Shown piece after piece: positions 1 through 64,000 of a DNA stretch of 64,000 bases. A program made the position numbers and the translations under genes. Under the pieces are notes generated by a model. That model saw only the letters and a list, made by a program, of their open reading frames with translations, was not told the DNA's origin and made no database searches. Position 1 is the first letter of the stretch; every line of letters begins with the position of its first letter. This stretch comes from Catellatospora methionotrophica (GTDB lineage Bacteria > Actinomycetota > Actinomycetes > Mycobacteriales > Micromonosporaceae). The stretch covers positions 496,001 through 560,000 of the forward strand of contig NZ_JAAOTJ010000002.1 in the NCBI RefSeq assembly GCF_011297335.1, in the 5' to 3' direction.

Positions 1-213
1 GTGCACGTGCCGCAGGAGCACGCCGAGATTCGGCTGCGACGCCTCCTCGGCTACGAGGTCGGCCCGCAGCGCTGCAGGACTGGTCGGCATCGCACTACAC
101 CCTGTGGCCGGTGACGTTGAAGGATCAACGATACGTGACGGCACGGGGCCACGCCCAGCCTGCGCCGGGCGCGAGCGGCCGCGCTCCGTCCGGTGCGGAC
201 CGTCGGCCACCCG
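1..213. other. Left edge, no gene assigned
   Basis: A plus-strand frame is open from the window edge to a TGA at 112-114 (37 codons). Its first 24 or so codons mostly end in G or C, as in real genes of this genome, after which that bias moves to another frame near 60-75. It may be the last part of a gene cut by the edge, possibly frameshifted, but it is too short to name. Nothing else is seen up to the TetR gene stop at 214. Confidence 0.25.
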
Positions 214-813
214 TCACGGCCGTGACTTCAAGCCGGTCAGGACCAGGTCGGCCAGCTCGTGGGCGATCTGCTCGGCGCGTTTCGGGCCGTCGGGGCGGAA
301 CCAGGTGTGCAGCGTCGTGGTCACCCCGAAGATGGACCAGGACACCAGCTCCGGTGACGCGACCGCCGCGAACACCCCGGCGGCCTGCGCGTCGCGGATC
401 AGCGCCCGGACCGCCTCCTGGTAGCGCCGCCAGTCGGCCTGCAGCCGCTGCGTACGCGCGCTGTCCATGTGCGCCAGCTCCCGCGACACCGCCGCCGACT
501 CGGTCATCATCGCCGCGGTGCCGACCACGATGTCGTCGATGATCGCCCGCAGCGTCCACTCCGGATCCCGGCCCTGCTCCAGGATCCGGTCCAGGGCTGC
601 CAGCCGCTCCCCGAACACCGTGCGGTACATCTCGACGAGCAGGTCCTCCTTGGCCCCGAAGTAGTGGTACAGCCCGCCCTTGGTGACCCCGGCGCGGTCG
701 ACGACCTGCTGCACCGACGTGGCGTCGTACCCCTGCTCGGCGAACAGCGCGCATGCCGCGGCCAGGATGCGCTCGCGCACCCCGGCCGCGCCCTCGGTCC
801 TAGAACGCCCCAT
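214..813 (-). CDS. TetR family transcriptional regulator
   Basis: A 199-residue TetR-type repressor. Residues ~10-60 form the helix-turn-helix: [20 protein letters not shown], then [20 protein letters not shown], the classic recognition helix. The rest is an all-helical ligand pocket. The ATG at 813 has GGAGATCCCGG just upstream and lies inside the 3' end of the acyl-CoA dehydrogenase gene (14-nt overlap), so the two are translationally coupled. Two TetR-type palindromes in the divergent promoter region at 2696-2746 are its likely operators, implying autoregulation together with control of the acyl-CoA dehydrogenase and the divergent SDR. The ligand is unknown; an acyl-CoA is a reasonable inference from the partner genes. 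Confidence 0.93.
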
Positions 814-2614
814 CCGGGATCTCCATCAGCGCGTTGTCGGTGGCCTCGAGCACCCGGCGGCGGGCGGTCAGCTCCGGCAGCACGGTACGCGCGAAGAACC
901 GCGCCACCGCGAGCTTGCCCTGGTAGAAGCCCGTGTCGTCGCCGGACGCGCCGTCCAGGGCGGTCAGCGCGACCGCGGCCTGGCGGATCAGCAGCCAGCC
1001 GATCACCAGGTCGCCGACGCTCATCAGCAGGCGGGTGGTGTTCTGCCCGACCTTGTAGACCTCGGTCACGTCCTCCCCGGCGGCCTGCTGCCAGCCGAAC
1101 ATCGTGGCGACCATGCCGCGTACGTCGGCGATCGCCTCGCGCAGCGACTCGCACTCCTGCTTCAGCCCGTCGGTGGACTCGTTCGCGTCGAGGAACTGCT
1201 CCATCTCGCCGACGAGCAGGTCCAGGGCCACCGAGCGATCCCGGACGATCTTGCGGAAGAAGAAGTCCTGGCCCTGGATCGCCGTCGTGCCCTCGTACAA
1301 CGTGTCGATCTTCGTGTCCCGGATGTACTGCTCCAGCGGGTAGTCCTGCAGGTAGCCCGAGCCGCCGAGGGTCTGCAGCGACAGGGCCAGCATCTCGTAC
1401 GAGCGCTCGGAGCCGACGCCCTTGACGATCGGCAGCAGCAGGTCGTTGACGTTCGCGCCCTGCGGGTGGTCGCGGTCCAGCCAACCCGCCGTGTACAGGT
1501 AGGTGGCGCGCAGGCCCTCGGCGTACGCCTTCTGCAGCATGAGGATGCGGCGCACGTCGGGGTGCCGGTCGATGGTGACGCGGGGTGCGGTCTTGTCGGC
1601 CGCGCGGGTCAGGTCGGGGCCCTGGACCCGCTGGCGGGCGTAGTCGAGGGCGTTGAGGTAACCCGTCGACAGCGTCGCGATGGCCTTCACGCCGACCTGC
1701 ATCCGCGCCGACTCGATGACCTTGAACATCTGCGCGATGCCGTCGTGCACCTCGCCGACCAGCCAGCCCCTGGCCGGGACACCGTGCTGGCCGAACGTCA
1801 GCTCGCAGGTGCTGGACACCTTCAGGCCCATCTTCTTCTCGACGTTGGTGGCGTACACGCCGTTGCGCTCGCCGAGCTGGCCGGACTCGTGGTCGAAGTG
1901 GAACTTCGGGACCAGGAACATCGACAGGCCCTTGGTGCCGGGTCCGCCCGCGCCGGGCGTGTCGACCGGACGGGCCAGGACGAAGTGCATGATGTTCTCG
2001 CTCAGGTCGTGCTCGCCCGAGGTGATGAAGCGCTTGACGCCCTCCAGGTGCCACGAGCCGTCGGCCTGCGGCACCGCGCGGGTGCGGCCCGCGCCGACGT
2101 CGGAGCCCGCGTCCGGCTCGGTCAGCACCATGGTCGCGCCCCACTGGCGCTCGATCATGATCTCGGCCATGCGCTGCTGCGGCTCGGTGCCCATGCGGTG
2201 CAGCAGGCCGCCGAAGCCGGGGCCGCCGCCGTACATGTAGACCGGCGCCTGCGCGCCCTGGACCAGCTCGATCAGCGCCCACCACAGGGCACGCGGGGCC
2301 ACGACGCCGCCCGCCTCGGCGGGCATGTCCAGCCGCCACCACTCGGCGTCCATCCAGGCCTGGTACGAGCGGCGGAAGCTGTCGGGCATGGTCACCGAGT
2401 GCGTCTGCGGGTCGTAGACGGGCGGGTTGCGGTCCACGTCGACGTACGACGCCGCGATCGGCCCGACCGACAGCCGCTCCACCTCGGCGAGCATGTGCTC
2501 GACGGTGTCGGCGTCGAGCTCGGCGAAGCGCCCGGTGCCCAGCTTGTCGCCGAGGCCGAACACCTCGAACAGGTTGAACCGCAGGTCACGCAGATTGCTC
2601 CGGTAGTGGCTCAT
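800..2614 (-). CDS. Long-form acyl-CoA dehydrogenase (FadE5-like)
   Basis: A 604-residue FAD-dependent acyl-CoA dehydrogenase catalysing alpha,beta-desaturation of acyl-CoA thioesters in beta-oxidation. The length of ~600 residues, with an N-terminal extension and an extra C-terminal domain, matches the mycobacterial FadE5 class rather than the usual ~390-residue enzymes. Visible motifs are [19 protein letters not shown] (flavin and substrate binding, ~residues 165-185), ITSGEHD, and [21 protein letters not shown] near the C-terminal third, with [12 protein letters not shown] after it. ATG 2614 is chosen over an upstream in-frame ATG because GGGGAAGG lies 6 nt before it. It is the first gene of a leftward two-gene operon with tetR. 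Its promoter is probably TTGACA (2696-2691) and TGTCAT (2672-2667), with the -35 overlapped by a TetR palindrome. Substrate chain length cannot be read from the sequence. Confidence 0.95.
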
Positions 2615-2666
2615 GCCCAGCCTTCCCCCATGGCGCACAGGTCCGCGCCGACGTGTCGAGGTGCCC

Positions 2667-2746
2667 ATGACAGCGCGGCGGCGGCCCCGCTGTCAATACC
2701 GACCGGTTGGTATGTTGCATCGCACGCGGGCCTACCGACCGGTCGG
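2667..2746. promoter_or_regulatory. Divergent promoter with two TetR-type operators
   Basis: Operator 1, ATACCGACCGGTTGGTAT (2696-2713), is an 18-bp palindrome with one mismatched pair. Operator 2, CCGACCGGTCGG (2735-2746), is a perfect 12-bp palindrome with the same core. Their centres are 36 bp apart. Operator 1 overlaps the -35 (TTGACA, minus strand, 2696-2691) of the leftward acyl-CoA dehydrogenase promoter, and operator 2 sits 9 bp before a TAAGGT -10-like box (2756-2761) for the rightward SDR. The nearest candidate regulator is the TetR gene at 214-813. Binding itself is inferred. Confidence 0.8.
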
Positions 2747-2808
2747 ACTGCTCGCTAAGGTATGCGCACATCGACTGCAACAACAAGCGAAGGACAAGGG
2801 GCGAAGCT

Positions 2809-3579
2809 GTGCGTACAGGTCTGGAAGGTCGTACCGCGCTGGTCACCGGCGCGTCCCGCGGCATCGGCAAGGCCACTGCGGCCGCCCTGGCCGCCGAGGG
2901 CTGCAACGTCGTGCTGACCTCCCGGCGGCAGGACGCCCTCGACGCCGTCGCCGAGGAGTTCCGCACGGCGTACCCGAAGGTCGGCTTCCTCGCCAAGGCC
3001 GCGCACGTGGGGGAGAAGGACCAGGCCGACGCCTGCGTCGCCGCCGCCGTGGCCGAGTTCGGCTCCGTCGACGTGCTCGTCAACAACGCCGGCACCAACC
3101 CCTACTTCGGCCCCATGGTCGACCTCGACGTGTCCCGCGCGGAGAAGACGGTGCAGGTCAACCAGTTGTCCATCGTGCTGTGGACGCAGGCCGCCTGGCA
3201 CGCCTCGATGGCGGCCAACGGCGGCACGATCGTCAACATCGCCTCCGTCGGCGGCCTGGCCACCGAACCCGGCATCGGCTACTACAACGCCACCAAGGCC
3301 GCCGTCATCCACCTGACCCGCCAGTTCGCCGCCGAACTGGCCCCGAAGGTGCGCGTCAACGGCATCGCCCCCGGCATCGTCCGCACCAAGCTCGCCCAGG
3401 CCCTCTGGGAGAACAACGAAGACCTGATCAACCAGCACACCCCCCTGGGCCGCATCGGCGAACCCGAGGACATCGCCAGCGCCGTCGTCTTCCTCGCCGG
3501 CCAGACCTCCTCCTGGATGACCGGCCAAACCCTCGTCGTCGACGGCGGCTCCCTCATCCGCCACTCCTTCGCCGCCTGA
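2809..3579 (+). CDS. SDR family oxidoreductase (FabG-like)
   Basis: A 256-residue classical short-chain dehydrogenase/reductase. The nucleotide-binding TGASRGIG is at residues ~13-20, NNAG at ~92-95, the catalytic Ser at ~146 and YNATK (Tyr159, Lys163) in the active site. The family reduces 3-oxoacyl thioesters or oxidises secondary alcohols with NAD(P)H. GTG 2809 is preferred over the longer frame beginning at 2707 because that one would start inside the operator region, while AAGGGG precedes 2809 by a normal distance. It is divergent from, and probably co-repressed with, the acyl-CoA dehydrogenase, which suggests a hydroxyacyl/oxoacyl step in the same lipid pathway. The exact substrate is not determinable. 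Confidence 0.92.
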   Translation: MRTGLEGRTALVTGASRGIGKATAAALAAEGCNVVLTSRRQDALDAVAEEFRTAYPKVGFLAKAAHVGEKDQADACVAAAVAEFGSVDVLVNNAGTNPYFGPMVDLDVSRAEKTVQVNQLSIVLWTQAAWHASMAANGGTIVNIASVGGLATEPGIGYYNATKAAVIHLTRQFAAELAPKVRVNGIAPGIVRTKLAQALWENNEDLINQHTPLGRIGEPEDIASAVVFLAGQTSSWMTGQTLVVDGGSLIRHSFAA

Positions 3580-3595
3580 GGCCGTTCTTGCCCGA

Positions 3596-3653
3596 CAGTT
3601 TCGGGGAAACCGCACGCATCGAGCCCTCGGTTGCTGCACTTTCCCCGAAACTG
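3596..3653. terminator. Hairpin with TTTCGGGGAAA core
   Basis: Perfect 14-bp arms CAGTTTCGGGGAAA (3596-3609) and TTTCCCCGAAACTG (3640-3653) enclose a 30-nt loop just after the SDR stop. There is no T-run. Its core recurs in the hairpin at 21437-21490. Probable terminator or mRNA 3'-end stabiliser. Confidence 0.6.
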
Positions 3654-3692
3654 CAGCACGAAGATCGGCCCGTGGGTGGGTAGCCTGAGGGC

Positions 3693-4256
3693 ATGGTGGC
3701 TGAACTGCGGGTGCTGAATGCCGGGTATGTCGGCGACCGGGTGGCGAGCACGGTGGCGCTGATCAGGGACGGGGACACCGTCGTGATCGTCGACCCGGGA
3801 ATGGTCGCCGACCGGCAGCAGATCCTCGGGCCCCTGGCCGACCTCGGCGTCGACCCGGAGTCCGTCACTGACGTGATCTTCAGTCACCACCACCCGGACC
3901 ACACGATCAACGCGGCGCTGTTCCTTAACGCCCGCTACCACGACCACTGGGCGTACTACCTGGACGACCAGTGGGTCAGCCGGGACGCCGAGGGATTCGC
4001 GCTCTCCGACGCGATCAGTCTCATCCGTACCCCGGGGCACACCGCCGAGGACATCACGACGCTGGTCGACACCGCCGACGGCCTGGTCGCGCTCACCCAC
4101 GTGTGGTGGCACGCCGAGGGACCGCCGAAGGACCCGTTCGCCACCGACGCCGTCGCGCTCGCCGCATCCCGCGCGCGCATCCTCGCCCTGAACCCGGTCC
4201 TCATCGTCCCCGGCCACGGCCCCGCCTTCACCCCGGACCCGACGACCCCGCGCTGA
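3693..4256 (+). CDS. MBL-fold metallo-hydrolase
   Basis: A 187-residue metallo-beta-lactamase-fold hydrolase resembling the short MBLAC1-like group. Metal-binding signatures are HHHPDH at ~residues 69-74, PGHT in the middle (~115) and a terminal PGHG. The segment that usually gives the bridging Asp reads LTHVWWHAEG, so that ligand position is atypical. Substrates of this family include lactones, thioesters and nucleic acids, and none can be assigned here. The gene looks leaderless: TAGCCT (3681-3686) followed by 6 nt and ATG 3693. It faces the CNNM gene, with a strong bidirectional hairpin between the two stops. Confidence 0.88.
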   Translation: MVAELRVLNAGYVGDRVASTVALIRDGDTVVIVDPGMVADRQQILGPLADLGVDPESVTDVIFSHHHPDHTINAALFLNARYHDHWAYYLDDQWVSRDAEGFALSDAISLIRTPGHTAEDITTLVDTADGLVALTHVWWHAEGPPKDPFATDAVALAASRARILALNPVLIVPGHGPAFTPDPTTPR

Positions 4257-4292
4257 CAACCAGAGCGGGCGCCGTCGGGCTCAGGCTCCGTC

Positions 4293-4351
4293 GACTTGCC
4301 CGGCACCTGCGCGCATGCGTGCTCAAGATACGCACAGGTGCCGGGCAAGTC
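4293..4351. terminator. Bidirectional terminator hairpin
   Basis: Perfect 17-bp arms, GACTTGCCCGGCACCTG (4293-4309) and its complement (4335-4351), sit between two convergent stop codons (4256 plus, 4373 minus). The loop is 25 nt. Confidence 0.75.
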
Positions 4352-4372
4352 CGGCGATCAAGGGTGGGACGG

Positions 4373-5662
4373 TCAGGACGAGTGGCTGCGGTCGTGGTTG
4401 CGGACCAGGCGCAGGCGGACCTGCGAGATGCTGCGGCCGTCGATCTCGGTGACCTCGGCGGTGAAGCCCGCGGCCTTGATCGTCTCACCGGGCTTGGTCG
4501 GGATGTGGCCGAGCTTGTCCAGCACCAGGCCCGCGACCGTGGTGTAGTCCATCTCGCCGAGGCGGTTCAGGTCGATGCCCAGGTCGGGCAGGTCGTGCAG
4601 CGGGAACGAGCCCGGCACCAGGAACACGTCGTCGCCCTCGCGGACCACCGACACCACGTCGCGGTCGGTCTCGTCGTAGATCTCGCCGACGACCTCCTCG
4701 ACGAGGTCCTCCATCGTGATGATGCCGTCGATGGACCCGTGCTCGTCGACCACCAGGGCGAACTGCTCGCGCTGGTTGCGCAGTTGGCGCATCGCGTCCG
4801 ACACCGACAGCGTCTCCGGCAGGAAGATCGCCGTACGGGCGCGCTCGCCGACCGGGCCGCCGTCGCCGAGCAGGTCGCGCAGGTGCACGACGCCGACCAC
4901 CGAGTCCAGGTCGCCGTCGTCGACGACCGGTGCCCGGCTGTGCCCGGTCTCGGCGAGCAGGGCCAGGCCCTCCTCCGCGGACATCTCCGCGGGCAGGGTG
5001 ATGACCTCGCGCCGGGGGATCAGGATGTCGCGGATGTCACGCTCGCTGATCTCGAACGCCCCGGAGATGATCTCCCGCTGCTCGGCGGTGAAGCTACGCT
5101 GGGCCACGACCAGGTCGCGGATCTCCTCGGCGGAGATCTCCTCCCGGCCCGCCCGGGGGTCCACCCCGGCGATGCGGACGATCACGTCGGTGGACTTGCC
5201 GAGCAGCCACACGAACGGCCGCGACGCGCTGGCCATCCAGTCCAGCGGCCGCGCGGCGACCAGCGCCCAGCCCTCGGCGCGCTGCATGGCGATGCGCTTG
5301 GGGGCCAGCTCGCCCAGCACCAGGGTGAGGAACGTCAGGGCCAGGGTGACCACGATGATCGCGGCGGTCTCCGCGGCCGAGCCGAAGAAGCCGAGCACGG
5401 GCACCAGCGGCTGGGCCAGCGACGTCGCCGCGAAGGCTGAGGCCAGGAAGCCGGCCAGGGTGATGCCGATCTGGATGGTGGCCAGGAACCGGTTCGGGTC
5501 CCGCGACAGGCGCGCCAGCACCCGGCCGCCGGAGGAGGAGCGTTCAAGCCGCTGGATCTGCGACTCACGCAGGGAGATGAGAGCCATCTCGCTGCCGGAA
5601 AGCGCTCCGTTGATCAACATAAGGACAAGCACCAGCAGAACCTGGGTGCCGTAGCCGCCCAC
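4373..5662 (-). CDS. CNNM/HlyC-CorC family transporter-like protein with CBS pair
   Basis: A 429-residue membrane protein of the CNNM/CorB group. Residues 1-~180 form the DUF21 transmembrane domain (about four hydrophobic segments, including VLLVLVLMLINGALSGSEMA and the LGELAPKRIAMQ amphipathic stretch). Residues ~200-325 are a tandem CBS pair (RDILIPRREVITLP, then DEHGSIDGIITMEDLVEEVVGE). Residues ~340-420 are the CorC/HlyC domain (DYTTVAGLVLDKLGHIP). Such proteins are linked to Mg2+/Co2+ efflux and ATP-dependent Mg2+ homeostasis, while the older hemolysin label is misleading. GTG 5662 is preceded by GAGGAGT. It is transcribed alone, between the terminator downstream of gnd and the hairpin at 4293-4351. 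Confidence 0.93.
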   Translation of the reverse strand: MGGYGTQVLLVLVLMLINGALSGSEMALISLRESQIQRLERSSSGGRVLARLSRDPNRFLATIQIGITLAGFLASAFAATSLAQPLVPVLGFFGSAAETAAIIVVTLALTFLTLVLGELAPKRIAMQRAEGWALVAARPLDWMASASRPFVWLLGKSTDVIVRIAGVDPRAGREEISAEEIRDLVVAQRSFTAEQREIISGAFEISERDIRDILIPRREVITLPAEMSAEEGLALLAETGHSRAPVVDDGDLDSVVGVVHLRDLLGDGGPVGERARTAIFLPETLSVSDAMRQLRNQREQFALVVDEHGSIDGIITMEDLVEEVVGEIYDETDRDVVSVVREGDDVFLVPGSFPLHDLPDLGIDLNRLGEMDYTTVAGLVLDKLGHIPTKPGETIKAAGFTAEVTEIDGRSISQVRLRLVRNHDRSHSS

Positions 5663-5742
5663 GGGCGTTCACTCCTCGACATGTCAAGACAGAACCCATA
5701 CCGTATCGGGTCTTCCTGAACGCTCCGCACAGGGCGGCGCGG

Positions 5743-5787
5743 ACAAAGCTCCGTTCATGCTGGACAGCGGCATGAACGGAGCTTTGT
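5743..5787 (-). terminator. Terminator downstream of gnd
   Basis: Perfect 18-bp arms (5743-5760 and 5770-5787, core AAAGCTCCGTTCATG) close a 9-nt loop 13 nt past the gnd stop. It separates gnd from the CNNM gene on the same strand. Confidence 0.75.
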
Positions 5788-5799
5788 TCGCGAAAGGCG

Positions 5800-7227
5800 T
5801 CAGTCCTGCTTGACCTCGGACTTGTCGCCCGACCACAGGGTGTGGAACGTGCCGTCGGCGTCGACGCGCTTGTAGGTGTGCGCGCCGAACAGGTCCCGCA
5901 GGCCCTGGGTCAGCGCGGCGGGCAGCCGCTCGCGGCGCAGGCCGTCGTAGTAGGCCAGCGAGGAGGAGAACACCGGCGCGGGGATGCCCAGCTGGGCGGC
6001 GGTGGCCACCACGCGGCGCCAGGCGGGCACGGCCGCGCCGATCGCCTCGGTGAACTCCGGCGCGAACAGCAGGTTCGCGGGCGGGTTGTCGCCGCGGTAC
6101 GCCTCGGTGATGGTGCGCAGCAGCGCCGCCCGGATGATGCAGCCGCCCCGCCACAGCGACGCGATGCCGCCCAGGTCGAGATCCCAGCCGTACTCCTTGG
6201 ACGCCGACACCAGCATGTCCAGGCCCTGGGCGTAGCTGACCAGCTTGGACGCGTACAGCGCCTGGCGCACGTCCTCGACGAACGTGTCCGGCAGGTCGAG
6301 CTTGACCTCGTGCCCGGCCAGCACCTGCTGCGCGGTCGGGCGCTGCGCCGACTGCGACGACAGCGCGCGGGCGAACACCGACTCGGCGATGCCGGTCACC
6401 GGCGAGCCCAGTTCCAGCGCCGCCTGCACGGTCCAGCCGCCGGTGCCCTTCATGCCCGCCGCGTCGACGAGCACGTCGATGAACGGCTTGCCGGTCTTCG
6501 CGTCGACGTGCCCGAGCACCTGCGCGGTGATCTCGATCAGGAACGACGACAGGTCGCCCTTGTTCCACTCGGCGAAGATCTTCGCCTGCTCGCCGGGCTC
6601 GATGCCCGCCCCGGAGCGCAGCAGGTCGTACGCCTCACCGATGACCTGCATGTCGGCGTACTCGATGCCGTTGTGGACCATCTTCACGAAGTGGCCCGCG
6701 CCGTCGGTGCCCAGCCAGTGGCAGCACGGCTCGCCGTCCACGTGCGCGGAGATCTTCTCCAGCATCGGCCCGAGCGACTCGTAGGACTTCTTCGACCCGC
6801 CAGGCATGATCGACGGTCCGTTGAGCGCGCCCTCCTCGCCGCCGGACACGCCGACGCCGACGAAGTGCAGGCCCTTGTCGGCCAGCGCGGCCTCGCGGCG
6901 GCGGGTGTCGGTGTAGTGGGAGTTGCCGCCGTCGATGATGATGTCGTCGGCGTCGAGCAGCGGCACCAGCTCGGCGATCACGTCGTCGACCGGCTTGCCG
7001 GCCTTGACCATGATCAGTACGCGGCGCGGCTTCTCCAGCGCTCCGACCAGCTCGGCCATCGTCTCGGCCGCGACGAAGTCGCCGTCGCCGCCGTGCTCGG
7101 CGATCAGCGCGTCAGTGCGGGCGCGGCTGCGGTTGTGCACCGCCACGGTGTAGCCGTTGCGGGCCAGGTTGCGGGCGAGGTTGGCGCCCATCACCGCCAG
7201 CCCGGTGACACCGATCTGTGCTGCCAT
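5800..7227 (-). CDS. gnd: NADP-dependent 6-phosphogluconate dehydrogenase
   Basis: A 475-residue enzyme of the oxidative pentose phosphate pathway, converting 6-phosphogluconate to ribulose 5-phosphate and CO2 with NADPH formation. The N-terminal Rossmann motif is GVTGLAVMGANLARN with NRS after it (NADP-type). Substrate motifs are IDGGNSHYTDT, GVGVSGGEEGALNGPSIMPG and the catalytic GAGHFVKMVHNGIEY, and the all-helical C-terminal domain is complete. The length is that of the long bacterial GndA form. ATG 7227 has CAGGAG 9 nt upstream; the frame stays open much further upstream, but that part lacks coding bias. The gene is flanked downstream by a strong hairpin and appears monocistronic. Confidence 0.97.
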   Translation of the reverse strand: MAAQIGVTGLAVMGANLARNLARNGYTVAVHNRSRARTDALIAEHGGDGDFVAAETMAELVGALEKPRRVLIMVKAGKPVDDVIAELVPLLDADDIIIDGGNSHYTDTRRREAALADKGLHFVGVGVSGGEEGALNGPSIMPGGSKKSYESLGPMLEKISAHVDGEPCCHWLGTDGAGHFVKMVHNGIEYADMQVIGEAYDLLRSGAGIEPGEQAKIFAEWNKGDLSSFLIEITAQVLGHVDAKTGKPFIDVLVDAAGMKGTGGWTVQAALELGSPVTGIAESVFARALSSQSAQRPTAQQVLAGHEVKLDLPDTFVEDVRQALYASKLVSYAQGLDMLVSASKEYGWDLDLGGIASLWRGGCIIRAALLRTITEAYRGDNPPANLLFAPEFTEAIGAAVPAWRRVVATAAQLGIPAPVFSSSLAYYDGLRRERLPAALTQGLRDLFGAHTYKRVDADGTFHTLWSGDKSEVKQD

Positions 7228-7428
7228 GGTGTGACTCCTGGTCGTGAAAGCTCGATGTTTGCGGCCGCCCCGGTGCGTCCCTTCCACCTCATACCCCATC
7301 ACGCCGAGCGCCGCTGCGCACGTCCGGGGCGGCGGTGTCCTAGTGATCGAGAAGTCGTGTCGGGTTCGTGATCGACCATGTGCTCCGCGGCCTCTATCCT
7401 CCCCCAAGACGCGACACGGGGAGAGCGT

Positions 7429-8253
7429 ATGAACCGCTTGGTGGCCGCAGGCCTCCGGCTGCTGTTCGGGATCGCGCTGACCGCCGGGCTGCTGGTGTAC
7501 CTCGGCTACACCAGGGCGCAGGCGCAGGGTCTGGCCATGGGCGTGGACGTGCGGCTGCTGGGCCTGTCCGTGCCGGACCTCGCGTTGCGCGCGGTCGGTT
7601 CGGTGCTGCCGATGGTGCTGGTGGTGGCCGTGCTCGGGGTGGCGTGTGTGCTCCTCGACAGGCTGGTGCGCTCGGCTGTGGCCGGGATGGACCAGGCCCG
7701 CCGTCGCCGGCTGCGCTGGGCTCCCGCGCTGGCCTCGGTCGTGGCCGTCGCCGTCCCGGGGGCCGTCTACCTGTCCCAGAACCACTGGCTGCCGACGTCG
7801 TACGTGCTGTACCCGTGGTTGATCGGGCTGGCCACGCTGCTCGTCGCGTACGCCGTGGTGGTGGGCGGCCTGCTGCGGGGCACGGCGGAGCCGCCGCCGG
7901 GCCTGCGGCTGATGACGGCGCTGGCGCTGTGCGGTTGCCTGTTCTGGGCGGCGGGCAATCTCGCCAGGCAGGAGGGCCGGCACCTGGCGAGCGAGTTCTG
8001 GAACGGCCGTGGCGTGACCACGGTGACCGTGTTCAGCACCGATCGGCTCTACCTGTCGGGGGTCCAGGTGACCGACCTGGACATGCTGTCGGGGCACCCG
8101 CGCGACGGCGGAGCATTCCGCTACCGCTACGAGAACCTGCGGCTGGTGGACCACCTCGGCGGCAGGTACTTCCTGCTCGCCGAGGGGTCGGGACTCATCG
8201 TTCTCAGCGAGGCGCGGGGCCTGCGGTTCGAGTTCGTGACCAGCCAGGACTGA
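7429..8253 (+). CDS. Hypothetical four-helix membrane protein
   Basis: A 274-residue protein I do not recognise. Hydrophobic segments occur at ~residues 8-25, 58-78, 100-118 and 122-143 plus a shorter one near 160-175, so the N-terminal two thirds are membrane-embedded. The last ~85 residues are soluble and beta-rich (TVTVFSTDRLYLSG, GGRYFLLAEGSGLIVLSEA), probably outside the cell or in the cytoplasm depending on topology. ATG 7429 is preceded by GGGGAG. It is divergent from gnd and ends 9 nt from the convergent STAND gene stop. No catalytic motif is seen. Confidence 0.75.
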   Translation: MNRLVAAGLRLLFGIALTAGLLVYLGYTRAQAQGLAMGVDVRLLGLSVPDLALRAVGSVLPMVLVVAVLGVACVLLDRLVRSAVAGMDQARRRRLRWAPALASVVAVAVPGAVYLSQNHWLPTSYVLYPWLIGLATLLVAYAVVVGGLLRGTAEPPPGLRLMTALALCGCLFWAAGNLARQEGRHLASEFWNGRGVTTVTVFSTDRLYLSGVQVTDLDMLSGHPRDGGAFRYRYENLRLVDHLGGRYFLLAEGSGLIVLSEARGLRFEFVTSQD

Positions 8254-8262
8254 GCTGCCGCG

Positions 8263-10827
8263 TCAGGGGTGCCCGGGCAGGGCGTGGGCCTCGGCGAGCG
8301 CATCCTGAACGGTGAGGCGGCGGCCGGTGTCGAACTGTGCCCGGTACACGTCGTCCGGCAGGGTGGCGCGCAGCCCGTCCGTGGTGCGCTGTTCGAGTTC
8401 GGCGACCGACGGCCAGGGTGTCAGGCCGATCTGTTCGCGCGCCGCGGCGGCCGACCCGGCGAGGCGAACGGCGAGGTGGTGTTCGCCGTGCTGGACGGCG
8501 AGTTCGCTGAGCGCGCCGAGGCAGCGGGTGAGCCCGTCGAGGTGGTCGAGGCGGCGGTAGCCTTGCTCCGCGGCGACCAGGTGCGGGTGCGCCGACACCG
8601 GGTCGGTCAGCACCAGGTCGTCCCAGGCGAGTTCGTACTCGGCCTCGGCGTGCAGGTTCGCGTCGTTGAGCGTGTCGGCGATGTCCAGCGTCTCCCGGTG
8701 CTGGTCGCGGGCCCGTGCGGGCTGGCCGTCGACGCAGGACAGCAGGCCGTGGTGTGACAGCAGGTAACCCCGTACCAGGGGGTCGTTCGCGCCGCGTGCC
8801 AGCTCCTGCGCCTGCTCGAACAGCTGCCCGGCGTGCTGATGCGCGCCGCGTGGCAGGGTGATCGCCCGCGTCGTGAGCAGCAGCGCGAGCCGTCCCGGAG
8901 ATTCGAGCCGGCGCGCGTGCGGCATCATCTGGTCGATCAGCGCGCCCGCCTGGTCGAAGTCGCCGTCGTTGAGCAGCCGGTTGGCGGTCAGCCACTGCAT
9001 CGCCAGCCGGTCGCCGTCGGTGCGCAGCCCGCCGGGTGGCAGTGCCTGCAGTTGTTTCCACAGTTCGGCGTTCTGCCGTAGCAGCCCGCAGGCCAGCATC
9101 CACAGCCAGGCGTCGCCGAGGGCCCGCACCAGCGGTCCGGACGGCTGCCCGGTGCGGCCGACCCAGGCGAGCACGACCTGGAGGTTGAGCTGCTCGCTGT
9201 CGAGCCGCCGCATGAGCAGGTCCTGCGAGCCGGTGCGGGTGTCGGCGGCCTTGAGCACGTCGAGGACGTGGCCGTGCAGGCGGCCGAGGGTGTGGTCCGG
9301 GTCGGTCAGCCGGGCGGCGGCGAAGCGGCGGATCGGTTCGAGCAGCTGGAATCCGCGCTCGCCGTCGGTACGGTCGACCGGGCTGACCATGCTGCTGTCC
9401 ATCAGGGCCGACAGGTCCTCGATCACGTCGGCGCCGTCGGTGGAGCAGACCGCGACGACGCCGTCGACGGTGAAGGGGTCGGCGAACACCGACAGGCGGG
9501 TCAGCAGTGCCTGGGCGGAGGCGGGCAGCAGGTCGTAGCTCCACGAGATCGTCCTGCTCATGGTCTGCTGGCGGTCGGGCAGGTCGACCAGTGTGCCCTG
9601 CTGTTCGAGGCGTCCGAACAGCTGGGTCAGCATCTGTTCGGGGGTGAGCAGGCGCATCCATGCGGCGGCCAGCTCCAGCGCGAGCGGCAGGCCACCGAGC
9701 CGTCGGCACAGCTCGGCCAGCACGGGCGTGTTCTGCTCGGTCAGCGCGAAACCGGGCTGCACGTCGCGGACCCGGTCGACGAACAGGCGCAGTGCGGGTG
9801 CCTGGGCCAGCGCGTCGGGCTCGCCGTGCGCGGGCGGCAGCGCGAGCGCCTGGACCGGCCATTCCTGCTCGCCGCGTATCCGCAGCACCACCCGGCTGGT
9901 CACCAGGATGTGCAGCAGCGGCGCGTGCTGGAGCAGGTCGGCCACCACGGGTGCGGCGTCGAGGACCTGTTCGAAGTTGTCGAGCACGATGAGCATGTCG
10001 CGGTCGGACAGCCGCCGCCGTAGTGCGTCCAGGGCGTTCTCCCTGCCCTGCACCACCAGGTCGAGGGTCTGTGCGATGGTGTCGGGCACGAGCCGGGCGT
10101 CGGTGATCGCGGACAGGTCTACGAAGGCCGCGCCGTCGCGCCGGTCCGCGGCGGCGCGCCGCATCGCGGCCAGCGCCAGCCGGGTCTTGCCGATCCCGCC
10201 GGTGCCGGTCAGCACCACCAGTCGGCGGTCGCCGGAGTCGAGCAGGCCCACGATCCGGTCGACGTCGTCGTCGCGGCCGACCAGGGCGGTGACCGGCGTC
10301 GGCGGGGCGACCCCGGCCGGCGGCTCGTCGCGCGGCGGCCGGTCGAACCTCTCCGCGAGCAGCGTCGCCAGGTCGTTCAGGATCAGTTCGTGCAGTTGCG
10401 CGGCGTCGCTGAACTTCTTGTACGCGGACTCGCCGCCGTCCCTGATCCGGTCGATCATCGCGCCGAGGGCGGGCTCGCGGTCCGGTGCCGGTGACCTGAC
10501 GTAGAGCAGCCGGGGGAGGTGACCGGCCCGCTGGAGCTCGTCCTCCAGGCCGGAGACGGTCATACCCGGCCCGACCCAGCCGTAGCTGTCGCCGTAGATG
10601 CCGATGAAGACATCGGACTGGGCGAGGTAGGACCGGTACACCGCCTGCGCGGGATGCGGGCGGGCACCGGACTCGAACATGACCGGGGCAAGGCGCAGCT
10701 GCTCGATCGCGGTGCGGGCCGCGTCGCGTTCGGCGGCGAGCTCCACCAGCGTCGAGGACACGAACACGCGCAGCCGCTGATCGGGTGTCCTGATGGTGGT
10801 GGACCACTGCGTGCCCGTGTCAGGCAT
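8263..10827 (-). CDS. DUF4062-STAND NTPase with C-terminal helical repeats
   Basis: An 854-residue modular signalling ATPase. Residues ~15-170 are a DUF4062 domain (RVFVSSTLVELAAERDAARTA, DVFIGIYGDSYGWV). Residues ~180-480 are a STAND/NB-ARC-like NTPase: Walker A GTGGIGKTRLALAAM near residue 208, Walker B LIVLDNFEQV near 282, ILVTSRV and GLPLALELAA. A winged-helix part and TPR-like helical repeats follow to the C-terminus. STAND proteins oligomerise on ligand sensing, and the DUF4062-STAND arrangement occurs in signalling and some predicted immunity proteins. No effector nuclease, protease or HTH domain is visible, so DUF4062 would be the only candidate effector. It has no operon partner; the neighbours are a convergent membrane protein gene and a phosphatase gene. 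Confidence 0.85.
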   Translation of the reverse strand: MPDTGTQWSTTIRTPDQRLRVFVSSTLVELAAERDAARTAIEQLRLAPVMFESGARPHPAQAVYRSYLAQSDVFIGIYGDSYGWVGPGMTVSGLEDELQRAGHLPRLLYVRSPAPDREPALGAMIDRIRDGGESAYKKFSDAAQLHELILNDLATLLAERFDRPPRDEPPAGVAPPTPVTALVGRDDDVDRIVGLLDSGDRRLVVLTGTGGIGKTRLALAAMRRAAADRRDGAAFVDLSAITDARLVPDTIAQTLDLVVQGRENALDALRRRLSDRDMLIVLDNFEQVLDAAPVVADLLQHAPLLHILVTSRVVLRIRGEQEWPVQALALPPAHGEPDALAQAPALRLFVDRVRDVQPGFALTEQNTPVLAELCRRLGGLPLALELAAAWMRLLTPEQMLTQLFGRLEQQGTLVDLPDRQQTMSRTISWSYDLLPASAQALLTRLSVFADPFTVDGVVAVCSTDGADVIEDLSALMDSSMVSPVDRTDGERGFQLLEPIRRFAAARLTDPDHTLGRLHGHVLDVLKAADTRTGSQDLLMRRLDSEQLNLQVVLAWVGRTGQPSGPLVRALGDAWLWMLACGLLRQNAELWKQLQALPPGGLRTDGDRLAMQWLTANRLLNDGDFDQAGALIDQMMPHARRLESPGRLALLLTTRAITLPRGAHQHAGQLFEQAQELARGANDPLVRGYLLSHHGLLSCVDGQPARARDQHRETLDIADTLNDANLHAEAEYELAWDDLVLTDPVSAHPHLVAAEQGYRRLDHLDGLTRCLGALSELAVQHGEHHLAVRLAGSAAAAREQIGLTPWPSVAELEQRTTDGLRATLPDDVYRAQFDTGRRLTVQDALAEAHALPGHP

Positions 10828-10968
10828 CTGCGTCCCCGTCCCATCCGCCGCGCACGCCTACGGTGCGCCGTCAGCCGGGTGCGGGGCCGTTGGCCGACTC
10901 GGGCGCGTACCGCCGGGTGTTTCCACGATACAAGCCGGGGTTGTCGCGACGCGGTGGATCTGTGCAGC

Positions 10969-11949
10969 TCACAGCCTGATGCGGGCGGCGACCGGCAGGT
11001 GGTCGCTGCCGGTGCGGGGCAGTGACCAGACGTGGGTGACGGTCGCGCCACGGGCGAGCACGTGGTCGATACGGGCCAGGGGCGCGGGCGCAGGCCAGCT
11101 GAACGCGAAGTCGGACCGGTCGGACGTGAGCTGGGAGGTGACCGGGTCCAGGCCGCGGTCGTCGAGAGTGCCGTTGAGGTCGCCGAGCAGCAGGACCCGC
11201 TGCGACGGTTCGGCGGCCAGCGCCGCGCCGAGTTTCTCGGCGCTGCCGTCGCGTCGCGTCGAGCCGAAGCCGTGGGTCCAGCCCAGCCGCAGTGAGGGCA
11301 GGTGGGCCACGTACACGGCGACGTCGCCCTGCGGGAGCCGGACCGTGGCGCGCATGCCGCGGCTCCAGTCGTCGACGATGGCGCGTGGCCGGATCTCGAC
11401 CACCCGCACGTCGCTGACCGGGTACTTCGACCACAGCCCGACGGTGCCCTGGATGGCGGTGTGCGGATACGCCGGGGACAGCGCGGCGCTCCAGTCGGCC
11501 AGTGCCTGCTCGGTGACCTCCTCCAGGGCGATGAGGTCCGGGGAGACCGCCGTCAGCGCCCGTACGGTGCCCGCCGGGTCGGGGTTCTCGTCACTGACGT
11601 TGTGCTGCACCACGGTCAGGTCGTAGGGGACGTCGGCCGCCGGGGCCGCCACTCCGGCGAACAGGCCGAGCCAGGCGGCCACGGGCAGCGGCAGGGTGAC
11701 CAGCGCGATGGTCGAGCGGCGCAGCAGCGCGACGCCGAGCAGCGGCGGGACGGCCAGGCCCAGCCACGGCAGGAACGACTCCAGCAGGCTGCCCAGGTGC
11801 CCGAGCGTGTTCGGCACGGCGGCGTGCAGCACGAGCAGGCCCGCGACGAGCACTGACAGCGACGCCGTCACCAGGCCACGGGGCGCGGGCACGCGGGTTC
11901 GGCGGGGCAGCGACCGGTCTGTCGTGGCGGCCGCGGGGGGCGCCGTCAT
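10969..11949 (-). CDS. Membrane-anchored endonuclease/exonuclease/phosphatase family protein
   Basis: A 326-residue protein with three hydrophobic segments in the first ~115 residues, then an EEP-fold domain outside or at the membrane. EEP signatures are VVQHNVSDENPDP (catalytic Asn), LIALEEV (metal-binding Glu), VYVAHLPS, LLLGDLNGTLDD (Asp/Asn pair) and TGSDHLPVAARI (terminal Asp-His pair), all present. Families with this topology include secreted phosphodiesterases and sphingomyelinase-like enzymes; the substrate is not inferable. ATG 11949 has GGTGG 5 nt upstream; GTG 11958 is an alternative. It starts 14 nt after the sthA stop, so it is probably the second gene of a sthA operon. Confidence 0.88.
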   Translation of the reverse strand: MTAPPAAATTDRSLPRRTRVPAPRGLVTASLSVLVAGLLVLHAAVPNTLGHLGSLLESFLPWLGLAVPPLLGVALLRRSTIALVTLPLPVAAWLGLFAGVAAPAADVPYDLTVVQHNVSDENPDPAGTVRALTAVSPDLIALEEVTEQALADWSAALSPAYPHTAIQGTVGLWSKYPVSDVRVVEIRPRAIVDDWSRGMRATVRLPQGDVAVYVAHLPSLRLGWTHGFGSTRRDGSAEKLGAALAAEPSQRVLLLGDLNGTLDDRGLDPVTSQLTSDRSDFAFSWPAPAPLARIDHVLARGATVTHVWSLPRTGSDHLPVAARIRL

Positions 11950-11963
11950 GGTGTCCACCAGGG

Positions 11964-13367
11964 TCAGTCTCGCAGGCTCGCGATGTGGCGCATCTTGTTG
12001 GTGGCGTCCAGCGCCGCGACCTTGTACGACTCGGCCAGCGTCGGGTAGTTGAACACCGCCTCGACCAGGTAGTCGACGGTGCCGCCGCAGCCCATCACGG
12101 ACTGGCCGATATGGAGCAGTTCGGTCGCGCCGGTGCCGAACACGTGCACGCCGAGCAGCGTGCGGTCCTCCGGCGACACGAGGATCTTCAGCATGCCGTG
12201 GGTGTCGCCGATGATCTGCCCGCGGGCCAGTTCGCGGTAGCGGGACACGCCGACCTCGAACGGCACCCGCTGGTCGGTCAGCTCGTCCTCGGTGCGGCCG
12301 ACGTAGCTGATCTCGGGGATGGTGTAGATGCCGATCGGCTGCAGCGCCGAGATCGGGCCCAGCGGCTGCCCGCAGGCGTGGTGCGCGGCCAGGCGGCCCT
12401 GCTCCATCGAGGTCGCGGCCAGCGCGGGGAAGCCGATGATGTCGCCGACGGCGTAGATGTGCGGCACGGCGGTGCGGAAGTGCTCGTCGACGGTGATCCG
12501 GCCGCGGTCGTCGGCGGCCAGCCCGGCGGCCTCCAGGTGCAGCGCGTCGCCCATGCCCTGCCGCCCGGCGGAGTACATGACGGTGTCGGCGGCGATCGTC
12601 TTGCCGCTCTCCAGCACCGCGATGGCGCCCTTGGGGTGCTTCTCGACCGCGGCGACGGCCTCGCTGAACCGGAACGTCACGGCCAGGTCGCGCAGGTGGT
12701 ACTTCAGCGCCTCGACGACCTCCAGGTCGCAGAAGTCGAGCATGCGGCTGCGCCGCTCGACGACGGTGACCTTGGTGCCCAGCGCGGCGAACATCGAGGC
12801 GTACTCGATGCCGATGACGCCCGCGCCGACCACGACCATCGAGCGCGGCACGCGGTCGAGTTTGAGGATGCCGTCGGAGTCGATGATCGTCAGGTCGTCG
12901 AACTCGACGGTGGCCGGGCGGGCCGGGCGGCTGCCCGCGGCGATGACGATGTGGTCGGCGGTGACCGTGAAGTCGCGGCCGCGTTCGCCGGTCACGTGCA
13001 CGGTGTGCGCGTCGGTGAACCGGGCGGTGCCCGCGTGCAGCCGGATCCCGTTGCGGGCCAGCTGGCCGCGTACGACGTCGACCTCGCGGCTGATCACGTG
13101 CTCGGTGCGCGCGGTCAGGTCGGCGACGGTGATGTCCTCCTTGAGCCGGTAGCTCTGCCCGTAGAGCTCGCGCTGGCTCAGGCCGGTGAGGTAGACGACG
13201 GCTTCGCGCAGGGTCTTCGACGGGATGGTCCCGGTGTTGACGCTGACCCCGCCGATCATGTCGCCGCGTTCGACCATGGCGACCCGCCGGCCGAGCTTGG
13301 CGGCCGCGATGGCGGCCTTCTGTCCGCCGGGACCCGATCCGATGACGAGAACGTCCACATCACGCAT
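11964..13367 (-). CDS. sthA: Si-specific NAD(P)(+) transhydrogenase (soluble)
   Basis: A 467-residue flavoprotein that moves reducing equivalents between NADPH and NAD+. It has the FAD motif [16 protein letters not shown] at the N-terminus and the second Rossmann motif [20 protein letters not shown] in the middle. At the position where lipoamide dehydrogenases carry the redox-active CxxxxC it reads [14 protein letters not shown], the diagnostic SthA sequence lacking the cysteines. The C-terminal dimerisation domain with [11 protein letters not shown] is intact. It starts at ATG 13367, divergent from trkH. With gnd nearby, it could balance NADPH produced by the pentose phosphate pathway. Confidence 0.95.
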
Positions 13368-13463
13368 GCCGCATACCTTGGCACGGTTACGTTAACGGCG
13401 GGCACCGGCCGAACGGCGGTCCCGCCGCTCGCGACGCCGGCCACCCGTGGATCACAAGGTTGG

Positions 13464-13478
13464 TATGGTCGCGGCGTG
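13464..13478 (+). promoter_or_regulatory. Leaderless promoter of trkH
   Basis: TATGGT (13464-13469) lies 6 nt before GTG 13476. No Shine-Dalgarno precedes that GTG, while an AGGAG at 13482-13486 lies inside the reading frame, 13 nt before a later GTG. A leaderless start at 13476 is the simplest reading. Confidence 0.6.
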
Positions 13479-14831
13479 CGCAGGAGTGTGTCGGCGGTCG
13501 TGCTCGATCAGTTCCACCACCCGACGCAGGTGATCGTCGGGGGGTTCGCCGCGGCCGCGCTGGCCGGGACGGGGCTGCTGTCGCTGCCGATCGCCACCGA
13601 GTCCGGCGAGCCCGCGCGGTTCCTGGACGCGCTGTTCACCGCGACCTCGGCGGTCTGCCTGACCGGCCTGGTGCTGGTCGACAGCGAGACCCACTGGTCG
13701 GTCGCGGGTGAGCTGATCATCATGGTGCTGATGCAGGCCGGTGGGCTGGGCATCATGACGATGGCGACGCTGTTCGCGATCGCGCTGTCCGGGCGGCTGG
13801 GGCTGCGGGCCAGGATGCTGGTGCAGGCCGAGACCAAGACGCTGCAGATGACCGACCTGCGCCGGGTGGTCCGCAACGTGGTGCTGCTCAGCATGGTCAG
13901 CGAGGTGATCCTCGCGGCCGTGCTGGCGGGACGGTTCATGATCGGCTACGGCGAGTCCTTCGGGAGGGCCGTCTACCTGGGGGCCTTCCACGCGATCTCG
14001 GCGTTCAACAACGCCGGGTTCGCGCTGTGGCCCGACAGCGTGGTCCGGTTCAACACCGATCCGTGGATCTGCCTGACCCTGGCGGTGGGCGTGATCGTCG
14101 GCGGGCTGGGCTTTCCGGTGCTGTTCGAGCTGCGGCACTCGTGGCGGCGGCCGAAACGCTGGTCGGTGCTGACCCGGCTGACCCTGACCCTGAGCGTGGT
14201 GCTGCTGGTGATCGGCACCGTCCTGCTGCTGGCCACCGAGGGCCGCAACCCGCGCACCCTGGGCGACATGTCCGGGGCCGACCAGCTGCTCAACGCGTTC
14301 TTCGGCGCGGTGATGCCGCGCTCGGGCGGGTTCAACTCCATCGACATCGGGGCGATGTACCCGTCGAGCTGGCTGGCGTACGACGCGCTGATGTTCATCG
14401 GCGGCGGCAGCGCGGGCACCGCGGGCGGCATCAAGGTCACCACCTTCGGGCTGCTGGCGTACGTGATCTGGGCCGAGCTGCGCGGGGAGCCGTCGGTCAA
14501 CGTCGGCCGCCGCCGCATCCCCGAGCAGCTCCAGCGCCAGGCGCTGACCATCGCGCTGGTCGGTGTCGGCACCGTCGCCGCCTCGACGTACCTGCTGCTG
14601 GTGCTCAACCCGCACACCCTGGACCAGGTGCTGTTCGAGGTGATCTCGGCGTTCGCGACCGTCGGGGTGTCCACGGGCATCACCGCCGAACTCGACGCGG
14701 TCAGCCACGGGCTGCTCGCCATCCTGATGTTCGTGGGCCGGGTCGGCCCGCTGACCCTGGGCACGGCGCTGGCCCTGCGCGCCAGGACCCGCCACTACGA
14801 ACTACCCGAGGAGCGTCCCCTTGTCGGCTGA
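13476..14831 (+). CDS. trkH: TrkH family potassium uptake protein
   Basis: A 451-residue membrane subunit of a Trk/Ktr K+ uptake system, with four M1-pore-M2 repeats. Selectivity-filter signatures are visible: TSAVCLTGLVLVD (repeat 1), FHAISAFNNAGFALW (repeat 2), GAVMPRSGGFNSIDIGAMYP (repeat 3) and SAFATVGVSTGITAEL (repeat 4), together with FIGGGSAGTAGGIKVTT. The length fits KtrB-like members. It is probably leaderless from GTG 13476. Its last 11 nt overlap the start of the NAD-binding gating subunit gene, so the two are co-translated. It forms a membrane dimer gated by the cytoplasmic TrkA/KtrA ring. Confidence 0.95.
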   Translation: MRRSVSAVVLDQFHHPTQVIVGGFAAAALAGTGLLSLPIATESGEPARFLDALFTATSAVCLTGLVLVDSETHWSVAGELIIMVLMQAGGLGIMTMATLFAIALSGRLGLRARMLVQAETKTLQMTDLRRVVRNVVLLSMVSEVILAAVLAGRFMIGYGESFGRAVYLGAFHAISAFNNAGFALWPDSVVRFNTDPWICLTLAVGVIVGGLGFPVLFELRHSWRRPKRWSVLTRLTLTLSVVLLVIGTVLLLATEGRNPRTLGDMSGADQLLNAFFGAVMPRSGGFNSIDIGAMYPSSWLAYDALMFIGGGSAGTAGGIKVTTFGLLAYVIWAELRGEPSVNVGRRRIPEQLQRQALTIALVGVGTVAASTYLLLVLNPHTLDQVLFEVISAFATVGVSTGITAELDAVSHGLLAILMFVGRVGPLTLGTALALRARTRHYELPEERPLVG

Positions 14832-15486
14832 GAGCGGCAACGACCCCGTCGTCGTCATCGGGCTGGGCAGGTTCGGCAGCTCGCTGGCCGTGGAGCTGAT
14901 GCGCCGCGGCACCGAGGTGCTGGCCATCGACCACCGGCCCAAGGTGGTGCAGAGCCTGGCCGGGGAGCTGACCCACGTGGTGGCCGCGGACGCCACCGAC
15001 ATGGAGGCGCTGCGCCAGCTCGGCGTCGCCGAGTTCGGCCGGGCGGTGGTCGCCATCGGCTCGGACCTGGAGGCCAGCATCCTGGCCACGTCGCTGTTGG
15101 TGGAGCTGGAGGTGGCCGACATCTGGGCGAAGGCGGTCAGCCGCCAGCACGGCCGCATCCTGGAGCGGATCGGGGCCAAACACATCGTGCTCCCCGAGCA
15201 CGACATGGGCGAGCGCGTCGCCCACCTGGTCTCGGGCCGGATGCTCGACTACATGGAGATCGACTCCAACTTCGCGCTGGTCAAGACCCGCCCGCCACAC
15301 GAGTACGTGGGCGTGCCGCTGGGCGAGACCCGGCTGCGCCGCAAACACGGCGTGACCATCGTCTGCGTGAAGACCCAGGGCAGCGAGTTCACCTACGCCG
15401 ACGCCACCACCGTCCTCCAGTACGGCGACATCATCGTCGTCGCCGGCCCCGTCGACCGCGTCGAGCGCTTCGCCGAACTCCCCTGA
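14821..15486 (+). CDS. TrkA/KtrA family potassium channel gating subunit
   Basis: A 221-residue cytoplasmic regulator of the adjacent TrkH. Residues ~9-125 are an RCK-N (TrkA-N) Rossmann domain with VVVIGLGRFGSSLAVELMRRG and the following acidic AIDHRPK for NAD(H)/ATP binding. Residues ~140-220 are the RCK-C domain (VGVPLGETRLRRKHGVTIVCVK). A single RCK module of ~220 residues is the KtrA form. TTG 14821 is preceded by GAGGAGCG and overlaps the trkH stop. Nucleotide binding to the octameric ring would open or close K+ flux. Confidence 0.94.
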   Translation: MSAESGNDPVVVIGLGRFGSSLAVELMRRGTEVLAIDHRPKVVQSLAGELTHVVAADATDMEALRQLGVAEFGRAVVAIGSDLEASILATSLLVELEVADIWAKAVSRQHGRILERIGAKHIVLPEHDMGERVAHLVSGRMLDYMEIDSNFALVKTRPPHEYVGVPLGETRLRRKHGVTIVCVKTQGSEFTYADATTVLQYGDIIVVAGPVDRVERFAELP

Positions 15487-15503
15487 CCAGCCGCCCCCAC
15501 TCT

Positions 15504-15570
15504 GCCGCAACTCTTAACGAGTAGCGGCTTGGTGGGCTGCCCGACGGCGCGACTGGTCAAGAGTTGCGGC
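15504..15570 (+). terminator. Terminator after trkA
   Basis: Perfect 12-bp arms GCCGCAACTCTT (15504-15515) and AAGAGTTGCGGC (15559-15570) with a 43-nt loop follow the trkA stop. A short GTTTTCCTC stretch lies about 20 nt further on. The remaining gap to the next gene shows nothing else. Confidence 0.55.
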
Positions 15571-15686
15571 GGGTGTGGTTGCGCAAGTTTTCCTCAAGGG
15601 TCGGGCGGGGTGGTTTCGCGCGGGCGTAGGGGCCGTCACTGTGGGTAGACCATCCGCACCACGACGTCGACGACGGGAGCTCGCCC

Positions 15687-16346
15687 ATGCGGTCCACCCT
15701 CGAACTGCCTCCCGCCGACACCGCGTGTGAGCCCGTCGTACGGCTCGACCGGTCCCGGCTGGCGGACGCGTTCGAGCTGGCCTGTCTGGTGCGGGCGACG
15801 TCGCTGACGCCGGACGGGGGAGTGCGGGTGGGCCATCCGCGCCGCCCGGCCACACCGGCCGGGACGGTCGAGTTCAGCGCCGAGCACGCCGCCCGCCGGA
15901 TGGGGCAGCTGATGCGGGCGCTGGAGCTGCCGTACGCCCACGAGACCGCCGAGGCGGGCCTGCGCCGCCGCTACCTGCTGCACCGGGTCAGCGTGCCGGG
16001 CGAGCACCGCGCGGCCTACCTGGAGATCAGCGGCGGCGCCTGGCGGCAGGGCCGGGCCTCGGTGCTGAGCACCGCCCCCGTCGGCGGTTCCGCGCCCGCG
16101 CACGCCGAGCGGCTGCGCCTGGCCGGGTCCGCGTGGCGCGGCGTGCTGCTGGCCGCGGGCCGCCACATGCGCAAGCACATCCTCGGCGTACGCGTCATCG
16201 ACCAGGACCTCGCCGCGATCCTGGTCCGCGGCGCACACCTGCTCGGCGCGCAGGCCGCGCTGTCCCGCCAGGCGGGCAGCCTGCTGGTCAGCGTGCCCGC
16301 TCCGTCCGCCCACCGCGTGCTGCACGGCGCGGGCATCCTGCACTGA
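15687..16346 (+). CDS. Hypothetical protein, faintly WhiA-like
   Basis: A 219-residue cytoplasmic protein with no signal peptide or membrane segment. Two similar halves each carry an RG-type helix followed by a strand: SAEHAARRMGQLMRALELPYAH with RRRYLLHRV, and AWRGVLLAAGRHMRKHILGVRV. The layout recalls the LAGLIDADG-like N-terminal part of WhiA, but I cannot confirm this and there is no WhiA C-terminal HTH. ATG 15687 is preceded by GGGAGC. It stands alone between trkA and a small HTH gene. Confidence 0.7.
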   Translation: MRSTLELPPADTACEPVVRLDRSRLADAFELACLVRATSLTPDGGVRVGHPRRPATPAGTVEFSAEHAARRMGQLMRALELPYAHETAEAGLRRRYLLHRVSVPGEHRAAYLEISGGAWRQGRASVLSTAPVGGSAPAHAERLRLAGSAWRGVLLAAGRHMRKHILGVRVIDQDLAAILVRGAHLLGAQAALSRQAGSLLVSVPAPSAHRVLHGAGILH

Positions 16347-16497
16347 CCGCGTCAAGGGATCAGGCAGTCGCCTCGTCGCGGCGTCCCGTCATGCCGATGA
16401 ACACGCCTCAGGCCCGAACCCTCCGATCGCATCGGCCGTTCTCGTTCGACCCGAGTGGTGTCAGCCCTCGGCGAAACGCGGAGCGTGAAAGCAAGCC

Positions 16498-16513
16498 GTC
16501 AGGCTAGCCTGAC
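16498..16513. promoter_or_regulatory. Perfect 16-bp palindrome over the -10 box
   Basis: GTCAGGCTAGCCTGAC is a perfect palindrome containing the TAGCCT -10 box (16505-16510) of the leaderless HTH gene that starts at ATG 16517. A protein bound here would block transcription, and the HTH product itself is the obvious candidate. Confidence 0.7.
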
Positions 16514-16516
16514 AGC

Positions 16517-16891
16517 ATGACCACCCCTGATGCGCTCGAGCGTGAGCACACCCTGCAGACCGCCGTCACCCGCTACAACGACCTGCGCATGCGCGAGGCG
16601 CTCGCCGAACCCGGCCTCACCGCCGAGGAGGCGCTGCAGCTGCTCGCACTCGGTGAGCTGATCATCCGGAAGGCCGGTTACGGCCGGCAGTTGTCGGTGC
16701 GCAACGCCCGCAGAGCGGGGGCGTCCTGGGCACAGATCGGCGCGGCGCTGGGCATCGCGCGCCAGTCGGCCTGGGAGGCGCACACCCGCTGGATCAATGA
16801 CCAGGCCGAGCAGTTCCGCAGCACCGGCGTCTCCGGGTTCGACGCCGAGCAGGCGGCCCAGGCCCGGGACCTGGCGGGCGACGCCGACTGA
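16517..16891 (+). CDS. Small helix-turn-helix protein
   Basis: A 124-residue, mostly helical protein. Residues ~55-92 form a helix-turn-helix resembling sigma-70 region 4 or AsnC-type domains (ARRAGASWAQIGAALGIAR, then QSAWEAHTRWI). The N-terminal ~50 residues, with DLRMREALAEPGLTAEEALQL, look like a dimerisation helix pair. It is leaderless: TAGCCT at 16505-16510, 6 nt, then ATG 16517. The -10 box is embedded in a perfect palindrome, suggesting autorepression. Its other targets are unknown; the following TAXI lipoprotein gene has its own leaderless promoter. Confidence 0.8.
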   Translation: MTTPDALEREHTLQTAVTRYNDLRMREALAEPGLTAEEALQLLALGELIIRKAGYGRQLSVRNARRAGASWAQIGAALGIARQSAWEAHTRWINDQAEQFRSTGVSGFDAEQAAQARDLAGDAD

Positions 16892-16945
16892 GCCAGGCCC
16901 GCCACCAGGGGCGGTGTGCGGCCCGCGTCGGGTAGGTTCTGCGCC

Positions 16946-17869
16946 GTGGTCCGTCTGCGAGTGTCGTCGGCCGCCGCGCTGGTCGTGGCGGTCCTGCTCG
17001 GCATGGCCGCGTGCACCGAGCCCGCGCCCGAGCCGGTGCGCCTGGAGATCGCCACCGGCAGCCGTACGGGGGTCTACTACGTCTTCGGGCAGGCGTACGC
17101 GGAGATCATCAACCGCGAGTTGCCGCACGTGCACGCCGAGGCCCGGGTGACCACGGCTTCGGCCGAGAACGTCGAGCTCGTCGGCGGCGGGCAGATGCAG
17201 CTCGGCTTCACCCAGGCCGACATCCTGCCCACCACCGGCAACCAGGTGCGTGCCGTGGCCCGCGTCTACGACGACCTGCTGCACCTGGTGGTGCGCGCCG
17301 ACGGCCCGGTGCGCCGCCTGGCCGACCTGCGCGGGCGCACCGTGTCGGTCGGCGCGCCCGGCTCGGGCACCGCGATCACCGCGAACCGGCTGCTCGACGT
17401 CGCCGACCTGGGCGGCGACCGGGTGAAGATCAGCCAGCTCGGCCTGGACGCCTCGGCCGAGGCGCTCGGCAAGGGGCAGGTCGACGCGTTCTTCTTCTCC
17501 GGCGGCCCGCCGGTCAAGGCGGTCGAGCAGCTGATCGACGCGATGCCGATCCGGCTCATCGAACTGGGCGAGTGGACCGAACCCCTGCGGGTGCGCTACA
17601 GCGAGGTCTACGTCAGCCGCGACATCCCGTTCTCGGTGTACGGCCTCGACCCGATCAGCACCGTCGCCGACCCGAACTACCTCGTGGTCAGCGAGAACAT
17701 GCCCGATGACCTGGTCTACGAACTGACCCGACTGCTCATGCAGTACCGCGACGAGCTGGGCGTGGCGCACCCGGCCGCCGGGCGGCTCAACCCGCAGTCG
17801 GCCATCGCCACCGCGCCGCTGCCCCTGCATCCGGGCGCGGCCCGCTACTACCAGTCGATCAAGCCATAG
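16946..17869 (+). CDS. TAXI-family TRAP solute-binding lipoprotein
   Basis: A 307-residue extracytoplasmic binding protein. The signal sequence is followed by a lipobox-like LGMAAC near residue 22. The TAXI hallmarks are RLEIATGSRTGVYYVFGQAYAEIIN, then TTASAENVELVGGGQMQLGFTQAD and SVGAPGSGTAITANRLLD. TAXI proteins normally feed TRAP transporters for dicarboxylates, but no TRAP membrane subunit (DctQM-type) is nearby. The convergent neighbours are a histidine kinase and its response regulator, so a sensory role is possible. It is leaderless: TAGGTT (16933-16938), 7 nt, GTG 16946. Confidence 0.9.
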   Translation: MVRLRVSSAAALVVAVLLGMAACTEPAPEPVRLEIATGSRTGVYYVFGQAYAEIINRELPHVHAEARVTTASAENVELVGGGQMQLGFTQADILPTTGNQVRAVARVYDDLLHLVVRADGPVRRLADLRGRTVSVGAPGSGTAITANRLLDVADLGGDRVKISQLGLDASAEALGKGQVDAFFFSGGPPVKAVEQLIDAMPIRLIELGEWTEPLRVRYSEVYVSRDIPFSVYGLDPISTVADPNYLVVSENMPDDLVYELTRLLMQYRDELGVAHPAAGRLNPQSAIATAPLPLHPGAARYYQSIKP

Positions 17870-17896
17870 CCCGCCGGTGAACCGGCCGGGCGGGCG

Positions 17897-19279
17897 TTAC
17901 GCCGGGGTGTCCAGGCCGCGCAGCCAGACGCGGGCGTCCAGGCCGCGCTGTCCGGCGTGGGTCATCGCCAGCCTCCCGCCGGACGCGTCGACCAGCACCG
18001 CCGCGATGGTCAGGCCCAGGCCGGAGCCGTCGATGTTCTGCGCGTCCGGGGCTCGCCAGAACCGCTCGGTGGCCTGGTCGAGCTGCGCGTCGGTCATGCC
18101 GGGCCCGTCATCGCGGACGTGCACCGCGATGCCGTCGTCGGCCGCGCGCACCTCGACCTCGACCCGCCCGCCGGACCCGCTGAACTTCACCGCGTTGTCG
18201 ATGAGCGCGTCCAGCGTCTGGTCGAGCGCCGTCGGCACGGCCTGCACCAGCGCCACCGGCAGCCCGACGGTCAGGGTCAGCGTCGTGGCGTGGTGGCGGG
18301 CCAGTGGTTCCCACGCCGCGACCCGGGACTCGGCGACCGCGACGGCGTCGATGGTGACCAGCTGGTGGCGTCCCCGTTCGGCGCGGGCGAGGGTGAGCAG
18401 CCCGTCGAGGACCGTGGCCAGGCGGTCGGTCTCCTCCAGGGCGAGGCGGTGTTCGCTGCGGCCGTCGTCGTCGGCCAGGCTCGGGCCCAGCTCCTCCACG
18501 CGCAGGCGCAGCGCGGTCAGCGGGTTGCGCAGCTGGTGGCTGGCGTGGGCGACGAAGGCGCGCTGCCGTTCCATGGCGTCGGCGACGGCTCCGGCCATGT
18601 CGTTGAAGCTGCGGGTGAGCCGCCGCAGTTCGGACGGTCCGGCCTGGTCGGAGATGCGGGTGTTGCCGTCGCCCGCGGCGACCTCGTGGGTCATCGCGTC
18701 GAGCACGGTGACCGGGCGCAGCACCCAGTTGGCCAGGCTGCGGGCGGTGAGCACGCAGGCCAGCGCGGCGAGCAGGCCGATGCCGCCCAGGGCCAGCCAC
18801 CAGAATGTGACCGCGTCGCGGACCCGGTCGGCGGGCGACACGATGATCACCATGCCGAGCACTTCGCCGTTGTCGTTGACGGGCACGGCGACCACTATCG
18901 GCTCGCCGGTCCAGGGCAGCACGGACTCGGCGGAGCTGTACTGCTGCCCGGCCAGCGCGGCGCGCACCGCGGCCTCGCCGCGGGCCGGTTCGAGGTGGTA
19001 GCTGACCGAGCGGGCGAAGGTGTGCCGGTCGCGGTCGAGCACGGCCGCGCCGATGCCGTAGAGCTCGTCGTAGCGGGCCAGCTCGTCGCGTACGGTGCCG
19101 ATGGTGTCGGTGCGCAGGCCGGGCCGGGCGAGCGCGGCGAAGCGGGTCGCGTCGGCCAGCCGGTCGGCGCGGACCAGGTCGGATTCGCGGCTGGCCAGGG
19201 TCAGCGCCAGCGGGATCTCCAGGGCGAGCAGGACCAGCGTCATGAGAAGCAGGTAGCTGGCGGCCAGGCGTCGGCGCAC
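17897..19279 (-). CDS. Sensor histidine kinase
   Basis: A 460-residue membrane kinase. TM1 is at ~residues 8-28, a ~125-residue extracytoplasmic sensor follows, TM2 is at ~158-178 and a HAMP linker at ~180-235. The HisKA box SHQLRNPLTALRLR has the phosphoacceptor His near 248. The HATPase domain shows DNAVKFS (N box), RDDGPGM (G1) and GSGLGLTIAA (G2). GTG 19279 lies 2 nt beyond the response regulator stop, so the pair is coupled. The sensor domain resembles no family I know. It is convergent with the TAXI binding protein gene, whose stop is 27 nt away. Confidence 0.95.
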   Translation of the reverse strand: MRRRLAASYLLLMTLVLLALEIPLALTLASRESDLVRADRLADATRFAALARPGLRTDTIGTVRDELARYDELYGIGAAVLDRDRHTFARSVSYHLEPARGEAAVRAALAGQQYSSAESVLPWTGEPIVVAVPVNDNGEVLGMVIIVSPADRVRDAVTFWWLALGGIGLLAALACVLTARSLANWVLRPVTVLDAMTHEVAAGDGNTRISDQAGPSELRRLTRSFNDMAGAVADAMERQRAFVAHASHQLRNPLTALRLRVEELGPSLADDDGRSEHRLALEETDRLATVLDGLLTLARAERGRHQLVTIDAVAVAESRVAAWEPLARHHATTLTLTVGLPVALVQAVPTALDQTLDALIDNAVKFSGSGGRVEVEVRAADDGIAVHVRDDGPGMTDAQLDQATERFWRAPDAQNIDGSGLGLTIAAVLVDASGGRLAMTHAGQRGLDARVWLRGLDTPA

Positions 19280-19281
19280 GG

Positions 19282-19938
19282 CTACTCGCCGCGCAGCCGG
19301 TAGCCGACGCCGCGCACCGACTCGATCAGGCGGGGGTCGCCGAGCTTGCCGCGCAGCGAGCCGACGTGCACCTCGACGGTGTGCCGGGCGACCCAGGTGG
19401 TCTGCCAGGCGTCGAGCAGGATGCGGTCGCGGGTGATGACCAGGCCGGGATGCCGGGCCAGCGACAGCAGGATGTCGAACTCCTTGCGGGTCAGCGCGAC
19501 GTCGGCCCCGTCGACGGTGACGGTGCGGGCGGGCACGTCGATGCGCACCCGCCCGGCGACGATGACCATCAGTTCGGGGGAGGCGTACGACGCCCGGCGC
19601 AGCACCGCCTCGATGCGCGCCTGCAGCTCGACCATGGAGAACGGCTTGACCACGTAGTCGTCCGCGCCGACGCGCAGCCCGACCACCCGGTCGCGCTCCT
19701 CGCCGCGGGCGGTGACCGCGATGATGCCCAGCTGGGGGCTGCGGGCACGCAGTGCGCGGCACACGTCGAGGCCGTCGCCGTCGGGCAGGGACCGGTCGAG
19801 CAGCACCAGGTCGCACGGGGCCGCCGACAGGGCCGCGGTGGCGGTGGCGGCGTGCTCGACGTCGTACCCGCGGCGGGTCAGCGCGGCGCTCATCGCCGTG
19901 GCGACGCGCAGGTCGTCCTCGACCAGCAGGATGCGCAA
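19282..19938 (-). CDS. OmpR/PhoB-family response regulator
   Basis: A 218-residue response regulator. The receiver domain spans residues 1-~118, with the acidic pair EDD at 7-9, phosphoacceptor Asp48 in LLDRSLPD, the conserved Thr in AVTARGEE and Lys in DDYVVKPFS. The C-terminal winged helix (~125-216) has VALTRKEFDILLSLARHPG and HVGSLRGKLGDPRLIESVRGVGYRL, typical of the OmpR/PhoB class. TTG 19938 has GGGGAGG upstream. It is first in an operon with the histidine kinase. The 409-bp region before it holds a 17-bp AT-rich palindrome that may take part in control. Confidence 0.95.
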   Translation of the reverse strand: MRILLVEDDLRVATAMSAALTRRGYDVEHAATATAALSAAPCDLVLLDRSLPDGDGLDVCRALRARSPQLGIIAVTARGEERDRVVGLRVGADDYVVKPFSMVELQARIEAVLRRASYASPELMVIVAGRVRIDVPARTVTVDGADVALTRKEFDILLSLARHPGLVITRDRILLDAWQTTWVARHTVEVHVGSLRGKLGDPRLIESVRGVGYRLRGE

Positions 19939-20067
19939 CCGGACCTCCCCTCGGTGCCGTGTGGCCTTCGATGATGCGTTACCGCCGCACCCGTGTGCCA
20001 GCGGGGCCGCAGTTCATTGACGGATGCCTTGACTTGGATCGGTGCCGGTGGTTGACTCGAAACGTCT

Positions 20068-20084
20068 TTAAGAAAGTTTCTTAA
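20068..20084. promoter_or_regulatory. 17-bp palindrome TTAAGAAA-G-TTTCTTAA
   Basis: A perfect palindrome around one central base in the 409-bp gap 19939-20347, downstream of a TTGACT element (20052-20057). AT-rich sites of this kind stand out in a GC-rich genome, and similar ones are used by ROK-type sugar repressors. It lies 130 bp upstream of the response regulator gene and 264 bp upstream of the Gfo/Idh gene. The rest of the gap shows no coding bias. Confidence 0.6.
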
Positions 20085-20347
20085 CGATTGATCGGCACCG
20101 GGTGCCACCGTGCCGATGCTGGGACGTGCGCCCGACCGGCCGGGGGAGAAGGCCGCCGGGCGCGCCAGGCCGCTGTCCGGGCCCGTCGGTGGGGCGGGAC
20201 GGCGGCCGTCCCCGGGGACCGTCGCGCGCCGTGCCGCCGCGACGGGCTCCGGATGTGCCGGGCTGCCGGGCGGAGCATGGTGTGTCATGCGCCCGGGAGC
20301 CCGGCACCGTCGCGTTCCGCCCGGCCGTGGCGGCGTACGGTTTGCCG

Positions 20348-21427
20348 GTGACACAGAACCCGATCAGGTACGCGGTCGTCGGGCGCGGCTGGCGTGCGCA
20401 GTTCTTCTTCAAACTGGCCGAGCTGATGCCGGAGCGTTTCACGGTGACCGGTGTGATGACCCGCTCGGTGGAGGCCGCCGCCGAGGTGGCCGGCCGCTGG
20501 CGGCTGCCCGTCACCCAGGACCTCGGCGACCTGCTGCGCACCGGCGACCCCGAGTACGTCATCACCTCCGTGCCGTGGGGCGTGAACCCCGGCCTGGTCG
20601 AGACGCTGGTCGAGCGCACCATGCCGGTGCTGTCGGAGACCCCGCCCGCGCCCGACCTGGACGGGCTGCGCGAGCTGTGGGCGCGGGTCGGCAAGGCCGA
20701 CAAGGTCCAGGTCGCCGAGCAGTACCTGCTGCTGCCCGACCACGCGGCCCGGCTGGCGGTGCTGCGCTCGGGCGTCATCGGTGAGCGCACCTCGGCGCAG
20801 GTGTCGTCCACGCACGGCTACCACGCGGTGTCGATACTGCGCGGCATGCTCGACGTGGGCATGGGCCCGGCGAGCGTGCACGCCCGCACCTTCACCGCGC
20901 CGCTGGCCGATCCGATGAGCCCGGCCGGCTGGCGCGACGACGCGACCCCGAAACCGGCCGTGAACACCCTGGCCACCATCGATTTCGGTGGCCGCAGCGG
21001 CCTGTACGACTTCACCGACAACCAGTGGTGGAACCAGCTGCGCACCCGGCGCGTCGTGGTCCGGGGCAGCCTCGGTGAACTCGTCGACGATCGGGTCGTG
21101 CAGCTGCAGGGCACCCGTACCATCGTCGAGTCGGAGCTGCGCCGCCGCCAGACCGGCCGCGACCTCAACCTCGAAGGCTTCGACCTGGACCACATCAGCT
21201 TCGACGGCGCCGTGGTCTACACCAACCCCTACGCGGGTGTACGCCTGTCCGACGAGGAGATCGCCATCGCGACCATCCTGGAGTCGACCGGCCGCTGGAC
21301 GCGCGGCGAGTCCGAAGCCCCCTACCCCCTCGCCCAGGCCTGCCAGGACCACCTGATCAGCCTCGCCATCGACGAATCCGCCCGCACCGGCCAGACGGTC
21401 GAGGTCGGTGCGCAATCCTGGCAGTGA
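20348..21427 (+). CDS. Gfo/Idh/MocA family oxidoreductase
   Basis: A 359-residue NAD(P)-dependent oxidoreductase-like protein. The N-terminal Rossmann domain begins IRYAVVGRGWRAQFFFKL; the usual GxGxxG is altered to GRGWRA. The motif normally containing the catalytic Lys (EKP) reads SETPPAPDLDGL, so the Lys is missing and ordinary sugar dehydrogenase chemistry is doubtful. The C-terminal alpha/beta domain is of normal length. GTG 20348 looks leaderless, with TACGGT at 20336-20341 and 6 nt between. It is followed by a bidirectional hairpin. A sugar or cyclitol substrate is only a family-level guess. Confidence 0.88.
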   Translation: MTQNPIRYAVVGRGWRAQFFFKLAELMPERFTVTGVMTRSVEAAAEVAGRWRLPVTQDLGDLLRTGDPEYVITSVPWGVNPGLVETLVERTMPVLSETPPAPDLDGLRELWARVGKADKVQVAEQYLLLPDHAARLAVLRSGVIGERTSAQVSSTHGYHAVSILRGMLDVGMGPASVHARTFTAPLADPMSPAGWRDDATPKPAVNTLATIDFGGRSGLYDFTDNQWWNQLRTRRVVVRGSLGELVDDRVVQLQGTRTIVESELRRRQTGRDLNLEGFDLDHISFDGAVVYTNPYAGVRLSDEEIAIATILESTGRWTRGESEAPYPLAQACQDHLISLAIDESARTGQTVEVGAQSWQ

Positions 21428-21436
21428 GCGCCCGCA

Positions 21437-21490
21437 GTTTCGGGGAATCTGCGGGCAACACGCCCTTCGAAGGCGCGGTTTCCCCGAAAC
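21437..21490. terminator. Bidirectional hairpin, second copy of the TTTCGGGGAA type
   Basis: Arms GTTTCGGGGAA (21437-21447) and TTCCCCGAAAC (21480-21490) are perfect over 11 bp and lie between convergent stops at 21427 and 21498. The core matches the hairpin at 3596-3653. Confidence 0.65.
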
Positions 21491-21497
21491 AGCAGGC

Positions 21498-22268
21498 TCA
21501 GGCCGGGAACTTCTCGCCGGTGAGGTGGGCGCAGGCGGCCAGGAGGCGGTCCTGGGCGGCGATGTCGTAGGCGGCGGCGTTGGCGCGCAGGTCCTGGCGG
21601 CGCTTGAGGTAGCGGCCGCTGAAGCCGACCTCGGCCGGGTCGGCGGTCGCCAGCCAGACCTGCGTCTCCGCGCCGGCGGGCAGCTCGTCGGTGGCGTTCG
21701 GGCCGCCCATCCGGGTCTTGATCCAGCCCGGGTCGACGGCGTTGCTCAGCACCGCCGGGAACAGCCGCGCGACCGCGAACGCCAGCAGCACGTCGTGCAG
21801 CTTAGAGTCGCTGTAGGCGCGCATCCCGTCCCAGGGCTTGCGCTCGTACTGCAGGTCGTCGAAGTCGGCGTGGCCGGCCGCCTCCAGCCCCGAGGTCAGG
21901 TACACCAGCCGCTGCGGTAGCGGCATCAGGGCCGTCAGCAGGTACGGGGCGAGCACGTTGACGGCGAGGATGCGCTCGATGCCGTCCTCGGTGACCTCAC
22001 GCCGGGCCGCCGAGCCCACCCCGACGTTGTGGATCACGGCGTCGTACGGGCCGTGCTCGTTCGCGGCGGCGGCCAGCGACCGGGTCTGCGCCAGCGACGA
22101 CACGTCGCCGACCAGCACCGCGGCGGCGCCCGGCAGCGCGTCGCGGGTCTGCGCGGCCCGCTGCTCGTTGCGGGCGTGCAGCACCACCCGGTGCCCGAGC
22201 GCCAGCAGCTCGCGTGCCGTCTGCAAGCCGATGCCGTCGGCCGAACCGGTGACCAGGACGCTGCTCAT
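21498..22268 (-). CDS. SDR family NAD(P)-dependent oxidoreductase
   Basis: A 256-residue short-chain dehydrogenase of the retinol-dehydrogenase/WwoX-like style. It has VLVTGSADGIGLQTARELLALG at the N-terminus and VLHARNE as the NADP-type second strand. The usual NNAG is replaced by HNVG (DAVIHNVGVGS). The active site is LTSGLE with YSDSKLHDVLLA (YxxxK present). ATG 22268 is preceded by AAGGTG. It is divergent from azoR across a 244-bp gap. The substrate is unknown; members of this group often act on lipophilic carbonyls or are annotated only by fold. Confidence 0.9.
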   Translation of the reverse strand: MSSVLVTGSADGIGLQTARELLALGHRVVLHARNEQRAAQTRDALPGAAAVLVGDVSSLAQTRSLAAAANEHGPYDAVIHNVGVGSAARREVTEDGIERILAVNVLAPYLLTALMPLPQRLVYLTSGLEAAGHADFDDLQYERKPWDGMRAYSDSKLHDVLLAFAVARLFPAVLSNAVDPGWIKTRMGGPNATDELPAGAETQVWLATADPAEVGFSGRYLKRRQDLRANAAAYDIAAQDRLLAACAHLTGEKFPA

Positions 22269-22512
22269 GGCGGGCACCTTCCGATAGTGGATCTCTGTGG
22301 CAACCCTAGCTCCGGGTGGGCGCAGCGGCGAATCGCGGACCTTGCGCCGGAGGTCGCGATCGTGTCTGTCCGGGTCGGATGGCAACGGTAACGAACGTAA
22401 TTCGCATTGCTCCCGGACAATCACTCGAATGGTCGCCAACTTCCGACACATCGACCACGTTCCCGCTGGCCGTCGCTAGATTGACCTTCACTTCCAGTGC
22501 TGAGGGAACGCC

Positions 22513-23166
22513 ATGCGCATGCTGCACATCATCGCCACGCCCCGTGGCTCGCAATCGCACTCACTTCGTGTTTCCGAAGCCTTTCTGAAAGGCGTGCGCG
22601 AGCAGTCCGGCGACGTCACCGTGGACGTCGTCGACCTGTACGACCACGACCTGCCGGCGTTGACGGGCGACAACATCGAGGCGAAGTACACGCTGATGGT
22701 GGGCCGCCCGATCGACCGTGGCCACGCGGAGTCGTGGCAGCAGGTGGAGTCGCTGATCGAGCACTTCGTCTCCGCGGACGCCTACCTCATCACCGCTCCG
22801 ATGTGGAACTTCGGTGTGCCGTACGCGCTGAAGTACTACATCGACTGCGTCGTGCAGCCCGGCTACCTGTTCCGCTACGACGAGACCGGCCAGGTCGTGC
22901 CGATGGTCAACGGCAAGCGCATGGTGTGCGTGACCACCCGCGGGGCCGACTACTCGGCGGGAACGTTCCTGCACCCGTACGACTTCCAGGAGCCGTACCT
23001 GCGGGCGATCTTCGGGTTCGTCGGCATCACCGACCTGCAGTTCATCCACGCCCAGCCGATGGACATCACCCCGCACCAGCGCGAGGCGGCGCTGACCGGC
23101 GCCGTCGCGCAGGCCCACGAGCTGGGCAAGGGCTTCCTGTCCCGGCCGGTCGGCGCACCGGCCTGA
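22513..23166 (+). CDS. azoR: FMN-dependent NADH-azoreductase
   Basis: A 217-residue flavodoxin-fold quinone/azo reductase transferring two electrons from NAD(P)H through FMN. Signatures are MLHIIATPRGSQSHSLRVSEAF (phosphate-binding loop) and APMWNFGVPYALKYYID, the characteristic PMWNFxxP FMN-binding motif of AzoR. VCVTTRGADYS contacts the FMN ring. Its physiological role is probably quinone detoxification. ATG 22513 is preceded by TGAGGGAACGCC. In the 244-bp gap from the divergent SDR I see a TAGATT -10-like box about 35 nt upstream and no convincing operator. Confidence 0.92.
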   Translation: MRMLHIIATPRGSQSHSLRVSEAFLKGVREQSGDVTVDVVDLYDHDLPALTGDNIEAKYTLMVGRPIDRGHAESWQQVESLIEHFVSADAYLITAPMWNFGVPYALKYYIDCVVQPGYLFRYDETGQVVPMVNGKRMVCVTTRGADYSAGTFLHPYDFQEPYLRAIFGFVGITDLQFIHAQPMDITPHQREAALTGAVAQAHELGKGFLSRPVGAPA

Positions 23167-23181
23167 GCCGGTGACGACTCG

Positions 23182-23225
23182 CCGTCGGCGGGGACCCGTG
23201 CTCGCGGCCGGGTCCCCGCCGACGG
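23182..23225. terminator. Bidirectional terminator hairpin
   Basis: Perfect 16-bp arms (23182-23197 and 23210-23225, CCGTCGGCGGGGACCC and complement) with a 12-nt loop lie between the convergent azoR and DUF1906 stops. Confidence 0.75.
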
Positions 23226-23229
23226 TGCG

Positions 23230-24960
23230 CTAGACGCGGGTGAAGCGCACCGCGTCGGCGATGACGTATCCCGTGCCGGTGGTCCACCGGCTCACGCCGA
23301 CCTTGTCGCCGTCACCGGCGGCCATGCTGAACACGCCGAGTGACACCCACTGGCCGCCGTTGACGCGCTGGTTGACGGTCACCGTCTGGTTGCCGCCGGT
23401 GGTGGCGACGATGAACGGGGTCGCCTCGTTGTAGCCGGTGCTGGCTGGATACCAGATCGACACCTCGTAGGACGCGGTCGCCGGGATGTTCACCCGGAAC
23501 CAGGCCGGGTCGCTGGCCGCGACCGGGTCGGCGAAGCGGTAGTCGGTGCCGTGCCGCTGGGCGGAGAACGCCGAGGTGCCCCAGTTCGCGCTGGCGGTGA
23601 ACCCGCCGGGGGTGGTGTTGTCCACGACGGCGCTCCACGACGTCGGCGGCGGCTCGGTGACGCTGGTCGACACGTCGAGGTAGTTGCGGTCGATGTTGAT
23701 CTGCACCCCGCCCCACGTCTCCCGCACGTCCCCGGCGTACTGGTGCAGCCGCTGGTGGTTGGCGTAGTAGGCGGCGTCGCAGTACGGGCCGCCGTCCGTG
23801 TTGGCCACCCCGTTCCACCAGGCGATCCACAGGTGGTCCAGGCGCGTGTAGGCGGGGTCGTTGTACGCGCCGCACACGTCGGTGATGCCGGACGAGCCGC
23901 TGGAGTACATGCCGGACAGGTAGCCGCGCGCGTGCAGCTGCTGCGTCCAGCCGGACAGGAACGACAGCACGGCGTGCTTGCACGAGGCATTGGACGGATA
24001 CTGCTCGATGTCGTTGTAGATCGCGCTGCCCGCCGGGATGCCCAGCGCCTGCGCGGCGCTGACCGCGCTGTTGGCGGCCGTCACGCCCTGCGAGCGGGCG
24101 GTCGTGGCGTCGGCTGACATCTTCGGCTGCCGGGTGCCGCAGGGGGCCTGGCGGCCCAGCTCGATCGGGATCAGCCGCCAGCCGTTGCTGGTCTGGTTGG
24201 TGACCCAGTTCGCGGTCAGGTTCGGCTGCGAGCAGGACCGGCTGCCGCCGCTGATGTAGATGCCGATGGCCCGGTACGGCGAGCTGTTGCGCCACGTGTT
24301 CATGGTCGACTGGGACGGCGCGGCACAGGTGTCGAACCCCTTGCCGGTGTACGTGCCCGGCTGCGGCCCGGCCGCCGCCAGCGGTGCCGCCGCCAGCGGT
24401 GCCGCCGCAGGCTGCGCCTTCGCGGTGAGCACGACGTCGGCTGACGGCCGGGCGTCGCGCCCGAGGCTCGCCGAGGCGAGGATCCGGCGGACGGCGTCCT
24501 CGGTGTCGGGGTTGTGCGCTGCGGTGACCAGCACACCCGCGCCGCGGACCGCGACCTGGATAGCGTCGTCGTGGGACACGGCGCTGTCGGCGACCGCCGT
24601 GCCCGGTGCTGTGATGGCGGTCTGCGCGGTGAGCCGGCTCGTGGCGACGGCGTCGAGTGGTTCGATGATCAGCGCGGCGGTGCGCCCGGCCAGGTTCGTC
24701 GAGCAGGAGGCCTGGTCGCCGGGGTGTCCGAGGTAGACGGTGGGTCGGTCGAAGCGCACACACGCCCCCGGCTGGGCGGCGAGGTCGACGACCTGCCACG
24801 AGGCGGGAACGGTCACGCGATATCCCTGGTAAGCCACGAGCCGGCCGTCAGCCGGGTCGGCGGGCCTCGCCCAGGACGGTGTCGTCATCAGGGACGCACC
24901 GGCGACCGCGACGGTTATCGCGGCGGCCAGCACGGCCGGACCTGCTATGACCCTTCTCAA
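23230..24960 (-). CDS. Secreted DUF1906 (Rv2525c-like) protein with golvesin-like C-terminal domain
   Basis: A 576-residue exported protein. Residues 1-31 form a signal peptide ending near SWARPA. Residues ~35-175 are an uncharacterised region carrying a YRVTVPASWQVVDL segment. An alanine/proline linker follows. Residues ~205-440 are the DUF1906 glycoside-hydrolase-like TIM barrel seen in mycobacterial Rv2525c: GFDTCAAPSQSTMNTW, IGIYISGGSRSC, YNDIEQYP and WIAWWNG. The final ~125 residues (TTPGGFTASANWGTSAFS to YVIADAVRFTRV) match the golvesin/xanthan-lyase-type beta domain. A cell-wall or extracellular polysaccharide target is likely. TTG 24960 has GGGAGG upstream, and an inverted repeat GGAATTCTC/GAGAATTCC lies in its upstream region. 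Confidence 0.9.
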   Translation of the reverse strand: MRRVIAGPAVLAAAITVAVAGASLMTTPSWARPADPADGRLVAYQGYRVTVPASWQVVDLAAQPGACVRFDRPTVYLGHPGDQASCSTNLAGRTAALIIEPLDAVATSRLTAQTAITAPGTAVADSAVSHDDAIQVAVRGAGVLVTAAHNPDTEDAVRRILASASLGRDARPSADVVLTAKAQPAAAPLAAAPLAAAGPQPGTYTGKGFDTCAAPSQSTMNTWRNSSPYRAIGIYISGGSRSCSQPNLTANWVTNQTSNGWRLIPIELGRQAPCGTRQPKMSADATTARSQGVTAANSAVSAAQALGIPAGSAIYNDIEQYPSNASCKHAVLSFLSGWTQQLHARGYLSGMYSSGSSGITDVCGAYNDPAYTRLDHLWIAWWNGVANTDGGPYCDAAYYANHQRLHQYAGDVRETWGGVQINIDRNYLDVSTSVTEPPPTSWSAVVDNTTPGGFTASANWGTSAFSAQRHGTDYRFADPVAASDPAWFRVNIPATASYEVSIWYPASTGYNEATPFIVATTGGNQTVTVNQRVNGGQWVSLGVFSMAAGDGDKVGVSRWTTGTGYVIADAVRFTRV

Positions 24961-24980
24961 ACGAGCCTCCCGGGTGTGAA

Positions 24981-25018
24981 GGAATTCTCAGCGAGTAGAT
25001 CGATGTGTGGAGAATTCC
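24981..25018. repeat. Inverted repeat GGAATTCTC-N20-GAGAATTCC
   Basis: Perfect 9-bp arms (24981-24989, 25010-25018) lie 21-58 nt upstream of the DUF1906 gene start, in its leader or promoter. It may be an operator or an mRNA hairpin. Confidence 0.55.
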
Positions 25019-25081
25019 TACCACGTATCCACGGGTACCGCTAGATGCGCAAGGGTGTCCACAGTGCATTGTTGTTGGCTG

Positions 25082-25117
25082 TTGCATTAGTGTGTGGCAC
25101 ACAGTATCGTGTGACGC
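25082..25117 (+). promoter_or_regulatory. padR promoter with operator in the spacer
   Basis: TTGCAT (25082-25087), a 17-nt spacer and TATCGT (25105-25110) precede the leaderless ATG 25118 by 7 nt. A perfect palindrome TGTGTG-G-CACACA (25091-25103) fills the spacer, the usual place for PadR autorepression. Confidence 0.75.
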
Positions 25118-25450
25118 ATGGAAGACGAACTGCTCGCGACACACCTACAGGAACTGCGGCGAGGCACGGTCGTGCTGGCCTGCCTGCTCGTGCTGCACCG
25201 GCCGAACTACGGCTACGCCCTGCTCGAGGTGCTGCAGCAGCACGGCTTCACGGTCGACGCCAACACCCTCTACCCGCTGCTGCGCCGGCTGGAGAAGCAG
25301 GGGCTGCTCACCAGCGACTGGAACACCGACGAATCGCGACCGCGCAAGTTCTACCGCACCAGCGCCGAGGGCGCCGCGCTCGCCGACACCCTCAGCGACG
25401 ACTGGAACTCCCTGCACACCGCATTCCGATCCCTGAGAGGCGCATCATGA
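25118..25450 (+). CDS. PadR family transcriptional regulator
   Basis: A 110-residue short PadR protein, a winged helix (~residues 15-95) with HRPNYGYALLEVLQQHGFTVDANTLYPLLRRLEKQGLL and a beta wing carrying SRPRKFYRTSAEG. The long C-terminal helical domain of PadR-s2 members is missing, placing it in the short class. It is leaderless and its promoter holds a palindrome, implying autoregulation. Its TGA overlaps the ATG of the following HAAS-domain membrane protein (ATGA at 25447-25450), a standard PadR/HAAS pair in which the regulator controls a membrane response. Confidence 0.93.
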   Translation: MEDELLATHLQELRRGTVVLACLLVLHRPNYGYALLEVLQQHGFTVDANTLYPLLRRLEKQGLLTSDWNTDESRPRKFYRTSAEGAALADTLSDDWNSLHTAFRSLRGAS

Positions 25451-26391
25451 CCACCCTCACCGACCGCTACGTCGAGACGACCCTGCGCCGCCTGCCGCCC
25501 CGCCAGCGCCCCGACATCGAGCGCGAGCTGCGCGCGTCCATCGAGGACGCCGTCGAAGCCCGCGTCGCGGGCGGCGAGGACCAGAGCGTGGCCGAGACCG
25601 CCGTGCTCACCGAACTCGGCGACCCGGCCCGGCTCGCCGCCGGTTACGCCGACCGTCCCCTCTATCTCATCGGCCCCGCGCTGTTCGTCGACTACACCCG
25701 GCTGCTGACCGTGCTGCTCAGCTCGGTCGTGCCGATCGTCGCGGTGATCGCCGCCGTGGTGCGCGTCGTGGACGGCGCGCCCTTCGGCACCGTGCTCGGC
25801 AGCGCCATCAGCGCCGCGCTCACCACGGCCGTGCACATCGTCGGCTGGACCACCGCGGTCTTCGCGGTCCTGGAGCGCACCGGAGCCCGATGGAGCCCGG
25901 ACGAGGGACGGCCGTGGACGCCTGACGCGCTGCCGGCACCGGCGAGCCGCCGCACCCGGCGATCCGAGCTGATCATCGAGAGCGTCGCGACCGTCGCGCT
26001 GGCCGCCGTCATCCTGTGGTCACCGTCGCTGAAGCTGAAGCTGGACGGCAGCGGGGAGCCGATCCCGGTGCTCGACCCGTGGCTGTGGGACACCGGCGTC
26101 GTGTACGCCCTGGTGGCCTTGGTGTTGGCGAGCCTGTTCCTGACCTTCGCCCGCTACCACGCGGGCTGGCGGCCGGTGCTGGGTGTCGCCGGGGGCCTGG
26201 CCCAGGCGGCTCCCGCAGCTCTGCTGGTCTGGCTGGCCGCCCAGGAGCACTTCCTCAACCCCGCGTTCATCGCCGCCACGGGCTGGCCCGAGCAGGCCAC
26301 CCGCTGGATCACCCCGGCTCTGATCATCACCGGTGCGGTCGGCATCCTGTCGGCCTTGTTCGAGACCATCCGCCACGCCCGCCGCGGCTGA
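25447..26391 (+). CDS. HAAS/permease-prefix domain membrane protein
   Basis: A 314-residue protein translationally coupled to padR. Residues 1-~75 match the helical HAAS (permease prefix) domain: TDRYVETTLRRLPPRQRPDIERELRASIEDAVEAR with AVLTELGDPARLAAGYADRP. About six hydrophobic segments follow, at ~85-110, 115-140, 175-195, 220-238, 245-265 and 285-303. There is no ATPase or transporter signature. In known PadR systems the HAAS protein responds to envelope stress or antibiotics, but what this one senses is unknown. A strong hairpin follows its stop. Confidence 0.88.
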   Translation: MTTLTDRYVETTLRRLPPRQRPDIERELRASIEDAVEARVAGGEDQSVAETAVLTELGDPARLAAGYADRPLYLIGPALFVDYTRLLTVLLSSVVPIVAVIAAVVRVVDGAPFGTVLGSAISAALTTAVHIVGWTTAVFAVLERTGARWSPDEGRPWTPDALPAPASRRTRRSELIIESVATVALAAVILWSPSLKLKLDGSGEPIPVLDPWLWDTGVVYALVALVLASLFLTFARYHAGWRPVLGVAGGLAQAAPAALLVWLAAQEHFLNPAFIAATGWPEQATRWITPALIITGAVGILSALFETIRHARRG

Positions 26392-26405
26392 ACGTCCTCA
26401 CCCGC

Positions 26406-26433
26406 TGAAGCCCAGGCGCTCGCCTGGGCTTCA
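26406..26433. terminator. Bidirectional terminator hairpin
   Basis: Arms TGAAGCCCAGGCG (26406-26418) and CGCCTGGGCTTCA (26421-26433) pair perfectly, followed by GTCGTTT. They lie between the convergent stops at 26391 and 26457. Confidence 0.8.
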
Positions 26434-26456
26434 GTCGTTTCCGCTGCTGGGACCGG

Positions 26457-26909
26457 CTAGGCCGGCTGGTCGCGCAGCGCCCCGACCAGCCGGGAGAACT
26501 CCGGCAGCTGCTCGGCGTCGTGCATCGCCTCGCGCAGCGCCTGATCGTGGGTGGGGCGGGCCTGCTCCAGCAAACTCAGACCGGACTCGGTCACCTCGGT
26601 GAAGATGCCCCGGCGGTCGTTCTCGCACAGGTAGCGGCTCAGCAGGCCCTGCTCCTCCAGCCGGGCGACCAGGCGGGTGGTCGCGCTCTGACTCAGCACG
26701 ACCGCGTCGGCCAGCTGCTGCATCCGCATGTGCCAGCGTTCCTGCCGCGACAGCAGTTCGAGCACCGAGTACTCCACGACGCTGAGCCGGTGTGCGGCCT
26801 GCAGCGCGCGTTCGAGCCGCTGCTCGATCCGGGCGTGCAGCCCGGCCAGCGCGCGCCAGTTCTGCGCACACGCCACGACGTCGTCGAGAGCCTGCTCCTG
26901 AACCGCCAT
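26457..26909 (-). CDS. MarR family transcriptional regulator
   Basis: A 150-residue MarR-type winged-helix regulator. The core (~residues 45-115) shows VVEYSVLELLSRQERWHM, MQQLADAVVLSQSATTRLVARLEEQGLLSRY and the wing CENDRRGIFTEVTESG. ATG 26909 is chosen over GTG 26924 because TACTCT (26921-26916, minus strand) sits 6 nt before it, indicating a leaderless gene. It is divergent from an MFS efflux gene, and the inverted repeat GTTGCA-N12-TGCAAC between them is the probable operator, the standard MarR/exporter arrangement. Confidence 0.93.
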   Translation of the reverse strand: MAVQEQALDDVVACAQNWRALAGLHARIEQRLERALQAAHRLSVVEYSVLELLSRQERWHMRMQQLADAVVLSQSATTRLVARLEEQGLLSRYLCENDRRGIFTEVTESGLSLLEQARPTHDQALREAMHDAEQLPEFSRLVGALRDQPA

Positions 26910-26945
26910 GCGGCGAGAGTACACCGCTTCAGCCGGTAGCCCGCT

Positions 26946-26975
26946 GTTGCAATAACCCGCGTCTGCAACTAATCT
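26946..26975. promoter_or_regulatory. MFS promoter overlapped by a MarR-type operator
   Basis: TTGCAA (26947-26952), a 17-nt spacer and TAATCT (26970-26975) form a good promoter for the MFS gene. The inverted repeat GTTGCA-N12-TGCAAC (26946-26969) covers the -35 and spacer. Further downstream, AGTTTCCTAACT (26983-26994) is a weaker dyad. Confidence 0.75.
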
Positions 26976-27019
26976 TCTGCCAAGTTTCCTAACTGATCAC
27001 TTTGGCGGAAAGAGATCGC

Positions 27020-28294
27020 ATGTCAACGGCCGTGGCACCTGTCGCCAGCACGCCCGCATCCACGCCCACGCCATCGGCGCGGCTGTGGTCGCGGGACTTC
27101 ACCCTCTACTTCGCCGCCCGCACCGTCTCGCTGCTCGGCGACGCGCTGCTGCCCGTCGCGCTGGCCACCGGGCTGCTCGCAGCCGGATACGGCGCATCCG
27201 GCGTCGGCTGGGCGCTGGCGGCGTGGATGGCCCCGATCGCCGTGCTCATCCCCTTCGGCGGCGCGCTCGCCGACAAGTTCGGCGCCCGCCGGATGATGAT
27301 CGGCGCGGACGCCGTGCGCCTGGTCGTGCAGGGCTGCGCCGCGATGCTGTTCCTGACCGGAGTGCCCACGCTGTGGCAGGTGCTGGTACTGCAGGCGATC
27401 AGCGGCGCGGCCACGGCCGTGTTCCAGCCGGGGACGGCAGGACTGACCGTGCAGGTGGCCTCCGACGTGCAGCGTGCCAACGGCGCACTGCGGGTCGCCG
27501 AGGCGATGACCGCCCTGCTCGGCCCGGCGCTGGCCGGCCTGCTCGTGGCGATGCTGAACGCCGGGGCGGTGCTCGCCTTCGACGCGGCGACCTTCGCCGT
27601 CAGCGGTCTGTGCCTGCTCGCGCTCCGGGTCGCCGCCGTCACAGTGACCACCGGCACGAACATGGCCCGTAGCCTCGTCGAGGGCTGGCGCGAGTTCCGG
27701 CAGCGGACCTGGCTGTGGACGGTCATCGCGATCTGGGCCGTGTACGGGCTGCTGGTCTTCGGCCCGGTCGTGCCACTCGGCGCCGCACTGATCGTCGGTG
27801 CGCACGGCGCCACGGCGTACGGCATCGTCACGTCGGTCTTCGGCGCGGGCACCATCGCCGGTGGGCTGCTCGGCATGTGGCTGCGCCCACGCCGTCCGCT
27901 GGCCGCGGGGGCGACGGCCATGCTGCTGTTCGCGTGCTGCCCGCTGGTGCTCGCTGCCGGTGCCGACCTGCCGCTGCTGTGCCTGGGCCACCTGATCGGC
28001 GGCGCGGGCTTCGCGTTCTGGGGCGTGATGTGGGCGACCACCGTGCAGACCCAGATTCCGGCACCGGTCCTCAATCGTGTCTACGCCTACGACGTGGCCG
28101 GTTCCATCCTCATCCTGCCGATCGGCAGGGCGCTGGCCGGACCGGTCGCGCTACTGGCCGGGTCCCGCGAGGTGCTCGCCTTCTCGACGGTCTTCGCGCT
28201 GCTGGCATGCGGTCTGCTGCTGTCCGCCCCGGCCGTGCGCACGCTGCGGCGGGTCGAGCCCGCGCAAGGTACTGGCAGGTCGGCTCGACCATGA
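27020..28294 (+). CDS. MFS transporter, probable drug efflux
   Basis: A 424-residue 12-helix major facilitator of the MefA/DHA3-like group. The N-terminus is short and Pro/Thr-rich, then RDFTLYFAARTVSLLGDALLPVALATGLL begins TM1. The loop 2-3 signature is GGALADKFGARRMMIGADAVR, and TM5 carries ALLGPALAGLLVAMLNAGAVLAFDAATF. ATG 27020, preceded by GGAAAGAG, is chosen over an earlier in-frame start at 27002. It is divergent from, and probably repressed by, the MarR protein. The substrate is unknown. Confidence 0.92.
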   Translation: MSTAVAPVASTPASTPTPSARLWSRDFTLYFAARTVSLLGDALLPVALATGLLAAGYGASGVGWALAAWMAPIAVLIPFGGALADKFGARRMMIGADAVRLVVQGCAAMLFLTGVPTLWQVLVLQAISGAATAVFQPGTAGLTVQVASDVQRANGALRVAEAMTALLGPALAGLLVAMLNAGAVLAFDAATFAVSGLCLLALRVAAVTVTTGTNMARSLVEGWREFRQRTWLWTVIAIWAVYGLLVFGPVVPLGAALIVGAHGATAYGIVTSVFGAGTIAGGLLGMWLRPRRPLAAGATAMLLFACCPLVLAAGADLPLLCLGHLIGGAGFAFWGVMWATTVQTQIPAPVLNRVYAYDVAGSILILPIGRALAGPVALLAGSREVLAFSTVFALLACGLLLSAPAVRTLRRVEPAQGTGRSARP

Positions 28295-28344
28295 CCTGTC
28301 AGCTTCGACCTGGAGACCGGCCGTACGGTGGCCGAGCAGTCCGC

Positions 28345-29268
28345 CTAGGCGGCGGCCAGGTGCTTGTCGAAGAACGCGTCGAGGCGCTCCACGGCCGGGG
28401 TCACGTACTCGGGCTTGTCGTAGAGGTCGACGTGCGACGCCCCGTCGACCAGGTACAGCTCCTTGGGCTCCTTGGCCTGGGCGTACGCCTGCTCGCTGCA
28501 ATACTTCGTGTCCGCCCTGGTGCCCGCGATCATCAGCAGCGGACGCGGCGAGATCAGGTCGACGTGGTCGAAGGAGCCGTACGCCATGATCCGGTCCAGG
28601 CCCGCCACCACGTACCAGTTCTGCGCGTTCGGGTGCTGGGCGCGAGGTGTGCGGTAGTAGTCGGTGCCCTCGGCATACAGCGCCGGGGTGTCCTCGGTGA
28701 CCTCGGCCGGGGTGTCCGGCACGATGTGCTCCAGCCGGGCCGGTTTGCCGTGCGCCTGGTCGGTGCGGTCCTGCGCGGCCGCCTCCAGCAGGCCGTCGCG
28801 CAGTTCGGCGTCGCCGTTGCCGCCCAGCCCGTCGCGGAACAGCGAGCCCATGTCGGCCGCGCTCACCGTGGCCACGGCCCTGATGCGGTGGTCGGTGGCC
28901 GCCGTGAACGGCACGTAGCCGCCCGACGCGCAGATGCCCAGCGCGCCGATGCGCGCCGGGTCGACCTCGTCGGCGGTGCCCAGGAAGGTGACGGCGCTGC
29001 GGATGTCCTCGGCGCGGGCGAACGGGTCCTCCAGGAAACGCGGCTCACCAGCGCTCTCACCCTGGTACGACGCGTCGAAGGCGAGCGTGACGTTGCCCTT
29101 CATGCACAGCTTCTGCGCGTACAGGCCCGCGGTCTGCTCCTTGACCCCGCCGAACGGGTGGCTGACCACGATCGCGGGCAGCTTCTGCCCAGCCTGGTAG
29201 TCGTCGGGTACGTAGAGGTCGCCTTTGACGTCCAGGCCGTTGCTCTTGAACGTGACACTCTTCTTCAC
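28345..29268 (-). CDS. Alpha/beta hydrolase of the dienelactone-hydrolase type
   Basis: A 307-residue soluble hydrolase. The nucleophile elbow is LGICASGGY (Ser near residue 117). The catalytic Asp is probably in MIAGTRADT and the His in DGASHVDLYDKPEYV. A helical cap segment (~150-215) is inserted before the Asp. Such proteins cleave esters, lactones or small peptides. GTG 29268 is preceded by GAGGAG at 7 nt, so the five extra codons of the longer frame are rejected. It is convergent with the MFS gene, with 50 nt between the stops. No signal peptide. Confidence 0.9.
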   Translation of the reverse strand: MKKSVTFKSNGLDVKGDLYVPDDYQAGQKLPAIVVSHPFGGVKEQTAGLYAQKLCMKGNVTLAFDASYQGESAGEPRFLEDPFARAEDIRSAVTFLGTADEVDPARIGALGICASGGYVPFTAATDHRIRAVATVSAADMGSLFRDGLGGNGDAELRDGLLEAAAQDRTDQAHGKPARLEHIVPDTPAEVTEDTPALYAEGTDYYRTPRAQHPNAQNWYVVAGLDRIMAYGSFDHVDLISPRPLLMIAGTRADTKYCSEQAYAQAKEPKELYLVDGASHVDLYDKPEYVTPAVERLDAFFDKHLAAA

Positions 29269-29336
29269 GCGCCCACTCCTCACCTGACGCGGGGGTGAAC
29301 GCCCCGATCCTACCGAGTGGGCCGACGCGGCACGTG

Positions 29337-30446
29337 CTACCTGCGGCGGAACGTGGTGACGAAGCGCAGCAGGGCGAAGAACAGCAGGCAGCCCACCAGC
29401 ACGATGCCCATCGCGGCGGCGCGTTCACCGAAGGTGCCCGCCTTCACCACCACCGCGCCCGAGCCGATCACGAAGCCCGCCAGCGTCACGAACAGGCCCA
29501 GGATCTCGACGACCTTCAAGGTGCCCTCGGCGACCACCCGCTGCGCCGTCTCGACCTTCTCGGTCAGCGCCGCCGACGCCTCCTTGATCCGCCGTTCGGC
29601 CTGCTCGGCGACGGTGTCGCCGGCCGCCCGGGTGAGCTCCTGGGCGTACCCGTGCAACTGCCGGGTGACGACGATCAGCTCGCGCTCGCGTACGTAGTCC
29701 TGGTGGACCGCGTTGTGGCCCGGACCGAGCATGGCGATGGCCCGGTCGATCTCGTCGAGCGCCTGCTCGAAGCGGCCCAGCTTGCGCAGCGCGAACGCGC
29801 GCCGGAAGAACACGTTCGCGTCCAGCCCGCTGGAGGCCGTCAGCTGCTGGGACAGCTCCAGCATCAGCTCGGCCTGATCGGGCAGGTGGTCGGCGAACCA
29901 CAGCCCGTGCATGCACACGTGGCGGGTCTTGGCGTCGACGTCCGGGGCGTCGACGGCCTGCCGGTAGAGCTCCAGACCCCGCCCCGAACGCGAGCCCAGT
30001 GCCCCGAACGCGGCCAGCCCGACGATGAGCGCGTCGCCGTCGAACTCGGCCAGCCAGCGGTGCGACTGCGACTGCAGCGCCTCGAACTTGAAATCGAACC
30101 GCAGCCGCTGCCCGTGCACGTACGCCAGCACGAGCCGGTCGAGAGCCGGGGCACCACGCAGCGCCTGCTCCTCGGCGGCGCCCGGGAACCGCTGCCCGGC
30201 GTCGCGGGCCAGCCAGGCGAGGTCCGTCGCGGCGGTACGCAGCTCGGGCAGGCTCATCTCGTGCCGCGCGGCCGCTGCCGACAGGTCGCCGATCCAGTCC
30301 AATGAGGTCGTGGCGACCTTCGGGGCCAGGTGCTCGACGAGGACGGCCACCCGCCCGCTCGGCCCCGCGTCGGCCAACCGGCGGTCCAGCGGGTCGCCGT
30401 GCTGCGGGTCGTGCTGCCGGGGCACCGCAGCCGGTTCGGCGCTCAT
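29337..30446 (-). CDS. Hypothetical protein, helical repeats and C-terminal membrane hairpin
   Basis: A 369-residue protein I do not recognise. Residues ~20-260 are helical, with TPR-like stretches (ANVFFRRAFALRKLGRFEQAL, then DEIDRAIAMLGPGHNA). Residues ~265-305 form a probable coiled coil (RAAGDTVAEQAERRIKEASA and onward). Two hydrophobic segments, at ~312-332 and ~340-360, end the protein, so it is a tail-anchored protein with a cytoplasmic repeat domain. ATG 30446 is preceded by GGAGGC. It follows the methyltransferase and PH-like genes on the same strand, 87 nt after the latter. Confidence 0.75.
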   Translation of the reverse strand: MSAEPAAVPRQHDPQHGDPLDRRLADAGPSGRVAVLVEHLAPKVATTSLDWIGDLSAAAARHEMSLPELRTAATDLAWLARDAGQRFPGAAEEQALRGAPALDRLVLAYVHGQRLRFDFKFEALQSQSHRWLAEFDGDALIVGLAAFGALGSRSGRGLELYRQAVDAPDVDAKTRHVCMHGLWFADHLPDQAELMLELSQQLTASSGLDANVFFRRAFALRKLGRFEQALDEIDRAIAMLGPGHNAVHQDYVRERELIVVTRQLHGYAQELTRAAGDTVAEQAERRIKEASAALTEKVETAQRVVAEGTLKVVEILGLFVTLAGFVIGSGAVVVKAGTFGERAAAMGIVLVGCLLFFALLRFVTTFRRR

Positions 30447-30533
30447 CGCTCAGCCTCCAGATACGACAGACGTCGGGATCCGCTCACCGTAGCGGTTTCG
30501 TGCACGTCGATCGCGGGTGCCCCGGCCCGGCCG

Positions 30534-31130
30534 CTACCGGGCTCCGCGTCGGGCCGTGAGCGCGGTGAGCAGCTGATCCGGGTCGGTGCCGACGATCGGG
30601 ATGAACAGGCTCGTGCCCAGTCTGCGTAGCATGCGCTGGTAGCGCACGATGCGCCAGAAGCCGTAGAAGCGACCAGCGGTCTCCCGCTCCTGGGCGCGCT
30701 TGTCCTCGCCTGGGTCGCGCGGCGTGACACACAGCATCCACACGCCGCCGGACCGCCGGACGGCTAGTTCCTTCACGTACGGCCACGGCAGGTGCAGAGC
30801 GGGCCGGGCGACGCCGTTGGGCCGCAGGAACAAGCCGTGCTCGTCGGCGCCCAGCAGCGGCGAGCGGGCCCTGGTGGCCTCGTCGAGACAGGTGACCACA
30901 TAGTGCAGGCCGACCACGGCCAGCGCGATCACCGTGAGCAGCCAGGACCGGATCGCGATCAGGCACAGCGCAGCGGCGAGGGGCAGGTACACGGTGAACA
31001 GCCTGCGCTGGGTCAACTGCAGGGCGTACGCGAGCGGGTTGCTGCGCAGCAGCACCGGAAGGTCGTCGGGTACGCGCCCGTGCAGGCTCGGCGTGTGCAG
31101 GGTGCCGTGGCGATCGGTCGGGGAGCTCAT
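30534..31130 (-). CDS. Hypothetical membrane protein with PH-like domain
   Basis: A 198-residue protein with two adjacent hydrophobic segments (~residues 45-63 and 66-84) followed by a beta-rich domain (LLGADEHGLFLRPNGVARPALHLP, WPYVKELAVRRSGGVWMLCV). It ends in an amphipathic tail with SLFIPIVGTDPDQLLTALTA. The order, TM pair then bacterial PH-like (YcxB-type) domain, is common in actinobacterial proteins of unknown role. It starts 12 nt after the methyltransferase stop, so the two are probably one operon. Confidence 0.78.
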   Translation of the reverse strand: MSSPTDRHGTLHTPSLHGRVPDDLPVLLRSNPLAYALQLTQRRLFTVYLPLAAALCLIAIRSWLLTVIALAVVGLHYVVTCLDEATRARSPLLGADEHGLFLRPNGVARPALHLPWPYVKELAVRRSGGVWMLCVTPRDPGEDKRAQERETAGRFYGFWRIVRYQRMLRRLGTSLFIPIVGTDPDQLLTALTARRGAR

Positions 31131-31142
31131 CAGCGCGCGACG

Positions 31143-31787
31143 TTAGCAGGCCCGCGCGAGCAGCATGGCCCGCGGCGTCTGCTCGCCGGTCTGCGCCTTG
31201 CGGCTGGCCTGCGCGAACACGTCGAACCCGGCCTCGGTCACGAATCCGGCCATGCGGTCCGCCGAGCGGAAGTGGTAGTTGAGCGTGAAGGTGTGCCCGA
31301 ACGCCTCGGTGCGCAGCCGGTCCTCGTCCAGGTTCTGGAAGATCAGCAGCAGGTGGCCGCCGTCGGCCAGTGCCCGCCGGAACCCGGCCAGCACCGACGG
31401 CAGCTCACCGTCCGGGACGTGGATGACCGAGTACTGCGAGCTGATCCCGGCGAGCGAGCCGTCGGCGACGGTCAGGGCCGTCATGGTGCCCTCGTCGAAG
31501 CGCAGGCGCGGATACCGGGCGCGGGCCAGCGCGAGCATGCCGGGGGACAGGTCCAGGCCGCGCACGTCCAGGCCCAGGCTCGCCAGGTGGGCCGTGCCGG
31601 GCCCGGCGCCGCAGCCGACGTCCAGCGTCTGCCCGCCGCCACCGGCCAGCACCAGTTCGGCGTAGGCGGCCATCATCGCCCGCTCGACCGGTATGCCGGC
31701 CAGCTCGTCGTGGAAGTGCTCGGCGTACGCACCGGCGAAGGTGTCGTACGCCGTCCGGGTGTCGTGCAGGAAGGACGGCTCGCTCAC
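31143..31787 (-). CDS. Class I SAM-dependent methyltransferase
   Basis: A 214-residue methyltransferase of the Methyltransf_25/UbiE-like shape. SAM-binding motif I is LDVGCGAGPGTAHLASLG (~residues 55-70), motif II DVRGLDLSPGMLALARARYP and motif IV ISSQYSVIHVPDGELP. LLIFQNLDEDRLRTE follows, and the N-terminal YDTFAGAYAEHF is usual for the class. GTG 31787 is leaderless: TAGGGT (31799-31794, minus strand) then 6 nt. It is divergent from pmt across 78 bp, so the two promoters are almost back to back. The methyl acceptor is unknown. Confidence 0.9.
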   Translation of the reverse strand: MSEPSFLHDTRTAYDTFAGAYAEHFHDELAGIPVERAMMAAYAELVLAGGGGQTLDVGCGAGPGTAHLASLGLDVRGLDLSPGMLALARARYPRLRFDEGTMTALTVADGSLAGISSQYSVIHVPDGELPSVLAGFRRALADGGHLLLIFQNLDEDRLRTEAFGHTFTLNYHFRSADRMAGFVTEAGFDVFAQASRKAQTGEQTPRAMLLARAC

Positions 31788-31865
31788 GCCGCCACCCTAA
31801 GCGGACCCCATGCGCCGCCGCCGCCCGGTCGAACAGCTTCACCGGTGGCGGCTACGATGCGCCGC

Positions 31866-33440
31866 ATGACGCAGACGGCCCGGGTGCCGCGCCCACGGCA
31901 GGCGCTGTCCGAATCCGTACCGCCCGCCGAGCCCGGCGCGACGGTCCCCGACGTGGTCCGCCGACGGCTCTCCCCGGCGCTGCTGGACCCGTACGCCTGG
32001 CCGGCCGCGCTGTTCGTGACCATGCTGGCGGGCGTGCTGCGCCTGAGCAATCTCGCCAGCCCCGGCGGCAAGATGTTCGACGAGAACTACTACGCCACCG
32101 ACGCCCACTTCCTGCTGGAGAAGGGCTTCGAGTGGAACGAGAAGGACAACACGGCCGGTTACGTCGTGCACCCTCCGCTCGGCAAGTGGATCATCGGACT
32201 GGGTGAGCAGGTCTTCGGCTACAACGAGCTGGGCTGGCGTATCTCCGCCGCCGTCTTCGGCACCCTGTCGGTGCTGCTGCTGACCCGCATCGCGATGCGC
32301 ATGCTCGGCTCCGTCGTGCTCGGCTGCGCCGCCGGGCTGCTGATGGCCTTCGACGGCATGCACTTCGTGCTGTCGCGGGTCGCCATGCTCGACATCTTCC
32401 TGATGTTCTTCATCCTCGCCGCGTTCGGCGCGCTGGTGCTCGACCGCGACCAGCGCCGCACCCGCTGGCTGCGCTTCCTCGCCGACGGTGGCGACCCGCG
32501 CGCCCGGGGACGGCGCAGCCGCCCGCCGGGAGCCGTGCCGTGGTGGCGGCTGGCCGCGGCGCTGCTGTTCGGCTGCGCGCTGGCCGTCAAGTGGTCGGCG
32601 CTGGCGTTCGCGCCGGTGTTCGTGCTGCTCGTGCTCTGGTGGGAGGTCGGCGCGCGGCGCAGCGCCGGGGTGCGCCGCCCGATCCGTGACACGATCCTCG
32701 ACGAGACCGGCTGGCTGCTGGCCGGCGTGCCGATCACGGCCGCCGTCTACGTCGCGAGCTGGACCGGCTGGCTGTCCACCGACGGCGGCTACGCCCGGCA
32801 CTTCCTGCGCGACAGCGGCCAGGACGAGCCGCCGTTCTGGGGCGCGCTGCGCAACCTCGCCCACTACCACGAGGTGGCGTACGCCTCGCACCAGGCGATC
32901 ACCGAGGCGCACGCCTACCAGTCGGTGGGTGAGTGGGCCCCGATCCAGTGGCTGCTGCTGGGCCGCCCGGTGCTGCTCTACCGCAACGAGAACATCCCCT
33001 GCGACGCCGACAAGTGCATGGCCGACGTGCTGCTGCTCGGCACGCCCCTGTTGTGGTGGGCGTTCATCCCGGCGCTGCTGGCCGCGATCTGGTTCGGCAT
33101 CGCCCGCCGCGACTGGCGCGCCGGTGCCGTGCTGGCGATGACCGCCGCGGCGCTGATCCCGTGGTTCTTCTTCCCGGCGCGCACGATGTTCTACTTCTAC
33201 GCCCTGCCCGCCGAGCCGTTCCTGATCCTGGCGCTGGTGTTCGTGTTCGGCGCGGCGATGACCCCGCCGCCGGGCCGCCCGCCGGACCCCGACCGGCAAC
33301 TGTTCGGCTCCGTCATGGCCGGGGTGTTCGTGCTGCTGGTCGTCGTCGTGTTCACGTACTACCACCCGATCTACACGGGCGGTTCGCTGCCGTACGAGGA
33401 CTGGAGCCGGCGCATGCTGCTGGGCAACCTGTGGATCTGA
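31866..33440 (+). CDS. pmt: Protein O-mannosyltransferase (GT39, Pmt)
   Basis: A 524-residue multi-spanning polyprenyl-phosphomannose:protein mannosyltransferase. The first extracytoplasmic loop carries the catalytic Asp-Glu pair (Asp72, Glu73) in GGKMFDENYYATDAHFLL, then HPPLGKWIIGLGE. Later loops hold FVLSRVAMLDIFLMFF and the C-terminal YYHPIYTGGSLPYEDWSRRM. The length and ~11 hydrophobic segments match mycobacterial Pmt (Rv1002c) and Streptomyces Pmt, which glycosylate Sec-exported proteins. It is leaderless: TACGAT (31853-31858), 7 nt, ATG 31866, which rules out the in-frame ATG 31857. Its stop abuts the stop of the lytic transglycosylase gene. Confidence 0.95.
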   Translation: MTQTARVPRPRQALSESVPPAEPGATVPDVVRRRLSPALLDPYAWPAALFVTMLAGVLRLSNLASPGGKMFDENYYATDAHFLLEKGFEWNEKDNTAGYVVHPPLGKWIIGLGEQVFGYNELGWRISAAVFGTLSVLLLTRIAMRMLGSVVLGCAAGLLMAFDGMHFVLSRVAMLDIFLMFFILAAFGALVLDRDQRRTRWLRFLADGGDPRARGRRSRPPGAVPWWRLAAALLFGCALAVKWSALAFAPVFVLLVLWWEVGARRSAGVRRPIRDTILDETGWLLAGVPITAAVYVASWTGWLSTDGGYARHFLRDSGQDEPPFWGALRNLAHYHEVAYASHQAITEAHAYQSVGEWAPIQWLLLGRPVLLYRNENIPCDADKCMADVLLLGTPLLWWAFIPALLAAIWFGIARRDWRAGAVLAMTAAALIPWFFFPARTMFYFYALPAEPFLILALVFVFGAAMTPPPGRPPDPDRQLFGSVMAGVFVLLVVVVFTYYHPIYTGGSLPYEDWSRRMLLGNLWI

Positions 33441-34355
33441 TCAGTACCGCTCCATCAGCGCCCGGACGTTGAGCACGTACGTCGCGTTCGGGTACCACAC
33501 GGCGTCGCCGTCGAGGATCTCCTTGTCGACGGCGCCCTGCCCGAAGTTGTACGCCGCGATGACCGCGTTGAGCAGGCACCACTCCTTGCTGTCGGCGACG
33601 GCCGGGTCCTGGCGGCAGTCGTCCTCGCGCAGCGTGTAGTCCGGTGTGCACGCCGGGGCGGGCGACACGTCCGGGTCGGGCTCCTCGCAGCCGAACCCGT
33701 ACTTCATCCCGAAGTACCGGATCAGCCACTGCAGGTAGGCCGAGCCCAGCATCGTGTTGCCTTGGAGCGTGTTCACGTCCTCGTCGAGGGTGAACGGCGA
33801 GTCGTCGTTGAGCCACGTCGCCGTGCTCGGCATGACCTGCATGGTGCCGATGCCGCCGTCGCACGCGACGATGGTCGACTGCCAGCCGCTCTCCTGCATC
33901 GCCACCGCCTTGATCACCTTCGCGGGCAGGGTGACCTGCGAGACCGTCCAGAACTTGCGGGCCGCGGCGGCCTCCAGCGCCGCCTCGACGTCGGCCATGG
34001 GCGCGCCCGCACCCTTGTGGATCGGGCACTTGGCGCCCGCGGGCGGCGACGGCTTGGGCGCGGGCGGCGGCGGGCCGGGCAGGTCCACCTTCTTCGGGCT
34101 CGGTTTGGGCTTGGGCTTCGGTTTCGGTGACTTCGACGGCGACGGCTTCACCGACGGCGACGGCGACGCACTCGGCTCGGCGTCGGCGGACTCGCCCGGT
34201 GTGGGCAGGGCCCCGGTCTCGAACACGGCACTCGGGCGCGGCTCGGCCCCGGTCACCGGGTCGTCGCCGCGTTCGAGCATGACCACGGTCGCGGCCAGCA
34301 CCGCGGCGACCACGGTGAACGAGCCGACTACGGCGTGCGTACGCGTGAAGCGCAT
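33441..34355 (-). CDS. Membrane-anchored lytic transglycosylase-like protein
   Basis: A 304-residue cell-wall enzyme candidate. One N-terminal anchor (~residues 8-28, VVGSFTVVAAVLAATVVML) leads into a low-complexity Ser/Pro/Lys linker (~45-105), typical of wall-spanning segments and of O-mannosylation sites. The SLT-like domain (~115-300) has KAVAMQESGWQSTI with the catalytic Glu, CDGGIGTMQVMPSTATWLN and NAVIAAYNFGQGAVD. Several Cys pairs suggest disulfides. ATG 34355 is preceded by GGGGAGG. It is directly convergent with pmt (0-nt gap), so its Ser/Pro-rich linker is a plausible local Pmt substrate. Confidence 0.9.
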   Translation of the reverse strand: MRFTRTHAVVGSFTVVAAVLAATVVMLERGDDPVTGAEPRPSAVFETGALPTPGESADAEPSASPSPSVKPSPSKSPKPKPKPKPSPKKVDLPGPPPPAPKPSPPAGAKCPIHKGAGAPMADVEAALEAAAARKFWTVSQVTLPAKVIKAVAMQESGWQSTIVACDGGIGTMQVMPSTATWLNDDSPFTLDEDVNTLQGNTMLGSAYLQWLIRYFGMKYGFGCEEPDPDVSPAPACTPDYTLREDDCRQDPAVADSKEWCLLNAVIAAYNFGQGAVDKEILDGDAVWYPNATYVLNVRALMERY

Positions 34356-34474
34356 TGGTCGTCCTCCCCAGGGATCCCAAGGCGGCCGAGCGTAGTGCAC
34401 CCGGCGGCGCGCCGGGTGCCCCGCCTGCGCCCATGCGCCCGCCACGCTCGCCGGGGGAGGACTACTCTCAGCGT

Positions 34475-35095
34475 GTGGCCAGGTATTTCGACGTGCATCC
34501 GGACAACCCGCAGGCTCGCTCCATCCGGCAGGTCGTCGACATCGTGCGGGAGGGCGGGCTGATCGCCTACCCGACCGACTCGTGCTTCGCCTTCGGCTGC
34601 AAGCTCGGCGACAAGAACGGGCTGGACCGCATCCGTGACATCCGCAAACTCGACGACCGGCACCACTTCACCCTGGTCTGCCGCGACTTCGCCCAGCTCG
34701 GGCAGTTCGTCAAGATTGACAACGCGGTGTTCCGCCTGATCAAGGCGTCGACCCCGGGCAGCTACACCTTCATCCTCCCGGCGCTGCGCGAGGTGCCGCG
34801 CCGGATGCTGCACCCCAAGAAACACACCGTGGGCGTACGCATCCCCGACCACCCGGTCGCCCAGGCGCTGCTGGCGGAACTCGGCGAACCACTGGTCTCC
34901 AGCACCCTGCTGCTGCCCGGCGACACCGAGCCGATGACCCAGGGCTGGGAGATCAAAGAACGCCTGGACCACCTCATCGACGCGGTCATCGACTCCGGCG
35001 ACTGCGGCACCGAACCCACGACCGTCGTCGACCTGTCCGAAGGCGAACCCGAGATCCTCCGCATCGGTGCCGGCGACCCCACCCGCTTCGAGTGA
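34475..35095 (+). CDS. YciO/YrdC/Sua5 family protein
   Basis: A 206-residue YrdC-fold protein of the YciO subgroup. YrdC/Sua5 proteins make threonylcarbamoyl-AMP for the tRNA t6A modification. Signatures are GGLIAYPTDSCFAFGC, IRDIRKLDDRHHFTLVC (the usual KxR nucleotide site), PGSYTFILPAL and VGVRIPDHPV. The SxN motif of true Sua5 is replaced by SSTLLLPGD, the YciO pattern, so t6A function is uncertain. It is leaderless: TACTCT (34463-34468), 6 nt, GTG 34475. It is divergent from the lytic transglycosylase gene and followed by a convergent terminator hairpin. Confidence 0.9.
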   Translation: MARYFDVHPDNPQARSIRQVVDIVREGGLIAYPTDSCFAFGCKLGDKNGLDRIRDIRKLDDRHHFTLVCRDFAQLGQFVKIDNAVFRLIKASTPGSYTFILPALREVPRRMLHPKKHTVGVRIPDHPVAQALLAELGEPLVSSTLLLPGDTEPMTQGWEIKERLDHLIDAVIDSGDCGTEPTTVVDLSEGEPEILRIGAGDPTRFE

Positions 35096-35171
35096 CGGAC
35101 GGGCCGGTCACCACGGCTCGGCGAACCAGTGCCGGGCGTACGGGTTGTCGTTGTACGGGTGCGGCGGGACC

Positions 35172-35201
35172 AAGGTGCGCGTGAGTTCCCACGCGCACCT
35201 T
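35172..35201. terminator. Bidirectional terminator hairpin
   Basis: AAGGTGCGCGTG (35172-35183) and CACGCGCACCTT (35190-35201) pair perfectly around a 6-nt loop between the convergent stops at 35095 and 35215. Confidence 0.8.
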
Positions 35202-35214
35202 CATCGTGGCTGGT

Positions 35215-36003
35215 TCAGGCAGTCGTCGCCTTCTTACGGGCCGTACGGATCCAGCCGTACGCGGTGTGCCGCGGCACGTCGTAGTGGTCGGCGATGACGC
35301 TCGCGCTGTCCCCGGCCTGGCGCAGCACCTGCTCGAAGTCGTCCGGCAGCTTGCGGTAGCTGCGGCTGCCGCCGCTCGGGTGCCCGCTGTCCGGAGTGGA
35401 CGAGGCGGACTTCTTCGCCGTCGCCTTCGCGGGTGAGGCCTTCTTCTCCCGTGTCACGGCCGCCGCGCCGCGCGCGGATCCCTTGGCCCGCGCCGGTTTC
35501 GCCGTGCTCGCCTTGGCCGAGGCCGTCTTGGCCGCACCGGGCTTGGCGGCGGCAGTGTCGGCCTTGACCGCGCTCGGCCTGCCCGCGCGGGATCGGCGAG
35601 CGGCTGCCGGTTCGGCGGCCGTGGGCGGCACCGGCTCGGCTGCGGCCGCCGGGGCGGCGGTCTTCGCCGGGGCGCGCTTGCGGGCGGGCGGCTTCGGCGC
35701 GGCCGTGTCGGCGGCCGGGGCCTGGATCTCCAGTTCACCGGGCACCGCGGGTGCAGCCGGGGCGGTGTGGGACGGCTTGGCCGGTGCGGGGGCCGCAACG
35801 GCGCCCGAGGTCGCCGCCAATACGGCGGCGACGAGCTGGTTCAGGTCGAGCACGGGCAGGGCGCCGGGCATCAGGGTGCCGCCGGAGCCGGGCGCCAGGC
35901 GCAGCTCGCGTACCGTCGTCGCCGCCCCGTCGAGGTCGAGCCGGATCGTCGTGACGGCCTGCGTGGGGTCGTCAGGCGTGATGGTGACGGTGTATGAGGA
36001 CAT
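35215..36003 (-). CDS. Basic Ala/Pro/Lys-rich protein with C-terminal HTH-like segment
   Basis: A 262-residue protein in three parts. The N-terminal ~65 residues form a small beta/alpha domain (SYTVTITPDDPTQAVTTIRL and a helix ending LVAAVLA). Residues ~65-210 are low-complexity Ala/Pro/Lys like histone H1 tails (PARKRAPAKTAAPAAAAEP, SPAKATAKKSASSTP). Residues ~215-260 look like a helix-turn-helix (LPDDFEQVLRQAGDSASVIA, then DHYDVPRHTAYGWIRTARKK). A chromatin-like or nucleoid-associated DNA-binding role is inferred. ATG 36003 is preceded by GGAAGG. Confidence 0.82.
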   Translation of the reverse strand: MSSYTVTITPDDPTQAVTTIRLDLDGAATTVRELRLAPGSGGTLMPGALPVLDLNQLVAAVLAATSGAVAAPAPAKPSHTAPAAPAVPGELEIQAPAADTAAPKPPARKRAPAKTAAPAAAAEPVPPTAAEPAAARRSRAGRPSAVKADTAAAKPGAAKTASAKASTAKPARAKGSARGAAAVTREKKASPAKATAKKSASSTPDSGHPSGGSRSYRKLPDDFEQVLRQAGDSASVIADHYDVPRHTAYGWIRTARKKATTA

Positions 36004-36173
36004 GCGTAGCGGCCTTCCGTGCCTGAAGCCACCGGCGTGCGTCCCCGTCGCGCGCGTCGGCTCTGGCCGTGAGAATTGTTCGCGCCAAGGTACTGCACGA
36101 ATAGCGGACGACCAAATCACTTGGGATTTCGCGGTTTATCGACGACGTCTATCTCTCCGTTCGGCGACATTGA

Positions 36174-36213
36174 AACCGGCCCTGCGCCACGAGTGCGCGG
36201 CGCAGGACCGGTT
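36174..36213. repeat. Orphan hairpin in a divergent gap
   Basis: 15-bp arms with one mismatch (36174-36188, 36199-36213; AACCGG and CTGCGCC blocks) in the 330-bp gap 36004-36333. Both flanking genes read away from it, so it terminates neither. It may be a relic of a lost gene or a regulatory structure. The remainder of the gap is unusually AT-rich around 36085-36150. Confidence 0.5.
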
Positions 36214-36272
36214 GCTGTCGACCTTTACGCCGGGGCGGGCTATCGGCGGGCCGCCGGATGAGACTTACTAAT

Positions 36273-36287
36273 GGTTAGTGACTAACC
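36273..36287. promoter_or_regulatory. 15-bp palindrome GGTTAGT-G-ACTAACC upstream of hemerythrin gene
   Basis: A perfect palindrome around one central base, 47 bp upstream of GTG 36334, preceded by TTACTAAT, which extends the dyad loosely. This is the size and form of a TetR or MarR operator. No regulator gene of those types is adjacent. Confidence 0.65.
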
Positions 36288-36333
36288 GGCGGTTTGCGGT
36301 TCAGGGCCGCCGCCGCCAGGCTGGGGGAGCACC

Positions 36334-36882
36334 GTGATCAGTGCGGTGTTCCCCGGCGAACGAGATATGGCGATGACGAGACCACGAGTGGACGACAACC
36401 CTCTGCTGGCCGAACTGCGATGGGTGCACGACATGCTGCGCCGCGACCTGGCGGCGGTGCGCAGGCTGGCCGACGAGGCCGCCGGCGGCGCGCCCGCCCG
36501 CGACCTCCAGCAGGGCCTGCGCAAGCTGCAGAGCAACGGCCCGCTGTTCCAACTGAAGATCAACTGCCTGAGCTACTGCCAGTTCGTACACCATCACCAC
36601 CAGGCCGAGGACGCCATGATGTTCCCGGCGGTACGCCGTGCGGCACCACACCTGCGAGCGACCGTCGACCGGCTGGAGGCCGACCACCGCGTCGTGTCGG
36701 ACCTGCTCGACCAGGTCGAAGGCGCAGCTCGGGCATTGGGCGGCGACGACGCGGAGATACGCGCGAAGCTGGTGGTGGCCCTGCGCACGCTCTCCGACAA
36801 GCTCCTCGAACACCTGGAGTTCGAGGAGGGAGAGCTCGGGCCGGTGCTGAAGACCTGGAAGAGGTGGCCGTTCCATGGCTGA
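36334..36882 (+). CDS. Hemerythrin HHE-domain protein
   Basis: A 182-residue four-helix protein with a diiron-type hemerythrin domain. Metal ligands are expected from WVHDMLRRDL (helix 1), FVHHHHQAEDAMMFPAVRR (helix 2), LEADHRVVSDLLDQVE (helix 3) and LLEHLEFEEGELGPVL (helix 4), which give the HHE pattern. Roles in the family include O2 or NO binding and redox sensing. GTG 36334 is chosen because GGGGGAG ends a few nt before it; ATG 36367 or 36373 are alternatives. A 15-bp palindrome lies just upstream. It may be expressed with the hydrolase 144 nt downstream. Confidence 0.88.
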   Translation: MISAVFPGERDMAMTRPRVDDNPLLAELRWVHDMLRRDLAAVRRLADEAAGGAPARDLQQGLRKLQSNGPLFQLKINCLSYCQFVHHHHQAEDAMMFPAVRRAAPHLRATVDRLEADHRVVSDLLDQVEGAARALGGDDAEIRAKLVVALRTLSDKLLEHLEFEEGELGPVLKTWKRWPFHG

Positions 36883-37026
36883 CGAGCCGCGGTTCGGTCT
36901 GGCCCGCGATGGCCGAACGCGGCAGCTCCCGCGGTCGCGCAATTGTTTCCGCGAAGCCGATGAGTTCTGCCCGCCCCGATCGTCAGAGCAGGTGTAGACA
37001 CACTCGCAGGATCCGAGGAGACCACC

Positions 37027-37845
37027 ATGAGCGCGACCGCATCGACCGGCACTGGCGCATACGCCGAGGTAAACGGCATCAACCTGTACTACGAGACGCA
37101 CGGCTCGGGCCGTCCGATGATCCTGCTGCACGGCGGGCTCGGCTCGGGCGAGATGTTCGGGGCGATCCTGCCGATGCTCGCCGACCACCACCAGGTGATC
37201 GCCGTCGACCTGCAGGGACACGGCCGCACCGCCGACATCGACCGGCCGCTCGAAGTGCCGCTGATGGCCGACGACATCGGCGCGCTCATCGCGCACCTCG
37301 GGCTCGACCGCCCGGACGTGGTCGGCTTCTCCCTCGGCGGCGGCGTCGCCCTGCTGACCGGGATCCGGCACCCGGAGAAGGTCGGCCGCGTGGTCTCGGC
37401 CTCGGCCAACATCCGCCGCAGCGCCGTCTACCCCGAGATGCTCGGCCAGCAGGGCCAGGTGAACGCGGCCGCAGCCGAGTTCCTGAAGGACACCCCGATG
37501 TACGAGCTGTATCACCGCGTCGCACCGCGCCCGGAGGACTTCCCCCGGCTGCTCGACAAGATCGGTGCAGCTATGCAGCAGGACTTCGACTACACCGACG
37601 AGGTGCGCGGCATGCAGGTGCCGACCCTGATCGTCGCGGCCGACGCCGACATGGCCCCGCCGAGCCACTTCGTGGAGATCTTCAACCTGCTCGACGGCGG
37701 TCTGCGCGACGGCGGCTGGATGGGTGAGGGCCGGCCCAAGGGCGGCCATGCGCTGGCGATCCTGCCCGGCCTGACCCACTACAACCTGGTCGACTCGCCG
37801 CTGTTCGCCGCGACCGCCCTGGCGTTCCTCGACCAGCAGGACTGA
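37027..37845 (+). CDS. Alpha/beta hydrolase
   Basis: A 272-residue single-domain alpha/beta hydrolase. The oxyanion region is MILLHGGLGSGEMFG, the nucleophile elbow VVGFSLGGGVALL (Ser near residue 103), the acid probably in VAADADMAPPSH, and the His in LPGLTHYNL. VDLQGHGRT after strand 4 is typical of the haloperoxidase/epoxide hydrolase-like group. A cap-like helical insertion lies at ~140-190. ATG 37027 is preceded by GAGGAG. The exact substrate cannot be assigned. A hairpin closes the unit at 37867-37901. Confidence 0.92.
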   Translation: MSATASTGTGAYAEVNGINLYYETHGSGRPMILLHGGLGSGEMFGAILPMLADHHQVIAVDLQGHGRTADIDRPLEVPLMADDIGALIAHLGLDRPDVVGFSLGGGVALLTGIRHPEKVGRVVSASANIRRSAVYPEMLGQQGQVNAAAAEFLKDTPMYELYHRVAPRPEDFPRLLDKIGAAMQQDFDYTDEVRGMQVPTLIVAADADMAPPSHFVEIFNLLDGGLRDGGWMGEGRPKGGHALAILPGLTHYNLVDSPLFAATALAFLDQQD

Positions 37846-37866
37846 GCCCGCGGATCCGGCCCGTGA

Positions 37867-37901
37867 CGGCGGCACCGTGGCAGTGAGCCACGGTGCCGCC
37901 G
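37867..37901. terminator. Bidirectional terminator hairpin
   Basis: 15-bp perfect arms (core GGCGGCACCGTGGC and complement) around a 5-nt loop, between the convergent stops at 37845 and 37909. Confidence 0.8.
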
Positions 37902-37908
37902 CAGGTGG

Positions 37909-38454
37909 TCAGTCGTTGGTGCCCGAGGTCCGGAACCGGGTCGCGGTTCTCGCCGTCGCCCGCGGGCACAGCCGTTGCCACTCGGCCCACAACGCGTCCC
38001 GGCGCGAGTCATGCATGTACGCGGTCGGCCGGGTGCGGTAGCTGCGGCCGTCGCGAAGCCTCAGCAGCAGCACGTTGTCGCTGTTACGGATGTCGGCCTG
38101 GCCGTAGGAGTCCGGATCGTAGGCAGGGTAGAGGCAGTCCAGGTGCAGGCTCCCGACATCCTGCGGATCGACCTGATCCACGCGGCCGCTGACGGTGCGG
38201 ACGGCGAGCACAGGGGTCGCGCTGTCGAGCAGCTTGATCTCGACGACCCGAGGGCGGTCCCAGAACCAGTAGACGATGCCGATGACCGCGGCGAGCCCAG
38301 CGGCACCCACCAGCAGGTAGCCGTAGAAGCTGGAGTCCGACCGGAGCAGGCCGAGGTAGGCGGCCGACGGGGTCACGGCGGCCCACACGAACCACCGTGC
38401 CCAGTTCCGGCCCCGCTTGCCCGCCTGCCACAGCGTGCCCTCATTGATCGTCAC
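37909..38454 (-). CDS. Hypothetical two-helix membrane protein
   Basis: A 181-residue protein with two hydrophobic segments (~residues 20-37 and 44-64) followed by a soluble beta-rich part (VVEIKLLDSATPVLAVRT, NVLLLRLRDGRSYRTR) and a basic C-terminal tail. The layout, TM pair then PH-like domain, is reminiscent of the gene at 30534-31130, but no sequence motif is shared that I can see. GTG 38454 lacks a clear Shine-Dalgarno. It is divergent from the DUF2332 gene across 96 bp. Confidence 0.7.
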   Translation of the reverse strand: MTINEGTLWQAGKRGRNWARWFVWAAVTPSAAYLGLLRSDSSFYGYLLVGAAGLAAVIGIVYWFWDRPRVVEIKLLDSATPVLAVRTVSGRVDQVDPQDVGSLHLDCLYPAYDPDSYGQADIRNSDNVLLLRLRDGRSYRTRPTAYMHDSRRDALWAEWQRLCPRATARTATRFRTSGTND

Positions 38455-38550
38455 ACGTCTATGATGAGGCAGGTCGTCAAGCGGCCGCAGGCGCGTTCCA
38501 CGGAGACCGTCGGGTCAGCGGGCCGTCGTTCACCGTGGGACCATCGGCCG

Positions 38551-39495
38551 GTGATCGACGCTTCGCGGTATACGGACTTCGCCCTGCGGGAGGCGCGGGG
38601 CGTGTCGCCGACCTACGAGCGGCTGGCATTCGCGATCGCGGCCGACGAGCAGGTCCTCGGACTGCTGGCCACCGTCCCGGAGTCGAAGCGGCAGCCGAAC
38701 CTGCTGCTCGGCGTCGTACGCCTGCTCGGCGGCCCGGTGGACGACCCGGCTGCCTTCCACGACTTCACCGTGGCGCACTGGCCGGCGATCGAGGCCGAGC
38801 TGCGAACGCGGGCCACCCAGACCAACGAGGCGGGCCGGTGCGCGGTGCTGCTGCCGGTGCTGGCCGCGTTGCCGCAGCCGCTGGCGCTGCTGGAGGTCGG
38901 CGCGGCGGCCGGGCTCGGCCTCTACCCCGACCGCTACACCTACCGGTATGGCGACCACGAGATCGGATCCGGTGGCCCGGTGCTCGACTGCGCCCTCACC
39001 GGAACAGCACCGCCGACGCGGCTGCCCGAGGTGGTGTGGCGGGCGGGCCTGGATCTGAACCCGCTCCAGGTCACCGACCCCGCCGACGTCGCCTGGCTGG
39101 AGGCGCTGATCTGGCCCGAACACCGGCACCGCCGGGAGCGACTGCGTGCCGCGGCGGCCGTCGCGGCGGCGGACCCGCCGACGCTGATCCGCGGTGACCT
39201 GGTGGACGACCTGCCCGGCCTGGCCGCGCAGGCGCCCGCCGACGCGACGCTCGTCGTGTTCCACACCTCCGTGCTGTACCAGGTGCCGCCCGAGCGCAGG
39301 ACGGCGTTCACGGGCCTGGTCCGGGAACTGCCCGGCCACTGGATCTCGGTGGAGGACCCGGACGTCATGGCCTACCAGGGCCTTCCGTCCGCCCCGGACG
39401 GCGCGCTGCACAACGTGCTCGCCCTGGACGGGACCCCGCTGGCCTGGGCGCGTGGCCACGGGCAGGCGATGACGTGGTTCGCGCCCACCGGATGA
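38551..39495 (+). CDS. DUF2332 family protein
   Basis: A 314-residue protein of the actinobacterial DUF2332 family. Recognisable segments are YERLAFAIAADEQVLGLL, the family signature QTNEAGRCAVLLPVLA, ALLEVGAAAGLGLYPDRYTY, GLDLNPLQVTDPADVAWLEALIWPEH and VVFHTSVLYQVP. The GAAAGL glycine-rich loop and the layout resemble a SAM-methyltransferase-like Rossmann fold, but no activity is known to me. The GTG 38551 start gives full-length agreement with the family. Confidence 0.9.
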   Translation: MIDASRYTDFALREARGVSPTYERLAFAIAADEQVLGLLATVPESKRQPNLLLGVVRLLGGPVDDPAAFHDFTVAHWPAIEAELRTRATQTNEAGRCAVLLPVLAALPQPLALLEVGAAAGLGLYPDRYTYRYGDHEIGSGGPVLDCALTGTAPPTRLPEVVWRAGLDLNPLQVTDPADVAWLEALIWPEHRHRRERLRAAAAVAAADPPTLIRGDLVDDLPGLAAQAPADATLVVFHTSVLYQVPPERRTAFTGLVRELPGHWISVEDPDVMAYQGLPSAPDGALHNVLALDGTPLAWARGHGQAMTWFAPTG

Positions 39496-39565
39496 CGGAG
39501 TGGTCCGTCACACTGCCCGGCACACACCCGCCACGGCAGGTCGCCGTGCGCCTACCGTTGACCAC

Positions 39566-40126
39566 ATGACCGCACCCACCCCCATGAAGATCTGTGTCTT
39601 CCTGTCGGCCAGCGACCTCGACGAGCGCTACACCGCGCCGACCCGCGAGTTCGCCGAGCTCGTCGGCAGGGCCGGGCACACGCTGGTGTGGGGCGGTTCC
39701 GACGCCGGGCTGATGAAGGTCGTCGCCGACGGCGTACGGGCGGGCGGCGGGCGGCTGTCCGGGTTCTCGGTCGACTTCCTGCGGCAGTTCGCCAGGGCGG
39801 ACGTGGACGAGATGACGGTCGCCAAGGATCTCGCCGAGCGCAAGGCGATGCTGCTCGCCGCCGCCGACGCGGTGGTCGTGCTGGCCGGTGGCCTGGGCAC
39901 GCTGGACGAGGCGACCGAGGCCCTGGAGTTGCGCAAGCACGGGCTGTTCGACAAGCCGGTGGTGCTGCTGAACACGGCGGGTTTCTACGACGGCCTGATC
40001 CTGCAGCTGCGCCGCATGGACGAGGAGGGCTTCCTGCCGGTGCCGCTGGCCGACCTGGTCTTCATCGCCGACACCGGCGCCGAGGCACTGGCGTACCTGG
40101 AGAAGACGACCCGGCTCGCGGGCTGA
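39566..40126 (+). CDS. LOG-family (TIGR00730) phosphoribohydrolase-like protein
   Basis: A 186-residue Rossmann protein of the LOG family, which hydrolyses cytokinin riboside or other nucleoside 5'-monophosphates to free base and ribose 5-phosphate. Signatures are KICVFLSAS at the start, LVWGGSDAGLMKVVADGV, ERKAMLLAAADAVVVLAGG and GLGTLDEATEAL. The usual PGGxGTxxE is AGGLGTLDE here, keeping the catalytic Glu. It is leaderless: TACCGT (39553-39558), 7 nt, ATG 39566. It is convergent with the hypothetical gene downstream of ssuD (12-nt gap). Confidence 0.9.
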   Translation: MTAPTPMKICVFLSASDLDERYTAPTREFAELVGRAGHTLVWGGSDAGLMKVVADGVRAGGGRLSGFSVDFLRQFARADVDEMTVAKDLAERKAMLLAAADAVVVLAGGLGTLDEATEALELRKHGLFDKPVVLLNTAGFYDGLILQLRRMDEEGFLPVPLADLVFIADTGAEALAYLEKTTRLAG

Positions 40127-40138
40127 GCACCGGCCCGG

Positions 40139-40879
40139 TCAGACGCCGACGCGCTCGCCGATCGCGGCCAGCCATCGCGCGGCCTGGTGCGGGTCGGGGC
40201 TGGTCAGCCCGTACAGGTCGGTTACCGCGCGGGCGGCCGCGACCCAGTCGCCGTCCCGCAGCGCGGTGCAGGCCCGCGCGGCCGCGTAGTCCCACCAGGC
40301 CTGCCGGTCGGTGGGCGGCTGTGGCCAGCCGGTCTCGAACCGGGTCAGCCGCCGGTACGCCGCGTCGCACGCGTCACGCAGCCACGTCCGTTCGGCCGCC
40401 GACACCGCCGTCCCGGCGGCTGCGATGGCCAGTGGCCGCCGCCACGAGGTCGGCAGCAGCACCTCGTCGACGCCGCGCAGTGCCCCGGCCACGACGGCGT
40501 GCAGGGTGGCGTCGTCCGCGCCGTCCAGGTGCCGGACGGACCAGCCGAGGCGGGCGAAGACCTCGGCGTCGGGCAACGGCACCCACGAGTCGAGTTCGCT
40601 GAACGCGTGGGCGAGGTCGGCGTGCGCCCCGGCCGCGCCCAGCGCGACGGCCTGGCGTACGCCGATGGTGTGCCCGCGGGTGAGCAGCCCGGCGGCAGGG
40701 GTGAGCTGGACCCGCTGGTGCGGGGCCGACCGGGGATGGAATCCCTGGTCTGGGCCCCAGCACCAGCGGTCGGGCCGTACGCCGTGGGGGATCAGCCCAG
40801 CGAACGGGCCCGTCGACGACACCGGTGGACAGCGATGGGCTCCGGTCTCACTGTTCAGCCAGTCCGTCGATCCGGTCAT
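40139..40879 (-). CDS. Hypothetical protein in ssuD operon
   Basis: A 246-residue soluble protein I do not recognise. It is largely helical, with a motif-poor middle (HAFSELDSWVPLPDAEVFAR, GALRGVDEVLLPTSWRRPL) and a C-terminal half resembling helical repeats (AWWDYAAARACTALRDGDWV, AARAVTDLYGLTSPDPHQAA). No signal peptide or membrane segment. ATG 40879 begins 11 nt after the ssuD stop, so it is co-transcribed and probably co-regulated by sulfur supply. A role in sulfonate use is inference from position only. Confidence 0.72.
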   Translation of the reverse strand: MTGSTDWLNSETGAHRCPPVSSTGPFAGLIPHGVRPDRWCWGPDQGFHPRSAPHQRVQLTPAAGLLTRGHTIGVRQAVALGAAGAHADLAHAFSELDSWVPLPDAEVFARLGWSVRHLDGADDATLHAVVAGALRGVDEVLLPTSWRRPLAIAAAGTAVSAAERTWLRDACDAAYRRLTRFETGWPQPPTDRQAWWDYAAARACTALRDGDWVAAARAVTDLYGLTSPDPHQAARWLAAIGERVGV

Positions 40880-40890
40880 GGGGTCACCGC

Positions 40891-42042
40891 CTAACGGGAC
40901 GGGGCAGCGAACGGGATCTTGGGTAGTTCCTGTGCCGGGTCGCCGGCCGGGTGTGTCCACAGGCCGCGGTCGCGCAGGATCGGCAGCACACCCTCGCCGA
41001 ACCAGTACGCCTCCTCGACGTGCGGGTGTCCGGACAGGATGAACTCGCTGATGCCGAGGTCGGCGTATTCGGCGATGCGGTCGGCGATCTCGGTGTGGCT
41101 GCCGACCAGCGCGGTGCCCGCGCCGCCACGGACCAGGCCGACGCCCGCCCACAGGTTCGGTGCGATCTGCAGGCTGTCGCGCCTGCCGCCGTGCAGGGCG
41201 AGCATGCGCCGCTGCCCTTCGGACTCGCTGCGGGCCAGGCCCGCCTGCACGGTGGCGATGTCGCCGTCGCTGATGCCGTCGAGCAGCTTGCGGGCCTGCG
41301 CCCAGGCCTCGTCGGCGGTGTCGCGGGCGATGACGTGCAGCCGGATGCCGTAGCGCAGCTCGCGGCCCTGCTCGGCGGCGAGTTCGCGGATCCAGTCGAG
41401 CTTGCCGGCGACCTGTGCGGGCGGCTCGCCCCAGGTGAGGTAGACGTCGGCGTGCCTGGCGGCGACCGGACCGGCGGCCTGGGACGAGCCGCCGAAGTAG
41501 ATCGGCGGCACCGGGTCGGGCACCCGGGGCAGGGTCGCGCCCTCGATACGGTGGTGCTCACCGGTGAAGTCGACGCTGCCGCCCCGCCACAGCGAGCGGG
41601 TGACGTGCAGGAACTCGTCGGCGCGGGCGTAGCGGGCGTCCTTGTCGAGCCAGTCGCCGTACGCCCGCTGCTCGTGGGTCTCGCCGCCGACGACGACGTT
41701 GAGCAGCAGCCTGCCCTCGGAGTGGCGCTGGAAGGTGGCGGCCATCTGCGCGGCGAGGGTCGGTGACAGCAGGCCAGGCCGGAACGCGACGAGGAACTTC
41801 AGCCGTTCGGTGACCTCGGTGAGCATCGCGGTGGACAGCCAGGCGTCCTCGCACCACGCGCCGGTCGGCGTGAGCGCGCCGGCGAAGCCCAGCTGCTCGG
41901 CGGTGCGGGCGATCTGGCCGAGGTAGGCCAGCGTCGCCGGGCGCGCGCCGCCGGCCACGCCCGCGGGCAGGCCGTGGCCGCCGCCGACGATGAACCGGCT
42001 GTCGCCGTAGGTGGGCAGGAACCAGTGGAAGGCGAGGCTCAT
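40891..42042 (-). CDS. ssuD: FMNH2-dependent alkanesulfonate monooxygenase
   Basis: A 383-residue luciferase-fold monooxygenase cleaving alkanesulfonates to aldehyde and sulfite with FMNH2 and O2. It matches SsuD throughout: FHWFLPTYGDSRFIVGGGHG at the N-terminus, GALTPTGAWCEDAW (with the Cys found in SsuD), VAFRPGLLSPTLAAQMAAT, LLNVVVGGE, PPIYFGGSSQAA, the active-site RLHVIARDT and FILSGHPHVEEAY. The length equals the E. coli enzyme. It is divergent from the peptide-type importer across a 447-bp regulatory region with a 13-bp inverted repeat and a sulfur-linked motif. The FMNH2 donor is probably the SsuE protein at 47602 or the flavin reductase at 54827. Confidence 0.96.
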   Translation of the reverse strand: MSLAFHWFLPTYGDSRFIVGGGHGLPAGVAGGARPATLAYLGQIARTAEQLGFAGALTPTGAWCEDAWLSTAMLTEVTERLKFLVAFRPGLLSPTLAAQMAATFQRHSEGRLLLNVVVGGETHEQRAYGDWLDKDARYARADEFLHVTRSLWRGGSVDFTGEHHRIEGATLPRVPDPVPPIYFGGSSQAAGPVAARHADVYLTWGEPPAQVAGKLDWIRELAAEQGRELRYGIRLHVIARDTADEAWAQARKLLDGISDGDIATVQAGLARSESEGQRRMLALHGGRRDSLQIAPNLWAGVGLVRGGAGTALVGSHTEIADRIAEYADLGISEFILSGHPHVEEAYWFGEGVLPILRDRGLWTHPAGDPAQELPKIPFAAPSR

Positions 42043-42074
42043 GTTGCTGTCTCCGTGCTGTTCAGGGTGGGTCG

Positions 42075-42133
42075 CGGTCCGGGAGCCGCGGTGCCGTTGC
42101 CGCCGAACTCGCGGCCTCGTGGCTCCCGGACCG
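42075..42133 (-). repeat. Inverted repeat in the ssuD leader
   Basis: Perfect 13-bp arms CGGTCCGGGAGCC and complement (42075-42087, 42121-42133) enclose 33 nt, 33-91 nt upstream of the ssuD ATG. Because it lies before the gene, it could be an attenuator or a 5'-UTR structure rather than a terminator of something else. It matches no riboswitch that I can identify. Confidence 0.6.
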
Positions 42134-42223
42134 GCGTCGTGGGTGGATCAGAGCAGGTAAATCGGATGCTGGCATGGTCAGGCGGGCCAGCACAATCCAT
42201 CGAGCAGATAATTCATATTAACT

Positions 42224-42239
42224 CTATGGGATATACAGG
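42224..42239. promoter_or_regulatory. Putative sulfur-regulon motif 1 (ssuD/importer gap)
   Basis: CTATGGGATATACAGG contains the core ATGGGATATA (42226-42235). It sits 5 nt upstream of a TAATAT -10-like box (42220-42215, minus strand) reading towards ssuD. Related cores occur before the flavin reductase (54783) and before ssuA (58031). Confidence 0.5.
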
Positions 42240-42246
42240 AGAACTA

Positions 42247-42262
42247 TGTGATCCGGGTCACA
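42247..42262. promoter_or_regulatory. CRP/FNR-type binding site
   Basis: TGTGATCCGGGTCACA is a perfect match to the TGTGA-N6-TCACA consensus of CRP-family regulators. It lies between ssuD and the leader peptide gene, about 50 bp upstream of the likely leader start. The regulator is not encoded in the window. Confidence 0.65.
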
Positions 42263-42306
42263 AAAGCCTGGACGCTCTTGTCTGCGCGCTCCTACGGTCC
42301 CTAGCC

Positions 42307-42378
42307 ATGAAGCGAAGCCTGCGCCTGACTCAGCGGCGCCACGTGGACTTCCAAAGGGTGTGCAGCAGCGGCTGTTGA
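42307..42378 (+). CDS. Cysteine-containing leader peptide (sulfur attenuator)
   Basis: A 23-codon ORF whose product ends TQRRHVDFQRVCSSGC. The RRHVDxxRxxSxxC pattern is the hallmark of actinobacterial putative leader peptides found upstream of sulfur-assimilation genes. In mycobacteria, related cysteine-rich leaderless ORFs act as cysteine-responsive attenuators. Two Cys codons fall in the last six sense codons. A TACGGT -10-like box (42293-42298) lies 8 nt before the ATG and no Shine-Dalgarno is present, so it is probably leaderless. The ORF stops 111 nt before the GTG of the importer lipoprotein, and an imperfect stem (CCGAG 42420-42424, CTCGG 42453-42457) lies between. Low cysteine would stall ribosomes here and raise expression of the operon. 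Confidence 0.82.
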   Translation: MKRSLRLTQRRHVDFQRVCSSGC

Positions 42379-42489
42379 CGCCGCCGTCAACCTGCGCCGC
42401 GTTCCTCGACTCCGAAACCCCGAGCCGCTCTCGACGACACGAGGACGGCCGTCTCGGCACACCCTCCACCGCCTGCGAAGGGCTTCACC

Positions 42490-44163
42490 GTGCGTTTCCA
42501 CCTGTCCACCCGCCTGCTCGCCGCGACCGTCGCGATCGGCGCACTGACCGCCTGCGGCTCCGCCGGCGGCATCAGCCCGGCCAGCGCCGACGCGTCGTCG
42601 CGTACCGCCGGGGCTGTGCTCAACGGCGGGGGCTCCCCGGTCGACGGGGGCATCCTGCACCTGTCGATGTCCGCCGACCCGCTCTGCCTCGACCCGCACG
42701 CCATCTCCTCCGACGTGGAGCAGATCTTCGGGCGCATCCTCACCGACAACCTCGTCTACCTCGACGCCGGCGGCAACCCCGGGCCGTGGCTGGCCGAGAA
42801 GTGGGACATCTCCGCCGACGGCAAGGTCTACACGTTCCACCTGCGCAAGGGGGTGACGTTCAGCGACGGGGCGGTGTTCGACGCCGCCGCCGTGGTCGCC
42901 AACTTCGCGCACATGCTCGACCCGGACACCCGCTCGCCGCTGGCCGGGCCGTACATCGCGCCGTACGAGGGCAGCCGCATCGTCGACCCGTACACGCTGG
43001 AGGTGACCCTCAAGCAGCCGTACACCCCGTTCCTGGACGTGCTGGCGCAGGGCTGGCTCGGCCTGCTGTCGCCCAAGGCGATCAAGGAGAGCACCCCGGC
43101 GCAGCTGTGCGAGAAGCCGGTCGGCTCCGGGCCGTTCGTGCTGACCGGATACACCAAGACGCAGGGGGCGACGTTCGTCCGGCGCGAGGGCTACGACTGG
43201 GCGCCGCCGCAGCTCGGCTACTCCGGGGCGGCCCACCTCGACGGCATCGACGTGTCCTGGGTCGGGCAGGACGCCGTACGGTTCAACTCGCTGGTCAGCA
43301 ACCAGTACCAGGCCACCGGGTACGTGCCCGCGCAGAACGCGGCGGCGGTCAAGACGAACCCGAACCTGGTGTACTCCAACGTCAACCGGATCGGGCTGCC
43401 GTACACCATCGAGTTCAACACCTCCCGGGCGCCGTTCGACGACCTCGCGATCCGGCAGGCGTTCGTGTCCGCGGTCGACCGCGAGGCCCTGGTCAAGACC
43501 GTCGGGTTCGGTGAGCGGCAGCTCGCGACCAGTTTCGTGGACCGGGTCACCAAGTACTACGACCCGGCGGTGAAGCTGCGCGGGCACGACCTGAAGGTCG
43601 CGAACGAGCTGCTGGACAAGGCGGGCTGGACCGGGCGCGACGCCGAGGGATACCGCACCAAGGACGGCAAGCCGCTGCTGGTGCAGTGGCCGGTGGCCCA
43701 GACCGCCACCATCAGCCCGATCTTCGACCTGGTCCAGGCGCAGGTGAAGGCCGTCGGTATCAAGGTCGACATCGAGCTGCTGCCCAGCGCGCAGCTGACC
43801 ACCAGACGCTACGGCGGCGACTACGACCTGTCGGCGGGTGTCTGGCACACCAACACCCCCGACGTGCTGTACATCAAGTACGCCACGTTCAGCATCCCCA
43901 ACGCCACACGGCTGGGCCAGAACACCTCCCGCATCAGCGACGCCCAGCTCGACGGATGGCTGGAGGAGGCCCGCCGCACCGGTGACCGGGCGAAACTGAC
44001 CGATCTGTACGCCAAGTCCCAGCAGCGCCTGGCCGAACTGGTGCCCGGCTTCCCCGTCTACGACAACTCCGTGCTGTGGGCGTTCAGCGCCAAGCTGCAC
44101 GACGTCGTCGTCGACACCTCTCACGGCACCCCGTACTTCGGGTACGCCTGGCTGGAGAAGTAG
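42490..44163 (+). CDS. ABC transporter substrate-binding lipoprotein, peptide/opine family
   Basis: A 557-residue extracytoplasmic family-5 (DppA/NikA-type) binding protein. The lipobox is GALTAC with Cys near residue 22. The family signature region is GPWLAEKWDISADGKVYTFH with LRKGVTFSDGAVFDA after it, and there is a long two-lobed C-terminal domain. GTG 42490 has GAAGGG upstream. It is the first gene of an operon with two permeases, a double ATPase, ssuE, an SfnB-like enzyme and an NtaA-like monooxygenase, all behind a cysteine leader peptide. An organosulfur ligand, such as a sulfonated or thioether peptide-like molecule, is therefore more likely than ordinary peptides. The gap before it also holds the leader and CRP-type site. 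Confidence 0.92.
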   Translation: MRFHLSTRLLAATVAIGALTACGSAGGISPASADASSRTAGAVLNGGGSPVDGGILHLSMSADPLCLDPHAISSDVEQIFGRILTDNLVYLDAGGNPGPWLAEKWDISADGKVYTFHLRKGVTFSDGAVFDAAAVVANFAHMLDPDTRSPLAGPYIAPYEGSRIVDPYTLEVTLKQPYTPFLDVLAQGWLGLLSPKAIKESTPAQLCEKPVGSGPFVLTGYTKTQGATFVRREGYDWAPPQLGYSGAAHLDGIDVSWVGQDAVRFNSLVSNQYQATGYVPAQNAAAVKTNPNLVYSNVNRIGLPYTIEFNTSRAPFDDLAIRQAFVSAVDREALVKTVGFGERQLATSFVDRVTKYYDPAVKLRGHDLKVANELLDKAGWTGRDAEGYRTKDGKPLLVQWPVAQTATISPIFDLVQAQVKAVGIKVDIELLPSAQLTTRRYGGDYDLSAGVWHTNTPDVLYIKYATFSIPNATRLGQNTSRISDAQLDGWLEEARRTGDRAKLTDLYAKSQQRLAELVPGFPVYDNSVLWAFSAKLHDVVVDTSHGTPYFGYAWLEK

Positions 44164-44165
44164 AC

Positions 44166-45098
44166 ATGCGCCAGCTGAAACGGATCGCCACCCGGTTCGC
44201 CGCCGGCGTCGGGGTGCTGTGGGGCGCGGCGACGCTGTCGTTCGCCGCGCTGCACGTCACCGCGGGCGACGCGGCCCTGGCGACGGTGGCCGGGGACGGA
44301 GCCAACCCGACCCAGGCCGTGCTCGACCGGGTCCGCGCCGACTACGGCCTCGACCAGCCCCTGTGGCAGCAGTACCTCGGCTATCTCGGCCGGCTGCTGC
44401 AGGGGGACCTGGGCGAGAGCTACCAGCAGCGCGTACCCGTGGCGACGGCGATCGGGGAGCAGCTGGGCGAGACGGTTCAGCTGGCGCTGTCGGCCGCGCT
44501 GGTCGCGGTCGTCCTGGCGGTGGGGACCGCGGTCCTCACCGCCAGGAGGCGGCCGTGGATCCGCTCGGCCGCCTCGGGCACCGAACTGGTGCTCACCTCG
44601 TTCCCGACGTTCGTGCTCGGCCTGGTGCTGCTCATCGTGTTCTCGTTCCAGGCCGGATGGTTCCCGGTGTCGGGCAACGACGGCCCCGCCGCACTGGTCC
44701 TGCCGACGTTCACCCTCGCGCTGCCGATCGCGGCGACGCTGTCGCAGGTGCTGCGCACCGAACTGGAGGAGGTCCTCGAACAGCCGTTCATCCTGACCGC
44801 CCGCAGCCGCGGCATGCGCGACGCGGGCGTACGGCTGCGCCACGCGCTGCGGCACGCGCTCATCCAGATCGTGACCATGTCCGGGTTCGTCATCGGCGGC
44901 CTGCTCGGCGGCGCGGTGATCACCGAGACGCTGTTCGTGCGCCGCGGCGTCGGCCAGCTCATGCTCACCGCCACCACCAGCAAGGACATTCCGCTGGTGC
45001 TCGGCGTGGTGCTGTTCGCGGCCGCCGTGTACGTGGTCGTCAACCTCGTCGTCGACATCGTCTACGGCCTCATCGACCCGAGAGTGGTGACCGCGTGA
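44166..45098 (+). CDS. ABC transporter permease (DppB type)
   Basis: A 310-residue inner-membrane permease with six hydrophobic segments. The N-terminal loop DRVRADYGLDQPLWQQYLGYLGR and QGDLGESY are typical of DppB/OppB proteins, and the coupling EAA-type loop is FILTARSRGMRDAGVRLRHA. VITETLFVRRGVGQLM follows. ATG 44166 is 2 nt after the binding protein stop. It pairs with the next permease, whose GTG overlaps its stop. Confidence 0.93.
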   Translation: MRQLKRIATRFAAGVGVLWGAATLSFAALHVTAGDAALATVAGDGANPTQAVLDRVRADYGLDQPLWQQYLGYLGRLLQGDLGESYQQRVPVATAIGEQLGETVQLALSAALVAVVLAVGTAVLTARRRPWIRSAASGTELVLTSFPTFVLGLVLLIVFSFQAGWFPVSGNDGPAALVLPTFTLALPIAATLSQVLRTELEEVLEQPFILTARSRGMRDAGVRLRHALRHALIQIVTMSGFVIGGLLGGAVITETLFVRRGVGQLMLTATTSKDIPLVLGVVLFAAAVYVVVNLVVDIVYGLIDPRVVTA

Positions 45099-45957
45099 CC
45101 GCCATCACCGTCCCCGCCGTCCTGCCCGAACGGCGCGGGCACACCGCCGCCCGGCGGCGTTCGCTGCGGCCCGGTGTCGTGCTCGGCCTGGCCTTCATCG
45201 GACTGCTCGCGGTCGCCGCCGCCGCGCCGGGGCTGCTCACCGCGCACGACCCGCTGGAGATCAGCAGCGCGGGCGCGTTCGTGCCACCCGGCGCGGAACA
45301 CCTGCTGGGCACCGACCAGTCCGGCCGGGACACCCTCGCCCGCATGGTCTACGGGGCGCGCTCGTCGCTGGTGATGGGCCTGGGCGCGACCGCGATCGCG
45401 GTGACGCTCGGCTCCGCGATCGGCCTGCTCGCGGGCCTGGCCAACCGGTACGTCGAGGGCGCCGTGATGCGGCTCATCGACGTGGCGCTGTCCATCCCGG
45501 ACCTGCTGCTGGCCCTGGTCGTCATCACCCTGCTGGGCACCGGCACGGTCAACGCGCTGTTCGCGGTCGCGTTCGCCAGCGTGCCCTACTACGCCCGGAT
45601 GATCCGCGCGCAGACCCACGTGGTCCGCAGCGCGGCCTACGTCGAGGCGGCCACCGCGCTGGGGCTGCGCCGGTCGGCGGTGATCCGCCGCCACATCCTG
45701 CCCAACGCGTTCAAGCCGCTGGTCGTGCTGGCCACCATCGGCGTCGGCAACGCCATCGGCGCGGGCGCGTCACTGAGCTTTCTCGGCCTGGGCACCAAGC
45801 CGCCCGCGCCGGAGTGGGGCAACATGCTCTCGCTGGGCATCCAGTACATCTCCAACGACCCGTTCATGGTGATCGTGCCCGGCGTGGCGATCACACTGAC
45901 CGTCCTGTCGGTGACGGTCGTCGGCCGGGACCTGCGCCGCCGTACGGAGGGCCGGTC

Positions 45958-45961
<4 letters not shown>
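45095..45961 (+). CDS. ABC transporter permease (DppC type)
   Basis: A 288-residue permease, partner of the DppB-type protein. It has the usual N-terminal cytoplasmic stretch, one TM, then FVPPGAEHLLGTDQSGRDTLARMVYG and VMGLGATAIAVTLGSAIG. The coupling loop is AAYVEAATALGLRRSAVIRRHILPN, and GAGASLSFLGLGTKPPAPEWGNML is the DppC C-terminal signature. GTG 45095 overlaps the previous stop (GTGA), and its own stop overlaps the ATPase start in the same way, so the importer genes are tightly coupled. Confidence 0.94.
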
Positions 45962-47589
<1,628 letters not shown>

Positions 47590-47601
47590 GGAGGAACACC
47601 T

Positions 47602-48153
47602 ATGCCCTCGATCCTCGCGATCTCCGGATCGCCCTCACCCACCTCCAAGACCGCGCGCGTGCTGCGCCACGTCACCGACAACCTGCCCGGCTCCGGCTCC
47701 TACGAGGTGCGCCACCTCGCCGTGCGGGACCTGCCCGCCGAGGCGCTGCTCGGCGCGGACGTGCGCCACCCGGCGATCCTGGCAGTCGGCGCGGCCATCG
47801 CGGCCGCCGACGGCGTCATCGTCGCGACGCCGGTCTACAAGGCCGCGTACAGCGGCGTGCTCAAGTCGCTGCTGGACCTGCTGCCGCAGTACGCGCTGGC
47901 CGGGAAGGTGGTGCTGCCGCTGGCCACCGGCGGCACCCCGGCACACGTGCTGGCCATCGACTACGCGCTGCGGCCGGTGCTGTCCAGCATGGGTGCCACG
48001 CACATCACCGCCGGGTGCTTCATCCACGACAAGGCCATCGTCGACACCGACGGCGGCGGCATCCTGCTCGACGCCACCGGCCAGGCCTTCCTGGACTCCG
48101 TCGTCACCGGCTTCACCGACGCCCTCGCGGCCCGTTCCCTGCAGGCGGCCTGA
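47602..48153 (+). CDS. ssuE: NADPH-dependent FMN reductase (SsuE type)
   Basis: A 183-residue flavodoxin-like reductase giving FMNH2 to sulfonate monooxygenases. Features are ILAISGSPSPTSKTARVLRH (flavin phosphate loop), GVIVATPVYKAAYSGVLKSL with LLDLLPQYALAGK after it, and LPLATGGTPAHVLAIDYALRP, all characteristic of SsuE/MsuE. ATG 47602 follows the ATPase stop by 12 nt, with GAGGAACACC as ribosome-binding site. It is immediately followed (1 nt) by the SfnB-like monooxygenase, whose reduced flavin it probably supplies. Confidence 0.95.
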   Translation: MPSILAISGSPSPTSKTARVLRHVTDNLPGSGSYEVRHLAVRDLPAEALLGADVRHPAILAVGAAIAAADGVIVATPVYKAAYSGVLKSLLDLLPQYALAGKVVLPLATGGTPAHVLAIDYALRPVLSSMGATHITAGCFIHDKAIVDTDGGGILLDATGQAFLDSVVTGFTDALAARSLQAA

Positions 48154-48154
48154 C

Positions 48155-49348
48155 GTGCCGACCACGCGAGCCGCCCCGGCCGTCCTGAGCGCCGAGGTCC
48201 TGCACGAGCGGGCCGTGCCGGTGCTCGCCGGGATCCGGGCCGGGGCCGCCGACCGGGAACGGCTGCGGGAACTGCCCTACGACCAGGTCAGGGCGGTGGC
48301 ACGGGCGCAGCTGTTCGCGTTCCGCATCCCGACGGCGTACGGCGGCGCGGGCGCGAGCGTCCGCGACACGATCCGCTTCGTCGTGGACCTGGCCGCCGCC
48401 GACTCCAACGTCGCCCAGGCGCTGCGACCGGACTTCTCGTTCGTGGAGGGGCTGGTCGCGCAAGGCTCCGACGCCGAACGCAAGACCTGGTACTGCCGCC
48501 TGATGGCAGGGCAGGTCGTGGGCAACGCGGGCTGGGAGATCGGCGGCGCGAACGGCGCGGTCAGCGCCCGGATCACCCGCGACGGACCCCACTACCGGGC
48601 CACCGGCAGCAAGTACTACAGCACCGGGGCGCTGTTCGCCGACTGGGTCAGCGCCACCGCCCTCGACGACGACGGGCAGCCCGTCTCGTTCATCGTGCCC
48701 CGCGACCGCGAAGGGCTGCGGCTGCACGACGACTTCGACGCCGTCGGGCAGCGGCTGACCGCCAGCGGCACCACCGACCTCGACGGCCTGCTGGTGCACC
48801 CGCACGAGGTGCGCGACCGGCGAGGCTTTCGTGACCGGCGCTCGCCGGTGACCGCGTTCCTGCAGCTGTACCTGGCGGCGGTGCTGGCCGGGATCGCCCG
48901 TGACGCGCTGGCCGACGCGACCGCGTACGCCCGGGACCGGGCTCGGCCGATCAAGCACAGCACCGCGGCGCGGGCCGTGGACGACCCGTACGTGCGGCTC
49001 GCGGTGGGGGAGATCGCCTCGCGGGCGTACGCCGCACACGCGGTCGTGCTGGCCGCCGCGCAGGCGATCGACGACGCCTGGGCCGCCGACCTCGACGACG
49101 ATGCGCTGGTCCGGGCATCGGTCGAGGTCGCCCAGGCGCAGTACGTCGCCGCGGAGGCGGCCCTGCGCGCCGGGGAGCTGGTCTTCGACGTCGGCGGCGG
49201 TTCGGCCGTCGCCCGTGTGCACAACCTCGACCGCCACTGGCGCAACGCCCGCACCGTCGCCAACCACAACCCGCGCCTGTGGAAGGCCGCCGCCGCGGGC
49301 GCATTCCACCTCACCGGTGAACAGCCGCCGCTCAGCGGCCTGTTCTGA
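48155..49348 (+). CDS. Acyl-CoA dehydrogenase-fold monooxygenase (SfnB/DszC-like)
   Basis: A 397-residue flavin protein of the acyl-CoA dehydrogenase superfamily, group D monooxygenase type. Segments are FRIPTAYGGAGASVRDTIRF, NAGWEIGGANGAVSARIT, RATGSKYYSTGALFADWVSA, VGQRLTASGTTDLDG and the C-terminal NLDRHWRNARTVANHNPRLW. It lacks the Glu base segment and acyl-CoA features of true dehydrogenases and matches the SfnB family of sulfur acquisition oxidoreductases and DszC sulfide/sulfone monooxygenases. GTG 48155 is 1 nt after the ssuE stop. It probably oxidises an organosulfur substrate using FMNH2; the substrate is not known. Confidence 0.9.
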   Translation: MPTTRAAPAVLSAEVLHERAVPVLAGIRAGAADRERLRELPYDQVRAVARAQLFAFRIPTAYGGAGASVRDTIRFVVDLAAADSNVAQALRPDFSFVEGLVAQGSDAERKTWYCRLMAGQVVGNAGWEIGGANGAVSARITRDGPHYRATGSKYYSTGALFADWVSATALDDDGQPVSFIVPRDREGLRLHDDFDAVGQRLTASGTTDLDGLLVHPHEVRDRRGFRDRRSPVTAFLQLYLAAVLAGIARDALADATAYARDRARPIKHSTAARAVDDPYVRLAVGEIASRAYAAHAVVLAAAQAIDDAWAADLDDDALVRASVEVAQAQYVAAEAALRAGELVFDVGGGSAVARVHNLDRHWRNARTVANHNPRLWKAAAAGAFHLTGEQPPLSGLF

Positions 49349-49374
49349 CCGGCACAGCAGCAAGGAGCACCACC

Positions 49375-50724
49375 ATGGCCACCAAGCCACGGCAGATGAG
49401 CATCGGCATGAACATCCTCGGGCTCGGCGGGCACAACTCCGCCTGGCGGTACGGCGAGGTCGACCCGCTGTCCTACCTCGACATCGGCTACTACCAGAAC
49501 ATCGCCCGCATCTCCGAACGCGGCACCCTCGACGCGATCTTCCTCGCCGACGGGCCCGCGCTCGCCGGCGACCCCGGCGGCGGGCCGAGCGGGCGGCTGG
49601 AGCCGACGCTGGTGCTGACCGCCATCGCGCTGGCCACCGAGCGGATCGGCGTCATCGCCACCGCGTCGACCAGCTACAACGACCCGTACAACCTGGCCCG
49701 GCGGCTGTCCTCGCTGGACCACCTGTCCGGCGGGCGGGCCGCGTGGAACATCGTCACCACCGCCGGGGACGCCGCGGCCCGCAACTTCGGCCTCACCGGC
49801 GCGCCCGTGCACGACGACCGCTACGGCCGCGCCGAGGAGTTCGTCGACATCGCGGTCAAGCTCTGGGACAGCTGGGAGGACGACGCGATCGTCGCCGACC
49901 GGGCGAGCGGCCTGTTCGCCCACGGGGACCGGGTGCACACCATCGACCACGAGGGCAGCCACTTCGCGGTACGCGGCCCGCTGAACGTCCCGCGCTCGCC
50001 GCAGGGCCGCCCGGTGCTCGTGCAGGCCGGATCGTCCGAGCACGGCAAGGCCCTGGCCGCCCGCCGCGCCGACGCCGTGTTCACCGCGCAGACCACCCTG
50101 GCCGACGGGCAGGCCTTCTACGCCGAGATGAAGGCCCGCGCCGCGGCGTTCGGCCGGGACCCCGACACGCTGAAGATCATGCCGGGACTGTCCACGGTCA
50201 TCGGCGGCACCGAGGCCGAGGCGCTGGCCCGCCAGGCCGAACTGGACGCGTTCCAGGGCATCGAGGCGCAGGTAGGGCAGGTCGCGCAGCGGCTGCAGCT
50301 GGACCCCAGGCACCTCGAGCTCGACGAGGAGCTGCCCTGGCACCTCATCGGCGACGCGCTGCAGGTCGAGAACGGCTCCCGCGGCTTCTTCGACGCGCAG
50401 ATCAACCTGGCCCGGCGGGAACGGCTCACGGTCCGGCAGCTCGCGGGACGGATCCGCTCCGGGCACCGCCTGGTCGCGGGGTCGCCCGAGCAGATCGCCG
50501 ACACCCTCGAAGAGTGGTTCGTCAACGGGGCCGCCGACGGGTTCAACCTGATGCCCGACATGTTCCCGTCCGGCGCGGAGGTGTTCGTCGACCACGTCGT
50601 GCCGATCCTGCGCCGCCGTGGGCTCTTCCGCACCGAGTACACCGGCACGACCCTGCGCGACCACCTGGGCCTCGAACGACCCGCCAGCCAGTATGCCGCC
50701 GTGCCGCACGCCGTCGCGGCCTGA
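49375..50724 (+). CDS. LLM-class monooxygenase of the NtaA/SnaA/DszA family
   Basis: A 449-residue FMNH2-dependent TIM-barrel monooxygenase. Family signatures are MNILGLGGHNSAWRY, DAIFLADGPAL, TLVLTAIALATERIG, ATASTSYNDPYNLARRLSSL with DHLSGGRAAWNIVTT, and RPVLVQAGSSEHGKALAARR. The ~440-residue length separates this group (NtaA, SnaA, DszA, DmoA-like) from SsuD. ATG 49375 has AAGGAG. It is the last gene of the importer-ssuE-SfnB operon, and a hairpin follows at 50863. A sulfone- or thioether-cleaving role in sulfur scavenging is inferred from the operon. Confidence 0.93.
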   Translation: MATKPRQMSIGMNILGLGGHNSAWRYGEVDPLSYLDIGYYQNIARISERGTLDAIFLADGPALAGDPGGGPSGRLEPTLVLTAIALATERIGVIATASTSYNDPYNLARRLSSLDHLSGGRAAWNIVTTAGDAAARNFGLTGAPVHDDRYGRAEEFVDIAVKLWDSWEDDAIVADRASGLFAHGDRVHTIDHEGSHFAVRGPLNVPRSPQGRPVLVQAGSSEHGKALAARRADAVFTAQTTLADGQAFYAEMKARAAAFGRDPDTLKIMPGLSTVIGGTEAEALARQAELDAFQGIEAQVGQVAQRLQLDPRHLELDEELPWHLIGDALQVENGSRGFFDAQINLARRERLTVRQLAGRIRSGHRLVAGSPEQIADTLEEWFVNGAADGFNLMPDMFPSGAEVFVDHVVPILRRRGLFRTEYTGTTLRDHLGLERPASQYAAVPHAVAA

Positions 50725-50862
50725 GCCACCGCGACCACCGTCGCCTCGGCGGCGCGACGCGTATGGCGTCACCCCGGCGCGGTAACCCGTCGCGGTGGGT
50801 CCGGGCGCTGTGCCATGGTGGCAGTGGGGCCGGTCCCCTCCGGACCACCATCACGCTGAAGC

Positions 50863-50902
50863 CCGCTCGTCTCGGGACTCGCAAGCGTCCCGAAACGAGC
50901 GG
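50863..50902. terminator. Terminator of the sulfur operon
   Basis: 16-bp arms with a single mismatch (50863-50878, 50887-50902; GCTCGT and CGGGAC blocks) and an 8-nt loop. A TACCCT -10-like box (50916-50921) for the ABC exporter genes follows directly. Nothing else is seen between 50725 and 50974. Confidence 0.7.
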
Positions 50903-50974
50903 CGGCGCGGTGACGTACCCTTGCCCCCCGCCGCCGGACCCCCGCGGTGAGCAGCCTCCACCCCCTGGAGCGTG

Positions 50975-52777
50975 ATGTCAGCGCCACCGCAGCCCCCGCG
51001 GTATCCGGCCCCGAAGTCGACCATCGATCCCGACCAGAGCCGGTCCTGGCTGCGGCGGGCGCTGCCGATCGTGCTGGCGCACCGCAGGGTGCTGCTCACC
51101 TCGCTGGGCCTGTCGCTGGTGGGCCTGCTGGTGCAGGTGCAGATCCCGAACGTGATGCGGCTCGGCATCGACCACGCCCTGATCGCGCGCACCGACCGCC
51201 TGGCCGGGTACGTGTGGTGGCTGGCCGGGCTCGCCGTGGTGTCCGGGTTCGTCAACTACCTGGCCCGCCGCTTCCTGCTGCGCACCGCGTACGAGATCGA
51301 GTACGACCTGCGCAACATCATGTACGCGCACCTGATCCGGATGCCGTACGGCTTCTACGACCGGGTGCAGACCGGTGAGCTGATGTCGCGGTCCAGTTCG
51401 GACATCCGCGCGGTGCAGATGTATCTGGCGTTCGGGCCCTCGATCCTGGTGCAGTGCCTGATCGCGGTGTTCGCGTTCGCGCTGATGCTGTCGATCGAGC
51501 CGCTGCTGGCGGTCGTGGCGATGGCGACCATGCCGGTGATCGCGCTGCTGGGCGTGTGGATGCGCAGGGCGATCTTCCCGGTGTCGTGGCTGATCCAGTC
51601 GCGGCTGGCGCAGGTCGCCACGGTCGTCGACGAGAACATCAACGGGGTGCGCATCGTCAAGGCGTTCGCGGGCGAGCAGCGGCAGGTCACCCTGCTGGCC
51701 TCGGCCGCCGACCGGGTGCGCTGGGCGTACCGGCGTGACGCGTACATCCGCAGCCGCTGGTCGCCGACGCTGGAGAACCTGCCCCGCCTCGGCCTGGCCC
51801 TGGTGCTGTTGTGCGGCGGCTGGATGGTGATCGAGGGCAGCGCCACGGTCGGCGCGATCGTGGCGTTCAACTCCTACGTCCTGATGCTGCAGCCGCCGTT
51901 CCGCATGCTCGGCATGATGATCATGATGGGGCAGCGGGCCGCTGCCTCCGCCCAGCGCATCTACGAGGTGCTGGACACCCGCAGCGAGATCGCCGAGCCC
52001 GCCGACCCGGTGCGTACACCGATCCTGGGCGAGGTCGAGTTCGCGGGGGTCGAGTTCGCCTACCCGGACGGCACCGTCGCGCTGCGCGGCCTGGATTTGC
52101 GGGTGTCCGCCGGGACGACGGTCGCGGTGGTGGGGCGCACCGGTTCGGGCAAGTCGACGTTGGGCCGCCTGCTGGCCCGCTACTACGACACGACCGGGGG
52201 CAGTGTGCGCGTCGACGGGCGCGACGTGCGCGAGTACGCCCTGGACAGCCTGCGCGAGCAGGTCGGCATCGTGCCCGACGAGCCGTTCCTGTTCTCGGTG
52301 TCGATCCGCGACAACATCGCCTTCGGCAGGCCGGACGCCGAGCTGGCCGACGTGGTCGCCGCCGCTCGGGCGGCCGGGGCCGACGGGTTCGTGCGGGCCC
52401 TGCCCGAGGGCTACGACACGGTCATCGGCGAGCGCGGCTACACCCTGTCCGGCGGGCAGCGCCAGCGCGTCGCCATCGCCCGCGCGCTGCTGGTCAACCC
52501 GCCGGTGCTGGTGCTCGACGACGCGACCAGCGCCGTTGACGTGCACGTCGAGCAGCGTATCCACGCCGCCCTGCGCGACCTGCTCCGCAACCGCACCACG
52601 ATCATCGTCGCGCACCGGTTGTCCACCATCGCCCTGGCCGACACCGTCGTGCTGATCGAGGACGGGCGCGTCGCCGCCCAGGGCACCCACGACGAGCTGA
52701 TGGCCGCCGAGCCGCGCTACCGCGACGTGCTGGCCACCATGCAGTCGGCGGACGCGGACGAGCAGGTGCCCGCATGA
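50975..52777 (+). CDS. ABC exporter half-transporter, subunit 1 (degenerate Walker B)
   Basis: A 600-residue type IV exporter subunit: a six-helix membrane domain (~residues 25-320), then an ATPase domain. Walker A is GRTGSGKST near residue 388 and the signature is the canonical LSGGQRQ near 490. The Walker B catalytic Glu is replaced by Asp (VLVLDDATSAVD near 513). The H-loop is IIVAHRLSTIA. ATG 50975 has GGAG at 4 nt and is preferred over GTG 50972. It is followed after 37 nt by its partner subunit. Together they should form a heterodimer with one weak ATP site, as in TmrAB or BmrCD. The substrate is unknown. Confidence 0.93.
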   Translation: MSAPPQPPRYPAPKSTIDPDQSRSWLRRALPIVLAHRRVLLTSLGLSLVGLLVQVQIPNVMRLGIDHALIARTDRLAGYVWWLAGLAVVSGFVNYLARRFLLRTAYEIEYDLRNIMYAHLIRMPYGFYDRVQTGELMSRSSSDIRAVQMYLAFGPSILVQCLIAVFAFALMLSIEPLLAVVAMATMPVIALLGVWMRRAIFPVSWLIQSRLAQVATVVDENINGVRIVKAFAGEQRQVTLLASAADRVRWAYRRDAYIRSRWSPTLENLPRLGLALVLLCGGWMVIEGSATVGAIVAFNSYVLMLQPPFRMLGMMIMMGQRAAASAQRIYEVLDTRSEIAEPADPVRTPILGEVEFAGVEFAYPDGTVALRGLDLRVSAGTTVAVVGRTGSGKSTLGRLLARYYDTTGGSVRVDGRDVREYALDSLREQVGIVPDEPFLFSVSIRDNIAFGRPDAELADVVAAARAAGADGFVRALPEGYDTVIGERGYTLSGGQRQRVAIARALLVNPPVLVLDDATSAVDVHVEQRIHAALRDLLRNRTTIIVAHRLSTIALADTVVLIEDGRVAAQGTHDELMAAEPRYRDVLATMQSADADEQVPA

Positions 52778-52814
52778 GCCGCGGCGGCGTCAGCGAGAAC
52801 GGGGGGCAGCGGGC

Positions 52815-54764
52815 ATGAGCATGTTCGGAGGCGGGTTCGGCGGGCCGGGCGGGGGACCCGGTAGCGGCCCGATGGGCGGGCTCAGCGGCGTCGGCGCGGG
52901 CCGCGGCACCCGGCGCACGGGTGACACGCTGCCGTTCGCGGGAGTGCCGGACGAGCTGGCGGCGGGCGTACGCCGCTTGGAGGACGCCGAGCCTGAGCAC
53001 GGCGTTCCGGAGGACAGGTTCGGGCACCGGCCGCCGGAAGGGCCCGCGCTGAGCCTGCTGTCGCTGCTGACCCGGCGTCGCGGGGTGTTCCTGGCGGCGT
53101 GCGTGACCATCCTCGCCGAGACGCTGCTGCTGCAGGCCGGGCCGTACCTGGTGCAGGTCGGCATCGACCACGGCATCGTCGCACGCGATCTGCCGGTGCT
53201 GCTGTGGTCGGCGGGCGCGTTCACGGCGGCGGTGCTGGCCGGGTGGGCCACCACGACCGCGCGCATGCGCCAGACCGGGGCGCTGGCCGCCGACGCGATG
53301 CGCCACCTGCGGGTACGCGTCTTCGCGCACCTGCAGCGGCTGTCCATGGACTACTACACCGAGGAGAAGGCCGGGGTCATCATGACCCGGATGTCGTCGG
53401 ACATCGAGTCGCTGCAGCAGCTCCTGCAGGAGGGCCTGGCCCAGTTCGCGGTGCAGGGCCTGACCATGGTCGTGGTGACGGCGGTGCTGTTCCACTACGA
53501 CGCGGGCCTGGCCGCGATCACGCTGCTGCTGGTCGTGCCGGCGCTGTTCGCGGCGTCGGTGTGGTTCCGGCGGGCTTCCGACGTCGGCTACGCCCGCCAG
53601 CGCGACGCCATCGCGGCGATGTTCACCGACCTGGCCGAGAGCCTGCACGGGGTGCGGGTGGTCACCGCGCACCACCGCGAGGACCGCAACATCGCCCAGC
53701 ACCGCACCGTGGTCGGCCGTTACCGGGACGCGAACGACTTCACCGGCCACATCAGCGCGATCTACGGCCCCGGCACCTCGGTCATCGGCCTGCTCGGCAT
53801 GGCGGCCCTGCTGCTGATCGGCGGGCGCATGGTGCTGCGCGGGCAGCTGAGCATCGGTGAGCTGACCGCGTTCGTGCTCTATCTCAACGCGTTCTTCGCC
53901 CCGGTGCAGCAGTTGGTGCAGCTGTACACGAACTACCAGCAGAGCCGGGCGGCGGTGGCGAAGCTGCGTACGCTGCTGGGGCAGGCGCCGACGGTGGCTG
54001 AGCGCGCCGACCCGGTCGAGCTGCCACCGGTGGCCGGGGGGATCGTCTTCGAGAAAGTCGTGTTCGGCTACGACCCGGCGCGCCCGGTGCTGCGCGGGGT
54101 GGACCTGCGGATCGAGCCGGGGGAGACGATCGCCTGCGTCGGGCCGACCGGGGCTGGCAAGTCGACGCTGGCGAAGCTGGTCACGCGGCTGCACGACCCG
54201 GACTCGGGCCGGGTCCTGATCGACGGGCACGACCTGCGCGACGTCAGTCTGGTCTCGCTGCGCCGTCAGATCGGGGTGGTGCCGCAGGAGCCGTTCATGT
54301 TCGCCGGGTCGATCCGGGACAACGTCGCGTTCGCCCGGCCCGGGGCGAGCGAGGCCGAGATCTGGGCGGCGATCGACGCCGTCGGCCTGCGTGACCTGGT
54401 CGAGCGTACGGACGCCGGGCTGGACGCGACGCTGCACGAGCGGGGGCAGTCGGTGTCGTCGGGCCAGCGGCAGCTGCTGGCGCTGGCGCGGGCGTTCCTG
54501 GCCCAGCCGAGGGTGGTGGTGCTGGACGAGGCGACCTCGAACCTGGACCTGCGCTCTGAGCTGCGCGTCGAGCAGGCTCTGGATCGTCTGCTGGAGGGCC
54601 GTACGGCGCTGCTCATCGCGCACCGGCTGTCCACCGCGATGCGTGCCGACCGGATCGTGGTGCTGGACGAGTCGGGGGTCGTCGAGATCGGATCGCACGC
54701 CGAGCTGCTGGCCGCCGAGGGCCGCTACGCCGACATGTTCGCGACCTGGTCCCGGCACCGTTGA
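52815..54764 (+). CDS. ABC exporter half-transporter, subunit 2 (degenerate signature)
   Basis: A 649-residue partner subunit. It begins with a Gly/Pro-rich soluble stretch (MSMFGGGFGGPGGGPGSGP) and ~75 residues before the first membrane helix, an extension subunit 1 lacks. The ATPase has Walker A GPTGAGKST near residue 445, an atypical signature SVSSGQRQLLALARA near 547 and a normal Walker B VVVLDEATSNLD near 570. The non-canonical signature would face the Asp-substituted Walker B of subunit 1, so both changes fall in one composite site. ATG 52815 follows the subunit 1 stop by 37 nt. A lipid, drug or peptide cargo cannot be assigned. Confidence 0.93.
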   Translation: MSMFGGGFGGPGGGPGSGPMGGLSGVGAGRGTRRTGDTLPFAGVPDELAAGVRRLEDAEPEHGVPEDRFGHRPPEGPALSLLSLLTRRRGVFLAACVTILAETLLLQAGPYLVQVGIDHGIVARDLPVLLWSAGAFTAAVLAGWATTTARMRQTGALAADAMRHLRVRVFAHLQRLSMDYYTEEKAGVIMTRMSSDIESLQQLLQEGLAQFAVQGLTMVVVTAVLFHYDAGLAAITLLLVVPALFAASVWFRRASDVGYARQRDAIAAMFTDLAESLHGVRVVTAHHREDRNIAQHRTVVGRYRDANDFTGHISAIYGPGTSVIGLLGMAALLLIGGRMVLRGQLSIGELTAFVLYLNAFFAPVQQLVQLYTNYQQSRAAVAKLRTLLGQAPTVAERADPVELPPVAGGIVFEKVVFGYDPARPVLRGVDLRIEPGETIACVGPTGAGKSTLAKLVTRLHDPDSGRVLIDGHDLRDVSLVSLRRQIGVVPQEPFMFAGSIRDNVAFARPGASEAEIWAAIDAVGLRDLVERTDAGLDATLHERGQSVSSGQRQLLALARAFLAQPRVVVLDEATSNLDLRSELRVEQALDRLLEGRTALLIAHRLSTAMRADRIVVLDESGVVEIGSHAELLAAEGRYADMFATWSRHR

Positions 54765-54779
54765 GGAAAGTCTACAATT

Positions 54780-54795
54780 CCGATAGGATATGACG
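54780..54795 (+). promoter_or_regulatory. Putative sulfur-regulon motif 2
   Basis: CCGATAGGATATGACG (core ATAGGATATG, 54783-54792) ends about 20 nt upstream of the TACCGT -10 box (54815-54820) of the leaderless flavin reductase gene, where an activator next to the -35 would bind. Confidence 0.5.
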
Positions 54796-54826
54796 AGGTT
54801 ACTCCTCGTGCTGCTACCGTCAAGAC

Positions 54827-55432
54827 ATGAATGTTGATCGATGTCGTGTCGAGGTTCCGGCAACCGTCACCTCCGCCCCGAGAGACACCCCCATGACGCT
54901 CACCGCGCTGCCCTCGACTCCGTCCGACGACCTGTCCAGCTCCGGCGTGGGCGGGGTGGAACTGCACCGTTACCTCGGCCTGCTGCGCCGCCACGCCACC
55001 ACGGTCACCGTGGTGACCGCGCCGGGTCAGGCCGGTGACCCGCCCGTCGGGTTCACCGCCACCTCGTTCACCTCCGTGTCGCTGCGACCGCAGCTCGTCT
55101 CGTTCTGCCTCGACCGTGACTCCTCCAGCTGGCCCACCGTCGCCCAGGCCCGTCACGTGGCGATCCACCTGCTCGCCGAAGGCCAGCAGGAGGTGGCCCG
55201 CACCTTCGCGACCCGCGGTGTCGACCGCTTCGCCGACACGACCCGGTGGCGCCACGGCCCCTACGGCATGCCGCTGCTGCACGGCGTGCTGGCGGTGCTG
55301 GTCTGCGAGGTCGTCCAGCGGGTTCCGGCCGGGGACCACGCGATCGTGCTGGGCCGCCCGGTCAGCGCCGAGCACCACCCCGGCGACCCGCTGCTGCACC
55401 ACATGGGCGGCTACACCCACCTGGCGCGCTGA
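54827..55432 (+). CDS. Flavin reductase family protein (HpaC-like)
   Basis: A 201-residue split-barrel flavin reductase that produces free FMNH2 or FADH2 with NAD(P)H for partner monooxygenases. Segments include LGLLRRHATTVTVVTAPGQA, PVGFTATSFTSVSLRPQLVS (flavin-binding core), FCLDRDSSSWPTV and HLLAEGQQEVARTFATRGVDRF. ATG 54827 is chosen because TACCGT lies 6 nt before it, a leaderless arrangement; ATG 54893 is an alternative lacking this. It is convergent with ssuB and carries sulfur motif 2 in its promoter, which suggests it serves SsuD or the other monooxygenases of this island. Confidence 0.9.
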   Translation: MNVDRCRVEVPATVTSAPRDTPMTLTALPSTPSDDLSSSGVGGVELHRYLGLLRRHATTVTVVTAPGQAGDPPVGFTATSFTSVSLRPQLVSFCLDRDSSSWPTVAQARHVAIHLLAEGQQEVARTFATRGVDRFADTTRWRHGPYGMPLLHGVLAVLVCEVVQRVPAGDHAIVLGRPVSAEHHPGDPLLHHMGGYTHLAR

Positions 55433-55454
55433 GAGCAGGCCGCCGGGACGGCGT

Positions 55455-56174
55455 TCAGGCGGCGACGCCCAGCCGCTCCAGCAGGTGGCGGCGCAGCGCG
55501 CCGAAAGCCGGATCATCGGGCGTACGCGGATGGGCCAGCGGGACCGGGGCGTCCTCGACCAGCCGGCCGCCCTCCAGCACCAGGGTGCGGTCGGCCAGCA
55601 GCAGCGCCTCGTCGACATCGTGCGTGACCAGCAACGCCGCGAAGCCGTGCTGCTCGCGCAGCCGGATGAACAGCTGCTGCATGCGCAGCCGGGTCAGCGC
55701 GTCCAGCGCGCCGAACGGCTCGTCGAGCAGCAGCAGTTCCGGCTCGCGTACCAGCGCGCGGGCGACCGCGACACGCTGAGCCTGCCCGCCGGACAGCTCG
55801 GCGGGCCAGGCGGTGTCCCGATCGGGCAGGCCGACCTCCGCCAGCGCCGCGCGGGCCCGGGTACGCACGTCCGGCCCGGACAGCCCGAGCGCGACGTTGT
55901 CCAGGACGCGCTTCCACGGCAGCAGCCGGTGCTCCTGGAACACGACCGCGTGATGGAGCGGGCGGCGTACGTTGCCGCTGGCATCCGGGTCGAGCCCGGC
56001 GAGGATGCGCAGCAGGGTGCTCTTGCCCGACCCACTGCCGCCGAGCAGCGCGACCACCTCGCCGGGCGCGATGGTCAGGTCGATCCCGTCCAGCACGACG
56101 CTCACCCCGAACGAGCGCCGTACGCCGCCCGCCGTCAGCACCGGGCTCAGGTCGCCTTCAGGCCGCGTCGCCAT
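55455..56174 (-). CDS. ssuB: Aliphatic sulfonate ABC transporter ATPase
   Basis: A 239-residue ATPase of the nitrate/sulfonate/taurine importer class. It has GGSGSGKSTLLRILAGLDPD (Walker A), VVFQEHRLLPWKRVLDNVALG (the Q-loop text typical of SsuB/TauB), LSGGQAQRVAVARALVREP and LLLLDEPFGALDALTR, with VTHDVDEALLLADR as H-loop. ATG 56174 lies 28 nt inside the ssuC reading frame, so translation is coupled. It is the last gene of the ssuACB operon and energises uptake through SsuC. Confidence 0.95.
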   Translation of the reverse strand: MATRPEGDLSPVLTAGGVRRSFGVSVVLDGIDLTIAPGEVVALLGGSGSGKSTLLRILAGLDPDASGNVRRPLHHAVVFQEHRLLPWKRVLDNVALGLSGPDVRTRARAALAEVGLPDRDTAWPAELSGGQAQRVAVARALVREPELLLLDEPFGALDALTRLRMQQLFIRLREQHGFAALLVTHDVDEALLLADRTLVLEGGRLVEDAPVPLAHPRTPDDPAFGALRRHLLERLGVAA

Positions 56175-57001
56175 GACAGCGTCCTCCTCTCCGCCAGCCG
56201 CAGCAGCAGATCCGACAGCAGGCCCAGCAGCGCGTACACGAGCAGGCCGAGCAGCACCACGTCGGTCTGGGCGAACTCGCGCGCCTCCATCATCAGGAAG
56301 CCGATGCCGGTCTGGGCGTTGACCTGCTCGCCGACGACCAGGCTGAGCCAGGCCGCGCCGATGGCCAGCCGCAGCCCGAGGAACAGCGACGGCAGCGCGC
56401 CGGGCAGCACCACGTGCCGCAGCCGCGCGAGCTGGCCGAGCCCGCAGGCGCGGGCCGCCTCGACGAGCCGCTCGTCGATGTCACGGATACCGGCGTAGGT
56501 GTTGAAGTAGATCGGGAAGAAGCTGCCCAGCGCGACCAGCGTGATCTTCAGTTCCTCGCCGATGCCGACCCAGATGATCAGCAGTGGGACCAGGCCGAGG
56601 TGCGGCAGCATCCGGGCCATCTGCACCGGCGGGTCGACCAGGTCGTCGCCGACGCGCAGCAGGCCCGCGACCGCGCCCAGCAGCAGGGCCAGCCCGCCGC
56701 CGATCACCAGCCCGAGCGCCGCGCGCTGCAGCGAGTCCAGCAGGTGCACGGCGAGGGTCCCCTCGGCGGTCAGCCGCCAGCCGGTGCGCAGCACCTCGCT
56801 GGGCGCGGGCAGCTTCTCCGGCGGCAGCAGCCCGGTCCGGGCGGCGGCCTCCCAGCCGGCGAACAGCACGATGGGACTGACCAGCCGGAGCACACGGCGA
56901 CCGCGGCGGGGCCGGGCGGAACGGTCCGGTGCCGGGGTCACCGCCTCGGCCGACGGGGCGCGGACGGCGGCCGGAGCCACCGTCCGCGGTGCGGCTGTCA
57001 T
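56147..57001 (-). CDS. ssuC: Aliphatic sulfonate ABC transporter permease
   Basis: A 284-residue BPD-type permease with a Pro/Ala-rich cytoplasmic N-terminus of ~40 residues and six hydrophobic segments. The coupling loop is RLVEAARACGLGQLARLRHVVLPGALP. SsuC/TauC-like text includes WEAAARTGLLPPEKLPAPSE, QMARMLPHLGLVPLLIIWVG and MMEAREFAQTDVVLLGLLVY. ATG 57001 overlaps the ssuA stop by 4 nt. It works with SsuA and SsuB to import alkanesulfonates. Confidence 0.95.
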   Translation of the reverse strand: MTAAPRTVAPAAVRAPSAEAVTPAPDRSARPRRGRRVLRLVSPIVLFAGWEAAARTGLLPPEKLPAPSEVLRTGWRLTAEGTLAVHLLDSLQRAALGLVIGGGLALLLGAVAGLLRVGDDLVDPPVQMARMLPHLGLVPLLIIWVGIGEELKITLVALGSFFPIYFNTYAGIRDIDERLVEAARACGLGQLARLRHVVLPGALPSLFLGLRLAIGAAWLSLVVGEQVNAQTGIGFLMMEAREFAQTDVVLLGLLVYALLGLLSDLLLRLAERRTLSWRRGLKAT

Positions 57002-57963
57002 CGCAGCGCCTCGTTGAAGCGGCCGTCGATCCGGGACTTGATGTCGATCTTCTCGGGGATGAGCTGGAGCGCGGCGAAGCCGTCGGCGATGGCCTGCAGC
57101 TCGTCGCCGATCTCGGGGGTGATCGCGGCCAGCGGCTGCGCGCTGCGCTCCAGCGCGCGGCTGGTCACGTCGAGCGGGATCTTCAGCTCGGGTGCGAGCA
57201 CCGCGGCGCGCTCGGCGGGGTTGGCGATGCCCCAGTCGGTCACCGTGCGGTACTGCTTGATGAACTCGCCAAGCTGGTCGGTCTTCTGGTCCAGCGCGGC
57301 CGGGTCGACGAGCAGGTACTCGCGGTTGCTCGCCAGGCCGGTGGCGTCCTCCAGGATGGCGACGCCGGGCTGCTCCGCCAGGGCGAAGTAGGGGTCCCAG
57401 ATGATCCAGGCGTCGACCTGGTCGCCGTCGAAGGCCGGGCGGGCCTCGGCGGGCTTGAGATACTTGACGTCGATGTCGGTGATCTTGAGATTGTGCTTCT
57501 CCAGCAGCTTCACCAGCAGCCAGTTGACGTTGGAGCCCTTGTTCAGGGCGACCTTCTTGCCCTTGAGGTCGGCGAAGGTCTTGAACCCCTTGGCCTGCTT
57601 GACGAGCACGGCCTCACCCTTGGGCACGGGAGCCGAGGTGCCGATGATCCTGAAATCGATCTTTCCGGCGGCGGCGAAGATCGGGGGAGCCTCGCCGGTC
57701 TGCCCGATGTCGATCGCCCGGCCTTTGATGCCCTCGGTCAGCGCGGGGCCGCTCTCGAACAGCGACCAGGTGGCCTTCGGGTCGGCGGCGTTGCGTGCCT
57801 TGACCAGGCTGAGGCCGCCGAACCGCTGGTAGCCGATGCGCAGCGGCTGCCCGGCGGCGGCCGGCTCCTCGCCGCCGCAGGCCGACAGCAGGGTCGCGGA
57901 CAGCGGGGCCGCCGCGAGCGCGGCCAGCAGCGTACGGCGGGAAAGTCCAGGCTGGGCCTGCAT
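56998..57963 (-). CDS. ssuA: Aliphatic sulfonate substrate-binding lipoprotein
   Basis: A 321-residue binding protein. The signal region carries a twin-arginine-like SRRTLLAALAAAPL and a lipobox LLSAC with Cys near residue 29, so it is a lipoprotein, possibly Tat-exported. Family text includes LRIGYQRFGGLSLVKAR, GRAIDIGQTGEAPPIFAAAG, VLVKQAKGFKTFADLKGKKV and DAWIIWDPYFALAEQ. ATG 57963 has AGGAG at 7 nt. It is the first gene of the ssuACB operon. Its upstream region holds sulfur motif 3 next to a TAGCCT -10 box (58022-58017). Confidence 0.95.
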   Translation of the reverse strand: MQAQPGLSRRTLLAALAAAPLSATLLSACGGEEPAAAGQPLRIGYQRFGGLSLVKARNAADPKATWSLFESGPALTEGIKGRAIDIGQTGEAPPIFAAAGKIDFRIIGTSAPVPKGEAVLVKQAKGFKTFADLKGKKVALNKGSNVNWLLVKLLEKHNLKITDIDVKYLKPAEARPAFDGDQVDAWIIWDPYFALAEQPGVAILEDATGLASNREYLLVDPAALDQKTDQLGEFIKQYRTVTDWGIANPAERAAVLAPELKIPLDVTSRALERSAQPLAAITPEIGDELQAIADGFAALQLIPEKIDIKSRIDGRFNEALR

Positions 57964-58027
57964 GAATCGTCTCCTGAGGGGTTGCGGCTAAATCTCGTCA
58001 CCGACGCGATCGAGAAAGGCTATCAAC

Positions 58028-58044
58028 CCCATAGGATTTATGGG
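58028..58044. promoter_or_regulatory. Putative sulfur-regulon motif 3 (ssuA promoter)
   Basis: CCCATAGGATTTATGGG has inverted arms CCCATA/TATGGG and contains the core ATAGGATTTA (58031-58040). It lies 5 nt upstream of the probable ssuA -10 box TAGCCT (58022-58017, minus strand), so its binding protein would act on the promoter directly. Confidence 0.6.
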
Positions 58045-58122
58045 AATAGCAGCTGAGCTGCATGTTCATCTGATGCGGACAATCTTGGGGCGCCAGAGCA
58101 GGCCGATGGGGCACATATGCCG

Positions 58123-58176
58123 CGGGCGCGTGCTCGTTTTCGGACGCATGAGAGTCCGAAAACGAGCACGCGCCCG
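58123..58176 (-). terminator. 23-bp perfect-stem terminator after deaD
   Basis: Arms 58123-58145 and 58154-58176 pair without mismatch around an 8-nt loop, 37 nt past the deaD stop. The middle of the stem is CTCGTTTTCGGAC. It is the longest perfect hairpin in the window and separates deaD from ssuA. Confidence 0.85.
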
Positions 58177-58212
58177 GAGAGCGTGCTCGCCGCCGACGGC
58201 GGCGGCGCGGGG

Positions 58213-59934
58213 CTACCAGCGCTGGCGGCGCGGAGCGTCCTCGCGGTCACGGTCACGGCGGGCGCTGACCCGCTTGCCCTTGATCGTCGCGTTGCGCAGC
58301 GCCTGGATGACGTCGTCAGCCGCCTCCGCGGGCACCTCGACCAGCGAGAACCGGTCGGCGATCTCGATCGCGCCGATGTCCCGACCCGGCAGCCCCGCCT
58401 CACCGGCGATGGCGCCCACCAGATCCTGCGGGCGTACGCCGTTGCGCCGGCCCAGCCCGATGAACAGCTTGACCGCACCGGCGGCCGGACCACGCGAACC
58501 GCCACGGGGTCGCCCGTCGCCCTGGCCGGGCCGTTCCCGCCGCTCGACGGGCTCGGCTATGTCCGGGATCACCTCGTCGTCGGGGGCGTTGCCCATCGCC
58601 TCGTGCGCGACCTTCACCGCGGCCAGTGCGACCTCGACGATGTCGAACTCGTCGGCCAGGCTCTCCACGACGACCCGGAACCGGTCCAGGCTCTCCTCGT
58701 CGAGCAGGCTCTCGTGGATCGCCGCGCGGGTCATCTCCAGCCGCCGGGCGTGCAGGTCGGCGACGCTGGGGATCTTCTCCATGGTGATGCGCTGGCGGGT
58801 GACCCGCTCGATCGCCTTGAGCATCCGGTGCTCGCGCGGCTCCGCGAGGGTCACCGCGACGCCCTCGCGCCCCGCCCGGCCGACCCGGCCGATGCGGTGC
58901 ACGTACGCCTCGGGAGCCGACGGCACGTCGTAGTTGATCACGTGGGTGAGCTGCTCGATGTCCAGGCCGCGGGCGGCCACGTCGGTGGCGACCAGCAGGT
59001 CGGCCGTCCCGGCGCGCAGCCGTCCCATGACCCGGTCGCGCTGCTCCTGGCTCATGCCGCCGTGCAGCGCCTCGGCCCGGTAACCGCGGCCGTTCATCGT
59101 CTCGGTGAGCTGGTCGACCTCTTCACGGGTGCGGCAGAACACGATCGCCGCGGTGGGCGCCTCGACGTCGAGCACCCGGCCGAGCGCGGCCGGCTTGTGC
59201 GCGCGGGCCACCACGTACGCGCTCTGGCGCACCTTCGGCGACTCGCCCGGGGCCTGCGCCGCCCGGCCCATCTGGATCCGGGCCGCGTCGCGCAGGTAAC
59301 GCTTGACCAGACCCTCCACCCGCGACGGCATGGTCGCGGAGAACAGCACCGTCTGCCGGGTGTCCGGGGTCTCCTGCAGGATCGCCTCGATGTCCTCGGC
59401 GAAGCCCATGTCGAGCATCTCGTCGGCCTCGTCGAGCACGACGGTGCGCAGCTCGGAAAGCTGCAGCGTGCCGCGGCCGATGTGGTCCAGCGCCCGGCCG
59501 GGCGTGGCCACCACGATGTCGACGCCGCGGCGCAGCGTCTGCAACTGGCGCCCGATGGGCTGCCCGCCGTAGATCGGCAGCACGCGCACGCCGAGGTCGC
59601 GGCCATAGCGGTGGACCGCCTCGGAGACCTGCACGGCCAGCTCGCGGGTGGGCACGAGGATGAGCGCGGTCGGGTCGACGCTGGTCCGGCCGTCGGCGCT
59701 GTCAGCCCAGTGCTGCAGCACCGGTAGCGCGAACGCGGCGGTCTTGCCGGTGCCGGTGGCGGCCTGCCCGAGCAGGTCGCGGCCCGCCAGCAGCGGGCCG
59801 ATCGCCTCGCGCTGGATCGGCGTCGGCTCCTCGTAGCCCAGCGCCGAGAGCGCCTTCGTCAACTCCGGCCGCAGGCCGAGGTCGGCGAAGGTGACGGTCT
59901 CTTCGGACGTGGCCGCTGAGGGCTCCTGGCTCAA
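58213..59934 (-). CDS. DEAD-box RNA helicase (DeaD/CsdA type)
   Basis: A 573-residue ATP-dependent RNA helicase. The Q motif is FADLGLRPELTKALSALGYEEPTPIQ, motif I ATGTGKT at ~residues 60-65, motif II DEAD at ~168-171 and motif III SAT. DVAARGLDIEQLTHVINYD and YVHRIGRVGRAGREG are motifs V and VI. Residues ~480-555 form a DbpA-type RNA-binding domain (AVKLFIGLGRRNGVRPQDLVG, IEIADRFSLVEVP), with a basic tail at the end. It probably acts in ribosome assembly and cold adaptation. TTG 59934 has AAGGCGG upstream; ATG 59967 (11 residues longer) is the alternative. The 182 bp before it hold only its promoter region. Confidence 0.94.
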   Translation of the reverse strand: MSQEPSAATSEETVTFADLGLRPELTKALSALGYEEPTPIQREAIGPLLAGRDLLGQAATGTGKTAAFALPVLQHWADSADGRTSVDPTALILVPTRELAVQVSEAVHRYGRDLGVRVLPIYGGQPIGRQLQTLRRGVDIVVATPGRALDHIGRGTLQLSELRTVVLDEADEMLDMGFAEDIEAILQETPDTRQTVLFSATMPSRVEGLVKRYLRDAARIQMGRAAQAPGESPKVRQSAYVVARAHKPAALGRVLDVEAPTAAIVFCRTREEVDQLTETMNGRGYRAEALHGGMSQEQRDRVMGRLRAGTADLLVATDVAARGLDIEQLTHVINYDVPSAPEAYVHRIGRVGRAGREGVAVTLAEPREHRMLKAIERVTRQRITMEKIPSVADLHARRLEMTRAAIHESLLDEESLDRFRVVVESLADEFDIVEVALAAVKVAHEAMGNAPDDEVIPDIAEPVERRERPGQGDGRPRGGSRGPAAGAVKLFIGLGRRNGVRPQDLVGAIAGEAGLPGRDIGAIEIADRFSLVEVPAEAADDVIQALRNATIKGKRVSARRDRDREDAPRRQRW

Positions 59935-60116
59935 TGTTCCGCCTTCTGCTCGACAATTCCGGGTCATCGGTACGCTACTTGGGCAGAACTGCCACCCTGG
60001 ACGGTACCCTGCGATCGCGGCCTCGGGGGCGTGTGCTGCGCAGATCACCCCCGCCGGCCGGTCGTGTCGCCCTCGGCGGTGCGCCCGTCCCGGATACCTC
60101 GGCTGACCTGCCCGGA

Positions 60117-60497
60117 TCAGCCCGCGAGCAGTGCCGCGACGAGGGCCGCCAGCGGGGTCAGCCCCTGGATGAGCGCGGCGCGGGCCATCCGGCGGTCGGT
60201 GGCCGCCAGCACCACGGCCGCGCCCAGCATGCAGGCACAGCTGAACAGGGCGACGGCCGCGCCGACGACCGGGTGTCCGGTGTGCACGGCGACCACCCCG
60301 CCCAGCGCCCCCAGGCCCAGGAACAGGTTGTAGAAGCCCTGGTTGAAGGCCCAGGGGTGGACCGCCGCCAGGTCCTGCGGCTTGACCCGGAACCGGCCGT
60401 GCACCTGTGGCCGCCGGAACAGCACACTCTCCATCGTGAAGATCAGCACATGCAGCAGACCCGCGAGCACGGCGAAAACCTGAGCGACCACGTTCAT
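60117..60497 (-). CDS. DUF1304 family membrane protein
   Basis: A 126-residue protein with four hydrophobic segments. The family signature is recognisable: AGLLHVLIFTMESVLF in TM1, then HPWAFNQGFYNLFLGLGALGG. ATDRRMARAALIQGLTPLAA is near the end. No activity is known for DUF1304; the Glu and His/Asn residues inside TM1-TM2 suggest a functional pocket. ATG 60497 or GTG 60503 are equally possible starts. It begins 24 nt after the stop of the upstream MFS gene on the same strand and is probably co-transcribed with it. Confidence 0.9.
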   Translation of the reverse strand: MNVVAQVFAVLAGLLHVLIFTMESVLFRRPQVHGRFRVKPQDLAAVHPWAFNQGFYNLFLGLGALGGVVAVHTGHPVVGAAVALFSCACMLGAAVVLAATDRRMARAALIQGLTPLAALVAALLAG

Positions 60498-60520
60498 GGA
60501 CACGAGTGTCGCTCACCCGC

Positions 60521-61717
60521 TCACCCGGTCGGCTGCGGGTGGCGGGTCCGGGTCGCGGCCAGGTACGCCACGATCAGGGCGGCGGCGAGCACCACGAGGC
60601 TGAGCCCGAGGGCGTTCACGCCCCAGGTGCCCAGGACCACGCCGATGATCGCCGGGATGATCGAGCCGCCGAGCCCCGCGCCCGCCATCTGCAGGCCGAT
60701 GGTCCGGTCGGCGTGAGCCGCCCCGACCCGCTCCGCCGTCAGCAGCGTGAACAGCGGGAACACCGCCGCTGCGGCGAAACCGATGACGATGAACCCGAAC
60801 GCCGCGAGCCAGCCCGGCCCCGGCACGGCGACCAGCACCGCCCCGGCGGCCATACCGCCGATCGACCAGACGACGGTCCGGCCCGGCAGGAACCGGTGCG
60901 CGGCGAAGCCCTGCAGCACCCGGCCGACGAACAGGCTGCCCCAGTACAGCGACACGCAGACGCCCGCGACCGCGTCGCTCATCCCACGGCCCTCGGTGAG
61001 CAGCTGGTACGCGAACAGTCCGGCGCCGACCTCCAGCGCCACGTACACGGCGATGGTCAGCACGCTGAACCAGACCGCGGGCAGCTTGAACGTGTCCCGG
61101 GCCCGGACCGGCCCGGCGTGCGCCTCGTGGGGGGCCTGTTCGGGTTCCGGCCGCCGCGCCCACTGCCGGGCGGTCAGCACGAACGCCACCGCCAGCACCG
61201 CCTGCCCGGACGCGACGACCAGGTAACCGGGCCGCCAGGCGTCGCCGTACTGGATCGCCGCCGTCATGATCAGTGGTCCCATCGCGACGCCGAGCCCGAA
61301 GAACGCGTGCAGCCAGTTCATGTGCCGGGGCCCGAACGCCGACGCCGCGTACGCGTTGAGGCCCGCGTCGATCGCGCCGCCCGCGAACCCGGCGAACAGC
61401 GCCGCGGCCATCGTGAACGCGAACGCGGGCGACAGGGCGTACCCGAACAGCGCCAGGCTGGCCAGCGCGGTGCTGCCCGCCAGCAGCCGGCCCACGCCGA
61501 GTTTCGACAGCACGAACCCGGCCGTCACGCTGGAGATCAGATAACCGCAGGTGGACGGGATCAGCAGCAGGCCGATCGTCTCCCGGGGCACGTCCAGGTC
61601 GGCGCTCATCGACGGCCAGGCCACGCCGAGCAGGCCGTCGGGCAGCCCCAGGCTGATGAACGCGAAGTAGGACAGGGCGAGCACCGACAGGCGGATCGGG
61701 GTGACGGAAGACTTCAC
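60521..61717 (-). CDS. MFS transporter
   Basis: A 398-residue 12-helix facilitator of the FucP/YbjJ-like style. TM1 starts SVLALSYFAFISLGLPDGLLGVAWPSM, and DVPRETIGLLLIPSTCGYLISS follows. FAGFAGGAIDAGLNAYAASAFGPRHMNWLH is TM4-5 and is typical of sugar/H+ symporter relatives, as is the DxG...N pattern there. GTG 61717 has no Shine-Dalgarno; CATGAT lies 6 nt before it and might serve as a -10 of a leaderless gene. It is followed by DUF1304. The cargo is unknown. Confidence 0.9.
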   Translation of the reverse strand: MKSSVTPIRLSVLALSYFAFISLGLPDGLLGVAWPSMSADLDVPRETIGLLLIPSTCGYLISSVTAGFVLSKLGVGRLLAGSTALASLALFGYALSPAFAFTMAAALFAGFAGGAIDAGLNAYAASAFGPRHMNWLHAFFGLGVAMGPLIMTAAIQYGDAWRPGYLVVASGQAVLAVAFVLTARQWARRPEPEQAPHEAHAGPVRARDTFKLPAVWFSVLTIAVYVALEVGAGLFAYQLLTEGRGMSDAVAGVCVSLYWGSLFVGRVLQGFAAHRFLPGRTVVWSIGGMAAGAVLVAVPGPGWLAAFGFIVIGFAAAAVFPLFTLLTAERVGAAHADRTIGLQMAGAGLGGSIIPAIIGVVLGTWGVNALGLSLVVLAAALIVAYLAATRTRHPQPTG

Positions 61718-61804
61718 TTCGCGATCATGCCTGATCGGCTACCCGGCCGTCCGCCGGGCGGCAGCCACCCGCCGGTCGGCCACCGTGCCGGGCGCACGCC
61801 GCCG

Positions 61805-62554
61805 TCAGCGGCCGCGCCGTTTCGGCGGGGTGCCGCCGCCGCGCCGTACGCCACCCGTACGCCCCGGTGTGGCCTTGCCACGGTTCGCGCCCTCGGCCGG
61901 TTTACGCGCGGCAGTGCGCGGCTCGGCGGGCGTCGGGGCCCGGCCGCGGGTGCTGTTCGCGGTCCGCCCGCGCACCACACCGATCATCTCCTCGACCAGC
62001 TCGGTGTACCGGTCGCGGGACCACACCAGCCCCACCCCGGAGGCCGGGGCGTCGGTGAGCACGCGGTAGGTGAGGTCACGGCGGTGGTGCAGGCGGGCCA
62101 GCGACTGCGGCACGACGAGCACGCCGACCTCGGCGGCCACCAGCTCGACCGCCTCGGCCGTGGTCGCGGGCCGGTGCGCGGCCACCGTGCCGGGCATCGC
62201 CGCGGCGTCCGGCCAGCCGATCACGTCGTCCTCGGGCAGCAGCAGCGTCTCGTCGGCCAGGTCGGCGAGCGTGACCTCGTCGGCGGCGGCGACCATGTGT
62301 TCACGCGGCACGACGACCACCGTCGCCTCGGTGTACAGCGGAATGGCGTGGAAATCGTCCTGGTCGACGGGCAGCCGCAGCAGACCGGCCTCGGCCTCGC
62401 CGGTCAGCAGCGCGGCGGCGTGCGCGGCCTCCACCGGGACCACCTCCAGCGCCACCTCGGGCTGCCGCTCGGCCCAGACCCGGCTCCACTTGTCCATGGT
62501 GACGCCGGGCACGACCAGCAGGCGGAACGTCGCGGGAGGGCGATCATCGGGCAC
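61805..62554 (-). CDS. LysR-type effector-binding domain protein without HTH
   Basis: A 249-residue protein with only the LysR substrate-binding (periplasmic-binding-like) domain, residues ~8-200 (FRLLVVPGVTMDKWSRVWAE, AGLLRLPVDQDDFHAIPLYT, VVVVPREHM, GVLVVPQSLARLHHR). The N-terminal winged helix is absent. The last ~50 residues are basic and Gly/Arg/Pro-rich (GRTGGVRRGGGTPPKRRGR), which could contact nucleic acid. GTG 62554 is preceded by GGAGGTAACCC, a near-perfect ribosome-binding site, so no upstream HTH has been lost by mis-start. It is divergent from DUF5997, a pairing I recall from other actinomycetes. Confidence 0.88.
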   Translation of the reverse strand: MPDDRPPATFRLLVVPGVTMDKWSRVWAERQPEVALEVVPVEAAHAAALLTGEAEAGLLRLPVDQDDFHAIPLYTEATVVVVPREHMVAAADEVTLADLADETLLLPEDDVIGWPDAAAMPGTVAAHRPATTAEAVELVAAEVGVLVVPQSLARLHHRRDLTYRVLTDAPASGVGLVWSRDRYTELVEEMIGVVRGRTANSTRGRAPTPAEPRTAARKPAEGANRGKATPGRTGGVRRGGGTPPKRRGR

Positions 62555-62721
62555 GGGTTACCTCCGGAGCGTGGACCGGTCGGACACCGGCGATCGGGCC
62601 GCGCTGATCTCAGGCGCAACCTGGTCAGGGTACCGGGCGGCCGGACCCCGGACCGGTGACAGGCGGCACCCCGCCCAGGGGTGAGCGGCCCGGCCCGCCG
62701 CCGGGCCGCTACGCTGACGCG

Positions 62722-63195
62722 GTGACCAAGCCGAAGAAGTCCCAGCTGATGAAGCCCGCCACGGCGGCGCTGAAGCTCGACATCTACCTGCCTGCCACGC
62801 CGCAGGAGTTCCAGGACGGCATGGTGTCGCGTGAGGACCTCGACGAGCTGCAGCGCAACCCTCCGCAGTGGCTGGCCGACCTGCGCCGCGAAGGCCCCCA
62901 CCCGCGCAACGTGGTCGCCGCGCGGCTGCGGATCTCCAACAGCGGGCTGGCCCGCGCGGGCATCACCGAGGCGCTGACCACCGCCCAGATCGCGGACCTG
63001 GCCGCCAACCCGCCGGAGTGGCTGGTCCAGGAGCGCGCGACCCACGCCGAGACCCTGCGCGAGCAGCGGCGGCTCGAGGAGCGCAAGCAGGACGGAACCG
63101 ACAAGGTGACCGTGCCGGCCAAGCCCGCGAAGGCGGCCAAGCCCGCCCGCCGCCAGAGCCCGAGCAGCCGCGGCGGCCGGTCCCCGCGTCGCTGA
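62722..63195 (+). CDS. DUF5997 family protein
   Basis: A 157-residue actinobacterial protein. The conserved core (~residues 5-115) includes MKPATAALKLDIYLPATPQE with FQDGMVSREDLDELQRNPPQWL after it, and VVAARLRISNSGLARAGITE. An A/K/P/R-rich tail follows (VPAKPAKAAKPARRQSP), suggesting nucleic-acid or protein contact. Its function is unknown. It is leaderless: TACGCT (62710-62715), 6 nt, GTG 62722. It is divergent from the standalone LysR effector domain across 167 bp, which may form a two-part regulatory unit. Confidence 0.9.
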   Translation: MTKPKKSQLMKPATAALKLDIYLPATPQEFQDGMVSREDLDELQRNPPQWLADLRREGPHPRNVVAARLRISNSGLARAGITEALTTAQIADLAANPPEWLVQERATHAETLREQRRLEERKQDGTDKVTVPAKPAKAAKPARRQSPSSRGGRSPRR

Positions 63196-63236
63196 TGCCC
63201 AGCCCGGCGCGGGTCACGGGCGGGATCCGGGGCCGG

Positions 63237-63803
63237 ATGTCCAGGCGTCGAAGCGCCGTGGTTCTCGTCAGCATGGTCGCGCTCGTCGGGATCATCGGTG
63301 GATGCGCCCACGAGCTAGGCGCCTCGGAGCGCCCGGCGACCACGGTCGCCGAGCTGGCCGAGACAATCGCGGTGTCCTCGGGCATGTCGTCGAGCCGGTG
63401 GCGTCCAGCGGCTTCCGGATCGCCGGTCCTGCCGAACGGCGACGCGGCTTTCAGCTGGCACGACGGCAGCGACACCGTCGGTGTCACCGTCACCGCGTAC
63501 TCATCGCCGTACGCGGCCACCTGGGCGTTCGTCTCCGGCGACCTGGCCGACGACGCGGCCGACGACTTCGAGTCCTCGCCTTACTCCGTCGCATTCCACG
63601 TCGACGGCCCCGACCAGCAGGCGGGCTGGTGCGTCGTCGAGCGCGGAGGCGGCTGCCTCTACTGGATGTATCAGGCCAGGTTCGGCCAGTACCTGCTACT
63701 GGTCGATCGCTTCGAGCCGGGCACCGCGTGGGAGCAGGACGAGTTCGCCGCGTACGTCGGCAAGTTCGTGCGAGCGATGAACACGGCACTGCCGCCTCGC
63801 TGA
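63237..63803 (+). CDS. Small lipoprotein, hypothetical
   Basis: A 188-residue exported protein. RRRSAVVLVSMVALVGIIGGC is a signal peptide with lipobox IIGGC (Cys near residue 23). The mature part is an alpha/beta domain with paired Trp/Tyr residues (VTAYSSPYAATWAFVSGDLA, GGGCLYWMYQARFGQYLLLV) and a C-terminal helix. ATG 63237 fits the signal peptide best; ATG 63195, overlapping the DUF5997 stop, would add 14 residues. It is probably co-transcribed with DUF5997. No family is recognised. Confidence 0.75.
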   Translation: MSRRRSAVVLVSMVALVGIIGGCAHELGASERPATTVAELAETIAVSSGMSSSRWRPAASGSPVLPNGDAAFSWHDGSDTVGVTVTAYSSPYAATWAFVSGDLADDAADDFESSPYSVAFHVDGPDQQAGWCVVERGGGCLYWMYQARFGQYLLLVDRFEPGTAWEQDEFAAYVGKFVRAMNTALPPR

Positions 63804-63841
63804 CCCGCCACGTGGCGTCGGGTTGGGTCCCATGTGCTGTC

Positions 63842-64000
63842 TCAGGGCTCGGCCCCGACAGCGTCGTGCCAGGTGGTGGTGAGCGCGTTCACGAGCTGCT
63901 CGAACTCGCGGGGTGGCAGGACGCGCGTGGTCAGGCTTCCGCGCTGGGTGGCATGCATGATCGGCCGCCAGATGCCCGGCGGCCCGCGACGGATCGGGGT
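63842..64000 (-). CDS. 3' end of a hypothetical gene, cut by window edge
   Basis: A minus-strand frame is open from the right edge to a TGA at 63844-63842, giving 52 residues ending FEQLVNALTTTWHDAVGAEP. Third codon positions are mostly G or C, and the C-terminal helix with Trp and acidic residues looks like real protein. Too little is present for identification. It is convergent with the small lipoprotein gene (38-nt gap). Confidence 0.55.
   Translation of the reverse strand, partial: TPIRRGPPGIWRPIMHATQRGSLTTRVLPPREFEQLVNALTTTWHDAVGAEP

What the first reader, a model, noticed from the sequence alone, without database searches (positions are those of the whole stretch)
40139..57963. Composite organosulfur acquisition island
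One region holds ssuD with an unknown partner gene, a peptide-class ABC importer fused by overlapping frames to an SsuE reductase, an SfnB/DszC-like and an NtaA/DszA-like monooxygenase, a separate flavin reductase and ssuACB. The peptide-class importer in one operon with three flavin enzymes implies import and intracellular oxidation of an organosulfur compound other than simple alkanesulfonates. The gene families are established; the shared pathway and cargo are inference.
Basis: partly seen in the sequence, partly recalled or inferred. Interest (0 to 1): 0.75.

Follow-up and report, generated by a model that had tools for sequence, protein, structure and literature searches.

The report
Nested organosulfur-scavenging operon splitting ssu
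An actinomycete carries a set of genes that probably imports a still unidentified sulfur-containing organic compound and breaks it down for its sulfur; the set sits inside a split sulfonate-utilisation operon and is probably switched on by lack of cysteine.

Summary
The genes are there. Core: a seven-gene operon (42490-50724): SBP_bac_5 protein, two permeases, fused ATPase, SsuE, SfnB/DszC-like and NtaA/YtnJ-like monooxygenases. The "overlapping-frame fusion" to SsuE is wrong (12-nt gap), and two ABC exporter genes were missed.

New evidence supports a sulfur role. A 23-codon ORF (42307-42378) resembles cysteine-attenuator leaders (below curated cut-offs). The three other matches with E<0.01 in this genome precede sulfurtransferase-, arylsulfatase- and sulfite/nitrite-reductase-like genes. 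Window and three congeners encode the identical peptide, differing only synonymously.

ssuACB and ssuD-partner are contiguous in congener G255 and split here by an opposite-strand block. Two congeners lack importer plus both monooxygenases but keep SsuE and deletion scars.

46 of 80 loci of SfnB-like relatives hold such an importer. The binding protein belongs to a W-x-T-N-[TS]-x-[DE] subfamily lacking the (recalled) peptide-anchoring Asp.

Cargo unknown; leader attenuation, pathway order untested. Similar importers were already reported induced on benzothiophene versus sulfate in Gordonia. New variant of a known kind.

The parts
40139..40879 (-). Partner gene, 246 aa, no known family; after ssuD on the same strand
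   Evidence: No Pfam/NCBIfam match, no solved relative (one hit, E 0.56); no match at E<=1e-8 in the 248 other genomes of the order sample, but beside SsuD in the stretches read of 7 of the 10 other genus genomes; dN/dS 0.27-0.35 against five of these, 0.79 and 0.73 against the two distant ones G255, G256
40891..42042 (-). SsuD-like FMNH2-dependent (alkane/methane)sulfonate monooxygenase
   Evidence: TIGR03565 460 bits, under its 518 cut-off; nearest solved chains 7jv3 (418 bits) and 1nqk, SsuD (385)
42136..42201 (-). Probable remnant of the first ~21 codons of a lost second SfnB-like gene (sfnB2) that stands upstream of ssuD in relatives
   Evidence: tblastn of C. paridis SfnB2 against three short stretches: 22 aa, 59%, E 9e-5 for that tiny search
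42219..42234 (+). Promoter/operator-like element TAACTCTATGGGATAT before the leader
   Evidence: In a block conserved with G250, G252, G258, one base of the element varying; also before SsuE in G251/G253; pattern matches 5 sites in the genome, 3 in this locus, but was built from these sites
42307..42378 (+). Cysteine leader-like peptide ORF, MKRSLRLTQRRHVDFQRVCSSGC*
   Evidence: NF042936 E 1e-8 (34.6 bits, cut-off 45), NF042934 E 5.2e-5 (22.8, cut-off 27); same peptide in window, G250, G252, G258, five codons differing and all synonymously; position
42490..44163 (+). Substrate-binding protein, SBP_bac_5, with WHTNTPD motif
   Evidence: PF00496 E 2.7e-82; motif in 19 of 19 SBP hits at >=35% identity, 0 of 47 lower ones, 1 of 10 SBP_bac_5 of this genome
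44166..45098 (+). Importer permease B
   Evidence: PF00528 E 4.3e-27; start
45095..45961 (+). Importer permease C
   Evidence: PF00528 E 4.3e-27; 4-nt overlap with permB
45958..47589 (+). Importer ATPase, two fused nucleotide-binding domains
   Evidence: PF00005 two stretches, oligo_HPY; start
47602..48153 (+). SsuE-type NADPH-dependent FMN reductase
   Evidence: TIGR03567 210.6 bits, over cut-off 164.05
48155..49348 (+). SfnB/DszC-like flavin monooxygenase (acyl-CoA dehydrogenase fold family)
   Evidence: TIGR04022 320 bits, under cut-off 430.9; solved relatives 8cda, TdsC, DszC, methanesulfinate monooxygenase 6u76
49375..50724 (+). NtaA/DmoA-family monooxygenase closest to B. subtilis YtnJ among solved structures
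   Evidence: TIGR03860 528 bits, over cut-off 279.7; 6ask/1tvl 338 bits, DszA-type 5tlc 291 bits
50972..52777 (+). ABC exporter half 1 (role in pathway not shown)
   Evidence: PF00664 + PF00005; present in window and G250, G251, G252, G253, G258
52815..54764 (+). ABC exporter half 2 (role not shown)
   Evidence: PF00664 + PF00005; same genomes
54776..54791 (+). Element related to those before ssuA and the leader, in front of the flavin reductase
   Evidence: five congeners have the diverged form TTCCCATAGGAGATAG at the same place, none an exact pattern match
54827..55432 (+). Flavin reductase (Flavin_Reduct)
   Evidence: PF01613 E 1.4e-39; no NCBIfam cut-off reached
55455..56174 (-). SsuB-like ATPase
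   Evidence: PRK11247 248 bits, cut-off 395
56147..57001 (-). SsuC-like permease
   Evidence: PRK11365 246 bits, cut-off 347
56998..57963 (-). SsuA sulfonate-binding protein
   Evidence: TIGR01728 179.3 bits, over cut-off 163.5
58024..58039 (-). Element AAATCCTATGGGGTTG (part of CCCATA-N5-TATGGG inverted repeat) before ssuA
   Evidence: six other ssuA upstream regions printed carry it in the same or a related form; exact pattern near ssuA in 8 congeners, not in G256

Best explanation
A sulfur-starvation cassette inserted, on the opposite strand, between ssuB and ssuD of a resident ssuACB-(sfnB2)-ssuD-partner operon. When cysteine is scarce, ribosomes falter in the Cys leader peptide and the importer operon is expressed (inferred from the leader's kind and company; attenuation not shown). 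The binding protein, of a distinct W-x-T-N-[TS]-x-[DE] subfamily, brings in an organosulfur compound that is neither a simple sulfonate (ssuACB would do that) nor an ordinary peptide. Inside, the YtnJ/DszA-like and the SfnB/DszC-like enzyme, with FMNH2 from SsuE, oxidise sulfur and break a C-S bond; the resulting sulfonate goes to SsuD and its sulfite to the sulfite-reductase-family enzyme whose gene has its own Cys leader. Shown: gene content, order and families, leader conservation, ssu genes contiguous in a congener and split here, joint absence with scars in two congeners, recurrence across phyla. Inferred: insertion as the direction of change, substrate class (thioether, sulfone or similar), order of the oxidation steps, and that SsuD takes their product.
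For: Leader. Split ssu operon: ssuA-C-B-D-partner contiguous in G255; in G256 and G257 a shortened SfnB2-like frame lies between ssuB and ssuD. Importer, SfnB-like and NtaA-like genes absent together in G251 and G253, SsuE kept, scars that differ. permB+permC+ATPase in 46 of 80 loci around SfnB-like relatives, 45 with an SBP, against 10 SBP_bac_5 genes in 8.39 Mb here (about 2.5% per 21 kb, my arithmetic). In Nonomuraea L082 a second SfnB-like (37%), SsuD (74%), SfnB-like (63%) and SsuE are adjacent, diverging from an importer. Recalled peptide-anchor Asp absent. Published: two peptide-class importers, one beside a monooxygenase by locus number, induced on benzothiophene versus sulfate in Gordonia terrae C-6.
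Against: The leader scores under both curated cut-offs. The leader-to-SBP RNA folds no better than shuffles (z -0.11) and has indels between congeners. Outside the genus only L062 and L143, of 88 loci scanned, showed a leader by my regex and eye. None of the 15 nearest Pseudomonas/Acinetobacter loci (L070-L081, L083, L093, L095) has an SsuD hit, so SsuD need not be part of the module. The Gordonia genes were not compared with the window's. In G251 nothing of SfnB-like or NtaA-like is left downstream of SsuE, so their loss there is inferred. The window lacks sfnB2, a second NtaA and an aldo/keto reductase that congeners have, so its pathway may be reduced. No substrate, activity or expression was measured.
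Confidence: 0.64

Rival explanations
1. The importer operon is sulfur-regulated but its cargo is a sulfur-containing peptide or S-conjugate (glutathione conjugate, S-substituted cysteine), and the YtnJ-like enzyme acts as in the B. subtilis S-alkylcysteine routes.
For: Nearest solved relatives of the NtaA-like protein are YtnJ/MoxC (338 bits); the binding protein scores 142 bits with glutathione-binding GsiB, which also lacks the Asp.
Against: No acetyltransferase, deacetylase or peptidase match among the operon genes; the GsiB score is far under its 594 cut-off; YtnJ's substrate is recalled, not tested.
Confidence: 0.25
2. The parts are only neighbours: sulfur genes gather in one region without a shared pathway; importer, exporters and flavin reductase serve unrelated cargo.
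For: Three transport systems and two reductases in 18 kb; the exporters stay where importer and monooxygenases are absent; SsuD is absent from the nearest Pseudomonas/Acinetobacter loci.
Against: Importer, SfnB-like and NtaA-like genes are absent together in two congeners and importer and SfnB-like genes recur together in other phyla; operon gaps of 26 nt or less.
Confidence: 0.12
3. Nickel/metallophore or ordinary oligopeptide uptake with chance neighbours.
For: NikA-type profile 190 bits and permeases score best with Opp/Nik models; NikA is among the nearest solved chains.
Against: All under cut-offs; recalled NikA residues R137 and H416 align with G and S, only R97 with R; recalled DppA Asp408 aligns with Asn.
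Confidence: 0.04

Closest known systems
ssuEADCB alkanesulfonate utilisation
   Same: SsuE, SsuA, SsuD-like, SsuB/C-like genes present; ssuACBD contiguous in G255
   Different: Here ssuB and ssuD are about 13 kb apart with opposite-strand genes between, SsuE sits inside another operon, and a genus-restricted partner gene follows ssuD
SBP_bac_5-type importers beside monooxygenases in Gordonia terrae C-6 (GTC6_13080-13100, PMC3868597)
   Same: Peptide-class importer beside an FMNH2-dependent monooxygenase (adjacent locus numbers), induced on benzothiophene versus sulfate (section 7 read)
   Different: Sequence relation to the window genes not tested; the section read names no leader, and its induced FMN reductase (GTC6_04560) is elsewhere by locus number
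TIGR04028 (KPN_01854-type) binding proteins
   Same: Best NCBIfam match of the binding protein and of a Pseudomonas relative (212 and 211 bits)
   Different: Under the 468.5 cut-off; a link of that family to a luciferase-like monooxygenase is recalled, not tested
sfn/msu and dsz desulfurisation enzymes (SfnB, MsuC, DszC; SfnG, DszA; MsuD)
   Same: Enzyme classes; likely reaction order by analogy (recalled)
   Different: No DszB-like match among the scanned genes; SfnB-like protein under SfnB and DszC cut-offs; a dedicated importer
Mycobacterial cysteine-rich leader ORFs (Ms4527A/Ms5788A families)
   Same: Motif and C-terminal Cys; three other copies in this genome precede sulfur genes
   Different: Here before an organosulfur importer operon; cut-offs not reached

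Membership tests
SsuE (TIGR03567) | Curated score | tested here: met
   210.6 vs 164.05
NtaA/DmoA family (TIGR03860) | Curated score | tested here: met
   528.1 vs 279.7
SsuA family (TIGR01728) | Curated score | tested here: met
   179.3 vs 163.5
SsuD equivalog (TIGR03565) | Curated score | tested here: not met
   460.3 vs 518.2; called SsuD-like
SfnB equivalog (TIGR04022) | Curated score | tested here: not met
   320 vs 430.9; called SfnB-like
DszC (NF043015) | Curated score | tested here: not met
   133.7 vs 850
TIGR04028 binding proteins | Curated score | tested here: not met
   212.2 vs 468.5
Dipeptide/oligopeptide-binding proteins (DppA/OppA) | Asp that holds the peptide amino group (DppA Asp408, recalled) | tested here: not met
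   Alignment with E. coli DppA, OppA: Asn in the window
NikA-type nickel binding | R97, R137, H416 (recalled) | tested here: not met
   R, G, S in the window
Cysteine-rich leader peptides (NF042936, NF042934) | Curated score | tested here: not met
   34.6 vs 45 and 22.8 vs 27
Cysteine-rich leader peptides (NF042936, NF042934) | Conserved peptide with terminal Cys, under coding constraint, of a kind that precedes sulfur genes | tested here: met
   translation itself not shown
Cysteine-rich leader peptides (NF042936, NF042934) | Cysteine-dependent attenuation | not testable with these tools
   RNA fold unremarkable; needs a reporter assay
4S-type desulfurisation (dsz) | DszB desulfinase | tested here: not met
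   No such match among the 20 frames scanned from 37975 to 59727

The most novel reading that the evidence does not exclude
A previously undescribed organosulfur uptake-and-desulfurisation system, defined by a W-x-T-N-[TS]-x-[DE] binding protein and a SfnB-like monooxygenase, shared by horizontal transfer between Pseudomonadota (where a TonB-dependent receptor sits just upstream in some loci, hinting at a scarce or bulky cargo) and a few actinomycetes, and placed under cysteine-leader control in the latter.
Probability: 0.4. Interest if true: 0.65.

Novelty: new variant of a known kind. Interest (0 to 1): 0.5.

Why it matters
SBP_bac_5 importers next to flavin monooxygenases recur in the loci seen here and their cargo is unknown. 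This locus gives a sequence-based sulfur assignment (Cys leader), a natural presence/absence series within one genus that separates the module from the ssu genes, and a diagnostic motif of the binding protein, so the cargo question becomes a defined ligand screen.

Tried and rejected
Riboswitch: Rfam scan of the window gave 0 matches at gathering score. RNA structure between leader and SBP: z -0.11, no support. Ancestral absence of the importer in G251/G253: rejected, since both keep the leader's promoter region before SsuE, G253 also a 40-nt SBP piece and G251 a shortened leader read by eye; whether one or two events is open. Partner gene function: single-sequence model pLDDT 44.4, pTM 0.34, not interpretable; no fold search made. 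The element pattern WAWYYCNATNGGRTWK was derived from the sites it finds, so 3 of 5 genome hits in the locus are not independent; of the other two, by eye, one precedes a sugar-type binding protein and one lies between a dehydrogenase-like and a hydrolase-like gene, no sulfur link seen; among the 88 loci L061-L148 it matched only in L069. Leader regex: the first scan missed two of the four leaders that the profile found; of the 15 rows that one search printed I kept five as leader-like by eye (L062, L069, three in L143). In one search only 150 of 324 first-look candidates were scored, so further leaders may exist. Papers: listings only apart from two papers whose passages I read; listings only, apart from papers named here; passages of PMC11852219, PMC7661421 and PMC13344012; one section of PMC3868597; the 2020 attenuator paper is not held and is known only from its citation in PMC9094748. 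Searches for a description of this gene set showed none beyond Gordonia transcriptomics in what I saw; they cover an open-licence library and mostly listings.
Full report
What is there. The window is C12:496001-560000 of an 8.39-Mb, 56-contig genome; the nearest named relative is Catellatospora paridis (SfnB-like 92%). From 40139 to 57963 lie: partner and SsuD-like (minus strand); SBP_bac_5 binding protein, two permeases, fused ATPase, SsuE, SfnB-like, NtaA-like (plus strand, gaps of 26 nt or less, 4-nt overlaps only among importer genes); two ABC exporter halves; a flavin reductase; ssuB, ssuC, ssuA (minus strand).

Regulatory evidence. Upstream of the binding-protein gene is a 23-codon ORF, 42307-42378, MKRSLRLTQRRHVDFQRVCSSGC*. 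It matches NCBIfam Cys-rich leader NF042936 at E 1e-8 and NF042934 at 5.2e-5, both under the curated cut-offs. A whole-genome search with NF042934 (150 of 324 first-look candidates scored) returned 11 matches at E<=10, four with E<0.01: this one and three others, two of them over the cut-off. The three are followed by a sulfurtransferase-like gene, an arylsulfatase-like gene and a gene of the sulfite/nitrite reductase family (all under equivalog cut-offs). The next match (E 0.086) reads in a 770-residue frame where one search shows a minus-strand gene. The three congeners with the importer (G250, G252, G258) encode the identical peptide; across the four genomes five codons differ, all synonymously. 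Shell et al. 2015 (PMC4633059, passages seen) proposed cysteine-rich upstream ORFs as attenuators in mycobacteria; Canestrari et al. 2020 is cited for this in PMC9094748 (passages) and was not held. No special RNA structure was found here.

A second shared element. Before ssuA stands CCCATA-N5-TATGGG; the upstream regions printed for window, G253, G251, G255, G256, G257 and G249 carry it in the same or a related form, and the exact pattern occurs near ssuA in G253, G250, G252, G258, G251, G249, G257 and G255 but not in G256. Related elements stand before the leader and the flavin reductase. The pattern has 5 matches in the genome, with 0 and 1 for the reversed control, and 4 in the window at up to one mismatch (two of them one palindromic site) against 0.03 expected; since the pattern was drawn from these sites, this shows rarity only. 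The element before the leader in G258 and the flavin-reductase element of five congeners (TTCCCATAGGAGATAG) do not match the exact pattern.

Natural history. In the genus sample (11 genomes) window, G250, G252 and G258 have the SfnB-like gene (4 of 11) and, in the stretches read, importer and NtaA-like genes as well. G251 and G253 have partner-SsuD, SsuE, exporters, flavin reductase, ssuBCA but none of importer, SfnB-like, NtaA-like. Their gaps hold remnants: the promoter region (both), a 40-nt SBP piece and an NtaA2/SsuE-edge piece in G253, pieces from the NtaA-tail/aldo-keto-reductase side downstream of SsuE in G253; in G251 only intergenic sequence next to exp1 there, and by eye the start of the leader upstream. 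So both lost the importer; for G251 the loss of the two monooxygenases is inferred from the shared order. G255 has ssuA-C-B-D-partner contiguous; G256 and G257 have the same run with a shortened SfnB2-like frame between ssuB and ssuD (partner seen in G256, not in G257); G249 shows ssuACB without ssuD in its stretch; G254 has no SsuA match at E<=1e-30. The six genomes with the block have SsuA at 93% or more to the window, the other four at 87-88%. The simplest reading is an opposite-strand insertion between ssuB and (sfnB2-)ssuD in an ancestor of the six; no outgroup or genus tree was used. The window further lacks sfnB2 (22-residue trace), a second NtaA, and an aldo/keto reductase that C. paridis has.

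Partner. dN/dS is 0.27-0.35 against five congeners and 0.73-0.79 against G255 and G256, so it is a real gene in the near group and diverges fast beyond; no relative outside the genus was found in the 248 other genomes sampled from the order.

Recurrence. 46 of 80 loci hold permB+permC+ATPase, 45 with an SBP; 57 hold an NtaA-like, 27 an SsuD-like hit; of the 64 loci longer than 20 kb, 37 hold the importer. L070 fails that criterion although it has all importer parts, because other genes stand between them, and L074 is a short contig. This genome has 10 SBP_bac_5 matches at E<=1e-20, about 2.5% per 21 kb by my arithmetic; other genomes may have more, and the 80 loci are not independent. The eight best other-genome matches of the order sample were read out to 16-20 kb: four have the importer. 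None of the 15 nearest Pseudomonas/Acinetobacter loci has an SsuD hit. Relatives of the C. paridis aldo/keto reductase lie in 27 of 80 loci, counted from the list. TonB-dependent receptor hits lie in 7 of those 15 loci (L071, L075, L077, L080, L081, L083, L093): directly upstream of the cluster in L075, L080, L081, L083, with one opposite-strand ORF between in L077, and several kb downstream in L071 and L093; a weak hit in L088 is left out. Three receptors were checked by Pfam.

Horizontal spread. In a tree of 48 rows (44 of the 80 loci, L069-L112, plus the window and three paralogues) window and C. paridis group with 19 Pseudomonadota (95/91), away from Paractinoplanes of the same family; long branches and a midpoint root limit this.

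The binding protein. At the column of E. coli DppA Asp408 (position recalled) the window has Asn in W-H-T-N-T-P-D. The motif W.TN[TS].[DE] is in 19 of 19 SBP hits at 35% identity or more, in 0 of 47 lower ones, and in 1 of 10 SBP_bac_5 of this genome (SBP hits of 300 columns or fewer were left out). NikA R137 and H416 (recalled) are not conserved, R97 aligns with R. So neither ordinary peptide nor nickel binding is expected, but structure and ligand were not tested.

Chemistry. NtaA-like: nearest solved chains YtnJ/MoxC (338 bits), then a nitrilotriacetate-type enzyme (319), DszA-type (291) and EDTA monooxygenase (285). SfnB-like: 8cda (147 bits), TdsC (121), DszC (112), methanesulfinate monooxygenase 6u76 (106). 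SsuD-like: 7jv3 (418) and SsuD (385). This allows C-S cleavage to a sulfinate, oxidation to sulfonate and desulfonation to sulfite, all with FMNH2 from SsuE; the order is inference.

Published parallels. In Gordonia terrae C-6 two peptide-class importers rose 10- to 37-fold by RT-qPCR on benzothiophene versus sulfate, one (GTC6_13085-13100) beside a monooxygenase GTC6_13080 by locus number (section 7 of PMC3868597). In G. alkanivorans 135 SfnB and NtaA-family proteins rose on dibenzothiophene (PMC11852219, passages). In Gordonia NB4-1Y two nitrilotriacetate-monooxygenase-type genes rose on organosulfur sources (PMC7661421, passages). So the association is known in kind; in what I saw of the searches named under Tried and rejected there was no description of this leader-preceded, SsuE-containing form.

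Verdict. Real, sulfur-linked, organised as a nested module; cargo open. New variant of a known kind.

Noticed in passing
50863-50902 and 58129-58170: Two similar long hairpins (CTCGTTTTCGGAC...GTCCGAAAACGAG type), read by eye, in the intergenic regions before exp1 and ssuA; possibly terminators or a repeat element.
   Followed up: no
G000 C6:105054-107638 (other contig of the same genome): Another SBP_bac_5 gene close to weak SfnB-profile (acyl-CoA-dehydrogenase-like) matches.
   Followed up: no
L194 (G000 C10:43120): A palindrome-like AAATCCTATAGGATAT site stands just before a sugar-type binding lipoprotein gene.
   Followed up: partly
L143 (Actinomycetospora succinea) 186, 7135 and 18673: Three Cys leader-like ORFs in one 21-kb locus with SfnB-like and NtaA-like genes.
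   Followed up: no
L021 (G000 C23:246913): A Cys leader precedes an arylsulfatase-like gene, suggesting cysteine control of sulfatase use.
   Followed up: partly
L186, L188 (unnamed congeners G257, G256): Shortened SfnB2-like frame of about 270 residues between ssuB and ssuD, open but matching only the N-terminal 60% of SfnB2.
   Followed up: partly
40139-40879: Gene after ssuD with no relative found outside the genus, under purifying selection among near congeners.
   Followed up: partly
L070 (Pseudomonas delhiensis) 16383-17480: A sigma-54 activator gene beside a second SfnB/DszC-like gene downstream of the cluster; relatives in several Pseudomonas loci.
   Followed up: no
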